Shown here one piece after another: positions 1 to 64,000 of a stretch of 64,000 nucleotides of DNA. Made by a program: the position numbers and the translations under genes. This DNA comes from Lutraria lutraria (taxonomy: Eukaryota > Mollusca > Bivalvia > Venerida > Mactridae). Where the stretch lies: assembly GCA_964023205.1 (NCBI GenBank), contig OZ026842.1:37339501-37403500 (forward strand), written 5' to 3'. The notes under the pieces were generated by a model. The model was not told the origin of the DNA and did no database searches. It worked only from the letters and a program-made list of their open reading frames with translations. The first letter of the stretch is position 1, and each line of letters opens with the position of its first letter.

Positions 1-769
1 TATTTATATCTTATTGTACTTTTTTCAACTTCCACAACCGTTTGATAAGAGTTAGATTATGAAAAAGGTCATAAATACTGATGTAATTATACTTTGTAAC
101 CTAGGTATGTTTGTGTTTTATTTCCAAGGGTTGCCACTTAGCTTGAAAAGTCTGGGTGGGGGGATTTTTTTCTAGGTCGATATTGTCAGGGAAATTTACA
201 TTTTGGTCAGTGAAAAATGCAATTTCAGAAAAGTCACAGAAAAATTTAGGTAGATTTATAATTTCAGTGACTATGGCATTCTTTCAGCAGTATGTATTAG
301 TTATGAAATCGAATTACATTTGGATATGACAGAGTGATAGAAATTAGTTCAATACATGTAGTTCTATATAAAACAAAATAAAAATTGATTTTCTGAGGGG
401 AGGGATGTGGGTGGATTGGACAATTATATGGGGAGGAGGCTGAAAAATATGGTGATATCTGTCGGTGAAAAAAATTATTTGTCAAAAAAACAGTGAATTT
501 GATTTTTTCAACTATTAAGTGCCAACCCTGTTCATTCAACATAAAAGTTTTTGTGTTTATTTGTATAATCTCAGTTAATTGACCATCACTTTCAGCCCTT
601 TTTGATGATAGTTAAACAGTATTTAACATTTAAACTTGACTTTATACAGCTTGTGTCCAGAAATTTGGACTATGTGACTGACTTTCTGAAAATTCTGATT
701 TTCAAATTTTCCAGTTCAGGATTGTGGTAAGACTTAACATATTTAACCAATCATTGTTTTTATCAACAG

Positions 770-2174
770 ATGAAGGTGTATATGTGGATTCTAATGGCAA
801 GGTTACAAAGAATGTGGTGTTACAATGGGGTGAACTTCCTACATCAGTTGGTATGTATATCCCAACATGGTATATTGACTGAATTGTTAGATAGTGATAT
901 CCAGTCATAAAGCTTGCTCTATACCAAAAGTTCTGTACAATGTGTCAGTACATAGCATTGATTAAAAAGGATTTAATTTTGATCAACTAGATTAGTTACC
1001 TGGGCGTTTGACAGCAAAGTGTGTGACATAACAGTCTGATGTTGGTTTTCGATGTTTATTGCCATTCTTTCAATTAACTGGTATTATAGGAGACTTCAGT
1101 GTTAGCTGTAGTGAGTGATGCTGTTCTGATTAGTGGAGACTGATGGTCAAGTGGTAACATGTTGGACTACTGAACAAAAGGTTGTGGGTTACGCTACGCC
1201 TTCCGAATTACTTAGGATCGGTTTTTCAGTGTTCGAATCCTAAATACCAAGCCAAGTACTGTGTCTAGAAAATCACGGGGGAAAATAGTGAGGTGTGTAT
1301 CGGTGCTTTACACCGGTACAGCACAATAAAGAACTCGGAAAAACTAATTCGTAATATGAGTTGGGATACAAATAGCCGGTTCTCCTGTATCTTATCTCCC
1401 CTCTCTCTAGGGTGGCTCTGAAATGACCAAAGCTGTTGAATGGGTCGTTAAACAACAGAATCTGAATGGGCTGTTAAAAAACTGATAGAATCTGATACTT
1501 ATCTTTTGTATTTCTTTCAGCATATATTGGTACTGGACAGATAATGGGATGGGGAAATAAAGCCATAGAAATCCGGGCCGCTGAGACGGGACACTTAGAT
1601 GGGGTGTTTATGCACAAGAAAGCACAGAAATTAAAATTTCTATGTGAAAGAAATGACAAGGTATTCTTTACATTTCGGGTGAAATTTTAGTAGAATTATT
1701 TCCAAATTGCTATTTATAAGTTCATCTTGTATAAATATTTTCAAGAAATAATATTTAGAGTTTTGTTACTTGATTAACCGTAAATTTGCTGGTTTCTGCT
1801 GTCTGACAGACATTAAAGATTTCTGTCGACCCTAAGTTTTCGGGTCTTGATAAGTTCTTCCTTTCATTGGTTCCTTGCAGTTTATAACACTAGTGCAAAA
1901 ACTGAAAGTTATTTCCTATCATTCAATAAATGTTCTTTTAAGGAATTGGATTAAGAAAATATAGGAACACTGTCATCACTTTTGATGTTTTTTATAAATT
2001 TTCCAAAGTATTACTAAGAGAATTTTCTTTTTATTCTTACAAAAGTATATCGTTAAAGACATTGATTTAGAGATTTTTTTTACTTTTCAGGTATTTTTCT
2101 CGTCAATGAGGTCGGGGTCGTCTTGTCAGATATACTTCATGACGTTGAGTCGACCTGGATTGGCAAACTGGTGA
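770..2174 (+). CDS. 3' end (last three coding exons) of a MAP4K4/TNIK/MINK1 (misshapen) kinase gene
   Basis: Three exons with GT-AG borders, 770-850, 1521-1660 and 2091-2174, join in frame to give the C-terminal end of a citron-homology (CNH) domain. Diagnostic stretches are [59 protein letters not shown] and the terminal VFFSSMRSG...ANW, which follow the near-invariant C-terminus of the germinal-centre kinases MAP4K4, TNIK and MINK1 (Drosophila misshapen). In the family the N-terminal kinase domain signals to JNK and the cytoskeleton, and the CNH domain binds Rap-type GTPases. The kinase domain and the rest of CNH lie to the left of the window. The exon before 770 is not in the window, so 1-769 is intron. 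A SINE sits in the intron between 850 and 1521. Invertebrates usually carry one member of this family, so one vertebrate name cannot be chosen. Confidence 0.9.
1135..1465 (+). repeat. tRNA-derived SINE (family A), copy 1
   Basis: The left end has a tRNA-like head (TGGTCAAGTGGTAA A-box region, then GTGGGTTACGC B-box region). The body includes CCAAGCCAAGTACTGTGTC and a tail region near CTGAAATGACC and GTTAAACAACAGA. The same order of segments recurs in the same strand at 20041-20365. It lies in an intron of the kinase gene. Confidence 0.75.
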
Positions 2175-5100
2175 AAATGGGCACAAGAAAAAACATAGGA
2201 AAACATAACAAATTGACTTACATCAGTGTGAACTATTTATTTGTTGCAACTTCTTCCTGCAGTGTGACTTAATATGGCTTCATCTTTTCAGCTGCTTATA
2301 ATAAGTTGAATTTCTGGAAAATTTGAGAGAATTAGATTCGTTTTTTACTTAATAGCATGAAATGCTGTTTCTGGTAAAACAATTGACTCATTGTATTTTC
2401 TTAGTGGGCACATCTCTATCATATTGTAGAAAGGAATCCTAAGTCTATGCTGTGTTACGCATTTCTTCCAAGCTTTTTGTTACCTGATAAATTCCTTATG
2501 CTTAGAGAAAAGTCACCTTAAGACATCTTTTACTATACAGGGTTTATATAAATTTAACCACTATGTAAGTGGTTTATGATCGATGACGCATACCATATTC
2601 TATTACTATATTATTTATGCATTGTTTTTTGTGCGTGTCTCATGCTGTTTTGTCATAATTTTCCGCTTGAGTGCTCAATTTTTGTATCAGAATCCAGTGC
2701 TGAATTGTGCGTTGGAAGTATATAACTTTGTCGGGAGTTCACTACAAAATGTTTTCAGGGGCATTTTTTATATAAATTCAAAACTTTGAAGTTGACCAAT
2801 TGTAGCCTTGCTATTATTTTGACCAATCAAAATCAGTGTAGTAAACTGATTTGATACCATATGAGATTGACGAATGAGGATGGTTGTTTCTTGTGACTTT
2901 TGTATTTATTTCTTGAAACAATCAGTCCTGATGAAATGTTAATGAAGGCTTCAGATAGATGACATGATGTGTTTGAAATAAGACTCTGTGTGTATTGTGC
3001 ATTGCAAACTCAGATAATTTCTTGAACCTTATGTCAGTGAATATAAGACATATATAAGTATTATATAAAAAGTATTGTTGAAATATATGAAAATAAACTA
3101 ATTCATTGAGAAAGCTTGTTTTTAAAGAATAGCTGATTTTGATAAGCTGCGTGAATTGTTTGTTTTCGTTTCATAATCTTCACATTGAATTGTCTTGATA
3201 TCATTTTCAACTGGCTAAATTAACATTCTTATTTTGTAACATACCATTCTGTGAATAATTCACTGTGTGTTATTGTGTTTAAAGAAAGATCTTCCTTGTC
3301 ATTTTGTATGATTGGGAGGAAAATGTGACAGAAAATTGTATATTCAGTGCAGAAAATTGCATTTAAAATGCATTTATACAATGTAGAGATCTGAAGTCAG
3401 CCTAAAATGTCGGCTGGGGCTTGACAACATTTCTGTGTGAAATATTGTGTACATTGATGGAGGATCATTGTGACTTGTTTAAGTCTGTGTGTGTTGTATA
3501 TAGACAACTTGTGCAATATAACAAAAAAATATGATGTAGCGACTATTTTATATCTATGTCACAACAATGTAATATAATGTTCAGTTGTACATCATTACTG
3601 TGTTAAGAAATGTTGATAGGTCATAATTTCAATATGTAGCTTTAGTGTGTGTTTATGACATAGGGTATACATTTCTAATTGTTGCATTTTTTAAAAAAAT
3701 AAAAAAATTTAGCCACAAGCCCTTGAATGTGTACGATTGTAAAATGACTTGAAATGCAATAATTTTTAGTCAGGGGCCAACTCTTATTAGACACACAATG
3801 TTAAGCTAAACCTAAGTTTTGTTAATTACTGACCATTTTACCTGTATACACCTTGACAAAAATTATAGAATTAAATTCATTTGTTCCGTAGATATTACAC
3901 TTTTTTGTTGAATGATAGTACAATGTATGTAGTCGTAAAACTATCCTCCCTGTATGTTTCGTTTTTTATTTCATTATGTGGAATAGTGACCTTATTTTTA
4001 GTGTTATAACTATAATCATCTCATTAGTGTAATACGTAAACTTACCCATCATTGCCAAATATCCTCTTTTTGCGTCATCATTTTTATACATTGTACATTT
4101 AATATAGAAATAGGTTTTTGAGATTTTTTGAAAAAATGATCGTTGATGTTCCATTTATGACTCTGAAAAAAATAAAAACTGGTTTCTTTCCTACCACCAC
4201 TGAAATTTGAATTGAAATAATGGTCTTGTATTTTTTTTCAGTTTAATTTTTAGGTTGTATGTATAATATACTATTCCATATTAGAATGCTTTTGTTATCT
4301 AGTCATTTTACACACACACTCCTTGTAATAATCTTCCATAAAGATTTTTTCTGTGTAGACCAGTAAATATTCTACCCATGTTCTTATATTTGTTAAATAT
4401 AAGAACATATAAAAAAAAATCTTGAAAGAAAAGTAAACATGATGGCCTGTAAAGTTGGTATTTTATCATGTTTTAGGGGTTCAAGTGAATCATTCTTGGT
4501 CTATTTAGCATATTATTTTTAGTTTTTTGGTTGTTTAAAATTCTAAATTCTAAAAAAAGTTTTTTTCATATGTTCTTTACAAAAAAAAAAAAGCAATTTT
4601 TGCATCAGGAATTAAGAAACATGTTTTTTTCCAATCTGTCACATATTTTACTTGCTGACATATTTCAGTTTTTCATCAAGAGATAAAGAACATTTATTAA
4701 TACATTTAGAATACTTTTAATTGATGAAGAAAATGCATTAATTATGTCAATAGTTAATATATGATTTTAGGACTTACTTAATTGTGTGTATAAGTCATTT
4801 TATTACAAAGTCTCAGTTACAAATCACTGCAGATATGTTTTTACCAGCAGTTAGTGACAATATTTTAGTTTTTAATTCCTTTTTTAAGTTTTAGAAATAC
4901 ATTGTTTGTAGATATTTACATTTTTTGTACATTATTTTACTAATCTTGCCGAACTTGTGTAAAGAGCAAAAGCTTTCTACCATGTAATTGTGATGTAATC
5001 GTCTCGAATGTATCAGCATTGTACATTTATTTGTAGAAATATTCTAACACTGTTTTCTGTGTATTTTTGGCCTAATTTGAATCATTGAGTTGCTGTTACT

Positions 5101-5700
5101 GCAAGTTTAAAACTTAATGAGTTTTCAATGTTTGTTTATTGAAGTCATAAAAAAATCAACATTTTATGTATCATATCATTTTGTATAGTTAGGGACTATG
5201 AATTTGATAATTTTAATCAGTTGAAATCATCAACGTTTTGTTAAAATATGGTTCGACATTTTGAGATGTGTCTAGTCTTGAAATATATTGATATGTAACT
5301 CAGCTCCCTATTTTCCTGTGATTTTTAGCTCCTTCTTAACTGCATGGCTCTATATCAGATCAACAGTTTATTAATAAATGAATTAGTATCATTTCACTTT
5401 ACGTATTTGAGTAAAAATAATCCAAGTTTAAAAATCACATTTTTAGGACTTGTGTATTTGGTTTTTCATAAGTTAAAAATCATGTTTTATTGGTATTTTT
5501 GTATTATTGTTTTCTAATGCATGTGATAATCTCTGCACCTCATTCAGTATGGTTCAATAATGTTAAGTAAATGTCTTATAGATATAGTTAGTTTATGACT
5601 TACAAGTTCTTATTACATTTCATGTCTTTTAATATTTGCGTGTGTGAAAATGGTGGATATTTTTAAATGTTAGATAATAAACTTCAACAAATATGGCCTT
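2175..5700 (+). other. long AT-rich 3' UTR / downstream region of the MAP4K4-type gene
   Basis: No coding exon is visible for about 3.5 kb after the stop codon. The stretch is AT-rich, nearly free of dispersed repeats and contains several AATAAA signals, the last clear one at 5676-5681. An unusually long 3' UTR is the simplest reading (inference); transcript data would settle its end. Confidence 0.4.
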
Positions 5701-6589
5701 TGAATTTAAAAATCAGTCGGTCAATTGTTACACAGATTCCAGGTGAGTTTGATTTAGAATACCCAGCAGTACCTAACCGAAATAATGTTTCAAGTTAATT
5801 GCCATTAATCCTTAAAAAAATTGATACACACATTGATTCTACCATAACTTTTTCTGCCATTTTCATACATGTGAACAATAAATATAATTATCTCTTAACT
5901 GTCACTAAAACTGTTACCTAGTTTGCAGCAGTTGAATTTTCTGTAAGATTTCTGATATGATTTTATAAACTTACCATTCATACATGACTGGTCTCTAGAT
6001 TTGAATGTGTATTCTACTCCTCTGTAATCATCTTATCAATGTGAATGTCATTGAAATTTTACAAATAAAACAATTGGAGAGAGGATCTCAAAAACTGCAC
6101 AATTTTTTTTTGGTCCTTTGTTGCTTTGTGTCTCTATTTAACAATACCCCCAAATTACTTGCCAATTCTCAATATGCAGTACTTTAATTTGTTGATTATA
6201 TGAGTCTGGGTCAATAGTCCATAACTGTGCCAAACTTATATGGTTACCAAAGTTGTGTTGGTGCTAGAACAGGCAGTTATATATATATATTAAACCAAGA
6301 AATAGTCCTTTTATTGTTCTAATCAGGTCAAGGTAAAGTTGAGTACAGGTGATACAGGTGGATTGGGAATAGTCCAAGGCAACAACTGTTAAGTCTCAAA
6401 GCAAAAGACGGAATGGTAAATTCTGGTTAACCTCATATGTACACAGTAACAGGTAAGTTGATCACAATTATTATAGCTCTGTGTCAGTAGATGCCAGAAA
6501 AAAAGGGTGTATTCATTGGTTTTATGTTAGGAGAGAAGCTTGAAGCAGAACTTTACTCAACATGTGATCAGGATGTAGTTATGACATAG

Positions 6590-7010
6590 CGTAAGTTTGT
6601 GGTATTGTAAATGAGCACCCTGAATAAAATTTTATTTGCACACGTCGGTCAGTAACCAAACCTTGTAAACAGATTACTGAAGAAAGACTCGCATATGAAT
6701 TGGAGGTTGGTCTTTTCATGCAGATAATCCCTAATGATTTTGAGGTAAGTAGATCAAGGTCACAGTAACCTTCAATACACAAAACTAGAGAACATTTGCT
6801 GTATGGTTCTAAGTTTGACATCACATGCTAATGACCCCTATTGATTTTGGGGTCAGTAGATCAAGGTCACAGTGGCTTTCATCACCAAATCTTGTCCGAC
6901 CAATAACTGGAGAATGATTCAGCCTGAGGTTCTGGTATTTGATAGGGAGGTTGTTCATCACATGTAAATGATTTTTAGGCCAAGGTCAATTGGACACATC
7001 CATGTTTCAC
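6590..7010. repeat. degenerate dispersed/tandem repeat with GATCAAGGTCACAGT motifs
   Basis: Two or three imperfect units of about 150 bp carry GTAGATCAAGGTCACAGT and ACCAATAACTGGAGAA-type segments. No coding potential was seen. The surrounding 5700-7500 stretch is otherwise AT-rich intergenic sequence with no recognised gene. Confidence 0.5.
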
Positions 7011-7506
7011 AACCACCTTTAGTTTGTATTAATGTTACTAACATGACAACTGTTGAACACTTTTGGAAAACTCAATCAAATAAAAAAAAAATTCTATTTC
7101 ACAAAAGATTTATTTGCACCAACAAATGAAATATATCAGATAACACTAACTGCATTCAGCAAATACTCAATAGCTATAAATTTTAATGTAACACGAATGA
7201 TCTCGTACGTAAATTAAATAATCATAGTATATTGACAGTATATAATCAGATATTCAATGATAAGTCAAAAATGGAATGATTATGAACTGCTGCATTTCAT
7301 CAAAAGTCAGATTAAATACTGGTAACCCAGATTTAGCTACCATGGTAACAGTCAATGTAAATAGTGCTGTGCTCTGACCTTGACAATACACTAATACTCT
7401 TATAGGCCTTTTCAGAAAGTAGATCCTCTTGCAGAAATCAGAAATTAAAATACTGATATCGATGGTTGATTTTGAAAGAGGCCTATATCTCAGGTCACAT
7501 TATGAT

Positions 7507-10500
7507 CTAAAAGATGCCTCCAGCAAACACATGGTACAACACAGTCACATGACGCTTCAAAGGATCAACTATCAGGTAAGAGAATGTTTGTTCATGTGAT
7601 CGCGTGTCAGGATAATATGTATCTCCATTTTTGTCCTGAAAAAAAGAGAAAACAAGTGATAGCTCATGCATTTTTTTTAATTCATGAAAGCGATAAATAT
7701 GTAAAACACAGCCTTGTCCAAAAAGATTAGGACAACCAGGTAGGTAGTTAGATAACCAAATAATGGTTGCAATTTGACAACAGGTTGTAATAAGCACAAT
7801 TCTGGTCATTAATTATTAAGGCCCTATGATCAAGCATGTAAGGGCTAGATGTTAGTTATAATATTATGTAGATTCTGATAATTGTCATTAAGATGGTATC
7901 CATAACAAAAATACAAAGTCAACAAGAATTTAGCATCCAACTTTATAACTACATTTGTATCACTACAATAGATTAGTCATTGACGGTAAATGTTTGTAAA
8001 AGAATTTTTTATTGGACATGTGCTGGATATAACATACACTAGTACTACAGTCAAATTTGAGTGAATCAACAGGCTAAATGTGAACAACTCTATCCCTTTT
8101 GCTCACAAATTTGAATGCATTCTGTTATAACGTAGTGCTAACTTACCATAGCTTTAATTTTGAACACGCTTGATATGATATTTAATTCTTTGGTGTCAGC
8201 ATTTTTCTGAACACTAAAATACAGAAAGAGAAACAAATTCAGGAGGAATGTCAACATAAATATGATAAACTGCCAGTAAAAAAACCTGAAATAATCCATT
8301 CAAAATGTTCTTATAAATCTTTCCTATCTGACTAAGTTACATTGTAAGAAACAAAACAAAATAAATTTTCAGAGAAACCTAACTCTGACAATTTTAATAA
8401 AAACATTTAAAAGCTCTACACTTGAAAGGAACATGTATATAATTCAAAGTGTATTATATGAAGCTATATTTATGACAGACCTATTATCGGCAGAATAAAT
8501 GCATATGAAAAGAATCATACACAAGTACCTGATTTAATTAACGTTTATTGGAAGCAACCTGTAAATTTTGATAAGCAACTATGAACACTTGACAGAATCA
8601 GAATCACTGTTAAATAAAAACCATAACCGCCATGGACGGTCATAAGCCCAACAGAGAAAAGAGGAAGGTTGCGCGTAGGGTTAGCTCCCCCACTGTGTAA
8701 AACCACATTTGCTACAGAAACTAACACAATTTAACCAAGTAATGAAGGCCCCTATGTCAAGCAGTGGGAGAGAGTATTAAGTAAGTAAGTAACCATTACC
8801 TGATAAGATCCTTGTAAAGTTCTTTAGTCATATTGAGATATGGTTCTAAGGTATCTTCATACTGACAGATCTGACCACCAAGACATATATGACGAAATAA
8901 TTTGAACAGAAACTCTTCCTTCTCTGAGTCACTGTATAACTCATAATAATCTGATTCCTCACTCAATAACATCTGTAACAGATATATATAAGACACATGT
9001 TACCTAACTGCTCTGGTTAATAAACATAGATAAGAAAATGATTCCTAGAAAAGAAACAACAACATTCTACTTTCCCCCAAATTCCTAAACACAAGCCCTA
9101 CCCAACACATGGTACTATACAAACACTAACCTTTCTTAATTCGTCCGAGATGGTAAAATCTTCATAAAATTCATCAAAACATTTTTTAAGATATCCAGAG
9201 TCCCTCACAACAGGACCGAACAAACGGTCAAAGAATGCCATGGACAATACAGAGCAGGGGACGACTTCTATGGAAACATTATCTGCAGCACTTCCTGAAA
9301 TAACAATGCCAGGAAATTATTTCCTCCTATCTTAAAATTAAACCATAACAAAAGTAACAAAGAAGTAACATTTTTTCTACACCTGCAATGCATGATACAA
9401 ATTTTGTTCATTTCTAAATATCTGTTTAATGAATTTAAAAATTTGAACCCCTCATGCAAAAAAAACAATATCCTAATCTCTAGTGTCATTATTAAGCAGC
9501 TGATTAATATAATACATAACACTTACCAATTGGGGCCATCTTTCCTTTGCCACTAGACATTAACAAGGATGACACTACATTTGGATCCCTCATGAAATCC
9601 TGTTTCAGAAAAATGTTTAATTATTATTACATATTATACAAGAAATTGTTATCAATAGTAGGAAGTAAGTAATCAGAGAGAGAGAGAGAGAGAGGAAGAG
9701 AGACTGAGAGAAAGAGAGGGAATAGAGAGCAAATGAGAGGAAGGGGGGAAGAAAGAGGGAGAGGGTGCAACATATAAATTATCAACATTAAGTCTAGTGT
9801 TATTACACCAAAAATAAAGTCTAGAATTGATCAAACATGTCCATATTTTTAATATCGAAGATTTACAACATTTTGTTATCTAACACAGCTGCAGTCCCTG
9901 ACAATCAATAGGTTGAAAACTTAATGTTGTCTTTATTGCCAAGTGACCTTTATTTCGAAGATCATTTTATTCTAAATAACCAATGATGCATTAAAAAAGA
10001 AAGGCCTTCATTCACAGGGTGACCTTTATTCAGAGGTGGCTGCTAACACATTGACAGGTTCAGCTGTAGTTATCTCATAGAAAGAAAATTAAGAAAACAA
10101 AAGTGCATCAAGAAATCTAACCAAGCCAAAGTCCTCTTTCTGATATGACTGGAACGGTTGATCAAATGTGAAGAGTTGAGCCGCAATATTTCCTTGCATA
10201 GACCTAAAAATAAACATATATACTGTATTTTACATCAACAAAACATAAAAGTCATAGTGTGGCCTTTATTGACAGGATACCTTAATTCAGAGGTCATTTT
10301 GTGCTAAATATTCAATGACTTTTTTTAAAGAATGGCCTTTATTCACAGGGTTGTCTTTACTCGAAGTCAGTAGCAAACTCAGGTTTAAATGTAAATACAA
10401 AAGGAGGTCTCTGTGATTGTGTAGATAATTTATGTTCTCTCAGACTAGAAATCAGGAGTCTTTAACATGTGGGTTCAATCTCACCCAGGATCAGACAAAT

Positions 10501-11357
10501 TTCATATGCGAGGAAGCTGTCAAGCTATTTTTAACCCAGGTGAATGTCTGGGGTCTTCCTCCACTTTTACTGCTGAAAGTTCCCATATGACCCTCGACTG
10601 TTGGTGCAACTTAAACCCCAGCAAAAAAGATACATGCAAAAAAATATATGAGCGCAAAAGTTTTGGGAAGTACATGTTTCAACATATTATTAAATTGTTG
10701 AGGACCATGAGGTACTTTATACGAAAGTACCATCCAGCAGAGAGGGTAAAGGGATGGCACAAAAATATCTGAATATATGCTGTCCAATGGGCTGAAAGGG
10801 TTTGAAAGTTTTGTTTCGAAAATTCCGCAAGAATACTAAGGCACGAATGATCATAATAAATTTCTCAGTTATCACTAGAAACAACATTTATAACTATAGA
10901 TGCAATTTTACTCTTCTAGCAGTTAAAAGACAATATGAGACTGTTTTACTATTCCCGTTATCACATCCCAACACTGGCAATAGAACATTCCAGAGTATAG
11001 AAAATGTAAACAACTTAGCTTTTTTCAAAAGACTTCACAAAGTAGAAGCATATTTATCAGATAGAAAAAGCATCAATTAAAATAATACAATGTTCCATGA
11101 TTATTTTAAAAGTGCAAACAATAAGATATTCAACAGCTCTATCATCCGAAAACTTTTTGTCCGATTACTTTACCACTTAGGCGTTTGCTCCATTAATATT
11201 GACCAACGTAATCAATATTTCAACAAATACAGAACGAGAAACTAAATGTTAAGAATCACCATTTTGTTAAAAGCTCTTTATTGTCCTTCTGTTCTAAAGT
11301 AGCAAATTTCTTGCCTTCTGAACATCGGAAAGTAAATTTTGGTTGTCGTTCCGCCAT
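7507..11357 (-). CDS. CFAP300: CFAP300 (C11orf70), complete seven-exon gene
   Basis: Seven exons on the minus strand, 11260-11357, 10122-10203, 9527-9599, 9131-9294, 8800-8972, 8147-8213 and 7507-7635, have GT-AG borders and join in one frame to 786 nt, 261 residues plus stop. The human protein is about 267 residues, so this looks full length. Recognisable segments are MAERQPKFTFRCSEGKKF at the start, MQGNIAAQLFTFDQPFQSY, MAFFDRLFGPVVRDSGYLKK, EKEEFLFKLFRHICLGGQ and the C-terminal YLIVDPLKRHVTVLYH. In the fifth intron-exon junction I chose the acceptor at 8214 because the alternative seven bases inside breaks the frame. CFAP300 is a cytoplasmic/ciliary factor needed for assembly of axonemal dynein arms in motile cilia. 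The start ATG at 11355-11357 lies about 140 bp from the end of a fold-back transposon. Confidence 0.92.
9676..9765. repeat. GA-rich microsatellite
   Basis: A run of AG dinucleotides followed by impure GAGAGG/GAAAGA sequence inside a CFAP300 intron. Confidence 0.8.
9935..10385. repeat. dispersed repeat with GGCCTTTATTCACAGGG units in CFAP300 introns
   Basis: Segments such as TGACCTTTATTCAGAGG and GGCCTTTATTCACAGGG occur around 9945-10045 and again 10260-10375, interrupted by exon 10122-10203. Related sequence in the other strand appears at about 23480-23600 and 25800-25930 in SLC16 introns, so this is an interspersed element. Confidence 0.5.
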
Positions 11358-11414
11358 GTTGTAAACAATTTCGGATACCTTCTGTTTTCAACTTGTTTAG
11401 GCTTGTAAACTCCC

Positions 11415-11441
11415 AATGTGTACACTACGGTAGCGCTATGC
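11415..11441. promoter_or_regulatory. 27-bp element near the CFAP300 start, duplicated at 33964-33990
   Basis: The identical 27 bp, containing TACACTACGGTAGCGCTATG, is present at 33964-33990 in the same orientation, 22 kb away. It lies just upstream of the CFAP300 start. It could be a promoter motif or the remnant of a transposon end; sequence alone does not decide. Confidence 0.35.
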
Positions 11442-11501
11442 ACTGACAAACGTAGTGACGTCACGCTATGTATAGAACGGTAAACTCCAGCAATATCTTG
11501 G

Positions 11502-14500
11502 GGTCTGCCTAAAGTACGTAAAGTGGCGTAAGGTGGCGTGCTTTCCAGTCAACTCGTACCGTAGTTAACACGTACCGTAGTCAAATCGTACATGAATTTG
11601 GTCAACTCGTACAGTAGTCAACTCGTACCGTAGTTAACACGTACCGTAGTTATATATTATGTGCTTGTATCGGCATAAATTTTGATGAACGTATTTTTTA
11701 AAACTTGTTTGTAATATATTTTGGAACAAAGACTCATGTTAGGTTTAATTAATTCAGTAATTTGACTGTAAATAATTTATTGGTAACGCAGTTTGGTCAA
11801 CTCGTACCTTATATATATATTCATGTATGTGAATTGTTATTTTTCAAGACTTTGTTGCAGGTTAAATGCTTTTTCCTCAGGATGAATTCTGTGTTTTTCA
11901 TATGTAATAATTATTACTTGGGTGTTAAAGTTCATACAAGCGTTTATTTGCACGTGCGTTCCGTGCTTCTTAGATGTATAATAGGGTGGACAACTTAAAG
12001 TGGTCGGTAGATAATTTATTTTCGTCTGAGCAAAGCGAATTAGAAAGATTCAAAACAACAATGTCATGCTATTTTGCTTTACCAGTTCTCTTTTCACTTA
12101 TAAAAACATCTTTAAGTACAGGATTAATTCAATCTTTTATGTCACTTTCAGCTGACCAATTATTTGCAAAAAATTAAATCGAATAAATCACGGCATATTT
12201 TTACAGATAAATTTTATTAGAACAGAACATAACTTTATTCTCTCAGGTATGTAACATACGTACAGTATGAGGAAAAGAAATGAATTAGATGAATATATTT
12301 TGATGAGGGAGAATAACTCTGTCAAAATAATTGGACTGTTTTAGTATAGACGATTCTATTTCCATCAATTAGACCGCCGCCATTGTTTTATCACGTGACC
12401 GTCCGCCATTACAGGAGTGAAAGCTCCTAAGAAGTATGCGAGTTGATTACCGATAAAAATCTATAACCGCAAGTTTTTGTCTGACACAAATGATCGTGTG
12501 CTGGCTGTGATAAAAACTTTGTTGCATGAATGTGATTGTTTAAAACCACGTTTTCCTTTCAGAACTGCATGATGACAAATTTAATGTGATGTATTCGTTG
12601 TCAATTTCATATTCCTGTGTCCACTTTTTGGAATATGTCACATCTGACACGTGTGATATATTCGGTCGAATTTTTCACTCGTGTTACATATTCGATCTGT
12701 GACATGTGTGACTCGATCAACAATAGTTAATCAATAATAAACAGCAACAGTTCATGAAAAAAAAATCAATTAGTAATTTTATATCACAGTTCTTAACGCT
12801 TTTTACTGAAATAACATCTAGCTGATAATGATTTTACATTTTATTTTCAAATTATAGACAAGTGACACACTTTGTTTATTTATTCTATGTTGTACGTGTA
12901 CCTAAAACAATCACCAAGGTCCCAATATGCTACTATTAATCCAATTCCACATCATTAAAACATCAGATAAGATGTCACACGCATATACTGTCTCAGCAAG
13001 TTTTATGATACCGAGACAGGAAAACAGGAAATTGACAGCTGACTTCAAAAAGAAGCACCGACACTTAAAGACATTGAACCAGGAATGCGAGGCAAGTGCG
13101 TTATGGACCAGCAAGACCCCTGTTTCCACAGTAGGAGGTAATAAAACAGACAGGGTCATTGATAGACTAGCTTCTCTTTACATAATCAGTTACTCTATGC
13201 TTATAAAAACAACAGGAATTTAGTCATAAACTTATTATCACCATATCAATAAAATTATGACCCTACTTTTTTACTAGGTGTCAAGTCTACAGACCATGAC
13301 CAGCCAGGATTAATCCAATTAGGGACAATAAAACAATTAAGAGATTAGACCTCATGTGGAGGGGGTCACTTATATAGTAGCTGTTCAATGTCTATTAGAT
13401 GACTGTGTAATATGGCAAACCTAAGTGTGATCGTGTGATCAATTAATTAGCGACTTTCGGTTGTTCAATTAAAATTATGGATCACTGCATGATACAATAT
13501 AAACGAAACTAGTGTATAAGTATAACAACATTAAAGAACATGTAACTCATTGCGATAGTAATGTCATTTAACATAACTTACCCTAGTATGCAATTTAGGA
13601 AGGATATATTTGTTTGTTTGCTGGACGAGAATAAATACAATGGACTGAGTTTTAAATTTTAGACGTACATATAATACAGAGAAATTGAACAGAATGTGGT
13701 AATGAGAGTAAATCACAAAACAATGAGGCATTGAGATGCTAATGGAATCACATGATTTGATTTCTAAAATCTGAATTTTGACATTATTAGTTCGCCCAGG
13801 CGGGCGGAACTTGGACTATGAATTCGACTGTATGAGTGATTTAAAGCAATGAACATTATTTATAATATTATTAATAATCATTAAAATAAAATACAAATGT
13901 AGTAAATAAAACAATACGATTAATAATTAATCAAAGTTGTTCCTCAGAACGTTCTATTTTGCATTATTAAAAATTATTAAAAATCAAATTAAAGGAGGGA
14001 CTTACTTATCATTGGCTAACAATCAAATTATGATAGATTAATTGCCTTTTCATGTGCACATAATCCAATTATCTGAAGTGTGACAAATACCAAATTAAAG
14101 AATCAAAGAGATTAGCAAATGCCGCATCATTTAAAATTGCGACGCATTATGCATCTCGATAATTAGTTGCAGTTTATAGTTATATATTTCAACAAAATAC
14201 TGATTTAATTAATCATAATTAAAATTCTTTATTCTGACCACTATACACAACTAACGCTTGAACACGAACATTCTTTATGTTATAGTATCATTAATTTTAT
14301 TATAAATTGTATTGTAAAGTTTATAGAACAGGTAGTTAATACAACTACCTGATAGAATAAGTCGGTATGCTGACAATTAAAATTATTTAACACTTTAATA
14401 AAAAAATTCCATTAACAAGCACATTACAGTTTGTTTCTCAGACAACAGCTATAATTAACAGTTATTTTAAATTCGAACAAAAACATGTATAATCATGTGC

Positions 14501-16910
14501 ACAATTAACGTTAATCACAATTAATGCTATTGAACTCCAAATATAATTATATTCCATATTCATGTTGTAAAATTTCTTATCAAATGTCTTCTCAAATGCA
14601 TTTTCCTGTACAAACCATGATTTCGAGGTCATTCTTCATGTATAAAGTAATCCTATAACAAATACAATAACATTTATACTAAAGGACGAATTGACTAATG
14701 TACGAGTTAACTTGGTCATGTACGAGTTAACCACAGATACGGTACGAGTTGACCAAATTCATGTACGAGTTGACTACGGTACGTGTTGACAACAGTACGA
14801 GTTGACCAGATACCGGTGGCGTAAAGTGGCGTAAGGAGGCGTAAGGTAGGTATACAAGAACAAGAAAGCAAGCAACCCTGTTCAAAAACGGGTTAATTTG
14901 TAAATTTTGTCTTAGGAACAAATATTTATCGTATATCTATGTAAAATGAAGCATCACAAATGCTTATATATATTACGAAACCTGTACAAGTATTGATTAA
15001 TGTGACGTCTGACGGGCTACAAATCACTTTATACAAAGCAGTTTTATAAGCTGATTTTGATATAAATCAAGCTTAATTAACAAATGTTGTTCAAAATAAC
15101 TATGTATTTTGTTTCAACAACTAGAATCTTACGGCGTAAGGAAGGTACCTTTATAGAACGTGTTTGCAACCTAATTAAGTGGCGTAAGGTGGATGAATAC
15201 TGGCGTAAAGTGGATATTAAATAGTTTTTATTGATACATTTTCCCATTAAATCAATGTGTATCGTATAATTATATAAAATGAAGTTCACAAGTGCTACTT
15301 TGTATTCTGAAATCAATGCATTTCTACTTAAAGGTGTGACATAACGTAATCATGCCTGTGCTATATGAGCTATACATTTTCACATTGTGGCGTAAAGTGG
15401 CGTAAGGTGGGTATAAAACAGGTTAATTTGGTTAATTTTGTCTTATGAACAAATATTTATCGTAATCACAAATGCTTAATACACATTATGAAACCCGTAC
15501 AAGTATAGTTTTAAAAAGTCGCGTAAGGTGGCGTAAAGTGGCGTAAGGTGGGTATAAAACGGGTTAATTATAGTAACTTTTTCCTTAGGAACAAATATTT
15601 TATGAAACCTGGACAAGTATATTTAGAATGGCGTACGGTGACGTAAGGTGGGTATAGAACGGATTAATTGGTAAATCTTGTCTTAGGAACAAATTTACAT
15701 TTTTTATCGAAAACGTGACGTGAAGGGTTGTTTCTAGGCACTATACAAAGATGAGCCTCTCAGTCCATGAATAAATTTGTTATCTTTATCAACCACATAT
15801 TTCTATTTTCTTAGTCCAAAACAAAACATTTGAGTTTTATTTAGGTAATGCGTCGAAGTACATGTATCATATTTTCCCAGTATATTATGTAAGTTTTTAT
15901 GTTGTATTAGCGATGGTCTCCTTACGTATTGACAATCTCAATGGTAGAGTTTCGTATATGATTTTTTTAAGTATTCTATAATGTATAGAAATTCGTAAAC
16001 AGAATGATATTATTTGACAATTTTCATACTTTTAACTTTACGAGCGTAGTTCGTGTTGCCGATCGACGAAGCGACACGACAGTCCATTGATCATTTCCAT
16101 ATTATTAGGATAAAGATTAATGATATAATCATAGATATATGATAAAACAAAAATTGTTATGATTCTGTTGCCATGAAGTAATTCAACTTTCATGGCATTC
16201 TGTCAAAATTGTGCGTGTATAAACTGTCTATAAATATTTAATTAGGATATTGATTAATGTTAAATAGACCGCAATCAATGATGTTTTCATCATAATTTAA
16301 ATTTAAAAATTATAGTCCAGTTTTATTTACCAATTAACCCGTTATATACCCACCTTACGCGTCCTTACGCTACTTTATGTACATTTGTACGGGTTTCATA
16401 CTGTATATTAAGCATTTGTGATGTTTCATTTTACATATATACGCCTGATAAACATTTGTTCCTATGACAACATTTACCAATTAACACGTTTTATACCCAC
16501 CTTACGCGACCTTACGCCACTTATGTACACTTGTACGGGTTTCATAATGTATATTAAGCATTTGTGATGTTCATTTTACATAATAAAATATATATACCAT
16601 TATACGATATACATTGATTTAATGGAAAAAATGTATCAATAAAAACTATTTCATTTCCTCTTTACGCCAGTATTCATCCACTTTACGCCTCTTTTAAGTA
16701 TATTTGTACGGGTTTCATAATGCATATATAAGCATTTCTGATTCTTCATTTTGCATAGGTATACGATAAATATTTGTTCCTATGACAAAATATATCATTT
16801 AACCCGTTTTATACCTACCTTACGCCACTTTACGCCTCCTTACGCCACCTTACGCCTCCTTACGCCACATTACGCCACCTTACGCTACTTTACGTACTTT
16901 AGGCACACCG
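11502..16910. mobile_element. fold-back (MULE-like) DNA transposon with 9-10 bp target duplication
   Basis: The ends are inverted: GGTCTGCCTAAAGTACGTAA at 11502 and the complement of a GGTGTGCCTAAAGTACGTAA-type end finishing at 16910. They are flanked by the direct repeat AATATCTTGG at 11492-11501 and 16911-16920. Just inside the ends lie arrays of a 10-bp GCGTAAGGTG/GCGTAAAGTG unit and of GTCAACTCGTACCGTAG-type units, repeated in opposite orientation toward the right (14690-15660 on one strand, 16330-16900 on the other). Long arms made of tandem repeats define fold-back elements, and a 9-10 bp duplication fits the Mutator-like superfamily (established for the family; assignment here is inference). 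No transposase was recognised, so the copy is probably non-autonomous. Confidence 0.75.
12967..13137 (+). other. possible captured exon inside the fold-back element
   Basis: The frame is open from 12927 to 13223, and the part 12967-13137 is bounded by an acceptor-like CAG and a donor-like GTAATA. Its composition is richer in GC and in basic codons than the flanks, with peptide segments such as MIPRQENRKLTADFKKKH. I do not recognise the protein. It may be a host exon picked up by the transposon or a chance open frame. Confidence 0.25.
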
Positions 16911-17870
16911 AATATCTTGGACGTAAATACAAAAACACGTGTATTTATGAGGTCAACATAAATAAATGATAAGATGACACATGTCAAAAAGGGAGCAACT
17001 TAAAATTTACCATTTAGACTAGGAGAGCTGACGTTCACAAAGGTGTTTAATGCCAGGTAACGTTGAATCACCAATGAATAATTACCATTCCAGTTTATCT
17101 GTTTATACTGTACAACTATGAAACTACCAGATACACGGTAATTAGTATATCATATAATTTATATACATGTATTCAAACTCCATTTGTGGTATACCTAGGG
17201 ACTTTTTATTTTTGCCCTTGAAAGCACAGGAAAAGTAAAAAAGTGAAAGCAGATACGTATCATTCCTCGGGCCAGACATGGATGCATCCCTGGGCCAGAC
17301 AAGAGACATATAGAGACAGAGATAAGCAACTAATCAGCTATTACCTATGTAATAATGCGTGTGACCATTGCTTTTCCCAAAAATTACTGATTTGTTGCAA
17401 ATAAAACTTCTTACGTAATTCATACGTATCATTGTCAAATACCTTCGACTAATTAAACCTATTGATATCACATGCATAAATTTTACATTTCCTGAAAGTT
17501 TATTATTATTTATAACTATTACTGCAGAGTTTTCAAATTCAAGTTTCACTGATAGTTTTATTACACCCCTGTTTACACTACCTACTAATGCCATTTATAA
17601 AAAAATCTAGTGGTACCAATTTTTTCGGGCTGATTACAATTTACATTCTTGTGGACCACGGATAGCTAAAAACTAAAAAAATATTTATAATAAAATATTA
17701 TATCCAGTGCACAAATGTTTAAACTTTCAGATATGTATTATTTATACATGTGTTATCTGGTTTTTGAGTTTTACCTGCTACAGAATTTACAAAATGCCTA
17801 TCAAAGTTGCATATCTCTGTTATCTATGTCTCTTAAATTGGCCTGATAAGAAAAGTCTTAGGTCCCAGTA

Positions 17871-18377
17871 GCCTTACATACTCAGCTTTCGGTTGGCCGA
17901 TTCTATATATATACAAATTCGGAAGGACCATTCATAGATCCCTATTGAGCCATCCTCTCAGATTGTGCAGGATAGGGCTATATTGAAAAAGTCTCTCTCC
18001 GGGCCATCACAGACTGCGATAGTCTAATTAGTTTGACTAGGGTCCCAGGAAAATTTAGGGTAGGTTGGGCAACCACAAACAATTTTATTTCTTCCTTACT
18101 GATAATGCATCCAAAGTATTTTTGGTTTTGAAATACATGTACAATGTTGCATACCAGTGACTATATATTTACATAAATGTTAAGTCCAAAATACTTGTAG
18201 CCTAATTAGTTTGGCTGATTTTATAAATGAACTATAGGAAGAGCCCTTCTCTGAGAAAGGGCCAAGTGAAGATATCTGGTGATATTTTTATTTTACACTG
18301 TGCCGATCAGAGGATGGTCCTTCCGAATTCATGAATGAAATCGGCCAACCAGAAAGTAGAATTAGTTGGTCTGTAAG
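17871..18377. repeat. MITE-like element with about 60-bp inverted arms
   Basis: The left arm (17871-17932) contains GGTTGGCCGATT and ATTCGGAAGGACCAT. The right arm (18312-18377) carries their complements, with GGTCCTTCCGAAT and ATCGGCCAACC. A related fragment is seen at about 25390-25445. The rest of 17000-19100 holds no recognised gene. Confidence 0.6.
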
Positions 18378-18600
18378 ACTAGTAGCATAGTAAAATCAGA
18401 TCACACTGTAAAAACTTAGTATTATTTTGATGAATTTTAGAATAGAAATCAAGAAATAAATGGTGGTTATGAATTTTATCACAATACAAATGTAATAGTG
18501 TCATAATTTATATCAATGATCCAAAATTCATACTCATAACAATTGGAATGTAACATACAACATCTCTGTTTCTAACCTAGGACTTATTGTTTAAAAAACC

Positions 18601-18781
18601 TGTTTGTTTCTGGTTATCGGACCTACCATTATTGTTACCACAACCCTTTTTTGACTTTTTATCCGGCCAGAGGAATGGTGCATCCACTGGCTCACTTATT
18701 TACCTTTCCACATATTTTTAGGGCAAAAAATCCCCGATCTACCTACCCTAATTGTAAAATGCATGAAACCAGAAACAAACA
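18601..18781. repeat. short MITE with 15-bp inverted ends TGTTTGTTTCTGGTT
   Basis: The start TGTTTGTTTCTGGTT is answered by its complement AACCAGAAACAAACA at 18767-18781. Related sequence is seen near 17190-17300, 20400-20600, 26460-26600 and 31340-31560, so it belongs to an interspersed family. Confidence 0.55.
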
Positions 18782-19108
18782 TTTTTTTCAGCCTCTTCTT
18801 TGCTTAACACTCAGACAGGGCATGAAGCACACAGAATTGAAACTTTCGGTACAAAAAATCATTCATTTCGCACCCATTGAAAATGCATCATAATATGATG
18901 AATTTTTTTTCGGTCCAGTGAAAACTGATTTGGTCTACTGGCCATGATTTCCCAAAACAGAATGTCCAATAATGTTGAAATTCTTGTCACGATGTCTGTA
19001 AAATAATACTATTTCCATAATAAAATGCATCTAGATTAAATTTCCAAATTAATTTCTACCTTCCTGATACATATGAATTAAAGATTTTTCTTTCTTAGAT
19101 TAGCAACT

Positions 19109-22100
19109 ATGGATAAAGAAGATCAGGATGTGGAAGAAGCTAATGAGAGCCTACATGCTGTGCCTCGATCCTCGGTATCTACTGATCAGACTGTCGTTGG
19201 TGTCAAGCCCCCGGACGGTGGATGGGGCTGGGTTGTATGTTTCGCATGTTTCATGTCACATGTACTTGTCGATGGTTTGATGTACTCCTTCGGTGTGGTC
19301 TTTGTGGAACTGTTGGATTATTTCAAGGAAGGAAAAGGAGAAACTGCGATTATTGCCTCTCTCACTCAAGGCATTTGTTTGCTGGTAGGTGAGTCCTGTG
19401 CCTTACTTCAACATTAATTCACTTTTACTATAACATTATTTTACTTTACTGTATTTCACTTTTACTATAACATTACATGTATTTCATTTTTACTATATTA
19501 CTTTTTCATTTTTACTATATCTTACATTTACTATGATTCACTTTTACTACATATATAACATAATTTCACTTCTACTATATTTCACCTTTACTGTAACATT
19601 ATTTCCCTTTTACTATATTTCACTTTTACTATAACATTATTTCACTTTTACTATATTTCACCTTTACTGTAACATTATTTCACTTTTACTATAATACTAT
19701 TTCATTTTTACTATATTTCACTTTTACTGTGACATTATTTCATTTTTACTATAACATTATTTCACTATTACTATTACATTATTTCACTTTTACTATAATA
19801 CTATTTCATTTTTACTATATTTCACTATTACTATTACATTATTTCACTTTTACTATAATACTATTTCATTTTTACTATATTTCGCTTTTACTTTAGCATT
19901 ATTTCACTTTTAGTATAGCATTATTTCACTTTTAGTATAACATTATTTCACTTTAACTATAACTCTACATAAACATATTTCGCTTTAGCTATGACATTAT
20001 TTCACTTTTACTATAATAGTACAACATTGTTTCACCTTTAGGGGTGATTTGTGGTCGAGTGGTAATGTGCAGGACTACTAAACAAAATGTCGTGGGTTTG
20101 ATCCTTGGCTCTGCCTTTCGAATTTCTGAGGGACGCTTTTACAGTGTCCCCATCCCAACTACCAAGCCAAGTACTGTGTCTAGAAAATCACAGGAAAAAG
20201 GGCGAGACGTGTATCGGTGGTTTACACTGGGGCACAATAAAGAGCCTAGAAAAATTATTCTAAAAGATGAGGGATATAAATGCCCAGTTCTCTTGTATCT
20301 TATTTCCCCTATCTCTGGGACGGCCCTGAAATGACCATAGCTGTCGAATAGGCCTTTAAACAACAGATAAATAAATTATTTCACTTTCGACATAGGCATG
20401 AAATATATTGTTTGTTTCTGGTTACATGCTCATAAACATTAGATTAGGTAAGGAAAATTTTTGGGGGGTTGAGGAATTTTTTCTTGAAAGGGAGCAGAAA
20501 GGTAAAAGAGTGAAACTGTTGATGTACCATTTCTAGGGCAGAAATAAATCAAGGGTTGTAAGAAAAGTTAGGGTAGTTCGGGTAGGTGGAAAGTTTCCAG
20601 TTAACCTATCAACCCCATTTCATTACGCCGACCTTTAAACAAAATCAGAAAAATCAAAAGTGTAACATCATTTGAGGATGAATCATTCACCCCAAGTACG
20701 AATCTGGTTGTCCAAAATTGTAATTATGCTGCATACAGATGTGAAAAAGGCCATTTTAAGGTCATTATACCCCCAGATATGAAATATATGGGGGCTATAT
20801 TGGATTCACGCTTGACGGTCGGTCGGTCGGTCGGTCCGTGCGTTTGTAGACACAATTTGTCCAGAGAATTTCTCAGCAACTACTTACAGGATTTCAATGA
20901 AACTTCACAGAAGTGATCAGTAGTAAGCCTAGTTGTGCTAGCTTAAAGCATTTTTCGTTCGGATTAATTTTCACTGAGTTATGCCCTTTTGTTGTTTTTA
21001 TACAGTATATACAATAGGCAAATTTTGTCCAGACAATTTCTCAGCAATTACTCACAGGATTTCAACGAAACTTCACAGAAGTAATAAGTAGTTAGCCTAG
21101 TTGTGCATGCTTAAATCATTTTCATTTGGATTGATTTTCACTGAGTTATAGCCCTTTGTTTTTTTCTACAGTATATACAATAGGCAAATTTTGTCCTGAC
21201 TAATTCTCATTGACTACTGCCAGGAATTCTATAAAACTTCTCAGAAGTGATAAGTAGTTAGCCTAGTTGTGCATGCATTAAGCTTGTCTTGGTTGGTTAA
21301 ATTTTCACTGAGTTATGGCCCTTTGTTGTTTTTTATACAGTGTATATACAATATCTCAGTAACTACTCATAGGAATTCAATGAAACTTCACAGAAGTTAT
21401 AAAAAGTAAGCCAAGTTGTGCATGCAATAACCAGGTTTTGTTTGGATTAATTTTCACTGAGTTATGGCCCTTTGTTTTATACAATTAGGTAAATTTTGCC
21501 CGTACCATTTCTCAGCAACTACATGCAGGAATTCAGTGAAACTTCTTAGAAGTGATAAGTAGTTTGCCAAGTTGTGCATGTCCACAATAGGTTTTGTCCA
21601 AGTAAATGTTAATGAGTTATGGCCCTTTGTTATTTTTTATATAATGTATATTTTGAAACTGGTCAGGATATATCTAAGCAACAACTTGCAGGTATTAAAA
21701 AATGAAAATGCATTATATTTCCCTCTATAAAATGTAACAACTGTGTCAAGGCCGCATCTGGGGGTATTCATCACCTTTAGTGATAGTTCTAGTTTTTACT
21801 TGTCCTGGATTTTGGGTAAATGGTTTAATCAAACAGTGTTTACACATTTTTTCTTAAAATTCTGATAAATTGGAGTTTTTTAAGATTGTTCTATATTACA
21901 GGTCCCATTGCTGCTATGTTTATGAACAAGTTTGGTTGCCGGGCTGTTGTGATAGCTGGAACATTTATTTCTTCAGGGAGCCTCATTATCAGCATTTTTG
22001 CTCCAAATATTCAATTCCTTTACTTCAGTCTTGGTGCCACTTTAGGTAAGTCTTATTTTCTGTAAAGAGTCAATGTTTTGTTTTTAATGAATGTTGGCCA

Positions 22101-25100
22101 TTAACTGATTCTTATATTCCTATATTTAAAATAATTCTTCGTATAAAAGTAAGGTCTCTTGATAGTGTCTTTAATATGCCCAGCTCTATAGGGCCTCCGT
22201 GGTTAAGGTCACTGACTTCAAATCACTGTTACCTCTCACTGATAGAGGGTCGTGGGTTTGAGCCCCGCTATCGACCATGTCTCTTTATGTGAGAAAGTAG
22301 GCAACTACTTACGGAGGATGGGAGTCTTGTACTGGTTCTTTCCAGGAGCACAATTAGGTGACATACTGTCCACCTCATATGACTCTGACTGTTGAAAAGG
22401 GGCGTAAAACTCAATGATAACAAACAAACCAACAAACCCCCATTGGGCGTCAACATTTTGCTTAAACAACAACTCCTTTGAAACCACTGGGCCAAAAAAA
22501 TGGTCACATCTCTGTTACTTATAATAACTTGAAAAGTTCCTAAAGGAACCGCATGAAACTTAATATATTGACAGATTGTGATGAATGGAAGAGTATTGAT
22601 CAAGAACCATTCTATGTTGTTTCTTATTTCAGGCACTGGTTATGGTATGATTTATCTTCCTTCCATAGTTTGTGTAAGTCAGTATTTTGAGAAACATAGG
22701 GCTCTAGCTACTGGAATAGGGGTCAGTGGGGCTGGTGTTGGCACATTCATATTCAGTCCGTTAATGCGCTTGCTAATAGAAACGTACAACTGGAGGGGTG
22801 CCATTTTGATTCAAGCAGGCATCGTTCTGAACTGCCTGGTTTGTGGTTTAGTTTATCGACCAATCAAATTGGCTGATCCATTCAAAGAAGGGAATAATAA
22901 AGAAACATCTGGAAAACAAGCAGAAGACAAATCTAACTTGTGCAGTGAATTTCCTGAGGAGTCTGCACCATGTATGGGAGACAACTCTTGCTCAAAATTT
23001 AGCTCTACTCCTGAGCAGCAGCAGCTACCTGCCCCTTGTCTTTTGGAAAATGAGAATGATATTGGACATGGAGATTTTTGTGAAATTACTGAATTTCAAG
23101 AAGGACAAGACAATAAAACACATAATGAAAACTTAGAGTTATCTCCCATTAATCATTATGAAACCAAGTCTGAGAAAGGCTGCGATGCCATAGAAACGCT
23201 TCTACCTGGAACTGAGGATCGGTCAAAATCAGCAGATTCGGAGGACAATCTTGGAATGTTACAACAGCTGAAGAAAGATATATTGACAAGTTTTAATGTA
23301 GAAATGTTCAAAAATGTAGCATTCTGCATGTTTCTTGTATCAACATTTTTCTACAGTTTGGGTTATTATGTGCCATATGTTTACCTACCAGACACAGCGA
23401 GAGAAGTTGGTACGTGTTCATTTTAATCATGTGATCTTCAACTTAATGTAACTTAGTTATACATATATGTAAAGTCAAACCTGTGTTAGTGGCAACCTTA
23501 GAATAAAGCCCGCCTCTGAACAATCATATGCTGGAAATAATACCTAGCCAGGAGGTAATAAAACTTTTTATCGTTCACTGAGCTTAAATCTTTTATCTCG
23601 CCTTATAATGTTTCTAAGTTAATTTAATCAGACAATGCTGTTATAATTGATACATAAGTCTGACAGCATAATTCAATTTTTCTGAATATCTATTTACAGG
23701 GTTCTCAATAAGTTTGTGACCAACAGGCCCAAAAGCTAGACTAACAGGCGTGCTAGAGGGGATCTGGACATTTTCTAGCAATATATTATGAACTTCTGAG
23801 ATTCCTAACAGGCCCAAACACATTTCTAAGCGGTTAAATTGGCCTGCAGCCTGCTGTTATTGAGAACCCTGTATTTAGTATTAATCAGCTCCATCTTTTC
23901 AATCATTATGCTTTTAGATTTGAGCTCAGAGACCGAATATGAGTTTTATAAACTCAGGGCCAGGTTACATCTCTACATTAGGAGGTCAGATATTTTTCAC
24001 GTGTACAAAATTGTTCCAATAATCAATTTGTCAATCAAAATTGAATACTTTTGTATTATGACATAAAACTGTTAGAATTTTTTTAAATCTTTTACTGTAA
24101 ATCTGTTATTATTGAACTTGAATAAATCCAAATTTTATCATTGCAATAATGATATTTTAATTAGCTTTCTGTCAGATTTAAAGACTTCTGACGTGTTGCA
24201 GTTTTTTCCAGCTATTGAAATATAAAAGCAGTAGGAAGAAAAATTAATGCATTTTAATTTTTTTTTCAATTTTGTTTCAGGAGTTGATGACTTGAAAGCT
24301 TCTTTTCTTCTGTCTACCATCGGGATCACTAACACCGTAGGGCGCGTGTTGTTTGGTTTTCTGTCAGATCAGAAATGGGTGAATCGACTTACGTTGTACT
24401 CGACAGCTCTAGTTATATGTGGTGTTGGAACTTGTTTAGGGCCATTACTGAAGTCTTTTGAACTTTTGATGTTATACTGTGTCATCTTTGGTGTTTTCAG
24501 CGGTATGTTTGCTGTGTGTTTTTCACTTTTAGGGGAAAGGTGACAACCCCTTAGAAAGGGGAAATACTACATCTTGATGGGAAAAGGGAACAATAAAATG
24601 ACAATGTATATATACCCTCCTAACATTTAATTATCATTAGGTTATAACCTTGATGTTTACAAACTGAGAGCCATCCTACAGGTCAATTTCATGATCTTTT
24701 TTTCAAGAAAAAAAAAATTCTGCTGAAGTGGAATTTTTTATGAATTTAGGGGAAATATATTCTTTTCAGACATGGAATGGGGCTGAATTTTGACCCCAAA
24801 TCAGTCCCCCAAAAAACACTGGTTAAATTACTTCTCACTGGGGTTTAGCTTTATACAAATAGCCGGATTATTTTTTGTAATGTTTTCTAGCTTATATGGT
24901 AGATAAAGACCCCAGTTGTACACTTGAGTAGAACTGTCAATATTCGGTAAGCTAGCTGGACATCTTCCTCACATGAGAAATTTGGTCCTGGAATGGATTC
25001 GAACTCACAGCGGCAACAGGCTAGTCAGAGCACATAATCACTTAAACACAGATGCCCCTGTATGTTCAAATTTTACATGTGGTCAAACATGATTTAATGG

Positions 25101-27125
25101 TCACCTGTGAATTGAACCTGCCATGTTAACCATAGGATTGTCATTTATATTGTAGACTTAATAAAACGTCTGAATTCTAAAGGCCTTAATTTGACAGTCT
25201 TTGATTGCCTTTGTTTACAAATTTGTCCGTATTTTTTAAATAATTAATTATAGAGGCTTAGCAAGTGATATATCTCACTTACATGAGAAACATCAATTTA
25301 AAAAGTGAAAATATGAGTACGGCAAAAAAGGCTCCTAAATCGAAAGCTTAGATATAAGGGAACAGCAGGAAGGGTCAATCCTTACTTATTCAGCTTTCTG
25401 ATTGGTTGATTTCATTAACATATTCGGAAGGGCCATCCTCTCGGGGTCAAATAAAAAGTATCTTGCCATCCCAAATTAGTTGGATTAAGGTTAGGTTTAT
25501 GATGCTGCTTTTCTTTAAACCCCTAGTTGATATTGTAAATTGTTCATACATTGGACTGTATCACTTGTCATTCATTTGTATGAAGGCCATGTTGGAATTT
25601 ATGATATTGTACTTTTGTTACCTACACTATATATAGAAACTATTTTTACAATCATTCCTATATTTTAGGTGTTACCATTTCATTGACCTCAGTCATTCTC
25701 TCAGATATTGTTGGTGTACATAAACTAGCAGATGCTTTTGGTGTGTCCAACCTATTTGGAGGCATTGCTTGTTTTTTGGGACCACCTCTTGCTGGTAAGT
25801 GCATTCAAACCTGTGTTAACTGTCACCTCCGAATAAAGGCCATTCTTTTAATAACCATCATTGATTATTCAGAACAAAATGACCTTTAAATAAAGGCCGC
25901 CTGGATGACCTTTGTTCACTGATTTGACAGTATTTGATTACATTATAACATACCCGGTACTCTTACATCTTAATATCATGATCTTATAAACTATAGAAGT
26001 GAAGGTTGGGGAGAAAGTTATGAAAGCCTTCACTTACAAATTCAGTCAAACATGTACACAGATATTGCTGATATCTTTAAAAATTAGAGATTGGCAGGCG
26101 CTTACATGTATGTCCAATAAAATTCTGTGATTTAGTATTTAAGTCAATTTGTTGCGGGTCAGTAATATTTTATCTGGTTAAGTAATGTTTTGATGTGTGT
26201 CGGTTCTCTACTCCAGGCCTAAAGGTTATAAACTTGAGATCAATCTCCAAGATAAAATCTTGTATTTTGTCCTTCGTTTCCATGATAATTATGACTAAAA
26301 CACGATGATATTAATTTGATACATATTTTTCTGTCAGCATGATTTACTTGAATATGTTCCGAAACATTAAACTTATTCTTATGAAATCCTTTGGGAATGA
26401 ACTTGAGATTTGAGCTTGGAGACTGTTCTCAAGTTTTATAACCTCTGGGATAAGTAATAGTTCATTGTCTTTCACAAGCCTGGTTGTCTAATTGCTAATT
26501 AGACCAAAAAGTAAGGGTATCAGTAGGTAGGTCAGGGCTTTTTACTGGCACTTGAAAGTGTATGGAAAGGTGGATGGATATACCTAATCAAAAGTCTAAC
26601 TTCACAAGGAAGATTGTTTGTTTGTTTGTTTCATCATTTTTTTCGCCATTTTTAACATTATTTCAGTCATATCGTGGCGGACAGTTATCCTAACCAGCTT
26701 TCCTGGACTTCATTTAGGCCTTAACCAGTACTAAACACACTATCCATAAGCTTCTTCCAAGCTACCCCACATAATTCAGAGGTGGAGGACAATTTAACAT
26801 AGGATGTAATATCTCAGTCAAATTTCACAAGGAAGAATTAGTGTAGGTCAGATAACAATTTAAGAAACAAATAATATTTTTTCGCCTTATATGAATTTTA
26901 GTGGAATTAATAAAACAGGTTAATAAAATATTTAATTTTTTGTTTCCATGACAACTGATATCATACTGTGTTTTATTGGTTATTTTAGGTTGGATATACG
27001 ATTTGTCTGGAGATTATGTAGCATCGTACATTACAGCAGGCGTGGCAATATTTGTCAGTGGAGTCATGCTCTTCTTTGTACCTTGTATTGAAAAAATATC
27101 CATCTTCAATAAGGAGTCGTCATGA
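19109..27125 (+). CDS. SLC16 (monocarboxylate transporter-like) MFS transporter, six coding exons
   Basis: Coding exons 19109-19388, 21902-22045, 22633-23409, 24281-24502, 25669-25794 and 26989-27125 have GT-AG borders, share one phase and total 1686 nt, giving 561 residues plus stop. The SLC16 signature PPDGGWGWVV is at residues 34-43, and the second family motif YFEKHRALATGIGVSGAG begins near residue 158. About 12 hydrophobic segments are visible, split by a long acidic Ser/Glu-rich cytoplasmic loop at roughly residues 205-355, as expected between helices 6 and 7. The family moves monocarboxylates or other small organic acids, usually with protons, across the plasma membrane. The substrate cannot be told from sequence here. 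The start is chosen as the first ATG in the exon, which follows a TTCTTAG acceptor, so an upstream non-coding exon is likely. The gene resembles the less studied MCT9/12/13/14 branch, but the subfamily is unresolved. Confidence 0.9.
19415..20035. repeat. AT-rich minisatellite, about 22-bp units (ATTTCACTTTTACTATAACATT)
   Basis: Roughly 25 imperfect copies of a TTTCACTTTTACTATAACAT unit fill the first part of SLC16 intron 1. It shows no coding capacity. Confidence 0.8.
20041..20365 (+). repeat. tRNA-derived SINE (family A), copy 2
   Basis: The head GTGGTCGAGTGGTAATGTG and the B-box-like GTGGGTTTGATCC are followed by the same body as copy 1 at 1135-1465, including CCAAGCCAAGTACTGTGTC. An open frame across it is accidental. 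Confidence 0.8.
20775..21745. repeat. tandem array of about 190-bp units in SLC16 intron 1
   Basis: It begins with the hairpin-like CCCCCAGATATGAAATATAT...GGGGGC and (GGTC)n, then about five degenerate units containing TTTCTCAGCAACTAC, AAACTTCACAGAAGTGAT and ACTGAGTTATGGCCC. It closes with CATCTGGGGGTATTCATCACC. This looks like an interspersed element with an internal satellite-type core. Confidence 0.65.
22190..22440 (+). repeat. tRNA-derived SINE (family B), intact copy
   Basis: The A-box region CCTCCGTGGTTAAGGTCACT and B-box GTGGGTTTGAGCCCC form a tRNA-like head. The body contains CATGTCTCTTTATGTGAG and GAAAAGGGGCGTAAAACTC with a CAAACAAACC tail. It is the natural empty-site control for the SINE split by the Polinton at 41915-60269. 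It lies in SLC16 intron 2. Confidence 0.8.
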
Positions 27126-30100
27126 AGATTTGTTACAAAGCCAAATTTAATGATTTTTTATAGTCTCCTGAAAAATCCTGTGATGTTGCTGTGATCAGAT
27201 TTTTTCTATAGTCCCAAGGCTTTACTAAAATATTTTATTTACATGCTGGGCCATCCTTAAACAAATGCTTGTTTGCTGTAACCCGACCCAGAAAATTTTC
27301 AGTGGGTGGGTAGGTAGGTAGAATTTTTTTTTTACAATTTATTTTTACATTTAACCCAAGATACATGCTATTTTCTATGAGAACACATTTCTGAGCGGCC
27401 AAAAAGAGTTCAGAAGAAGCCAAAAAGTTCGGAAGAGGCAAAAAAAATTGGGTGAGGCCTTTTTTGGTTAGTAGGTACTAGGTAGCGTTATGGCAAACGT
27501 TTGTTTTTAAGGATGTCCCTGGTTTAAATATGTTGCTGTTGTTTCTTATTGTTGGGTTTATAATGTAGACTTTAGACTCAACTTAACTAACTAGTATCCA
27601 GCAAATCGTCTCGAAATGTCTTTTCAGTTGATATACATGTACATGTTTAGAATATACATACCATATTGATGAGAAGTCATGACATAAATATTTATTGAAT
27701 TTTCTTCATATACTGGTAGTTACAATTTGAATTTGATGATTTTTTTTTTAAATTATTGTCAAATAAGCTTTAATCATTCCTGAAATTCATAGTACCATTT
27801 TTATATTTTATTCATATATTGAAATGTTGATATGTATTCTAACAGTAAAATGTTTTCTTATCATAGCAGCTATCGCTTTTGCTTTTAGATGCAATCATCA
27901 AATCTAATCATTCATTATCATTTCATAATAACAATATTTAATTTTCAAACAACAATATATCATTGGTGTAATTTCATATTGGCTACAGTATTTGCCTCAT
28001 GAATATTGTTAATTCATTTTTTTGTCATTATTTAAGTGTCCTTGCCCATAAACTGTCTTTTTTATGAAGAGTTTCTGGATGTAGTGATACTGTTGAACAA
28101 TCATGTGTGTTGGGTTACGCATACAAAATACAATTATTATTATATACCTGTAGTTAAATGATTTATTGTAGATTTTTTTGTTTGTTTGCTGTCTGGTTCT
28201 ATTTTTAAATTATACAGTACACTGAGCCTATTCAAAAATATGTTTAAAAAATCGGGTTTAAAGCCTGTTTTCAGAATTGTTTCAATTTAATACCAGAAGG
28301 TAGACAATAATCATATCAAGGTTTCCTGAATTCTATACCTGTGCTTATCTTGTTCTCCATCTTTTACTGCCAATTCCACCACTTGAATGATAAGCAATTG
28401 ACAGCGAATGGCATCAAAAAAATTGTCTCCGAGAACAAGTGCTGCATCTTGGGTTTCGAATTCATGAACATGATAGTATGTGCCCATAAACATTACACTC
28501 TACCAAATGATCTAACCTGGAATATAAAGATTGTTCAATAATGCAAACACGCTGTATAGGAGTGTGAACCACTCATTGATTAAATCTAATGCAAAGAGTA
28601 TATTTTTGTTAAATGTTGCTCAACGAGTCTTGAGTTTTTAAGTAAGTTCAGAGTACTTCCTACATGAAATATTTTTGAAATTTCCATGACTGTAAATCAT
28701 TTTTGCAATAACTATTTTTATATAGTCTTAATAGTGTTAGTGCCATAAAAGTTTAGTCACTTTGTGTATAGAGATATCTTTGTTTTTTGTTGTCTGGTGA
28801 CGTATTTATCATTGTTTTAGTTTAATCTTAAATCTTCTAGTTGCCAATTATTTTTTATTTAAATTTTCAGTGAGTTATTTGTTAGTGAATAATTTAATAT
28901 GTTGTAATATATTTAGTCTCTGAGAGAAGACTGAAACCTATTTTGCTTGTGATGAAATAGCTTTAACAGTTTGTTAATACTATGATTGGGAAGATAGATC
29001 TTGTCTTATTTTCTCTTCCTCAGGTTACTTAATGAAACCTGTCCTTAATTGATGACTTTTTTCACATTTTGCCCCTCATGACATGCTGGATCTGAGGTCA
29101 GGGACTTTAATCCATAAACAAGCTTACTTATTTATATCAAGAGTTGTTGCCCCTTAATTTACTTTAAGTGCTTTTGACATATAATGCCAGGTCTTGCCAC
29201 TTTAGGGCAAGATTTTCAGCCACATTCCACTTGCTAGTAAGTATATATTTCACCCTATAATTCTTTATGACATGAGTTGTTGCCCCTTGATTAAATGTCA
29301 TTGTCTTATTGACATACACTGTCTGGCCCTTTTTTATGCCTTTTTTGGATTGGGTATCCAATCATGTTCCTTTAGTTAGATAGAATATATATTTTCCCCA
29401 GAGAAAGAAAAAATTATCCCATTGAATTAAAAAAAAAGCAAAAAATATTTTATTGATCGTATCCAGAAATATTGATGATCCACATATTTAGAAAGTTTGT
29501 TATAAAAATTCTGTATTAAGGGTTTCATTATATTTAAATTATTCCTACCAAAAGGAGCCAATACCTGTTCCTCCAACCCATAGAAAAGGGCTCAATACAG
29601 TAATTACTGTTTTAAACATGACTATATATATTTTTATGTATATTTTTTAACTTCCATTTCAGATTTTGACTTTCTTTATATTTTTTGTTGTTGTTTTTTG
29701 TTAGTGATACTGATTTTTTCATCTTTTGATAAGTCATTAATCTTACTTAAAATTAATGCAAGTTGGGGTCACTTTTAAACTTTCCAAAAATGTTTTATCC
29801 TCAACAAAACAGTAATATGTTAGCAACAAAATTTGAACTAGTAAAATGGACACTTAAGTTACAATGTAATTATCTAAGGTAATATTCCGAATGACGGTGA
29901 TATTAAGCAGCAAAATAAGGTCCCAACTTGTCATATATGTAACTCTAACATGCTTTATATTTATATACATGTATGTCACTTTTGCAAATTTAAGTATTAA
30001 TAACCAAGGCATGTTGCTTATAATTCTGTTTATGCAAGATATATGGTACTGAGTAACAACATTCATAATTTTGTAATAGTAAATAATCCAGAAATAAAAT

Positions 30101-30224
30101 CAGGTTTGTTCAGTTTGAGTGACCCTGGTAGAAATGAAAGCCTATTTAGTTTGTCGTTTCGTCTGTTTTTATTCAGTTTGCAAATTAACTCTCATAACAG
30201 AGTTGTCATTTACTTGTATGCAAA
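27126..30224 (+). other. 3' flank of the SLC16 gene; no gene recognised
   Basis: AT-rich sequence with polyadenylation-type signals and a MITE fragment near 27280-27490. A short minus-strand open frame at 28311-28493 has some protein-like composition (segments MFMGTYYHVHEFETQDA and IRCQLLIIQVVELAV), but I cannot assign it to a family or find convincing exon borders. Confidence 0.4.
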
Positions 30225-30920
30225 GGTAACCAAATAACAAAATTCACCTGTTTACAAAGGTAACCATATAACAAAAGTTGCCTGTTTACAAAGGTAACCA
30301 TATAACAAAATTCACCTGTTTACAAAGGTAACCAAATAACAAAATTCACCTGTTTACAAAGGTAACTATATAACAAAATTCACCAGTTTACAAAGGTAAC
30401 CATATAACAAAATTCACCTGTTTACAAAGGTAACCATATAACAAAATTCACCTGTTTACAAAGGTAACCATATAACAAAATTCACCTGTTTACGAAGGTA
30501 ACCATATAACAAAATTCACCTGTTTACAAAGGTAACCATATAACAAAATTCACCTGTTTACAAAGGTAACCATATAACAAAATTCACCTGTTTACAAAGG
30601 TAACCATATAACAAAATTCACCTGTTTACAAAGGTAACCATATAACAAAAGTTGCCTGTTTACAAAAGTAACCGTACAATGAAAGTTGCCAGTTTACAAA
30701 GGTAACCATAATAGAAGTTGCCTGTTTACAGAAGTAACCATATAACAAAAGTTGCCTGTTTACAGAAGTGAACATATAACAAAAGTTGCCTGTTTACAAA
30801 GGAAGCCATATAACAAATTCGCTTGTTTATAAACAGTTACCATAATATAACAAAGGTCATAATGTGGGCAAAGGTCACCATGTAACAAAGGCTGCCTACC
30901 ATATGAACAAAGGTAATTTG
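30225..30920. repeat. 34-bp minisatellite (AACAAAATTCACCTGTTTAC units)
   Basis: About 20 head-to-tail copies of a 34-bp unit read CCATATAACAAAATTCACCT followed by GTTTACAAAGGTAA. They become divergent (GTTGCC variant) toward the right end. There are no unique spacers, so it is not a CRISPR array. Confidence 0.9.
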
Positions 30921-31199
30921 CTGCCAAAGATCACCATGTGACAAGACGAAGACTGCACTCTTTTAGTATTCCTGTATTTGTAGTAGATCAACATTTATAT
31001 GACTGTTCAATGGTTCATACCACGTGACCTGGTGTAAGTATTAATTGGGTTATCCATTACAAACATTCAAAGAACGTTATTAAACTTGTAACTTATACAG
31101 AATGATGTCGGTAGCTCTTGACCCGAGTGTAATCATTAGTTGACAGCCAACTTCAAACAAAATTGTTTAAAACCATGTCAACAATCATAGTATGACCAG

Positions 31200-31880
31200 G
31201 TAGTTTTACAGGGTGTCCCAAAGGAAAGGTAACACTTTCATACATGTTTAATATCCTTTCGAATTGCAGATGAATACATGATAGATATGTAGATCAAAGA
31301 TGTAAGTTACCTAACTCCCAGATAAATATGTTTAGCGTAAACAATGTTTGTTTCTGGTTACATGAACTACTAATTAATATACCCCCCCCCCCCCTACGTG
31401 GCCATAGACGTTTTATTAAACCCCAGGAACAGTACATGCATTTTCTTACTTTTTTACCTTTCCACACGTTTCTAAGAACAAAAGATCCCCTACCGGCCTA
31501 CCCTATTTTTAATAAGCGCTTAAACAGAAATAAATATTTATTTAGGCCTTAATGTTTATAAATCATTAAGTACTGTGATTTGATTTCAATTGATCTCAAT
31601 TACAGTACGTCACTTACAAATTAAGGAGTAATTGTTTATAGATTAATAATGATTTATATTCGGAAGGTAGCCTAAGACAGTGCCGGTATACCCGCTGCTG
31701 TGCTCCATCCAAAACGTAAACAAAAAGCCGCCATCTTGGATGAAAAAGGTAATTTTTTGCTTATTTCTTCGATTTCGCTTTTCTTTCAAATTTCTGCTAT
31801 AGCAAAGAACAAACCAACAATGAAGATATAATACTGTTAAACAAGCTAAAACGTAGCAAATTTTCTAATACAAGGGTCCA
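31200..31880. repeat. mixed dispersed repeat fragments and poly-C tract
   Basis: It contains TGTTTGTTTCTGGTTA and ACCTTTCCACA segments shared with the MITE at 18601-18781, and a run of C at about 31382-31394. No gene was recognised. Confidence 0.45.
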
Positions 31881-33460
31881 TAACTCTTAAAGGTGTAGTC
31901 CGATTCCACCCATAACTGAGCTTGTCCAATACCATGAGGTCATACACATTCATTGTAAATGTGATTAGGATCGGTGAATAAATGAAGGCGCTAGAGTGTA
32001 AACAAGCTGGAATATAGCAAATTTTCCAAGTCAAGGGCCCATTACTCTTGAAGTTCTGGTTCGATTCCACTCATAATCGAAATTGTTCAAGATCTTTTGG
32101 TTATACACATTTACTGAAAATATGATTAGGATTGGTGAATAAATGAATGCGATGGAGTGTAAACAAACTCAAGTATAGCAAATTTTCTAAGTCAAGGGCA
32201 CATAACTCTTGAAGTTCAGGTCCGATTCCGCCCATAATCGAACTTGTCCAAGATCTGTTGGTTATACTCATTGAATGAAAATATTATTAGGATCGGTGAA
32301 TAAATGAAGGCGCTAGAGTGTAAACAAGCTAAAATATAGCAAATTTTCAAAGTCAAGGGCCCATAACTCTTGAAGTTCTGGTTCGATTCCACTCATAATC
32401 GAAATTGTTCAAGATCTTTTGGTTATACACATTTACTGAAAATATGATTAGGATTGGTGAATAAATGAATGCGATGGAGTGTAAACAAACTCAAGTATAG
32501 CAAATTTTCTAAGTCAAGGGCACATAACTCTTGAAGTTCAGGTCCGATTCCGCCCATAATCGAACTAGTCCAAGATCTGTTGGTTATACTCATTGAATGA
32601 AAATATTATTAGGATCGGTGAATAAATGAAGGCGCTAGAGTGTAAACAAGCTAAAATATAGCAAATTTTCAAAGTCAAGGGCCCATAACTCTTGAAGTTC
32701 TGGTTCGATTCCACTCATAATCGAAATTGTTCAAGATCTTTTGGTTATACACATTTACTGAAAATATGATTAGGATTGGTGAATAAATGAATGCGATGGA
32801 GTGTAAACAAACTCAAGTATAGCAAATTTTCTAAGTCAAGGGCACATAACTCTTGAAGTTCAGGTCCGATTCCGCCCATAATCGAACTTGTCCAAGATCT
32901 GTTGGTTATACTCATTGAATGAAAATATTATTAGGATCGGTGAATAAATGAAGGCGCTAGAGTGTAAACAAGCTAAAATATAGCAAATTTTCAAAGTCAA
33001 GGGCCCATAACTCTTGAAGTTCTGGTTCGATTCCACTCATAATCGAAATTGTTCAAGATCTTTTGGTTATACACATTTACTGAAAATATGATTAGGATTG
33101 GTGAATAAATGAATGCGATGGAGTGTAAACAAACTCAAGTATAGCAAATTTTCTAAGTCAAGGGCACATAACTCTTGAAGTTCAGGTCCGATTCCGCCTA
33201 TAATTGAACTTGTCCAAGATATTTTGGTTATACACATTTACGGAAAATATTATTAGGATTGGTGAATAAATGAAGGCGCTAGAGTGTAAACAAGCTAAAT
33301 ATAGCAAATTTTGTAATTCAAGGGCCCCGTAACTCTAGAAGTTATTGTCCGATTTTGCCCATAATCGAACTTAGCCGAGACATTGTGGCCATATGCATTT
33401 TGAGCAAGTTTAATCACGATTCGTTAAAAGCTGCGGATGCTAAAGTGTAAACAAACTAAT
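31880..33460. repeat. satellite-like array of 161-bp monomers in 322-bp dimers
   Basis: The anchor GTGTAAACAA recurs at about 31996, 32157, 32318, 32480 and 32640. Alternate monomers carry GGCGCTAGAGTGTAAACAAGC or GCGATGGAGTGTAAACAAAC, so neighbours differ while every second unit is almost identical. The right edge runs into GGACGGACGACGGG and a TCACCTGATGAATCAGGTGA hairpin, typical of an interspersed element end. Confidence 0.85.
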
Positions 33461-33963
33461 TGTGGACGGACGACGGGTCGACATTCAACGATCCTAAAAG
33501 CTCACCTGATGAATCAGGTGAGCTAAAAACATCATAACAACTTTAATCTTCGATCTTTTTCTTGTGATATATTAGTTATATGAGACCAACATTTGTAAGA
33601 AACATATATAAACCATAGGCACTCGATTCCGTGATTTTTATACGTTTAAAGACGTTACTTTTCAATTTCACTCATCAAACAACGCAAATCTGTCGAAAGA
33701 AAAAATCTTCATTTTTTCGCTTATTGAGTGTATAAAAAACACCAAGGTAGTGAACTCGCCATTTTTTCGTTTGACGGAAGTGACACAATAAGCGTTGGTC
33801 CCGGCTTTCCTTCTAAAAGCTGTCAAAACGTTTAAAGTTTGGACACACTATAACGAAAGCAAGGTTCCCGGAAAGCACGTGCAGATTAGAAGGAATGCCA
33901 GGATCCACGCTTGTTTTCGTCACTTACGTCAATCGAAAAGATGGCGACCGCTCTACCATGGTC

Positions 33964-33990
33964 AATGTGTACACTACGGTAGCGCTATGC
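33964..33990. promoter_or_regulatory. 27-bp element identical to that near the CFAP300 start
   Basis: Exact repeat of 11415-11441, here with no recognised gene beside it. This favours a transposon remnant over a gene-specific promoter, but does not prove it. Confidence 0.3.
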
Positions 33991-34590
33991 GCATTAAGTT
34001 CAAAATATGAATGATAACTAATATTTACAAGTATCACAAACCATAGTTACGTTTATCAAACGTCTGGAAGCTGTATTAAACTGTTTTAATCTTTGCACTT
34101 GAGTAGATAATAATTTCTTAATTGATTAATATGGTTGTGTTTCTATAATTGCAAGTATTTAACTTCTGTAGAGCAACAAACTCTCAACAATAACAGAATT
34201 GACATTTTCAATAAGCACTTTGACTTTATACACACGTATACATTGTATATGTTTCCAGTTTGTTCTTATTTCTTGTCTATTGAAATTTGGAAAATGTATC
34301 GCATAAAATGTGCCGAAAAGCTCAATTTATTGCAATAACATCCAAGTATGCAGTGAACAACTCCTCGACTTTTGCTTCCCAAAAAACAATTGCTGCTTTG
34401 TAGAGGTCGCAATATTTATATTCAAAATACGCAGATAAATGAGTCAAACAAAATCATTTAACTTTTATTCCATGTAATTATATACATGTACTTATAAGAA
34501 TAGAGCCTTTTGTGCACTTGCTCACTTCTATAAACAGAGCTGGTATTACATACACACGACCTGCATCAAAGATAGAACGAAGGTCCACAG

Positions 34591-37500
34591 TATGGAACGC
34601 CTCCACTGACTTTTATCGTGCATTTTTACTTCGTTATGTATGAAACTTAGTTTGTAATGCATAATGGTAATTGGTTTTGTGCAAAATGCAATTCGTCGTG
34701 TGGAAATATCACTTTGTCATGTGCAAAAATCAGTTTGTTATGTCGAAACATCAATTCGTTGTGGAGTTTTAACAGTTTGTTATGTTTATTTTCATTTCGT
34801 TCTGCTCAAAAGTCATTTCGTTCTGCACACACGTCATTTTGTTCTGCCGAAAGTTATTTCGTTCTGCACAAACGGCATTTCGTTCTGCACAAACGTCATT
34901 TCGTTCTGCTCAAACGTGATTTCGTTCTGTCCAAAGTCATTTCGTTTTGCTCAAAAGTCATTTCGTTCTGCACAAACGTCATTTCGTTCTGCTCAAACGT
35001 GATTTCGTTCTGTCCAAAGTCATTTCGTTTTGCTCAAAAGTCATTTCGTTCTGCACAAACGTCATTTCGTTCTGCACAAAAGTCATTTCGTTCTGCCAAA
35101 AGTCATTTCGTTCTGCACAAAAGTCATTTCGTTCTGCGCAAAAGTCAATTTGTTATATTGTTACATCCACGGGGAGGGGAATCTCGTAACTTTCGATAGT
35201 AATCAAAATGAGTGATGGCGACTGCTGAGACTCGGTGAGTTCATTATTTTGTATATTTTAGGTGACAATCATATACACATACTTTCTGCAAATAGCGGTA
35301 CTTATAGTACGTTCTCGTACGTTCTATATGGTTTTCGAAATCTTTGTTTTGATTGAATTGTGTCAAAATTGCAAGTCCAGCCTTAGTTAACCACACGATT
35401 CATAATAAACTGGTACTAAAATGAATGAAAATAGTTTTTTTCTTCACAAAATCAAACAAACTTTTGTCAATAATTCTCGTATCTAAGTCCATCTAAAATT
35501 GCATTGACTTGTAAATGTCCATTGCAGATGCATAGTAAGTAAAACGAGCATGTTTATAATGTTTATATCATGTTCATTCCCCCTTCATTTTTCTGTTTGT
35601 TTCTTATGCTTTTGTAGTATAAATTATCATGACCGTTTTGTCGGTTTTATCAAAAGTAAAAACAATATGACAGAAATGTGTGTTACAGTATTGTTCAATT
35701 CAAAGGTAAATAGCTTGTGTTACTACATTGTACTTGAGTTTTAAATACCTGTTTACATTTTAAGTATTAAAGTATTTGCATGTTTTGAACTGTTTCAGGA
35801 TGGACACTTTGCATGGATGTAAAGCATGCGGAAACAATTCAGAAGTACGTCGAGAGAAGCCACACTGGCCAATCACCATACAAGTGCTGCGGGGATCTGT
35901 TATACACTAACATATACGTGTAGATGTGATACCTGCAACATGAGTATTCACCGGAAGAAACAATTTGAAGATCACATGACCAGCACAGAGGACAGAAGAA
36001 CCATGACTGTCCCTGACACAGCATTCAAGGCGATAAGCGCAGTAGTAGTGTGCTTCACAAACATTGTTTTAATAGTTATGAGAAATTGTGAATTGTTTTA
36101 TTTTATAACTGTTTAATTGGACAAGTTAACGTACATCGGAGATTAAACTGATATTTTACTCTTTTAGATCACATGTATACAAATTCATAAATGTATACTT
36201 TTTCTAGTCGTGCTAGTGAATCTAGTACATGTATTTCAATTTCTTACATATTGTACGAAGATCTACATGATATCTTTTATCTTGTGATTTATAGATTTGA
36301 ATTTAGAACGGACATAAAGGTCTAAAAATAATATATTGTTCTTTTGTACCCTTTTTATTGTCAGTTGACATGTTCACCTTATCTGTGATTAAGATATGAT
36401 TCAAATCTGTGATTACTGTACTTTTTTTATTTTATCGGAATGATAATTTGATAATAAACGTGATATAACATGTTTTGGACATTTCACATTTATTCCACAT
36501 TTCTAATAGCGTATATTTTATAACAGTGTGCTATCTTAAGATATAAAAAGGATTTTATGGGATCGTTTTCTTGCAATAGGGGTTCTTCGACTTCTGCATG
36601 TGTGTCTTGGTCCTCATCTTTCTGCAATTATAAATAGAATATATTAGTGCAGAGGATTTGCCCTTTCACTGGTATTGATGAAAGTAATGCAAAAATATCT
36701 GTAGCAAACGAAAAATAAGACAATACGACTCCACTATTTGTACTCATGATAAATCAAGTAATCTTAAGTCAGTAAGTGTATTGCTGAATAAATTGTAGCA
36801 AAAAGTATTTCATTGTTATATCGCCGATATTAGTAATGTGAACCAGTCGGGGTTTGAAACAGGTACCCCTAGAATGCAATCTGACGCTCTACCGACTGAG
36901 CTATTTAAACCGCCCCGAAAAACAAACATAGGCTTGCGTGATCACGATTAATGTCTAATTTAATTAATATATATATTAGTTCATTCTTAATATTTGATTT
37001 TCTGACACCGTTGGCTGACGCCAACCATGGACCTGTAAACGGTTTTAACAAGGAGAAAGGAATAGTACCGCTATTTGCAGAATGTGTGCGCATACGATTG
37101 GATAGGTTTTGGTTTTGGAAACGCTTGTCACCTAAAATAAACAAAAATAATGAACTTACCGAGCCTCAGCAGTCGCTATCACTTGTTTTGATTACTATCC
37201 AAAGTCACGTGATTCCACTCCCCATGTATGAATTGACATTTGCACACAACGAAATGACTTTTGCGCAGAACGAAATGACGTTTGTGCAGAACGAAATGAC
37301 TTTTGCGCGGAACAAAATGACGTTTGTGCAGAACGAAATGATTTTGCGCAGAACGAAATAACGTTTGGGCAGAACGAAATGACTTTTGCGCAGAACGAAA
37401 TAACGTTTGGGCAGAACGAAATGACTTTTGCGCAGAACGAAAGACGTTTGGGCAGAACGAAATGACGTTTGTGCAGAACGAAATGACTTTTGAGCAGAAC

Positions 37501-37994
37501 GAAATAACTTTCGCCAGAAGGAAATGACGTTTGAGCAGAACGAAATGACTTTGAGCAGAACGAAAGACGTTTGTGCAGAACGAAATGACTTTTGAGCAGA
37601 ACGAAATAACTTTCGGTAGAACAAAATGACGTTTGTGCAGAACGAAATTACTTTTGAGCAGAACGAAATAACTTTCGTCAGAAGGAAATGACGTTTGAGC
37701 AGAACGAAATGACTTTGAGCAGAACGAAAGACGTTTGGGCAGAACGAAATGACTTTGAGCAGAACGAAATGACGTTTGTGCAAAATGAAATGACTTTTGA
37801 GCAGAACGAAATGAAAATGAACATAACAAACTGTTAAAACCCCACAACGAATTGATGTTTCGACATAACAAACTGATATTTCCACACGACGAATTGCGTT
37901 TTACACAGAACGAATTACCATAATGCATTACAAACTTAGTGTAATTCATAACGAAGTGAAAATGCACGACAAAAGTCAGTGGAGGCGTTCCATA
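34591..37994. mobile_element. fold-back transposon with 21-bp-repeat arms and 6-bp target duplication
   Basis: The left end TATGGAACGCCTCCACTGAC at 34591 is matched by its complement ending at 37994, and CCACAG duplicates flank both ends (34585-34590 and 37995-38000). The terminal 200 bp or so of each arm are ordinary inverted sequence. The inner arms are tandem 21-bp units (CAGAACGAAATGACTTTTGCG type): 34795-35150 on one strand, 37245-37820 on the other. Such repeat-built arms are the hallmark of fold-back elements. Because 21 is a multiple of 3, all frames stay open and give long spurious ORFs. The centre (35215-37180) holds no recognised transposase. Confidence 0.8.
35799..36050 (+). other. 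possible captured zinc-finger exon inside the fold-back element
   Basis: A TTTCAG acceptor-like site precedes GC-richer sequence. One frame reads CDTCNMSIHRKKQFEDHMTS, resembling a U1/matrin-type zinc finger (CxxC...H) whose last His is missing; another frame reads through the first half. It looks like a decayed host exon carried by the transposon (inference). Confidence 0.25.
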
Positions 37995-38162
37995 CCACAG
38001 CATTTAAGTTAATTAATGTATACACAAGACATTATCTTACGCGTATAATTTAGTACGTAAATAAAGTATTAAAGTCCCATAAGCATATACATTTATTGGT
38101 CCTAATAGTTTCTGTTGGTTCTATAACAGAGTAATCCGGTGTGTTTTCCTCCCGTGCATACT

Positions 38163-40457
38163 CACTGGGGGCCAACGACGTATCACGAGAGGCGGTTCGC
38201 ATCGAAAACATGTGTATGTTATGCAACGACAAACGACACATGTTATGTACACATAACATGGTTAAAAAGCTAAGGACGACATTTTCGTAGTTAGTGACAT
38301 TGTATTTTGCTGGAATATCATATTCCAAGCACGAAACATGGTGAGTAGAAACGTTTAATACTATTAAACAGTTGTATGCAGTTAATTGAGTACCAATTAC
38401 GTATGAATTAAGCTCAAAAGTTAGGGATGTTCGTAGACAGTCTTGTTTTGGTAGATTTTTCATTCAAATATTTTTCGTGAGTATCATTTCTTATACTTAC
38501 TGGGTAAGGTTTACTTATTCAATCTTTTTGTCTTCATTAGAAATGTTCTGTATGTGTAATAAGCACATATGAACGGGTTTTTTTGCATACTACGACTGTG
38601 TTTGTTTCTCACAGAGTGTGTGTATGGTGCTAAACGAAGGTCACTATTCATGTGTACGTTGCTCACTGAAGTCAAAATCAATTTCAGGATACAGACCACG
38701 CGGTGTGTATGTACTGCCGGTCACCATCTTCCAGCATTTTAGAAACGCAATGACACTGATCAAACTCCAGCATATAGAGCGTTACGTTCATAAAGGAAGC
38801 AGATGACAGAGGTACAACTAAATATCACAATGCAACTTAAAATGAAGGACCATTACGTTATCTACAACATCGACGACATGACAACGATCACGGAAACTGG
38901 AAAAATTAATACCTACAAATAATCCAACAAGTGACAGACCAATATGGAAATTTCTTAAAGTGAACACACCAACTAAGTCTGTCCATTGCCAATTGTTCCT
39001 GAACATGCGGAATCCGGGATGTACAGAAGTTTCTAAACCAGATGGTGCTGAACTGACGGAACAATTGGACACAACTATACTATGCTCAGACTTTTTAAAA
39101 AGTAGATCTAACGTTTCCGATGAAACAATAAAAGAGACCGTAGTACAATTACAAAAGCTTCTTCAATCCATCACATCTACTCTAATTATACCCCTATCAC
39201 ACTAGGGCAACGATTGCACTACACCCACCGCGTCCTGACAGAACGTTAGCAAATGAATGCATTTTGTTATTGTACACCTGACAAGCCATTTGGATGCTGA
39301 AATTGCCGTTTTCTAAATAAGAAATAGAAGAAAAAGAAACATGAAGCAACTTAGATTATGTTGCGCTAGTGCATGACTATCAGCAGAAAGAAGACTTCTG
39401 TTTGGCCATCATGATCAGTAAAATATAAATGGACACATATGATACAGTATACATAACGGAGCTAGTGAATGCAATGAGGACGTTATTGGGACCTAGGGAG
39501 AGCGCAGTTCAGTCTGCATGGACGTAGTGAGCACATAATTTGGGCGTAGTATTAACGCAATAGACCTTGTGACAACGGGAAGCTGCACGTGTAATGAACT
39601 TACTGGCAACGTGATAGACGCAGTGAGAACCTGGCAAAGACATTGTAAGGGCGTAGTGCGAGCCTGAGTGCATCATTTCTTTTCGAGTTTGACCCCGTCC
39701 CTGCCACGGCCATCAAAATTTTCAGGACGTGATAGGAACTTTGCGAGCGTGGTGCGGACGTGCTCTGGTGTGATGGGGGCATTATAACTGACCGTAGACG
39801 TCTTCAAGACTAAATTTATTATAATGCAGTTATTAAACGATAAGACCATCTGAGAATGTTAACTGTTCTCTTTAGACCATCACACATAATTAAATAGATA
39901 ATTGTCAACTGCAAAATATTAATTGATATACACATTTGACTTTAGACTAAAACATCACACACTCTGTTAGTAACATATACATCAAAAAGAGACTTCAGTT
40001 GACACCATACACACTTGTCTAGTGCGAAAGGCCTTGTTATATTAACTTGTATACATTCTATTGAATCTTATAAGCTGTGAGGAGATGCTAAGTTATGTTC
40101 ACAGACATGATGCCTGTATCATGAGTGCTAAATATTTTACAAATGGGTTTCATGTCACAATAATTTTGAGGAAAACTGTTTTTTACACAGAATAACGGAC
40201 TAATCTGGCATAATTTGATGAATGACAACGCAATCATTTTACAGAAAACGCATTTTACAACGGCAAATACAAACTTAATAAAAACAACTAACAAGACAAT
40301 CCAAAAAACTAACATTTCGTCCCCCTGCAGGTCAAACATTTCAAAATGGCATGTGGAGGTCAGAAAACCAGAGACTGTTTACATAAAATTTCGTTGCATA
40401 ACATACACATGTTTTCGATGCGAACCGCCTCTCGTGATACGTCGTTGGCCCCCAGTG
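38163..40457. mobile_element. 2.3-kb TIR DNA transposon with 5-bp target duplication
   Basis: About 67-bp near-perfect terminal inverted repeats start CACTGGGGGCCAACGACG at 38163 and end with the complement at 40457. ATACT is duplicated at 38158-38162 and 40458-40462. No transposase was recognised; short open frames inside (for example 38960-39205) have no family signature. The superfamily is not assigned. A 5-8 bp duplication with CA-starting ends would be compatible with several DDE groups. Confidence 0.75.
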
Positions 40458-40652
40458 ATACTTTATAGCAAAAAAAAATGTTTCCAAAACCACTATCGTA
40501 TTTTTTTCAATATCATTTTGAAAAAAAATCTATTTATAGAACAGCTGTGTTTTCCCGCAGTCATATTATGCACACGGCATTAAGTGACGTCACGCGCTCT
40601 GTATATTTCAATTTTTTTGCATATATTTTTACAACAAAAAGCTCATGGGACT

Positions 40653-41045
40653 TTAAACAATGATTGAGCACATCTCGCATATGCCGCGGAGATAAGAGAT
40701 GAAAGCGTGAAAGCACGCATGCGTACACCTCCGATCGGTCCAGGGTGGATTTCGGAGACAACGAAGACACATTGGTCGATATTGTGCGAAGTAGGTATTT
40801 ATGCAGGATTCGACACACGTCGAGATGCTTCCATACAAGTTGTTTTCACAGGCGTCGGTACACATTAGATGTGATACATATGACTGACTAGCACACCGCC
40901 TGCACATTCTCGAGTAAGGAGAAAAGGAATCTTGGTAAACGCACGCTCTAAAACACACCCCATGATCATGACTTGACCTTTCGAATATGGCCGTTGCTGC
41001 GCTTGATACAAGGACGATCAAAACCAACGCAGTTGATAACGTCAT
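40653..41045 (-). CDS. small secreted cysteine-rich protein with three CxxxC/CxxC modules
   Basis: A 130-residue ORF starts immediately after a TTTCAG acceptor, so an upstream 5' UTR exon is likely. Residues 1-19 (MTLSTALVLIVLVSSAATA) form a clear signal peptide. The mature part has 12 cysteines at 31, 35, 48, 51, 62, 66, 77, 81, 93, 96, 107, 111 and, near the end, 123 and 126 (14 in all counting the final pair). They form repeating CxxxC - 10 to 12 residues - CxxC or CxxxC pairs. This suggests three disulfide-stapled helical hairpins of about 30 residues. I do not recognise the family. Secretion is well supported; any defence, venom or shell-matrix role would be a guess. It lies between two transposons in a region with no other host gene. 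Confidence 0.6.
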   Translation of the reverse strand: MTLSTALVLIVLVSSAATAIFERSSHDHGVCFRACVYQDSFSPYSRMCRRCASQSYVSHLMCTDACENNLYGSISTCVESCINTYFAQYRPMCLRCLRNPPWTDRRCTHACFHAFISYLRGICEMCSIIV

Positions 41046-41903
41046 CTGAAATGTAATTATGTCATGTTAATTTTATTTACATTTAAAAAAACACCACCAA
41101 TAGTTTCTATGTAACCAAATACCTAATCTATTTTTCTTTCATTTTTATTTCAGATATTGAAATAATAAACGTCTGCATACGTACGCATAATGTCTTTACT
41201 TCATTGAACTCGTTGAATAAAACAGTATGAAGCTCGCCAAAGGCTCGCTTAATACTGTTTTATACAACTCGTTCAATAAATTCAATACTGAATCCACACT
41301 CATTTAATATCCTCTATATGTTTTATCAATTGCATCCTTTTTGCAATGTACACTGAAACTTTGCTTCGATACTTTTTATCCAGAAAGATTAAGAAAAATT
41401 ATAAAAAATAAAATTCGCTCCAGAACTAATTAAATTGCCATAAATTACATTAAAACACATATCACAGCGTAACAAAAAAAACCTGACAATAATAGTTAAG
41501 CTATATGTATTTACTTTTTCGAGTCAAGTCAAGTCAAAATACTTCGTTAAATCCTTTTCACACTCGTATAACAGTTACAGTACTTTTAACCACGTACAGT
41601 GTATATCACAAACATAAAATGGCGCTAGTAATTCACGGCTCACTTTTATAATGATCACGAACCGGATGATGATATTTGTACCGACATTTCAGTAATTATT
41701 TCTCCCGGATTTATTTTGACATTCGACGTTCATCGTCCTTTATTGTGCTCAGCTTATATCTACACTTGGAATTAATATTCAAGTATGCAGTGAACAACTC
41801 CTTGACTCTTGCTTCCCATGAAACAATTTATCACAAAAGCTTGAGTTGTTTTGACTCTACAAAAGTAGGCCATCCCCGAATAATTAATTAAGTACACCAG
41901 TGC

Positions 41904-42077
41904 GGATCCTAGATGATGTTTGTTTGTTTGTTTCAGTTTTACGCCCCTTTTCAACAGTCAGAGTCATATGATGCAGAAAGTTCACCTATAACCATCGTTC
42001 ATTGGAAGAAGCAGTACTAGACTCCCATCCTACGTCAGGAACTGCCTACTTTCTCACATACAGAGACATGGCTGGTA
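41904..42077 (-). repeat. tRNA-derived SINE (family B), 3' half, split by the Polinton
   Basis: On the minus strand it continues the SINE head found at 60175-60269, and it matches the intact copy at 22190-22440 (CATGTCTCT, CAGAGTCATATGA, GGGGCGTAAAAC, CAAACAAAC tail). The SINE's own target duplication GGATCCTAGAT is at 41904-41914 and again at 60270-60280, 18.4 kb apart. This proves one SINE was opened by the later insertion. Confidence 0.9.
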
Positions 42078-42338
42078 AGTAGTATACGGCGGTACCCTGG
42101 TACCATGGTCATATAGAATATAGAGGGGGTCGGTACCAGAAGTAAACAAAATTGTGACAAATGGGGACAAATTTGAATCCATTTGAAATGAAATTGGGTA
42201 CCCCAAAATAGTATGAAATGGATTAAGGAAATTTTTGGGCCCATTATTGTTGTGTGTGTGTATAGACTTAAATTTGAGACAATTGGAGAATTTACTTTCG
42301 AAAAGACATGGTGGCCCTGAAAAGGGCCGTTGGTGGTT
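42078..42338. repeat. Polinton left terminal inverted repeat
   Basis: Inverted match of 59708-60174, ending with the shared CCGTTGGTGGTT. The left copy is about 261 bp and has only a short GT run, while the right is 467 bp because of a (CA)n expansion. Each TIR carries an outward-directed histone-type stem-loop. Confidence 0.95.
42313..42328 (-). terminator. histone-type 3' stem-loop (distal, in left TIR)
   Basis: On the minus strand GGCCCTTTTCAGGGCC, a 6-bp stem with TTTC loop, preceded by CCAAC and followed by ACCA. It fits the consensus GGYYCTTHTHARRGCC exactly. CGAAAGTAAA lies about 14 nt downstream as a candidate U7-pairing element. Confidence 0.85.
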
Positions 42339-42341
42339 TGT

Positions 42342-42357
42342 GGCCCTGAAAAGGGCC
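42342..42357 (-). terminator. histone-type 3' stem-loop (proximal, left end)
   Basis: Same 16-nt hairpin on the minus strand, followed by ACA. It lies about 126 nt after the stop of the 42484-42843 ORF and 13 nt before the TIR copy, making a tandem pair. Confidence 0.8.
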
Positions 42358-42483
42358 GTTGATAGTTGTCTATGCTGACTGATCTGGTTGGGTACATAGT
42401 TCGCATTGGCAGTCTGGTGGGGGATAGCAGAGCCTGCATGTTGGATCCCCACAGGACCATTCCTGTTCTGGTACTGGTGGTTG

Positions 42484-42843
42484 TCACGTGTACTCAACTT
42501 GAGCGGTAGTGATGATACACCAATGCTCTTCTTCTTGTTGTTCCCGTTGTCTATTCACCGTTCTTTCCCTGGCATCTCGCTGCCTTTCTTTGGCTTGATC
42601 CCGAAAATGCTCTCGCATTTGAGATAGTTCTTCTCTATGATGAAACCGATTTGATTCAATTGTATTCAAAGTCTCACCAATGGTTTGAAGATCTCGTTCC
42701 CTTTTTCTAACAATGCTAGCAGCTAAGCGACTGATTGAACGCCATACTCTATTCTGTTTTTCAGTAAGTTGTTTTGCTGTTTTGAGTTCATTTAATAAAG
42801 CCTCCATCTTGAGCGTATGAGTTCTCAGAATGAAATGAGGCAT
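42484..42843 (-). CDS. coiled-coil protein at the left end of the Polinton (unknown)
   Basis: 119 residues, highly charged and helical, with heptad-like segments (METLLNEL-type start, QLTEKQNRVWRSI, RERDLQTIGETLN) and an Arg/Glu-rich C-terminal half (RDQAKERQRDARERT). The real start may be the Met at residue 13. I do not recognise a family. It is the last gene of the minus-strand block and is followed by tandem histone-type stem-loops instead of a nearby AATAAA. Confidence 0.55.
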   Translation of the reverse strand: MPHFILRTHTLKMEALLNELKTAKQLTEKQNRVWRSISRLAASIVRKRERDLQTIGETLNTIESNRFHHREELSQMREHFRDQAKERQRDARERTVNRQREQQEEEHWCIITTAQVEYT

Positions 42844-43057
42844 TGTGTTGTAAGACGGAGCATTTTTCTGGTGAAGCGCCGCCCACTCTCGTGGTTGGAT
42901 GACGTCATATTGCTGGATGACGTCACCCTATTGTTGGATGACGCCACGCGACGATGTACTGCATGTGCGGCGCTTGATTGGTAATTTTATGAACTTAAAA
43001 AGAATTTATGATATAATAAAAAAAGACAACAGACGCCTAGTTTCAGTTTTCTAAACT

Positions 43058-43063
43058 TTTATT
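43058..43063 (-). terminator. AATAAA polyadenylation signal after the protease gene
   Basis: TTTATT on the plus strand, AATAAA on the minus, about 75 nt after the protease stop codon. Confidence 0.5.
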
Positions 43064-43136
43064 TTTTTGTAACAAGAAACAAGAAACTACATGAAACTAC
43101 ATGAAACATTTTATGAAACATTTTATGAAACATTGT

Positions 43137-43772
43137 TTACACCATATAATCATCACCATAAAGAGTTGTATTTCTATGTATGATACTATGATACAAACGT
43201 CTGTGACCTTCTGGTCTAGAGTTACGTTGAGCAAAACACTTTTGTCCACATTTATTCACATATTGAGCATGCATGTAATAAGTACCATAATATTGTTTAA
43301 ACCAATGCGTCACATAAGTGTCATTTTTTCCATACATGTCCGGTTTGAATCGGGTTAACAGTATCTGGTTCAAGTCACATTCACGTGAGATAAAATCCAA
43401 AGCGAATAGACAATACACACCACACACCGGTAACATATCGCCTTGTATTCTCATGGCATTCCACAGATAAGTTTTGCTGGCATGTTTTTTCACAAAGGAT
43501 AGAATCTCTTCGAAAGGAGGTAATCCATAGGAATCAAAGTACACTGCTTTATTGTCTTTTAAATAAAGAGCCACCCAGTGTTCTCCAGGTTGATTCCCGT
43601 TATGGGTATTCACAATATAGGCTTTTACGTCATGCGGTTTCTCTGAAGGTAATTGATCTTTAGCACAAACACGTGCACTTAGTGGTTTTAATAACGGTGA
43701 ATGATCTAATAGGTATTGTAGTTCATTCGTCTCCATAATGCCAATTTCTGTTGACACGTTCAGCCCAAACAC
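43137..43772 (-). CDS. adenain-like cysteine protease (virion maturation protease)
   Basis: Up to 211 residues; the Met at about residue 13 (METNELQYLLDHSPLL) is the likelier start. The catalytic order His-Asp-Cys is visible: GEHWVALYL (His), VYFDSYGLPP (Asp) and VCGVYCLFAL (Cys before Gly). This is the C5/Ulp1-like fold used by adenoviruses and Polintons to process capsid precursors. The C-terminal 60 residues are basic and Cys/His rich. The 5' end overlaps the preceding ORF in another frame. The gene appears intact. Confidence 0.88.
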   Translation of the reverse strand: MFGLNVSTEIGIMETNELQYLLDHSPLLKPLSARVCAKDQLPSEKPHDVKAYIVNTHNGNQPGEHWVALYLKDNKAVYFDSYGLPPFEEILSFVKKHASKTYLWNAMRIQGDMLPVCGVYCLFALDFISRECDLNQILLTRFKPDMYGKNDTYVTHWFKQYYGTYYMHAQYVNKCGQKCFAQRNSRPEGHRRLYHSIIHRNTTLYGDDYMV

Positions 43773-44187
43773 TGATCCACTGATCTATGAACTGATTCTG
43801 AGTGAGTTCTTCTTTAAACTGAATCCATAATCGACACGCGTCTCCTTTTTCACTATCGGTCAAGGTCACTAATTCAGGATACCACTTTTCCATGACCTTG
43901 AACACGTCCAAACGTTGAATAGCTTTTTGAATGTAAAGTTCTGTCCACTCTTCCGTATTCGTGTATAAGCAGAGTACATGTTGTACTTGACTAGGATGAT
44001 TCACTCGACAACCATAACAGTCTTTATGCACTTGATTATAAATTAAAGATTGGAGTGCTTCTGTGACGTGATGATTCAAGCACTCTTGTAAAAAGTCCGT
44101 CCTTGAACTTGTACAACAAGGATACGCCAATAACTTCATTTCGTAATCTTGTCCTTTTTCCATGTGTTCAATATCCATGTCTTCCAT
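43723..44187 (-). CDS. small Cys/His-rich Polinton protein between capsid and protease
   Basis: 154 residues with the motif CYGCRVNHPSQVQHVLC (about 57-73), a CxxC-H-H-C arrangement that could bind zinc, after an early YPCCTSSRTDF segment. A protein of this type and position recurs in Polinton/adintovirus genomes between the major capsid protein and the protease. Its role is not known to me. Confidence 0.7.
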   Translation of the reverse strand: MEDMDIEHMEKGQDYEMKLLAYPCCTSSRTDFLQECLNHHVTEALQSLIYNQVHKDCYGCRVNHPSQVQHVLCLYTNTEEWTELYIQKAIQRLDVFKVMEKWYPELVTLTDSEKGDACRLWIQFKEELTQNQFIDQWISVWAERVNRNWHYGDE

Positions 44188-44201
44188 CTTAATAATCTAG
44201 A

Positions 44202-45461
44202 TTAATAATCTAGCAGCACTTCTCTGAATTGATTGATTTCAATTTGATTGTCGTATTCCGCAAATACAATCACGTTGATGGCTTGTGCAAGTGCTGTTCC
44301 AAAGTGAAATTCCAATCTCAGATTGCCCGTTTTTATAGGATGGAGTTGACCTTCCTCGCAACCTTGATCTGCTGTCAAGTCCAACCCCAGAGTGTGTATC
44401 CGTACCGATAATCATTCATGCTCAATCCAAATGAACGATTGAGACCAAGCGCTCCTGTCGCTTGATAGAGTGACATGTAGGATCTTAGAACTTCTCCCGT
44501 TTCAAAATTAGGTTGAAACGCTTTGTTATGAATACTTTTTCCGTAAATGCTGACTTCCAGGTGATTCAGTGTAAAATGACGGAAATCAAAGGGGTTGGTA
44601 GCCATATCTCCATTCATGTCTCCATTTCTTACCATACCGATGATAAGCCGTTTTGGCAATTGACCTTGAAATAAATGATCTTCAATCTTGGATCGTTGAC
44701 CGTTAGGAATCGTAAATGTTTTTACTTCAGTTCGTCGGATGGGAATTTTCATGTTATGTTGAGCAATCTGTTGATTGAGTTGATTGGCTACCACTGGCAG
44801 TAAATCTACTGTTCTTACATTGAATCCTGCTTCTAGAAACTTGATTTTAGCCGGTGCAGTACTCATGAGACAGAATTGGGGTGACGCTTTGTTTAGTCTT
44901 AAGCGTATTTCCATACCATTGGGTAAATATTTATCTTGCATCATCAGATCCAAATGAAGTCGTCCACATAGTTCCACCACACGACTTTGATGGACACGAT
45001 GACGCCTCGCAATATAGCCCAGGTTATTCCCGTCATGTACTTTGGTGAGCATATGACCAGGGGTGTCTGCAGCCCATAACTCTAACGCCTCAAGCTGAGT
45101 GTCTTTACAGCTTGAGTTGAAGGAGAGTAAATTTTTCTATGTAAGCCCGATAGGCATACGTGTCCGCATTGCTGGTGATCAGTTTATTTTTCAGGTACAC
45201 ATCAATGCTTGAGAACATGCTGTGAAAGAAATTGTTGACGGTAGCAATTTCACTGTCGACTGCTAGGTCTGTACCATCTGCCTGTATAATTTTGAGTTTT
45301 AGGTACAGGTAAGATTGATTCAGATCAGTCCATTTTTCTGTCTGTGCAGGAATCACAAATTCAATCGGAGCATTATTGTCCAGGGCAGAAATGGGATAAT
45401 GCTCAGTCCATTGACCCTCTTGCATAGCTGTCATGGTAGGTGGCACAACAGACACATCCAA
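44202..45461 (-). pseudogene. major capsid protein (hexon-like, double jelly roll), two frameshifts
   Basis: Three overlapping frames together cover one capsid gene. The first, 45105-45461, starts MDVSVVPPTMTAMQEGQWTE and has WTDLNQSYLYLKLKI. The second, ending at 44375, contains NHLEVSIYGKSIHNKAFQPN and a YMSLYQATGALGLN segment. The third ends at 44202 with GNLRLEFHFG and VIVFAEYDNQIEI, the strongly conserved C-terminal strands of the Polinton major capsid protein. The reading frame changes near 45107 and again near 44382, the latter in a GGGG run. Neither site resembles a programmed slippery site, so I treat them as disabling indels or, less likely, assembly errors. The protein would form the pseudo-hexameric capsomers of the shell. 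Confidence 0.88.
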
Positions 45462-45502
45462 CTCTGTCTTACTTCATTCGCAGGAACCGTGTTGCATCAT
45501 GA

Positions 45503-45868
45503 TTAATCGAAAATATCAAGAGGTCTGGCCTGCTTAACTCGGCGACGATGAAGTTTCGAATGAGGTCTTTTCTTGACTGGTTTGCTCTTTATACGTCTTT
45601 TTGGGCTGGCCACGGCACGTAGCAAGGATTCACCCACATCTTTTAATACAGAGGCTCCACGTTTTCGTATTACTTTTTTAGCATTTGATCCTGTCAAGAT
45701 ATCTTTCATAGCGGCTCTTCCTTGCTGGAGTCCTTCTTTTTTCAAGGTGTGAACTCCAGATTTCACCAATGGACTCAGTAAAGGCATGATTCTTTTCATG
45801 GCTTTCTTAAACATGGATCCGAGTCCGTGTCCATACTGTCGAGGTTGACCTTGGTAAGTAGGTATCAT
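45503..45868 (-). CDS. basic minor virion protein (adenovirus pX/pVI-like)
   Basis: 121 residues, very basic, with GHGLGSMFKKAMKRIMPLL near the N-terminus and a C-terminal KRRIKSKPVKKRPHSKLHRR tail. An amphipathic glycine-containing segment followed by a basic tail is typical of the Polinton/adintovirus minor core protein, thought to bind DNA or membranes. Its ATG overlaps the stop of the penton-like gene as ATGA (45865-45868). Confidence 0.65.
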   Translation of the reverse strand: MIPTYQGQPRQYGHGLGSMFKKAMKRIMPLLSPLVKSGVHTLKKEGLQQGRAAMKDILTGSNAKKVIRKRGASVLKDVGESLLRAVASPKRRIKSKPVKKRPHSKLHRRRVKQARPLDIFD

Positions 45869-46707
45869 TGTCTTTGACGTAGGTGTAGTTTCACCATAGA
45901 CTTCCCATGAATAAACTGAATAGACTGGCCAGTGTCACCCCTTATATGGATAGTGATGGTGTCAAAGTCGGCTTTAGCCAGTGGTACATAGTGTAAATTC
46001 AAGAACTCGAAATGAATATGGGGGTTAGTTCCTGCTTTCGTTCTCGGATCAAATGGAGCTACACGTAAGATGGGGGCTTCTATGTTTCCCAAATAGGTAT
46101 AAGCCGCGAGGTCAGAATAAACAAACAAATGATTATGACCCATGTTAATATCTACGCCATGAGGAAACGGCTCCGGAGTGTCTTTAAAAAAGATGGTAGG
46201 AGAACTATCAGGGGCTCCACCCAGTTTAATAAACATGTGGGGATGAAACTGAATGCCTAGTTGATCCGAACTGTCCAGTTTTGCGCGTTTACTTTGTCCT
46301 GAAAAACCCATGGTAAATCGAAGCCCTTTCTGTCTAAATATTTTACCCAATTGATCTTTCACGGTAAAGTCAATCGTCTTGATCAAATGTTGGGGTGTGA
46401 CATAAGTTCCTACAGGAATACAAAGTCGTACACCTTTTTCTTCTTTATTGGGGAGAGTACAATAGGTCTGAAAGTTTTCTAAGGCCTTACCCAGGACAGG
46501 ATCGTGCATGACAATGTAGAAATGTCGCTCTTCTTCAGTGACATTGATCACCTGACTAGGAACAATCATTTCCACTAAGGCAATTTCCCAGGCTTGTTTA
46601 TTGAGATGGATGGGTTTTGCCAGTTTGGTACGAAAACAACATTGCGTATTGTCTTGGAATAAATCCATAGAGCTGTCACTCATAAGTGTAATGTAAAACG
46701 AACTCAT
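45865..46707 (-). CDS. penton-like minor capsid protein (single jelly roll)
   Basis: 280 residues starting MSSFYITLMSDSSMDLFQDN, with TKLAKPIHLNKQAWEIALVE, the pattern seen at the N-terminus of Polinton penton/minor capsid proteins. A C-terminal stretch has HIHFEFLNLHYVPLAKADFD. It would occupy the five-fold vertices. It is intact, and is linked by ATGA overlaps to the gene before (46704-46707) and the gene after (45865-45868). Confidence 0.78.
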   Translation of the reverse strand: MSSFYITLMSDSSMDLFQDNTQCCFRTKLAKPIHLNKQAWEIALVEMIVPSQVINVTEEERHFYIVMHDPVLGKALENFQTYCTLPNKEEKGVRLCIPVGTYVTPQHLIKTIDFTVKDQLGKIFRQKGLRFTMGFSGQSKRAKLDSSDQLGIQFHPHMFIKLGGAPDSSPTIFFKDTPEPFPHGVDINMGHNHLFVYSDLAAYTYLGNIEAPILRVAPFDPRTKAGTNPHIHFEFLNLHYVPLAKADFDTITIHIRGDTGQSIQFIHGKSMVKLHLRQRQ

Positions 46708-46949
46708 GTTGACTTAGGTTTATTGAATTTCAAGGGGGTATTCGGTAGAATATAACCTAGAGAACTACTTAAAAGCAGAAGCCACAATTCTCGATCGGGT
46801 CGTTGAAAACACAAATTGAATAGCGATACGGTAATAATAATAAATACCACTACAATTTGTGACAAAAAAGTGACCTTATTTTTGGGTTCACACAATTTGG
46901 CTTGCTCTGAGGCAGTCACTTCCACACTGGCCGTATCAGCTTGAGACAT
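46704..46949 (-). CDS. small two-helix membrane protein of the Polinton
   Basis: About 81 residues from the Met of MSQADTASVEVTASEQAKLC. Two hydrophobic helices, VTFLSQIVVVFIIITVSLF and LWLLLLSSSLGYILP, are joined by a short loop. I start it at 46949 and not 47003 because the upstream part overlaps the integrase in another frame. Comparable short proteins occur in this position in adintovirus-type genomes. The role is unknown, possibly an internal-membrane or envelope component. Confidence 0.65.
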   Translation of the reverse strand: MSQADTASVEVTASEQAKLCEPKNKVTFLSQIVVVFIIITVSLFNLCFQRPDRELWLLLLSSSLGYILPNTPLKFNKPKST

Positions 46950-46969
46950 GATGTTTTTATTATAATAAA

Positions 46970-48070
46970 CTAACTTGAAACGAGATGGGATTCGGGAATC
47001 CAACTGTCAAATTTCGAAGGATAGCCTTTCCAATGCACTTTAATTTCACGTCTTCCGTCTACCTTTCTCTGGCGATGTGCGAGCACTGATTCAATTTCAT
47101 AGATAGCATCATCTTTTATAACCTGTACTTCAGAGAAATAAAACGAACCCAATATGGGTTCTCCGTCTAAATCAGTCAATTTCACAGTAGCAGGAGAGGT
47201 CTTTTTGACTTGGATCACTTTAAACAGTTCAGTGGTCCAGTTGGGTAGATAACCTTTATCAAATGTACGTTTTGTTTTATTGATACGAACAATATCTCCC
47301 ACATGAAGGGTCGTCGACGCTTTCTTTCTTGATTTTCCATACAAGGTCAAGGCCACTTGAGATTCGTTATTCTCATTCACGGATACGGGTGCCATTTGTA
47401 TACTACGATGAACACGATGATTATAGGCATGCACGAGATCAGGCAATACCTGAATATACCTTCGTGTTTTATGATGCGTAAAGTATTTCCACATGCGTGA
47501 TTTTAATGTCCGTTGAAAACGTTCCACCACACTAGCCTTAGTTTCTGGGTTTTCAGTCGTAAAATAATGAATCCCTACTTTGTCTAAAAACTGTTGAAAC
47601 CTTTGATTCTTGAATTCTGTTCCTTTATCTGTTTGCAACGCTTTAGGTTGTCTCGTTTTAAGAATAGAGCGAAACGCTTCCACCAATGTGAGCCCCGTTT
47701 TATCCTTGAGGGGAACTACCCAAGCATATTTTGAAAACACGTCAATGACACACAACAAATATCGATAAGGGGTGTTGTACTGAGCCAGGGATTGCATGTC
47801 TGCCAAATCAGCTTGCCATTGATGATCAATACCACCCACGATCGTTTTCCGTCTCGAGAATGCCCTACGGATAGGTTTGTGCAGGGTATAGGTCTTTTGC
47901 CCCTTCAACCAGGATCGCACTTGACTTGGCGTAATGGATTTCAGTTGAGTTCGAGCTGCTGTAGTAAGACGTTCTACCCCACCAAAACCAGCCGGATGGT
48001 GGGGATCATAATAAATCTGATGTAACAGACTGTCTACCTTTTTGTTCATGTTGTCTAGTAGGCTTCCCAC
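46970..48070 (-). CDS. retroviral-type integrase with C-terminal chromodomain
   Basis: 366 residues. The rve/DDE core has all three acids: Asp in HQWQADLADM (about residue 87), Asp in ALQTDKGTEF (about 148) and Glu in KASVVERFQR (about 184). Downstream follow an SH3-like region (VGDIVRINKTKRTF) and a chromodomain near residues 320-362 (YEIESVLAHRQ...IKVHWKGYPSKFDSW). Integrase inserts the linear element and makes the 6-bp target duplication; the chromodomain may bias target choice through histone marks. The gene appears intact. Confidence 0.93.
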   Translation of the reverse strand: MGSLLDNMNKKVDSLLHQIYYDPHHPAGFGGVERLTTAARTQLKSITPSQVRSWLKGQKTYTLHKPIRRAFSRRKTIVGGIDHQWQADLADMQSLAQYNTPYRYLLCVIDVFSKYAWVVPLKDKTGLTLVEAFRSILKTRQPKALQTDKGTEFKNQRFQQFLDKVGIHYFTTENPETKASVVERFQRTLKSRMWKYFTHHKTRRYIQVLPDLVHAYNHRVHRSIQMAPVSVNENNESQVALTLYGKSRKKASTTLHVGDIVRINKTKRTFDKGYLPNWTTELFKVIQVKKTSPATVKLTDLDGEPILGSFYFSEVQVIKDDAIYEIESVLAHRQRKVDGRREIKVHWKGYPSKFDSWIPESHLVSS

Positions 48071-48777
48071 TTAGGTTCTGCTTTAATCTGTTTGGCAGGT
48101 TTACTTATAGGTGTCGGAGGCTCAACAAAACTATCAAAGAATTCATCATCTTCCTCCGAATCGTCTGCTTTTTGCATCCATGACCATCTCCGTTTATTTC
48201 CTATCACTTCTTGTGGTACATTGACATCTCTTAGTCCACTAGAAAACTGTTCCCATCCTCTAGGTTCCGACCCTTTTCTATGACGTATGACATCATTTAC
48301 CAAATCAATAATGTTGGATCCTTGTATTGGTTTTCCATGATATTCCAACATCCCTTGATCATTCCATGACATGTGGGGATGATTTTGTAGAAAGTGTAAT
48401 AAAAGTTGAGTTTTTCGACGCATGGTAGTAGGAACACTTTCAAGAATCCTATCCGTCAATATAGCAGGAGCAGCTTGTGCACCTTGTGTACCTTGAGCAG
48501 CTGGAACAACCGGTGCAGCCGGTGCAGCCGTTCCAGCCAGAGTAGCCGGTTCACGTGCTTTTTGATGAGACAGTTGAAACTTTTGCAAGACTTGCCCATA
48601 GTGTTGTGCTTTTTCTGATTCAGACAACGATTCATTTTTTAATACTTCTCCCATTTGTTTCTGTAAATCGGATGTTTGACTGACTTGCGGGGGAGGAGGT
48701 AAACGTGGTCGTTGTTCTGTTTTCCATCGATTCATCTCTTCTAGCATTTTGAACGGGACGATAGCCATTTTCTTCAT
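48055..48777 (-). CDS. conserved Polinton protein with proline/alanine linker (unknown function)
   Basis: 240 residues: an N-terminal basic segment MKKMAIVPFKMLEEMNRWK, a PPPP and Ala/Pro/Gln-rich linker (about 85-110), then a folded-looking region with LLHFLQNHPHMSWNDQG and NIIDLVNDVIRHRKG, and an acidic Ser-rich tail. Proteins of this layout are found next to the integrase in related elements, but I know no assigned function. The start ATG overlaps the stop of the preceding gene as ATGA, and its end overlaps the integrase start by 16 nt. Confidence 0.6.
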   Translation of the reverse strand: MKKMAIVPFKMLEEMNRWKTEQRPRLPPPPQVSQTSDLQKQMGEVLKNESLSESEKAQHYGQVLQKFQLSHQKAREPATLAGTAAPAAPVVPAAQGTQGAQAAPAILTDRILESVPTTMRRKTQLLLHFLQNHPHMSWNDQGMLEYHGKPIQGSNIIDLVNDVIRHRKGSEPRGWEQFSSGLRDVNVPQEVIGNKRRWSWMQKADDSEEDDEFFDSFVEPPTPISKPAKQIKAEPKWEAY

Positions 48778-49145
48778 ATTTTTTTCACCAGTGTGGCAAC
48801 ACCTCCACTGAGTGCTCCTGCAGCAACAGCTTTAGCAATGATTGGAGCAAGAGCCAGTAATGGAAATAATCCTCCTTTTTGATTCAACACACGTTTCTTT
48901 TTTTGAATGGATACTCTTTTATCTGCTAAAGTGCGGAGATGATGACGCTTGGACTTCAACCTTTGCTTTTGAGAGGGGGATAAGGCAACATTGCCTTTTA
49001 AAACATTCTGACAGCATTCTGCCACACATTGAATCATTTCTTTAGATGCTCCATGTATCATCTTTCTTCTTAACCCATGTGGGGCTTGAGTTAAACCCAA
49101 AACCAGATGTCCGTATTTATGCAGGAGTGGTCGCTTTGGTGCCAT
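48774..49145 (-). CDS. conserved small basic Polinton protein with C-terminal hydrophobic helix
   Basis: 123 residues. A basic helical domain contains RRKMIHGASKEMIQCVAEC and NVLKGNVALSPSQKQRLK, followed by NQKGGLFPLLALAPIIAKAV, a glycine-hydrophobic tail likely to insert in membrane or act as a maturation signal (QKGG resembles viral protease sites, inference). The type recurs widely in Polinton-like genomes; the function is unknown. Confidence 0.65.
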   Translation of the reverse strand: MAPKRPLLHKYGHLVLGLTQAPHGLRRKMIHGASKEMIQCVAECCQNVLKGNVALSPSQKQRLKSKRHHLRTLADKRVSIQKKKRVLNQKGGLFPLLALAPIIAKAVAAGALSGGVATLVKKI

Positions 49146-49183
49146 TATGTCAAATAATACCTGTTTTTACTTCTTCACAGCTT

Positions 49184-50263
49184 TTATAGTAAAGCATCAA
49201 AGGCTTGTCTTGAAGCTGGACTCATAGGGCCCTTTCTCATCAGGTGAATACGATGTCTCAAAAGGGGTTTCAAGACAGCCTGTCTTGATAAGGTAGATAA
49301 GGATAGGGGTGAAAAACGGCACAATGGAGTGTCTGGTGAACTTCTTGAACTGTGAGATGATCTGCTGGATGAACTTCTAGAACTGTTAGATGATCTGCTG
49401 GATAAACTGTTAGATGAGCTCCTAGATGAGCTAAAGCTACTTGGTCCACTTCTAGATGAATTTTGAGATGAGCTAAAGCTACTTGGTCCACTTTTAGATG
49501 AATTTTGAGAAGTAAAACTTCTACTTGGCCCACTTCTAGATGAATTTCTTGAACTTCTAGATAAACTGCTTGGTCCACTTCTTGATAAACCTCTTGAAGA
49601 ACTGCTTGGTCCACTTCTAGATAAACTTCTAGATGAACTGCTTGGTCCACTTCTAGATAAACTTCTAGATGAACTTCTAGGTGTGCTAAAAGAGCTTGGT
49701 CCACTTCTAGAAGAACTCAAACTCAAACTACTCACAGGACTGATTGGAGACCATTGTAACTTACTGATTGGAGTTACAGCTATAGAGGGTGTTGAAGTGG
49801 TTTGCTTTCGACGACGGAGAGTAATAAAACGTTCATTGATCTTGGCAGGCGATTTTCTGACTGGTGATACTTTTTTAGTTTGAGATTTTCTAGCTTTTTT
49901 AGCTGGTGGTTTTCTGGCAGGCGCTTTTCTGGCTTTTCTAGCTGGTGCTTTTTTAGCTGGCGCTTTTCTGGCTTTTTTAGCTGGAGATTTTCTTGCTCCA
50001 AATTTACGAATAGTCTTTTGACCATTCCATCGGAGTAAACTTCGTATCATGACTCCACCAAGAAATCCACCTCCTCCTGGTTTCAATATGAGTTGACGTT
50101 TAGTATCCATGTCCACTTGATCATCTCCCAGCTGCTCTAATTCATGCTGATGTTTTTGCATAAAGTTTTGTGTTTGTTTAGGTAGCACAATTTTCTTTTT
50201 TAAAATCACCTTTGCTGCTAAGGTGAACCACTTGAGCATTTCTTTTAATCCAGACCGTAGCAT
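49184..50263 (-). CDS. Lys/Ala- and Ser/Arg-repeat virion-like basic protein, with stop in its leader
   Basis: 359 residues in three parts: a helical N-terminus (MLRSGLKEMLKWFTLAAKVI) with LILKPGGGGFLGG; a histone-H1-like KKAPARKARKAP repeat block (about 90-140); and a long Ser/Arg/Gly/Pro repeat region (SRSGPSSSSRS units, about 195-315). It probably condenses DNA in the virion, like adenoviral core proteins (inference). The same frame continues upstream to an ATG at 50333-50335 but is closed by TGA at 50285-50287, so the native N-terminus was probably about 24 residues longer and is now lost. Confidence 0.6.
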   Translation of the reverse strand: MLRSGLKEMLKWFTLAAKVILKKKIVLPKQTQNFMQKHQHELEQLGDDQVDMDTKRQLILKPGGGGFLGGVMIRSLLRWNGQKTIRKFGARKSPAKKARKAPAKKAPARKARKAPARKPPAKKARKSQTKKVSPVRKSPAKINERFITLRRRKQTTSTPSIAVTPISKLQWSPISPVSSLSLSSSRSGPSSFSTPRSSSRSLSRSGPSSSSRSLSRSGPSSSSRGLSRSGPSSLSRSSRNSSRSGPSRSFTSQNSSKSGPSSFSSSQNSSRSGPSSFSSSRSSSNSLSSRSSNSSRSSSSRSSHSSRSSPDTPLCRFSPLSLSTLSRQAVLKPLLRHRIHLMRKGPMSPASRQAFDALL

Positions 50264-50378
50264 TTGCTCCCGTACAGTAGGGTCTCATTCCTGACCCAAA
50301 TGTTCTAACGATTGAGCTATGGCTGTGGCTGACATGATGACTGAATGATCTTATATGAGTAAACGAATACCATGTCGT

Positions 50379-51026
50379 TTATATATACACAACTGGCCCA
50401 CGTTTTTCTCCAGTGATCCAGTGATGAAAAATATCAGTTCTTAACCGATAACTGTCTGGTGTTTGAGGGTGAAAGTCAATCACTAAATACCCATGAGGTG
50501 TAGAGATAGCATCTTGATAAGCGGGTAACAAGTGTGGCAATTGAATTTGATTCGCCAACACTTTGATTTGTCCTTTATCTCTTGTGTTTTGAAATAAGAT
50601 CATGTAATGTGCATTTAAACTCAGGGTACGACTGGCTTTCGATTGTTGAAACATGTTTTGTGTAATGTATATCACACTAGCATTACGATGGTGACCTTTT
50701 CGTGTAAACCATAATTTGATTTTCTCTTCATCTTTATCACCAAGCATGTCATCAAATACAATTAAATGAGGAATGGATGTCTCCTCTACCATCTCTTCAT
50801 CCTCGTCAGGTATCCCCTGTATGAACCGAATACTAGGTTCTTGTTCTTGTAATTGTGCATAGGCTACTTGCCATTCTTTGTAACACCATACAATACGCTC
50901 AGGTACTACTTGAAACAAATCTGATTTGTATTCCAACACCTTTTTTACAAACTGTGTTTTACCAGAGCCACTAGGGCCTGAGATAAACATATTGCAAGGA
51001 TGTTTAAAAAGTAAACTGGACTCCAT
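50379..51026 (-). CDS. genome-packaging ATPase (FtsK/HerA-type, A32-like)
   Basis: 215 residues. Walker A GPSGSGKT is near residue 17, and Walker B HLIVFDDML near residue 90. A sensor-type segment, SVIYITQNMF, carries Gln/Asn after the third strand. This is the single-domain packaging motor of Polintons and of the wider Varidnaviria. It pumps DNA into the preformed capsid. It appears intact, and is preceded by an AATAAATAAA signal that probably ends the upstream transcript. Confidence 0.9.
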   Translation of the reverse strand: MESSLLFKHPCNMFISGPSGSGKTQFVKKVLEYKSDLFQVVPERIVWCYKEWQVAYAQLQEQEPSIRFIQGIPDEDEEMVEETSIPHLIVFDDMLGDKDEEKIKLWFTRKGHHRNASVIYITQNMFQQSKASRTLSLNAHYMILFQNTRDKGQIKVLANQIQLPHLLPAYQDAISTPHGYLVIDFHPQTPDSYRLRTDIFHHWITGEKRGPVVYI

Positions 51027-51066
51027 GACGTGAAAATCACAACTAACACTATTGGAAGAAAAACAT

Positions 51067-51076
51067 TTTATTTATT
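51067..51076 (-). terminator. double AATAAA polyadenylation signal
   Basis: AATAAATAAA on the minus strand, about 90 nt after the 51168 stop and about 40 nt before the ATPase start. It separates early-type genes (PolB side) from the late block (inference). Confidence 0.5.
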
Positions 51077-51167
51077 TGTGTACAACATGAATAACCAGAT
51101 AAAACATGAAATAATTCTTTACAAGATGAATGTTTGTGTATGATTTAGTTCTTTACAAAATGAATGT

Positions 51168-51530
51168 TTATGTATGACTACAAGAATAATCACAACAAGA
51201 ACAACAAAAGTCATGTAATGGTAACAACAGTTTTTCAGAAAATTCAAACACACATTCTGAATGTCCAAATTGACTCAGAAATGTTAACACAGAGTCATTG
51301 TTCACCACCTGTTTGAACCAATCCGTTTCACTAAAGTCCATGGGTACTGATTGTTTATACAATGAATTCATCACATGAAGTCCATGTTTCATTTCTTCAA
51401 ACATGTATGGTGTACTCAACTGTTGTCGAATCCATTCCAGAGAATGATGACCTTCAGGTATCTTCATACGATAAGCAAATACCAATATTTTTCTTAACAG
51501 GGTATGGTTCATAATATCAAACTGTTCCAT
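51168..51530 (-). CDS. small Polinton ORF with Cys-rich tail (unknown)
   Basis: 120 residues, helical, ending in FCCSCCDYSCSHT. Its start overlaps the end of the 51509-51754 ORF. The family is not recognised; it is one of four short ORFs between polymerase and ATPase. Confidence 0.5.
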   Translation of the reverse strand: MEQFDIMNHTLLRKILVFAYRMKIPEGHHSLEWIRQQLSTPYMFEEMKHGLHVMNSLYKQSVPMDFSETDWFKQVVNNDSVLTFLSQFGHSECVFEFSEKLLLPLHDFCCSCCDYSCSHT

Positions 51531-51754
51531 TCTTGAATCGTGTGAATCACTCTATCGTTACATACATAAGTATTCCAATCGTCTCGATGGATAGCTTTCA
51601 AGTCTAAGTGTGCACTGATCATAGCATCACGAAGCATCTGTCTAAATAGTTCAAACGTGTGAGGGTTCAGAATCCACGCGCGAATGTCCTTGACCTTGAC
51701 AAGGTCATCTTGTAAAATACTGTATAAGGTATCCGTATACAGCTCAAATTCCAA
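51509..51754 (-). CDS. small Polinton ORF (unknown)
   Basis: 81 residues, acidic at the start (MEFELYTDTLYSILQDDLVK), helical, with no recognised motif. It overlaps the next ORF by 22 nt, which suggests that both are real and expressed from one message. Confidence 0.45.
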   Translation of the reverse strand: MEFELYTDTLYSILQDDLVKVKDIRAWILNPHTFELFRQMLRDAMISAHLDLKAIHRDDWNTYVCNDRVIHTIQEWNSLIL

Positions 51755-51768
51755 AATGTAATATCAAC

Positions 51769-52137
51769 TTATAAATCGTCTAGATGGTTTACCCATAATT
51801 GAATATTTCCTGAACAAATCACTATTCTAGGTCTATTCGCATGAACGGATTCAATCTCGTCTTTGACTTCTCTTAAGCGATGCCTTAATTTATAGAACAC
51901 GGCACGATACTTTAGAATATGAATAACATGAGTGAACGGTACCTGTCTCTTAAATACCATGATACCACGTATTTTAAACTGTAAATACGGACGCCATCCG
52001 GGGTGAGATCTCCCATTGTCCTCTTCAGCCATACTGAACCATATCACATTGGGGGTAGAACGAAAATTGTTAGCTAAGGCAGATACGTCGCTCAAATTGG
52101 CATCGTGGATTAAAAAATCCCATGTCGTAGATAACAT
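51769..52137 (-). CDS. small Polinton ORF with a faint HUH-Rep-like layout (unknown)
   Basis: 122 residues. The segment NVIWFSMAEEDNGRSHPG followed by WRPYLQFKIRG has the strand-loop-strand order seen around motif II of CRESS-type Rep proteins, but the HxH/HxQ pair is not complete and no catalytic Tyr motif is obvious. I would not call it Rep without structure prediction. Confidence 0.45.
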   Translation of the reverse strand: MLSTTWDFLIHDANLSDVSALANNFRSTPNVIWFSMAEEDNGRSHPGWRPYLQFKIRGIMVFKRQVPFTHVIHILKYRAVFYKLRHRLREVKDEIESVHANRPRIVICSGNIQLWVNHLDDL

Positions 52138-52149
52138 ACGATCTAAGCT

Positions 52150-52416
52150 TTATTGTACCACATTCAGTTTTCGTAGAATAGGTAATTTTTGGTTGAATGA
52201 CAAGTCCTGGCGATCACCTACATCCTTCAACAGTCTCTCTATCTTTCGATGATTCGTATGTTGTAAACTATGTATAGCATTATGAGTAGCCCATGTGTGC
52301 ACTAACTCCATCTTCCATGTTTTAGCGTTAGCCCCTATGACATAACGATAAATTTTAAGTCTCAGCTCTATCGGTAGTAAGGGTATCCAATCCATGTCTT
52401 TATGAATAATGAACAC
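52150..52416 (-). CDS. small F-box-like Polinton ORF (unknown)
   Basis: 88 residues with IPLLPIELRLKIYRYVIG near the N-terminus, similar to an F-box-like LP-x-E-L-x-x-x-I-Y start. If real it could recruit host ubiquitin ligase machinery (speculative). It ends 13 nt before the next ORF. Confidence 0.4.
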   Translation of the reverse strand: MFIIHKDMDWIPLLPIELRLKIYRYVIGANAKTWKMELVHTWATHNAIHSLQHTNHRKIERLLKDVGDRQDLSFNQKLPILRKLNVVQ

Positions 52417-52496
52417 ACTTTGCTTGATTTCACTAAAAGTATCTTTTAGATGACTTGTATAGTACTTCTAGTTATTACCAAAAGTATCCTAAAAGG

Positions 52497-55400
52497 TCAA
52501 GGTCGGTCATGTAGATAACCATAAGGCACAGTCATATGATTCTCGACCACAATACGTTTGGTATACACCGAACGAAATGTTTTCACTTGTTTCTCACTGG
52601 TCACGGTTCTGTCCTTATGACGTTTAATCCGAGGAGCATATTCAACTACGGTCGAATAATTGGGTCTGTCTTTCACCCAATCCACCATCGTATTGAAATT
52701 CACTTGTTGAGTGGCATTGTAGTCTAACGTAATGCCTTTCACTTTGCATTTTTGATGGAGTTCACCGTTTTCAATGTATTCATAGCCATAGTTCTTTGGA
52801 CCTAAAGCGACATATCTCACAATACGACCCTTTGGTACCTCATCTGTCCATTTTCCCAATCGACTGGAGATAATAGGAACATTATAGCCATCAGGGTCAT
52901 GAATGTACATACAACTGTCTGTGTCAAAATACAGTACTCTCTTTCCTAGAGGTTCAAGCACTTTGTACAGTTCTAATCGAGCATAAGCCGTCACAAATGA
53001 AGCCACCACAGGATTGGATGATGAATGAGGGTCTGCTTTGTCCGATTCATCAGTATAATTCATTAACATGAATTCATCATGATCAAAACACTCTGCATAT
53101 TTCACAGACTTTTTAGGATCGTTCAGTATTCCGTAGAACTGGTCCAATCGATGAACATACTCTGTTTTAGGCAAGAGGTTGGTTTGAGCATTTTTACCCC
53201 AGAGACAATTCAACATGGTTTTGGCAAAAGCTCGTTTTCCTGGATTTTTCTCCACCTGTTCCAAACGAATTCCTTCTGCTTCAAAATAATCTTGTTTAAA
53301 TTTATCTTGAGCCTCTTCCGTATCCACCCCTGGAGGATATCCACTAGCCTCTTGTTTCATTTTCAAGTATTTGTCAATGTATTGCCGATAGACGTCCGTA
53401 CTCCATTCATCCCAGTGCCATACATGATACACTTTTGATACTTGATAGCCTAAAGCAATAGCTTTAGCCAATTCAACATGAGTCCATGTGCCATACAAGA
53501 ATCGTTCATACGGGGAATGTGTACAATAATCCATCTCCTTCTCAGCACAGGTACGGCATAGCGTAAACACCATTTTGCTATTACAGTGTATGGGTAAGAC
53601 AGGCATCCATAAATCTTGCGGGGGTAGAACACGGAATTTAATCAGTCCTTTGTATTTCTCAATATGCTGTTGATCAATTTGTTCTTGACTCATGATCACT
53701 GGATGGCCTATCGGATAAGCCCTGTACTTGTTCACATACGGATAGAGAGAACAAATATCCACATATTTGATTTCTTGGTCGTTGTCTACTTCATGATACA
53801 GTCGGACGGCATTCGTACGACCTCCGAACAAAGCTTCCCTGGATTGAATCGGGCCTTGACCATGATAGAATCGTTCCACTCTTGTCTTATAGGCAGGATC
53901 CTTTTGACAACGCTGATCAAATTCACATTCCCACATGACCACAACAGGATATCCCTGTTCTTTCAAAGACACCAGTCGCTTATACGTGTCGTGATAGGCC
54001 TGTTGCATGCTTCTCAAAGTATATGGATTGATGGTACTTCGGTTAGGAAAACAGGTGGGGCACCCATGGTACCAACATTCCATGAATTCATACACTGTGT
54101 TGGTCTCTTGACAATAGCCATCCACGTAATAAGGTCCAATTTTGACTTCGCCTTTGTTATTCAAGGCATGCCGAATATGAATCTCTTCGGTGACAGCCAT
54201 CATTTGTAGCCAACGTATGCCTTTCGTGGAATACCGGGTTTTATTGGGATACCCGGCATCAGAAATCACGGCTAAACTATGAGGTGGCATGGAATTTTTG
54301 CGCCAGGCTTTGTTACACACTTGGGCTAATGTGGTAGCTTCAGTAAATGGATCTATTTGATCACTGTCCAATAATTGTTGACGAAATTCTCCACATCCGC
54401 GCCTTAAAATGTCCACATCCGATTGACAGTATTTCTCCATTTCCTTTTGAAAATCAAATACGTCACCTTTTCTTTCATTGTACCAGGTTAAAAACTCTTC
54501 ACGTCGCTCTGGTTTCATACTATCCGGTTTGTAAAAGTGTAGCGGCAAATAAGGCCCCACATAATCTTGATACGCCAAGGTGATTGCATAGAATGGAAAC
54601 CATCCTTTGGCTAACTCGGTCAGTCCAAATGTATTGGGAAAATCGGAGAGAGGCATACTCAGGAAACTGAGGGAGTCAATCATGCGTATTCCATGCACTC
54701 TCAATTGAATGATTTTACTGCCATTCATAATTAACTGGGGCTTCGCCGTCCCCTGAGTGACCACATATCTAAGAATAAACTGAGCGTCATAGCCTTGAGC
54801 ATTGTGGGCTATCACTGTCGATCCTCGATGGGTAGGGAGGAATAGCCAAGTACAGAATTGTTGTAACGTATTTTCACCACGGAATGTCATTTGTCTGGCT
54901 TCATTAACCTTTTCACAATACTCACATGGAGTTTTCACTGACTTACACATACAGTCACCACAAGCACGTTGAGCCACACAAAAATTAGGTATATGTTCTC
55001 CAGAATCAAAACGACATTCAAAATAAAAAAAGATGAATGGTACTTCTGATACTTTTCTATCGGGTGGTTCATACGTTGGAATGTAACAGTCATGATCTGG
55101 TCCCACTATGGCTTTACAACACCTGCATTTCTTTGTCCCTGGGCAAACGTGACTCCGTTTCGTTCCAATCACCTTTTGCCCACATTTCTTACAATTCCAT
55201 ACGGATTTACAAATGGTTTTACGTTGTTTTCCCGTTTTTGTTTTATGATTGTCAAAACATGCCTGGCACTGGAATAGGCGACGACAATCCGGACATCTTA
55301 TAGATTGCCCTGCTGGGCACAGGGTGTGAGCATAACACTGACAAATAAGGCTACACTGGTGTCCTTCACGGTGATCATAACCGACATCACACCATTCACA

Positions 55401-56015
55401 ATAATAACTCCGCCCGAGAAATCCGGTGATGGATACAATACAGTCATAATGATTATCATGGTGAAAGATATGAATCACACGACTTTTTTCAGTCAGAGCA
55501 GGTGGTTTAAATAACAATTCACTTCCATAATGTTGTGGATGGATTTTAATCACGTAGCTGGGATAGAGATAGTCCTGTAGTTTTTGGTATTCTTCTATAC
55601 CACACGACTGATCCGATGAAATACCCACTTGCTTTAACAATGCTTCAGCTTCGTGTTTTTGAAGATTTTTCTTGGACTGACGTATTAGATTCCATCGTTT
55701 TTTCCATTCCGGGGTTTGATTTTCATGTACTTTGCACCGTCCTACCACATTTGATCTAGCTAAACACATATAGTCCTTACTATTGTCAATACACACAACA
55801 CTTGTCTTTGACTTCCGCATACTGAATAAGTTTGATGCCTTGAATGTTTTCTTTTCGGATCCCTGTGGCATAGCAATATGCGTAATTTCCATCTGTGCCG
55901 CCCCATCATGAATTTTAAATTGACGGTTACTTTGTGACACACGTTCAATTTCATCCAATTTCATGTATTCCAAAGTCCAAATCAGGATGTAGAATAGATA
56001 CTCGAACTCGATCAT
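52497..56015 (-). CDS. protein-primed family B DNA polymerase (N-terminus broken)
   Basis: The open frame has 1172 codons; real homology starts near residue 18 (MKLDEIERVSQSN). Parts in order: Cys/His zinc-binding region (about 205-320, CEWCDVGYDH, CPDCRRLFQC); 3'-5' exonuclease with motif I FFYFECRFD (about 329), motif II HNAQGYDAQF and motif III YCQSDVDILR; a Vsr-like insert VDGYCQETNTVYEF / WYHGCPTC; polymerase motif A DICSLYPYVNKYRAYPIG; motif B KTMLNCLWGKNAQ; and motif C YFDTDS. It replicates the linear element using a protein primer at the TIRs. Two oddities: the exonuclease I Asp is Tyr (codon 55023-55025), and the true N-terminal part lies in another frame (55951-56292). Confidence 0.93.
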   Translation of the reverse strand: MIEFEYLFYILIWTLEYMKLDEIERVSQSNRQFKIHDGAAQMEITHIAMPQGSEKKTFKASNLFSMRKSKTSVVCIDNSKDYMCLARSNVVGRCKVHENQTPEWKKRWNLIRQSKKNLQKHEAEALLKQVGISSDQSCGIEEYQKLQDYLYPSYVIKIHPQHYGSELLFKPPALTEKSRVIHIFHHDNHYDCIVSITGFLGRSYYCEWCDVGYDHREGHQCSLICQCYAHTLCPAGQSIRCPDCRRLFQCQACFDNHKTKTGKQRKTICKSVWNCKKCGQKVIGTKRSHVCPGTKKCRCCKAIVGPDHDCYIPTYEPPDRKVSEVPFIFFYFECRFDSGEHIPNFCVAQRACGDCMCKSVKTPCEYCEKVNEARQMTFRGENTLQQFCTWLFLPTHRGSTVIAHNAQGYDAQFILRYVVTQGTAKPQLIMNGSKIIQLRVHGIRMIDSLSFLSMPLSDFPNTFGLTELAKGWFPFYAITLAYQDYVGPYLPLHFYKPDSMKPERREEFLTWYNERKGDVFDFQKEMEKYCQSDVDILRRGCGEFRQQLLDSDQIDPFTEATTLAQVCNKAWRKNSMPPHSLAVISDAGYPNKTRYSTKGIRWLQMMAVTEEIHIRHALNNKGEVKIGPYYVDGYCQETNTVYEFMECWYHGCPTCFPNRSTINPYTLRSMQQAYHDTYKRLVSLKEQGYPVVVMWECEFDQRCQKDPAYKTRVERFYHGQGPIQSREALFGGRTNAVRLYHEVDNDQEIKYVDICSLYPYVNKYRAYPIGHPVIMSQEQIDQQHIEKYKGLIKFRVLPPQDLWMPVLPIHCNSKMVFTLCRTCAEKEMDYCTHSPYERFLYGTWTHVELAKAIALGYQVSKVYHVWHWDEWSTDVYRQYIDKYLKMKQEASGYPPGVDTEEAQDKFKQDYFEAEGIRLEQVEKNPGKRAFAKTMLNCLWGKNAQTNLLPKTEYVHRLDQFYGILNDPKKSVKYAECFDHDEFMLMNYTDESDKADPHSSSNPVVASFVTAYARLELYKVLEPLGKRVLYFDTDSCMYIHDPDGYNVPIISSRLGKWTDEVPKGRIVRYVALGPKNYGYEYIENGELHQKCKVKGITLDYNATQQVNFNTMVDWVKDRPNYSTVVEYAPRIKRHKDRTVTSEKQVKTFRSVYTKRIVVENHMTVPYGYLHDRP

Positions 56016-56292
56016 TCGATCTCACTTCACATCTCTTGTAGAGCTGATCCATCATATCATTAAACAACCTGTTTGTAAATTCAAACGATTGATTATACGG
56101 TTGAAATGTCACATCATATACTCTAGATTGAGTCTTGAATTTCCTTGACTTTCTTTCCATGCGTGACTGTATGTCATAATAGTCGCGCACAGGCTCAAAC
56201 TTGCTTCGTTTAGTTGGAGGTTCATCCTCACCACTAGTACTGTCGGTATCTGATATGGTTATGATCTTAGAACTTCTCACAACGCGTGACAC
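55951..56292 (-). pseudogene. detached N-terminal part of DNA polymerase B
   Basis: 113 residues ending RVRVSILHPDLDFGIHEIG. Acidic Ser-rich start, then a basic nuclear-signal-like PPTKRSKF, then YQSFEFTNRLFNDMMDQLYKR-type sequence and a VRVSILHPDLD strand. In related elements this type of region directly precedes the LDEIERV segment of PolB. Here the two overlap in different frames at 55964-56015, so a frameshift or small deletion has separated them. Alternative: an independent gene ending inside PolB. Confidence 0.6.
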
Positions 56293-56335
56293 TCTATAAA
56301 AGACGTACGCTCCGTCAGTTTTTTATCATTTCAAC

Positions 56336-57026
56336 ATGAGCGATCCTAAAGTGAACCAATCTGAAGAGAACCGAGATCAAACTTTGATGTATTCATTAAA
56401 GAAGAAAATTAAAGAGGTCAACAACTTAGCGGATCAGCTCTGTGGACAGAAAAATGTAACATGGGATCATATTAATAGTTACAGGGTTAGTAACTGACCC
56501 GATACGGGATATACGGGTCTGTGGAAAACCATATGGGGCGAGACCGAAGGTCGAGTCCCGATATGGTTTTCCACAGACCCGTATATCCCGTATCGGGTCA
56601 GTTACTATGCCTGTAACGATTATATCACGCAGACTACCTTCCGCCTCATCATTTGCAATAAAAGCCTCCATCACAGACCCAATATTTAAATATGAATGAC
56701 TCCATTACAGACCTAATATTTTCTGCTAACCTAATATAGGATATATTAGGTCACCACGTGACGTCAAATCATCCAATGACAGAAGCGTATTTTGTAGTAG
56801 GCGTGATATAAATTGTTATCGTTGTGGAAAGAAAGGACATTATTCTACCAGCTGTACGGAAACCGTCGATAAAAATGAATGCTTTTATTGTCATGAACAA
56901 GGACATTTCATCGCAGACTGTCCTAAGAAACAAGGTGAACAGGTCGATCTACAGGACGCAGAACAGAGTAAGAAAAAACGTAAATACAAAAAGAATCCAA
57001 CAAAAACTGTGAGTGACTTTGTGTAA
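56336..57026 (+). pseudogene. double CCHC zinc-knuckle gene, split by a palindromic insertion
   Basis: The plus-strand ORF from 56336 (MSDPKVNQSEENRDQTLMYS, helical) is cut near 56478. The 3' part resumes near 56811 in a frame shifted by one, with two zinc knuckles of spacing C-x2-C-x4-H-x4-C (CYRCGKKGHYSTSC and CFYCHEQGHFIADC) and a Lys-rich tail ending at 57024-57026. Zinc knuckles bind single-stranded nucleic acid, so an intact product could have been a replication or packaging helper. The gene is divergent from PolB, and AATAAA follows at 57153. The insertion at 56478-56812 introduces a stop. Confidence 0.75.
56478..56812. repeat. composite MITE: 140-bp palindrome plus a 190-bp TIR segment
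   Basis: 56478-56617 is a near-perfect inverted repeat with arms of about 58 bp, starting GTTACAGG and ending CCTGTAAC, around a loop containing GGCGAGACCGAAGGTCGAG. Next to it, 56621-56812 has its own inverted ends TATATCACGC and GCGTGATATA. No clean target duplication could be fixed. Confidence 0.75.
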
Positions 57027-57223
57027 TAGTGTTCGGACAATGCGTTGGACAATTTGTGTTTCGGGACAATTGTGTATCTAAGTGAGTTGTATTTTGTTGT
57101 ACTTTGTACTTTGCTGTACTTTGTTACACTTTGTTACTCAGAATGTTTTCAAAATAAAATGATATACAATGTAATATGCTTTTGTCTTTGCTTGAGAAAC
57201 AAAACGAATCTAACACATATGGT

Positions 57224-57239
57224 GGCCCTAATAAGGGCC
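57224..57239 (-). terminator. histone-type 3' stem-loop after the 78-aa gene
   Basis: On the minus strand GGCCCTTATTAGGGCC, preceded by CCCAAC and followed by ACCA; exact fit to GGYYCTTHTHARRGCC. Only 10 nt separate it from the stop at 57250. No purine-rich element is close downstream; AAGCAAAGACAAAAG lies about 38 nt away. Confidence 0.8.
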
Positions 57240-57249
57240 GTTGGGTACT

Positions 57250-57486
57250 TTATTGCATTTCTGCAAGAAATAAGTATCGCCAATAGTTGGCTGTCAATTC
57301 CTCATCATAATAGATGGAAAGGTCTGGGTACAAATTACCCATCTTGATATCCATCTTCACTTCTACACATGCATCTTGGAATTCAGACAAGTCTGGGTAC
57401 AAATTACCCATCTTGACCACCAAAACATCTTCTTGTAACTCAGACAAGTTAGGTTCATCAGAAGTACTTTTGAAACAGTTGCCCAT
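57250..57486 (-). CDS. 78-residue MGNC protein with duplicated MGNLYPDL motif
   Basis: It starts MGNCFKSTSDEPNLSELQED: Gly2 and Cys4 suggest possible N-myristoylation and palmitoylation, although residue 6 is Lys, not the preferred Ser/Thr. KMGNLYPDLS occurs twice, about 25 residues apart, in an acidic context. The counterpart in the second element (63516-63752) differs at only five positions, mostly conservative, so the protein has been under selection. No family is recognised. It is divergent from the coiled-coil gene at 57713, with a shared CCAAT-box promoter, and ends in a histone-type stem-loop. Confidence 0.7.
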   Translation of the reverse strand: MGNCFKSTSDEPNLSELQEDVLVVKMGNLYPDLSEFQDACVEVKMDIKMGNLYPDLSIYYDEELTANYWRYLFLAEMQ

Positions 57487-57571
57487 GTTGAATCATGAAA
57501 CACAAATGAGCTATGGAACATGAAAAAAAACACTGACCTTGAACAGACCTATGAAATGCCATTAAAATGGA

Positions 57572-57648
57572 CCAATGAAATACCGTTAAAATGGACCAAT
57601 GAAATACCGTTAAAATGGACCAATGAAATACCGTTAAAATGGACCAAT
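57572..57648. promoter_or_regulatory. four CCAAT boxes at 24-bp spacing in a bidirectional promoter
   Basis: CCAAT starts at 57572, 57596, 57620 and 57644, the last as CCAATCAGA, the best NF-Y consensus. The 24-bp unit contains GAAATACCGTTAAAATGG. It lies between the divergent genes starting at 57486 (-) and 57713 (+). The second element keeps four boxes at the same spacing. Confidence 0.7.
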
Positions 57649-57712
57649 CAGAGTCCTTGTATCATATGAGAGTCAGTGACCTTGCCTTGATCTAGTTTCA
57701 TTCTGTATCGAG

Positions 57713-58035
57713 ATGTCGCAGCGTACACTCAACATTATTAAGAGAAAGTATACAACCTTAGGGTTGTATATTGAACAACTCGAAATGCAGTTAGAAGAGC
57801 TGCGCTTGGAGGTCAAGACCCTGAGAGAGGGGAAGAAGTTCGCTGAGGAGGTCGTAGTGGAGTCTGGGGAAGAGGACTGGGGGATACCCCTCAAGAATCA
57901 ACCCCAGAGAACTGGGAAGATGAGTTGGTAGAGGTTCCGTCGGACCTCTATCAACCCACGCCGGACCCGAAAGAAGTGGAGAAATGGGACAAGTGGTGTC
58001 CCGCTTGTATGGGGAGATGCGGTCAACGCCATTAA
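57713..58035 (+). pseudogene. coiled-coil protein with C-terminal Cys motif, one-base frameshift
   Basis: It starts MSQRTLNIIKRKYTTLGLYI, with a leucine-heptad coil (EQLEMQLEELRLEVKTLREG) and an acidic VVVESGEEDW segment. After a G run at 57879-57883 (five G, six in the second element) the frame shifts and the conserved C-terminus continues in another frame to 58033-58035, ending with a CPACMGRCGQRH motif that could bind zinc. The intact counterpart is 62996-63319 (107 residues). The coil suggests a dimeric regulator (inference). Two stem-loops follow 20 nt after the stop. Confidence 0.7.
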
Positions 58036-58054
58036 TCCCCATACAAGCACCAAC

Positions 58055-58070
58055 GGTCCTTTTCAGGACC
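58055..58070 (+). terminator. histone-type 3' stem-loop, covarying variant
   Basis: GGTCCTTTTCAGGACC: the third stem pair is T-A, not C-G, so pairing is kept while sequence changes. It lies 20 nt after the stop at 58033-58035. Confidence 0.8.
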
Positions 58071-58076
58071 AACAAC

Positions 58077-58092
58077 GGCCCTTTTCAGGGCC
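58077..58092 (+). terminator. histone-type 3' stem-loop with downstream purine element
   Basis: GGCCCTTTTCAGGGCC, exact consensus, 6 nt after the first hairpin. CAGAAAGAAT at 58104-58113 lies at the usual distance of a U7-pairing histone downstream element. Confidence 0.85.
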
Positions 58093-58269
58093 CCCATACA
58101 ATTCAGAAAGAATCACTCTCATATTGTCAATATTATCATACTTTACTATTTACTACTATATTTACATTCCTATCTGATGACGTCAAATCATGACGTCATT
58201 TATAAACTTGCTGGTGGGTAGACGTTGGGAGGTAAGTTTTATAGAGTTAAACATTTGATTGCTGTGATT

Positions 58270-58745
58270 ATGACATTTTTTTCCTACAAATGCATGCAAA
58301 GTGCTGTGATTATATTAAGTATAACATTTCCAACAAATGTATGTACAGTATTCAAAGTGATAGTATGACGTGTACAAAGTATTTCCTACAAATACATGCA
58401 AAGTGCTGTGCTAGTATGTATGAAGTACAAAGTATTTTCAACAAATGTATGCAGTATTCAAATTGCTGTGATAGTATATATTAAGTATACAGTATTCAAA
58501 GTGATAGTATGACGTGTACAAAGTATTTCCTACAAATACATGCAAAGTGCTGTGCTAGTATGTATGAAGTACAAAGTATTTTCAACAAATGTATGCAGTA
58601 TTCAAATTGCTGTGATAGTATGACGTGTACAAAGTATAACATTTTCAACAAATGTATTTCCCACAAATGCATACAAAGTGCCATGATTGTATTACGTGTA
58701 ATATTTTCTACAAAGTGCTGTGATTGTATGATGTGTACAAAGTAG
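58270..58745. repeat. tandem repeat array with GTGCTGTGATAGTATGACGT units
   Basis: Degenerate units of roughly 45-130 bp contain CAAAGTATTTCCTACAAATA, ATGCAAAGTGCTGTG and AGTATGACGTGTACAAAG. A block of about 130 bp is nearly duplicated (58350-58470 versus 58500-58630). A few copies are present at about 62750-62815 in the second element. Possible enhancer or replication region; no coding. Confidence 0.7.
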
Positions 58746-58784
58746 ATCTAACCTTGAAGTGTTGGAACAAATAAAATAAGTGTC

Positions 58785-58930
58785 GGCCTTGACGTGTCAC
58801 AATTGGCCTTGAAGTGCCACACAAAGACAAAATCCTTGACGTGTCGGCCTTGACGTGTCAAAAATAACCTTGACGTGTCAAACTGCTTGACGTGTCAAAA
58901 ATAACCTGTCAAAAAATAACCTTGAACGTC
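58785..58930. promoter_or_regulatory. array of TTGACGTGTC (CRE/ATF-like) sites
   Basis: CTTGACGTGTC occurs about six times, with variants TTGAAGTGCC and TTGAACGTCG, within 150 bp upstream of a TATA box. TGACGTG is a core for CREB/ATF/XBP1-type bZIP proteins. Confidence 0.55.
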
Positions 58931-58982
58931 GCGCTCTACGTGGCCTTGAACATGTAGAACACTGGCGCGTGCAGGTAAAAAG

Positions 58983-58990
58983 TATAAATA
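58983..58990 (+). promoter_or_regulatory. TATA box of the MESFNMPYD gene
   Basis: AGTATAAATACCCCCGGCGC, with the ATG 36 bp beyond the box. The same TATA, spacing and GGCGCAGACAC context are conserved at 62605-62612 in the second element. Confidence 0.8.
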
Positions 58991-59025
58991 CCCCCGGCGC
59001 AGACACTATTTTTTCATTAGCTAGC

Positions 59026-59687
59026 ATGGAGTCCTTCAACATGCCATACGATATATTGAGAGAAGCACTAGAATCGTCTGAGTTGTTAGACCAGAATGCG
59101 GGTATGCATTACAACCAGCCAAAGTACAGTCAACTACAGTATAGTCAACCACAGTAAAGCCTGCCTAAGTACAGTCAACCACAGTACAGCCTGCCCAAGT
59201 ACAGTCAACAGTCCATGGTAGATGTACAGCCAATACAGTCCATGGTAGATGTAAAGCCAATACAGCCCATGGTAGATGTACAGTCCATGGTAGATGTACA
59301 ACCCCCTATGGCGAATACACAGCCTATGGTAGATGTACAACCCACTATGACGAATACACAGTCTATACAGCCTATGGCGAATACAACGGGTGATACAAAG
59401 CCTACAACGGGATTGTCTGTTCTACAAGGTATCAGGGAAGAAATGGTGCAGATGAATCAAGTTAAGAGATGGTCAGACTCATGAAAAATCAAGAAGTACG
59501 GTTTAAGCCACAAGAAATGATTGTACCTGTACAGTTTATGTATGATTCAAAGAAACGAAAACATGAGCATGAGAAAAAGAAACCGGAGCATGACAAAAAG
59601 AAACCGGAGATGACAGAAACGAAGAAACGAAAACATGACCTTGAGAAACAACCTCGGGGCAAGTATGGTAAAGAAATAAAGAAATGA
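59026..59687 (+). pseudogene. MESFNMPYD repeat protein, nonsense and frameshift
   Basis: The conserved N-terminus is MESFNMPYDILREALESSEL. A Tyr/Gln/Pro repeat region follows (YSQPQ, then MVDVQP units). A TAA at 59155-59157 interrupts the repeats in frame, at a position where sister repeats have TAC. The frame then stays open to 59484, while a Lys-rich basic tail (KKRKHEHEKKKPEHDKKKP) in another frame ends at 59685-59687. Acidic head, repeat linker and nuclear-type basic tail suggest a regulatory or DNA-associated protein (inference). A histone-type stem-loop lies 30 nt after the final stop. Confidence 0.6.
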
Positions 59688-59707
59688 CGATCCGACTAAC
59701 CACGACC

Positions 59708-60174
<467 letters not shown>

Positions 60175-60280
60175 CTGGTAGCTGGGCTTGAGCCCTGACC
60201 CTCTACCAGTGAGAAGTTGTAGTGATTTAAAGTCAGCGACCTTAACCACTCGACCAAGGAGGCGGGTCAGGATCCTAGAT
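60175..60280 (-). repeat. tRNA-derived SINE (family B), 5' head, split by the Polinton
   Basis: On the minus strand CCTTGGTCGAGTGGTTAAGG and a GGGCTCAAGCCC B-box form the tRNA-like head. It continues across the Polinton at 42077. The SINE duplication GGATCCTAGAT is at 60270-60280. Confidence 0.9.
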
Positions 60281-62241
60281 AAACATGAAAGTCGTATTGT
60301 TTTTCGACGAAGTCTTTATTAGATATACAGTGCACACTCTCCAAAGCAATACCCTTTGAGTGTAGTAAAAGCATGCTGTTGTTGCGCGGTTGTTGCTCTA
60401 AATTAATAGCTAAATCGTTCTGTGGGAAAATTCCTGCTGTTAAAGTGAGGCTGTCGCTCAAGGTAGGGCCGCTCTAGAGAGGCTGTACTATACAAGTTAT
60501 TAATATTAATCCAGAAATAAGGGCCCCTCAAATAAGGTCAAATGTTAATGATCACATTTACTAGCCCCCTAACCGACATGAGTTCGAATCCTAGACAAAT
60601 TCGACAATTTAAGAAAGCCTTCCAGCTAGCTTACGATATATCGGTGGTTTTACCAGGTGCAGGTCTGGGGTCTTTCTTCAGCATTAGAGAGGTAGAAGTG
60701 ACGCCGGATGTTGTTGCAACGCAATACGTCAGTGAAAAATCTCACTGATATAAAATGAGTCAAGTAGATAACGAACAGTACCAACAGGGCCATCAACATA
60801 TGGGTTAAATCTCCAAACATATTGTAAACAAACAACTTGTCTTTATAGGTTAACAGCATTCGGAAATACTACTTTAAGAGTAGGCCAATTGTTTTGTTTA
60901 CGAAAAAACGAGCCGAACTATAGTTCAATTTTCTTATAGTCAAGGTCGAATATTGGACGATACCATTGAAAGGTAATAACTGTAAATTGATTGCCCAAAT
61001 CATTTTAAATCCGTAGTAAAGTATCATTCACGTAAACCAGAGTTATGGTGTATTGGATAAGGTCAAAGGGGTTTGTCACAAAAAAAATCAAAAAAAAATT
61101 TTTTTTTCATGTAACCCATATAATATATAGAAGGGAAACAACTTCGACAATTCGAATTTTCCAACGCGTGTTATAAACTTCCATGTTATTGCAATGCAGT
61201 ACAAAATAGTTAACTCATATATAGCGCAACGTATGGGCAACTCAACACGCTTACAGAAAATGTATACTTTTACTACCTTTAAAGATATTCTAAACTCGCT
61301 ATTGAAGATTTTTCACTCGAAAAATGGTCAAATTTTACAAAACGACACACTGTCGTAAAATCGCAGCGTGTATACCGGTATACATGTACAGAGTGGAAAT
61401 GTTAAATTACTGACACAACTTCTTAGAATGGGCCTTAATTCATAATAAAACACTTTAATATACTAACTGCCAATGATTTCGCATCTCGGAAAGCACTTTT
61501 AGCGAAGAATTTGCGTATTTTTTTATTCAATAAGCCGGTGTAGCATAAAATTTTGACCCCGTGGAAAAATGACCCCAGGGGTCATTTTTCAACGGATTAT
61601 TGATCAATTTTCAACGTTAAATATTGACCCATACCGTTAAATAATGACCCCATTACGCGTGAAAATTTGACCCTCGTTAAAAACTGATCAACCTTTGTTA
61701 GAGTTATTTTCAGCGTCAGTAAATAATTATATAATGTAAGTCATTCTCACGATTTCTGTTAATAAAACTCTATAGGTAATTTGAATTTCGTATTTAAACG
61801 ATCTTAAAGAGGTTCTTTCGTTGTGTATTGATGGCGTCAGACACCGAAATTTTCATTTTAGTTGAAAAGCTGACAAATTGTATGAAACATTGAAAAACCA
61901 TCATCCAAGCTGAAACAAGAGTTTTGCGGCATATTGAGAATGCATGGTGCCGAGATTGAGAGTTTATCCGGTGCGACTTCCAAGGTTCTGGGCAAGGTTC
62001 TGGATAAACTGTCTCCGTTTCGGCACCAATCATATATGTATTCGATTTGTCCTGTTCCAGTAACAAAATAAGTCCCAAAACACTTGTAGTGCCCGATGAC
62101 GCGTTGCATCGCTAAATGTAAAATTGACCGTTTTAGACATAATGGATCACAGAAACTAGTACAAGCAAACCTTATTGTACGTCGACGGAAGTCGACGTAC
62201 ACTCTGGTATGCTTATTTTTAAATGGCAATGCAAAATCGCA
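60281..62241. other. intergenic host DNA between the two Polintons
   Basis: No convincing gene. A/T runs at about 61080-61110; a cluster of short inverted TTGACCCC/GGGGTCAA motifs at 61550-61680; a GTCGACGGAAGTCGAC palindrome near 62180. Confidence 0.5.
61550..61680. repeat. cluster of inverted TGACCCC motifs
   Basis: ATTTTGACCCCGTGG, AATGACCCCAGGGGTCATTT, AATATTGACCCATACCG and AAATTTGACCCTCG follow each other with a central perfect palindrome. Probably a MITE or transposon end. Confidence 0.5.
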
Positions 62242-62428
62242 AGTAGTAATGGGCGTTACCCTGGGACCCGGGTCATATAGAATATAGAGGGGGTGGGTCC
62301 CCAAAGTAAACAAAATTGTGACAAATTAGGACACATTGGAATCCATTGGAAATCCATGTTGTACCCCCAAAATAGTATGAATTGAATTTTCGGAAACTTC
62401 TGGGACCATTGTTTTGTGTGTGTATAGA

Positions 62429-62569
62429 CTAAAATTTAGACAATGAGAGAATTTTCTTTGGCTGGTTGTACTTCGGCTGGTTGTAATGCATACCCGCATT
62501 CTGGTCTATCAACTCAGATGATTCTAGTGCTTCTCTCAATACATCGTATGGCATGTTGAAGGACTCCAT
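62429..62569 (-). pseudogene. MESFNMPYD gene of the second element, truncated into the TIR
   Basis: 46 residues: the conserved head MESFNMPYDVLREALESSEL is followed after about 35 residues by sequence read from the TIR (KKILSLSKF). The repeat region and basic tail of the first copy are deleted, along with the TIR stem-loop. Confidence 0.65.
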
Positions 62570-62604
62570 GCTAGATAATGAAAAAATAGTGTCTGCGCCG
62601 GGGG

Positions 62605-62612
62605 TATTTATA
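62605..62612 (-). promoter_or_regulatory. TATA box, second element
   Basis: TATAAATA on the minus strand in the same AGTATAAATACCCCCGGCGC context as 58983-58990, again 36 bp before the ATG. Confidence 0.75.
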
Positions 62613-62938
62613 CTTTTTGCCTGCACGCGCCAGTGTTCTATTAGGTCAAGGTTATTTTTGACAAGTTTTTTTGAATAAGTGTGACACTTCAAGTTTTTTT
62701 TTGTACCAGTGTGACACTTCATATCTCAGCAATTTGCAGACTGTATACATTTGTTGAAAATGATTGTACATCACACATCATACTATCACAGCACTTATAT
62801 TTGTAGGAAATGTTATAATCAAATGTTTATAGAAAACTTACCTCACACCGTATATTAAGTTTGTATTTGGTGTTATCAGATAGGACATTTACTAGTAATA
62901 TTGACAATATGAGAGTGATTCTTTCTGAATTGTATGGG

Positions 62939-62954
62939 GGCCCTGAAAAGGGCC
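62939..62954 (-). terminator. histone-type 3' stem-loop, second element (distal)
   Basis: GGCCCTTTTCAGGGCC on the minus strand, with CAGAAAGAAT at the same distance downstream as in the first element. Confidence 0.85.
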
Positions 62955-62960
62955 GTTGGT

Positions 62961-62976
62961 GGTCCTGAAAAGGACC
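62961..62976 (-). terminator. histone-type 3' stem-loop, second element (proximal, covarying)
   Basis: GGTCCTTTTCAGGACC on the minus strand, 19 nt after the stop at 62996-62998. Confidence 0.8.
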
Positions 62977-62995
62977 GTTGGTGCTTGTATGGGGA

Positions 62996-63319
62996 TTAAT
63001 GGCGTTGACCGCATCTTCCCATACAAGCGGGACACCACTTGTCCCATTTCTGGACATCCTTGGGGTCCGGTGTGGGTTGGTAGAGGTTCGACGGAACCTC
63101 CGTGAGCTCATCCTCCCTGTTCTCTGGGGTTGATTCTTGGGGGGTATCCCCCCAGTCCTCTTCCCCAGAGCTGACCACGACCTCCTCTACAAACTGCTTC
63201 CCCTCTCTTAGGGTCTTCACTTCAAAACGCAGCTCTTCTAGCTGCATCTCAAGTTGTTCAATATACCGCCCTAAGGCAGCATATTTTCTTTTAATAATGT
63301 TAACTGTTCTCTGTGACAT
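62996..63319 (-). CDS. coiled-coil protein with C-terminal CPAC motif, intact copy
   Basis: 107 residues: MSQRTVNIIKRKYAALGRYI, leucine coil, acidic VVSSGEEDWGDTPQE, a Pro-rich EVPSNLYQPTPDPKD segment and terminal WCPACMGRCGQRH. It is full length here, which shows that the 57713 copy carries a one-base deletion. Divergent from the MGNC gene at 63516 across the CCAAT array. No family recognised. Confidence 0.75.
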   Translation of the reverse strand: MSQRTVNIIKRKYAALGRYIEQLEMQLEELRFEVKTLREGKQFVEEVVVSSGEEDWGDTPQESTPENREDELTEVPSNLYQPTPDPKDVQKWDKWCPACMGRCGQRH

Positions 63320-63378
63320 CTTGATACATAATGAAATTAGATCAAGGCAAGGTCACTGACTCTCATACAAGGACTCTG

Positions 63379-63455
63379 ATTGGTCCATTTTAACGGTATT
63401 TCATTGGTCCATTTTAACGGTATTTCATTGGTCTATTTTAATGGCATTTCATTGG
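63379..63455. promoter_or_regulatory. four CCAAT boxes at 24-bp spacing, second element
   Basis: ATTGG at 63379, 63403, 63427 and 63451, the same number and spacing as 57572-57648, in reverse orientation, between the divergent genes. Confidence 0.7.
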
Positions 63456-63515
63456 TCTGTTCAAGGTCAGTGTTTTTTTCGTGTTCCATAGCTCATTTAT
63501 GTTTCATGATTCAAC

Positions 63516-63752
63516 ATGGGCAACTGCTTGAAAAGTACTTCTGATGAACCTAACTTGTCTGAGTTACAAGAAGATGTTTGGGTGGTCAAGATGGGTAATT
63601 TGTACCCAGACTTGTCTGAATTTCAAGATGCATGTGTAGAAGTGAAGATGGATATCAAGATGGGTAATTTATACCCTGACCTTGCCATTTACTATGATGA
63701 GGATTTGAGAGCCAACTATTGGCGATACTTATTTCTTGCAGAAATGCAATAA
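63516..63752 (+). CDS. 78-residue MGNC protein, second element
   Basis: MGNCLKSTSDEPNLSELQED start, two MGNLYPDL motifs, ending YWRYLFLAEMQ. Only five residue differences from 57250-57486, with no gap. The conserved acylation-type start and duplicated motif argue for a real gene. Confidence 0.75.
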   Translation: MGNCLKSTSDEPNLSELQEDVWVVKMGNLYPDLSEFQDACVEVKMDIKMGNLYPDLAIYYDEDLRANYWRYLFLAEMQ

Positions 63753-63762
63753 ATTACCCAAC

Positions 63763-63778
63763 GGCCCTTATTAGGGCC
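63763..63778 (+). terminator. histone-type 3' stem-loop after the MGNC gene, second element
   Basis: GGCCCTTATTAGGGCC, 10 nt after the stop, followed by ACCA; identical in sequence and spacing to 57224-57239. Confidence 0.8.
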
Positions 63779-64000
63779 ACCATATGTGTTAGATTCGTTT
63801 TATATCTCAAGCAAAGACAAAAGCATATTACATTGTATATCATTTTATTTTTGAAAACATTCTGAGTAACAAAGTGTAACAAAGTACAATCAAGTTCAAA
63901 GTACAAACAACAAAGTACACCAAAATACAACTCACTTAGTCTCCAATTGTTTTTTGTCCAACAAATTGTCCAACAAATTGTCCAACACATTGTCCGGATT

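Follow-up and report, generated by a model that had tools for sequence, protein, structure and literature searches.

Four small, non-core genes of a Polinton family in the host genome, probably that of a bivalve, end in stem-loops of the type found at the 3' ends of animal histone mRNAs. From the sequence, we consider SLBP/U7-type 3' ends without a poly(A) tail the likely fate of the messages of these four accessory genes. We also favour, with somewhat less confidence, the broader reading that a virus-like DNA transposon took over the histone 3'-end signal of animals, so that its accessory messages would be tail-less, made and translated by way of SLBP, and would vanish when DNA copying stops.

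Results

The Polinton elements and their hairpin-ended genes

The 64-kb stretch of DNA analysed here (the window) contains a complete Polinton at 42078..60174, in agreement with the earlier note on this DNA. It is bordered by a 6-bp target duplication, CTGGTA (42072-42077 and 60175-60180), and comparison of repeats identified a left terminal inverted repeat at 42078..42341 and a right one, broken by a simple repeat, at 59705..60174. The element encodes a protein-primed type B DNA polymerase (DNA_pol_B_2, 132.1 bits, cut-off 25.8), a retroviral-type integrase with a chromodomain (rve, 47.1 bits, and Chromo, 33 bits, both above cut-off) and an A32-type packaging ATPase (Pox_A32, 33.9 bits, cut-off 22.8), together with a weak, below cut-off match to an adenovirus-like protease (Peptidase_C5, E = 0.046). 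No Pfam match to capsid proteins (hexon, penton) was obtained among the element proteins searched, and putative capsid genes are assigned from the known gene order of Polintons. Polymerase B, integrase, ATPase, terminal repeats and 6-bp duplication are all shared with known (adintovirus-like) Polinton/Maverick elements, from which this one differs by the histone-type 3' ends of its accessory genes. Repeat comparison also revealed a second, partial copy running in the opposite direction from 62242 to 64000, where it leaves the window; the end of the right gene and its hairpin are absent from this copy.

At the left end of the complete element, a gene on the minus strand (42484..42843) is followed on the same strand by stem-loop E (42342..42357, 26.4 bits with the Rfam model Histone3), by stem-loop D' (42313..42328) within the terminal repeat and, 14 nt beyond D', by a short purine run, GAAAG (42295..42299). 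The reading frame of this gene is broken in the window copy, leaving 119 aa compared to 148-173 aa in most other copies, and its unusual distance of 126 nt from stop to hairpin goes with this break. The earlier note had described the left-end gene as lying further from its hairpin, which is true of the window copy but not of most others: an upstream ORF is listed for 22 other left-end loci, and in 17 of these only 12 nt separate its stop from the first hairpin. Gene A (57250..57486, minus strand; 78 aa, starting MGNC) is followed by stem-loop A (57224..57239, minus strand, 31.0 bits). On the plus strand, the 107-aa gene, readable in this element only as a 72-aa ORF (57713..57931), precedes stem-loop B (58055..58070), stem-loop C (58077..58092, 31.2 bits) and, 13 nt beyond C, the purine element AGAAAGAA (58105..58112). 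The right gene, 216-256 aa in most other copies, is represented in the window by an end part of 72 aa (59469..59687, plus strand), followed on that strand by stem-loop D (59718..59733) within the right terminal repeat and, 14 nt on, by the purine element GAAAGAAAA (59747..59755). The second copy has an intact 107-aa gene (62996..63319) with stem-loops B (62961..62976) and C (62939..62954, 31.7 bits) and AGAAAGAA (62919-62926), all on the minus strand, as well as a 78-aa gene A (63516..63752) with stem-loop A (63763..63778, 31.0 bits) on the plus strand.

None of the four hairpin-ended proteins matched a Pfam family above cut-off, histone families included; these genes thus do not encode histones, and we rejected the idea that the window contains a cluster of host histone genes. 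A PHROGs search gave no useful match, and homologs of the left gene were limited to 2 of 33 candidates, which did not clarify its function. The proposal that Polinton genes end in histone-type loops holds for four accessory genes only: of 17 other minus-strand ORFs tested, none has a perfect 6-bp hairpin within 150 nt.

Likeness to histone 3' ends

All nine 16-nt hairpins announced by the earlier note are present in the window at the positions it gave, right past gene stops and in the sense orientation. Seven fit GGYYCTTHTHARRGCC exactly, a pattern that never occurred in 100 dinucleotide shuffles, and the two variants (58055 and 62961) have GGTCC/GGACC stems in which pairing is still complete, again as claimed. 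The whole window holds only 11 perfect hairpins with a 6-bp stem, a 4-nt loop and at least four G/C per arm, nine of which are those described here. Histone3 matched seven of the nine (E ≤ 0.0033), exceeding the gathering score of 34 at D (59713-59759, 35.8 bits) and D' (42289-42333, 34.3 bits), with five further matches below it (26.4-31.7 bits); beyond these seven hairpins, it found nothing in the 64 kb at E ≤ 1. As hairpins are duplicated by the terminal inverted repeats and by the second, partial element, the nine reduce to five distinct sites (57224 paired with 63763, 58055 with 62961, 58077 with 62939, 42313 with 59718 through the terminal repeats, and 42342 alone), and we rejected a count of nine independent sites.

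The flanks are likewise histone-like, as had been noted: the hairpins are surrounded by CAAC/ACCA-type sequences, with a CA step 3-4 nt beyond the last stem. Loops are frequently arranged in tandem (two to four), with a purine element solely after the last one. Three of the four units have such an element at a distance of 13-14 nt, the nearest run in unit A (57224, 63763) being 35 nt away; the GAAAG after 42313 comes in addition to the purine elements listed in the earlier note (after 58077, 59718 and 62939).

By consensus, the loop of histone messages has U at positions 1 and 3. The Polinton hairpins share with the 3' end of replication-dependent histone mRNAs (RF00032) these two loop positions, the 6-bp stem and 4-nt loop, the flanks, the CA step, the location just past the stop and, outside unit A, a purine element with the customary spacing. 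They differ in having a CCC/GGG stem instead of the CUC/GAG usual in histones and seen in the Rfam consensus, in their tandem loops, in the partial housing of the signal in terminal repeats and in belonging to non-histone genes of a mobile element.

Hairpins just past gene stops are also a feature of mimivirus and virophage, where they are palindromes of no fixed sequence and the messages are polyadenylated. The Polinton hairpins could similarly mark the ends of polyadenylated messages with no involvement of SLBP or U7, and the place of the element in the same virus world, the position of the hairpins and the lack of a near purine element in unit A are all compatible with this. We nevertheless regard it as unlikely, given that stem, loop and flanks agree with the histone consensus letter by letter, beyond mere pairing, and reach the curated Rfam score, that the purine element and its spacing fit U7, and that only few genes have hairpins.

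The SLBP-bound loop might instead coexist with polyadenylation nearby, as an additional or even the main type of end. Worm histone genes with both a hairpin and a poly(A) signal are described in PMC1924863, and AATAAA spans the stop of gene A in both window copies and in 6 of 20 sampled copies. In the remaining 14 of the 20, however, AATGAA stands there instead, and neither AATAAA nor ATTAAA occurs within 300 nt past the stop in any of the four hairpin units of the window. As a poly(A) signal is also missing within 300 nt of 9 of the 17 other ORFs, this absence is weak evidence; even so, we give dual ends little credence.

Conservation across copies in the host genome

A protein search of the 728-Mb host assembly found at least 150 copies of the 107-aa gene. 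Histone3 matches above the family cut-off numbered at least 37 (75 of 131090 candidates scored), and in the 30 examined, a Polinton terminal flank was found in every case and an upstream ORF was listed in 29. In samples drawn without selection on the hairpin, stem-loop A was kept after gene A in 20/20 copies, and two samples of the 107-aa gene (the second being 20 of the 150 protein-found copies) each retained loop B in 20/20 and loop C in 19/20. The right-end gene had at least one loop in 10/10 copies, and Histone3 was found in all 20 locus pieces scanned. The conservation of loop D over 49 distinct copies was set aside because these loci had been chosen by hairpin. Losses did occur: one of 20 loci in one sample (L024) had lost all such hairpins, and single loops were missing from L079, L100, L106, L108, L045 and L052. 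A lack of hairpin enrichment after ORFs in related elements, which would have spoken against the earlier note, was not what this family showed.

Since the copies are young, part of this conservation reflects recency. The hairpins might also have been acquired a single time from a histone gene of the host and since passed on as the element recently multiplied, no longer in use; the coding tails of these related copies are also nearly invariant (3 of 61 columns vary). Against such passive inheritance, which we consider very unlikely, conservation stops about 23-30 nt beyond the loop while the sequence farther on is variable (43, 53 and 56 of 100 columns), loops A, C and D are retained in otherwise differing surroundings, and one stem pair covaries, the third of loop C, which is C-G, T-A or T-G depending on the copy. 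A role of the hairpins as DNA, in integration, replication or packaging, is the least probable reading: D and D' do lie inside the terminal repeats, but A, B and C are internal, each past a gene in sense orientation.

Outside the host, Histone3 had no match in four metagenome-derived genomes with distant relatives (34-49% integrase identity) and none at gathering in 10 relative loci, pieces that need not include the matching gene ends. A Polinton-wide trait is therefore unsupported. In viral contigs the integrase had a single remote match and the hairpin had none; phage records gave no match.

Discussion

If the four accessory genes have histone-type 3' ends, as we think likely, host SLBP and the U7 snRNP would cut their messages just beyond the stem-loop, with U7 presumably pairing with the purine element, and the messages would be left without a poly(A) tail. 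Their expression may then be confined to S phase or peak in it, tied to the DNA copying of the cell. Tandem arrangements with one purine element look as if a variable count of SLBP sites may be combined with a constant single site of cutting. Because the signal of the end genes is housed in the terminal inverted repeats, each repeat would double as a 3'-processing cassette for an outward-reading gene.

Our literature search found no description of histone-type 3' ends on Polinton/Maverick genes, in line with the novelty supposed by the earlier note. Six Histone3 matches are listed for protist polinton-like viruses, with none in the cryptophyte set (PMC12220804); they appear as a bare count, and the section concerned discusses neither their place, nor their gene, nor their meaning. 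In animals, replication-dependent histone mRNAs are, according to PMC6303110, the only known protein-coding messages with a stem-loop end and no poly(A), a rule that the takeover of the histone 3' end by a transposon, if true, would break.

On a practical level, the at least 150 genomic copies provide a ready test set. Libraries of poly(A)-selected RNA would miss transcripts of this kind, and the expression of Polintons in animals may be hidden for this reason. If our reading is true, the histone 3' end would not belong to histones alone, part of the element's messages would escape poly(A) control, a mobile element would read the S phase of its host through RNA processing, and the use of the histone 3' end would give a selfish element a direct link to host DNA replication.

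Results

The element that carries the hairpins is a Polinton/Maverick, adintovirus-like, at 42078-60174, bounded by terminal inverted repeats and a 6-bp duplication, CTGGTA. Its identity as a Polinton, already proposed in an earlier note, is borne out by polymerase, integrase and ATPase families over their Pfam cut-offs (DNA_pol_B_2; rve with Chromo; Pox_A32); the Peptidase_C5 match for a protease lies under its cut-off, and the capsid genes are presumed from the gene order usual in such elements. Inverted-repeat comparison placed a second, partial copy from 62242 to beyond the end of the window. The two copies adjoin in opposite directions across a gap of ~2 kb (60174-62242), and the second lacks the tail of the right gene.

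All nine histone-mRNA-type hairpins that had been reported were present (42313, 42342, 57224, 58055, 58077, 59718, 62939, 62961 and 63763), and seven fit the proposed consensus exactly, as against no exact match in 100 shuffles. They are not nine separate sites, however: because inverted repeats connect them, they reduce to five sites at the ends of four genes. The hairpins at 42313 and 59718 lie one in each terminal repeat of the same element, and those at 57224, 58055 and 58077 reappear in the second copy as 63763, 62961 and 62939. The left gene thus has two loops (42342 and 42313), a 78-aa gene has loop A (57224), a 107-aa gene has loops B (58055) and C (58077), and the right gene has loop D (59718). 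The Rfam covariance model Histone3, which scores 46 positions with flanks included and has a gathering score of 34, matched seven of the nine, with 59713-59759 (35.8 bits) and 42289-42333 (34.3 bits) over that score, and gave no further match at E<=1 within the window. Perfect G+C-rich hairpins with a 6-bp stem and 4-nt loop number 11 in the whole window, nine of them being those described here. When the four 3' ends in the window were folded, every loop formed; z ranged between -4.7 and -1.3, and the value for A is not outstanding.

The claim that the hairpins stand in sense orientation downstream of ORF stops held for all four units, in the window and at the left and right ends of other copies. 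The left gene stops 12 nt ahead of its first loop in 17 of the 22 other left-end loci listing an upstream ORF; in the remainder the distance is 16 to 241 nt, with some frames short or broken, and in the window's copy it is 126 nt with a broken frame. In 16 of 20 right-end pieces the stop of an ORF of 50 aa or more lies 10 nt ahead of loop A, and in 17 that of the 107-aa gene lies 18-19 nt ahead of loop B, frames being broken or shortened in the others; the right gene stops at least 26 nt ahead of its first loop. Positions 5-50 nt past the stop of an ORF of 70 aa or more make up about 4.0% of those on the region's strands. In the window, three units out of four lie at such positions (chance about 6e-5), and the left unit does in other copies; for all four units the figure is 2.6e-6. 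These chances are only rough because ORFs were called mechanically.

Of 19 minus-strand ORFs tested for the signal, only the 78-aa and left genes are followed by a histone-type hairpin within 150 nt; none of the other 17, which include the polymerase, integrase, ATPase, protease and presumed capsid ORFs, has even a perfect 6-bp/4-nt hairpin there. No Pfam family scored over cut-off for the proteins of the four hairpin-ended genes. The left gene has two relatives (83-86% identity). The gene A protein (57250-57486, minus strand; 63516-63752, plus strand) starts with MGNC, which we take to be a possible lipid-anchor start, and has two YPDL motifs that, in our view, resemble viral late-budding motifs.

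In the 728.5-Mb host assembly (71 contigs, window included), the terminal repeat gave at least 42 matches (40 scored of 870 candidates), many as opposite-strand pairs spaced about 13-18 kb apart. The 107-aa protein gave at least 150 (150 scored of 443 candidates), at about 93-100% identity and, in 149 of these 150, without an internal stop; one Polinton family has recently expanded in a large burst. With 75 scored of 131090 candidates, Histone3 gave at least 44 matches, of which 37 exceeded its cut-off. Thirty of the 37 were examined and all have the flanks of a Polinton terminus; in 29 an ORF is listed no more than 300 nt upstream, and L034 was assigned from its flank alone. Host histone genes were absent from the Histone3 matches examined, from which no statement on their loops follows. 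One rearranged right-end piece (L077) has loop A beyond B and C, unlike the other 19, and a tRNA match over cut-off (39.4 bits, L110:1023-1095) lies a few hundred bases past one copy's end hairpins.

Conservation was counted for loops that had played no part in choosing the copies. In 20 right-end pieces selected via hairpin D, loops A and B were kept in all and C in 19 (lost in L079); in 20 of the 150 copies that the protein search gave, B was kept in all and C in 19 (one stem base changed in L100). The right ends of ten of the latter all had at least one intact loop, the distal loop being intact in eight (a mismatch in L106, a single loop in L108). Histone3 matched all 20 pieces scanned, which comprised half of the twenty B/C pieces and every one of the ten end pieces. 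Unit A is invariant across 20 copies over the stretch that opens 5 nt ahead of the loop and closes 23 nt after it, and 43/100 columns vary 31-130 nt past the loop; the window's two copies were left out of this count because they were cut too short, and were retained for B/C. For units B/C, 1/26 (22 sequences) and 2/26 (20 sequences) columns vary 5-30 nt past the loop, and 53/100 and 56/100, respectively, beyond 30 nt. The third stem pair of loop C occurs as C-G, T-A and T-G. Against conservation count the fairly young age of all copies, the coding tails, which also vary little (3/61 columns), and a lost hairpin at one of 50 loci (L024) from the terminal-repeat and Histone3 searches.

Discussion

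In histone messages, as described in PMC7026596 and PMC6303110, SLBP sits on the loop, the U7 snRNP pairs to a downstream element, and the cut lies between them, at a CA that follows the stem by about 5 nt. Just past loops A, C and D we find ACCAT or CCCAT. The purine element, AGAAAGAA or GAAAGAAAA, which had been put about 12 nt past 58077, 59718 and 62939, is there in units C and D at 13-14 nt, and tandem loops have a single such element in common, after the last loop; an AAAGAG core is the pairing partner of mouse U7 (PMC7026596). Unit A has no purine element near its loop, as is the case for some histone genes of the bivalve Lucina pectinata, where PMC6210712 places one near the palindrome in only some of them.

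Of the seven host Histone3 matches under cut-off, five belong to a tandem array of the host (L061-L063; C12, about 22.874-22.918 Mb; unit about 1.5 kb), whose gene is a second non-histone gene family bearing a histone-type loop. Three 10-kb pieces hold 19 ORFs of this 109-aa, intronless-looking gene, which belongs to no known Pfam family, and, about 39 nt past the stop, 20 loops, GGCCCTTTTCAGAGCC, whose stem has one C-A mismatch. It has 227 relatives in the protein collection; those with a named source come from Mya arenaria and Pinctada imbricata, which makes a bivalve the likely host.

The suggestion that such signals had not been described for Polintons stands as regards their placing, genes and use, none of which we found in the open-access literature on histone stem-loops, histone mRNA or SLBP with Polintons, transposons, non-histone genes or viruses. 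One related statement came up there: in its section on the subject, PMC12220804 counts 'histone 3'UTR stem-loop' matches, six in all, when listing the non-coding RNAs of the polinton-like viruses and virophages whose genomes it gathers; the cryptophyte set has none, and the matches are left undiscussed. A term search of the available text of the adintovirus-related preprint PMC11071296 returned no stem-loop or hairpin. Separately, five contigs (L003-L006, L008) of one bacterial bin, Limnohabitans MAG20, encode Polinton-type integrases, most likely through eukaryotic contamination of the bin.

No AATAAA or ATTAAA occurs within 300 nt past the stop at any of the four units in the window, which says little because 9 of the 17 other ORFs also have none. 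The window's copies of gene A carry AATAAA across the stop, as do 6 of 20 others; the remaining 14 have AATGAA there. The four hairpin-ended genes may be active early, or else when cells divide, and the structural genes would use ordinary 3' ends.
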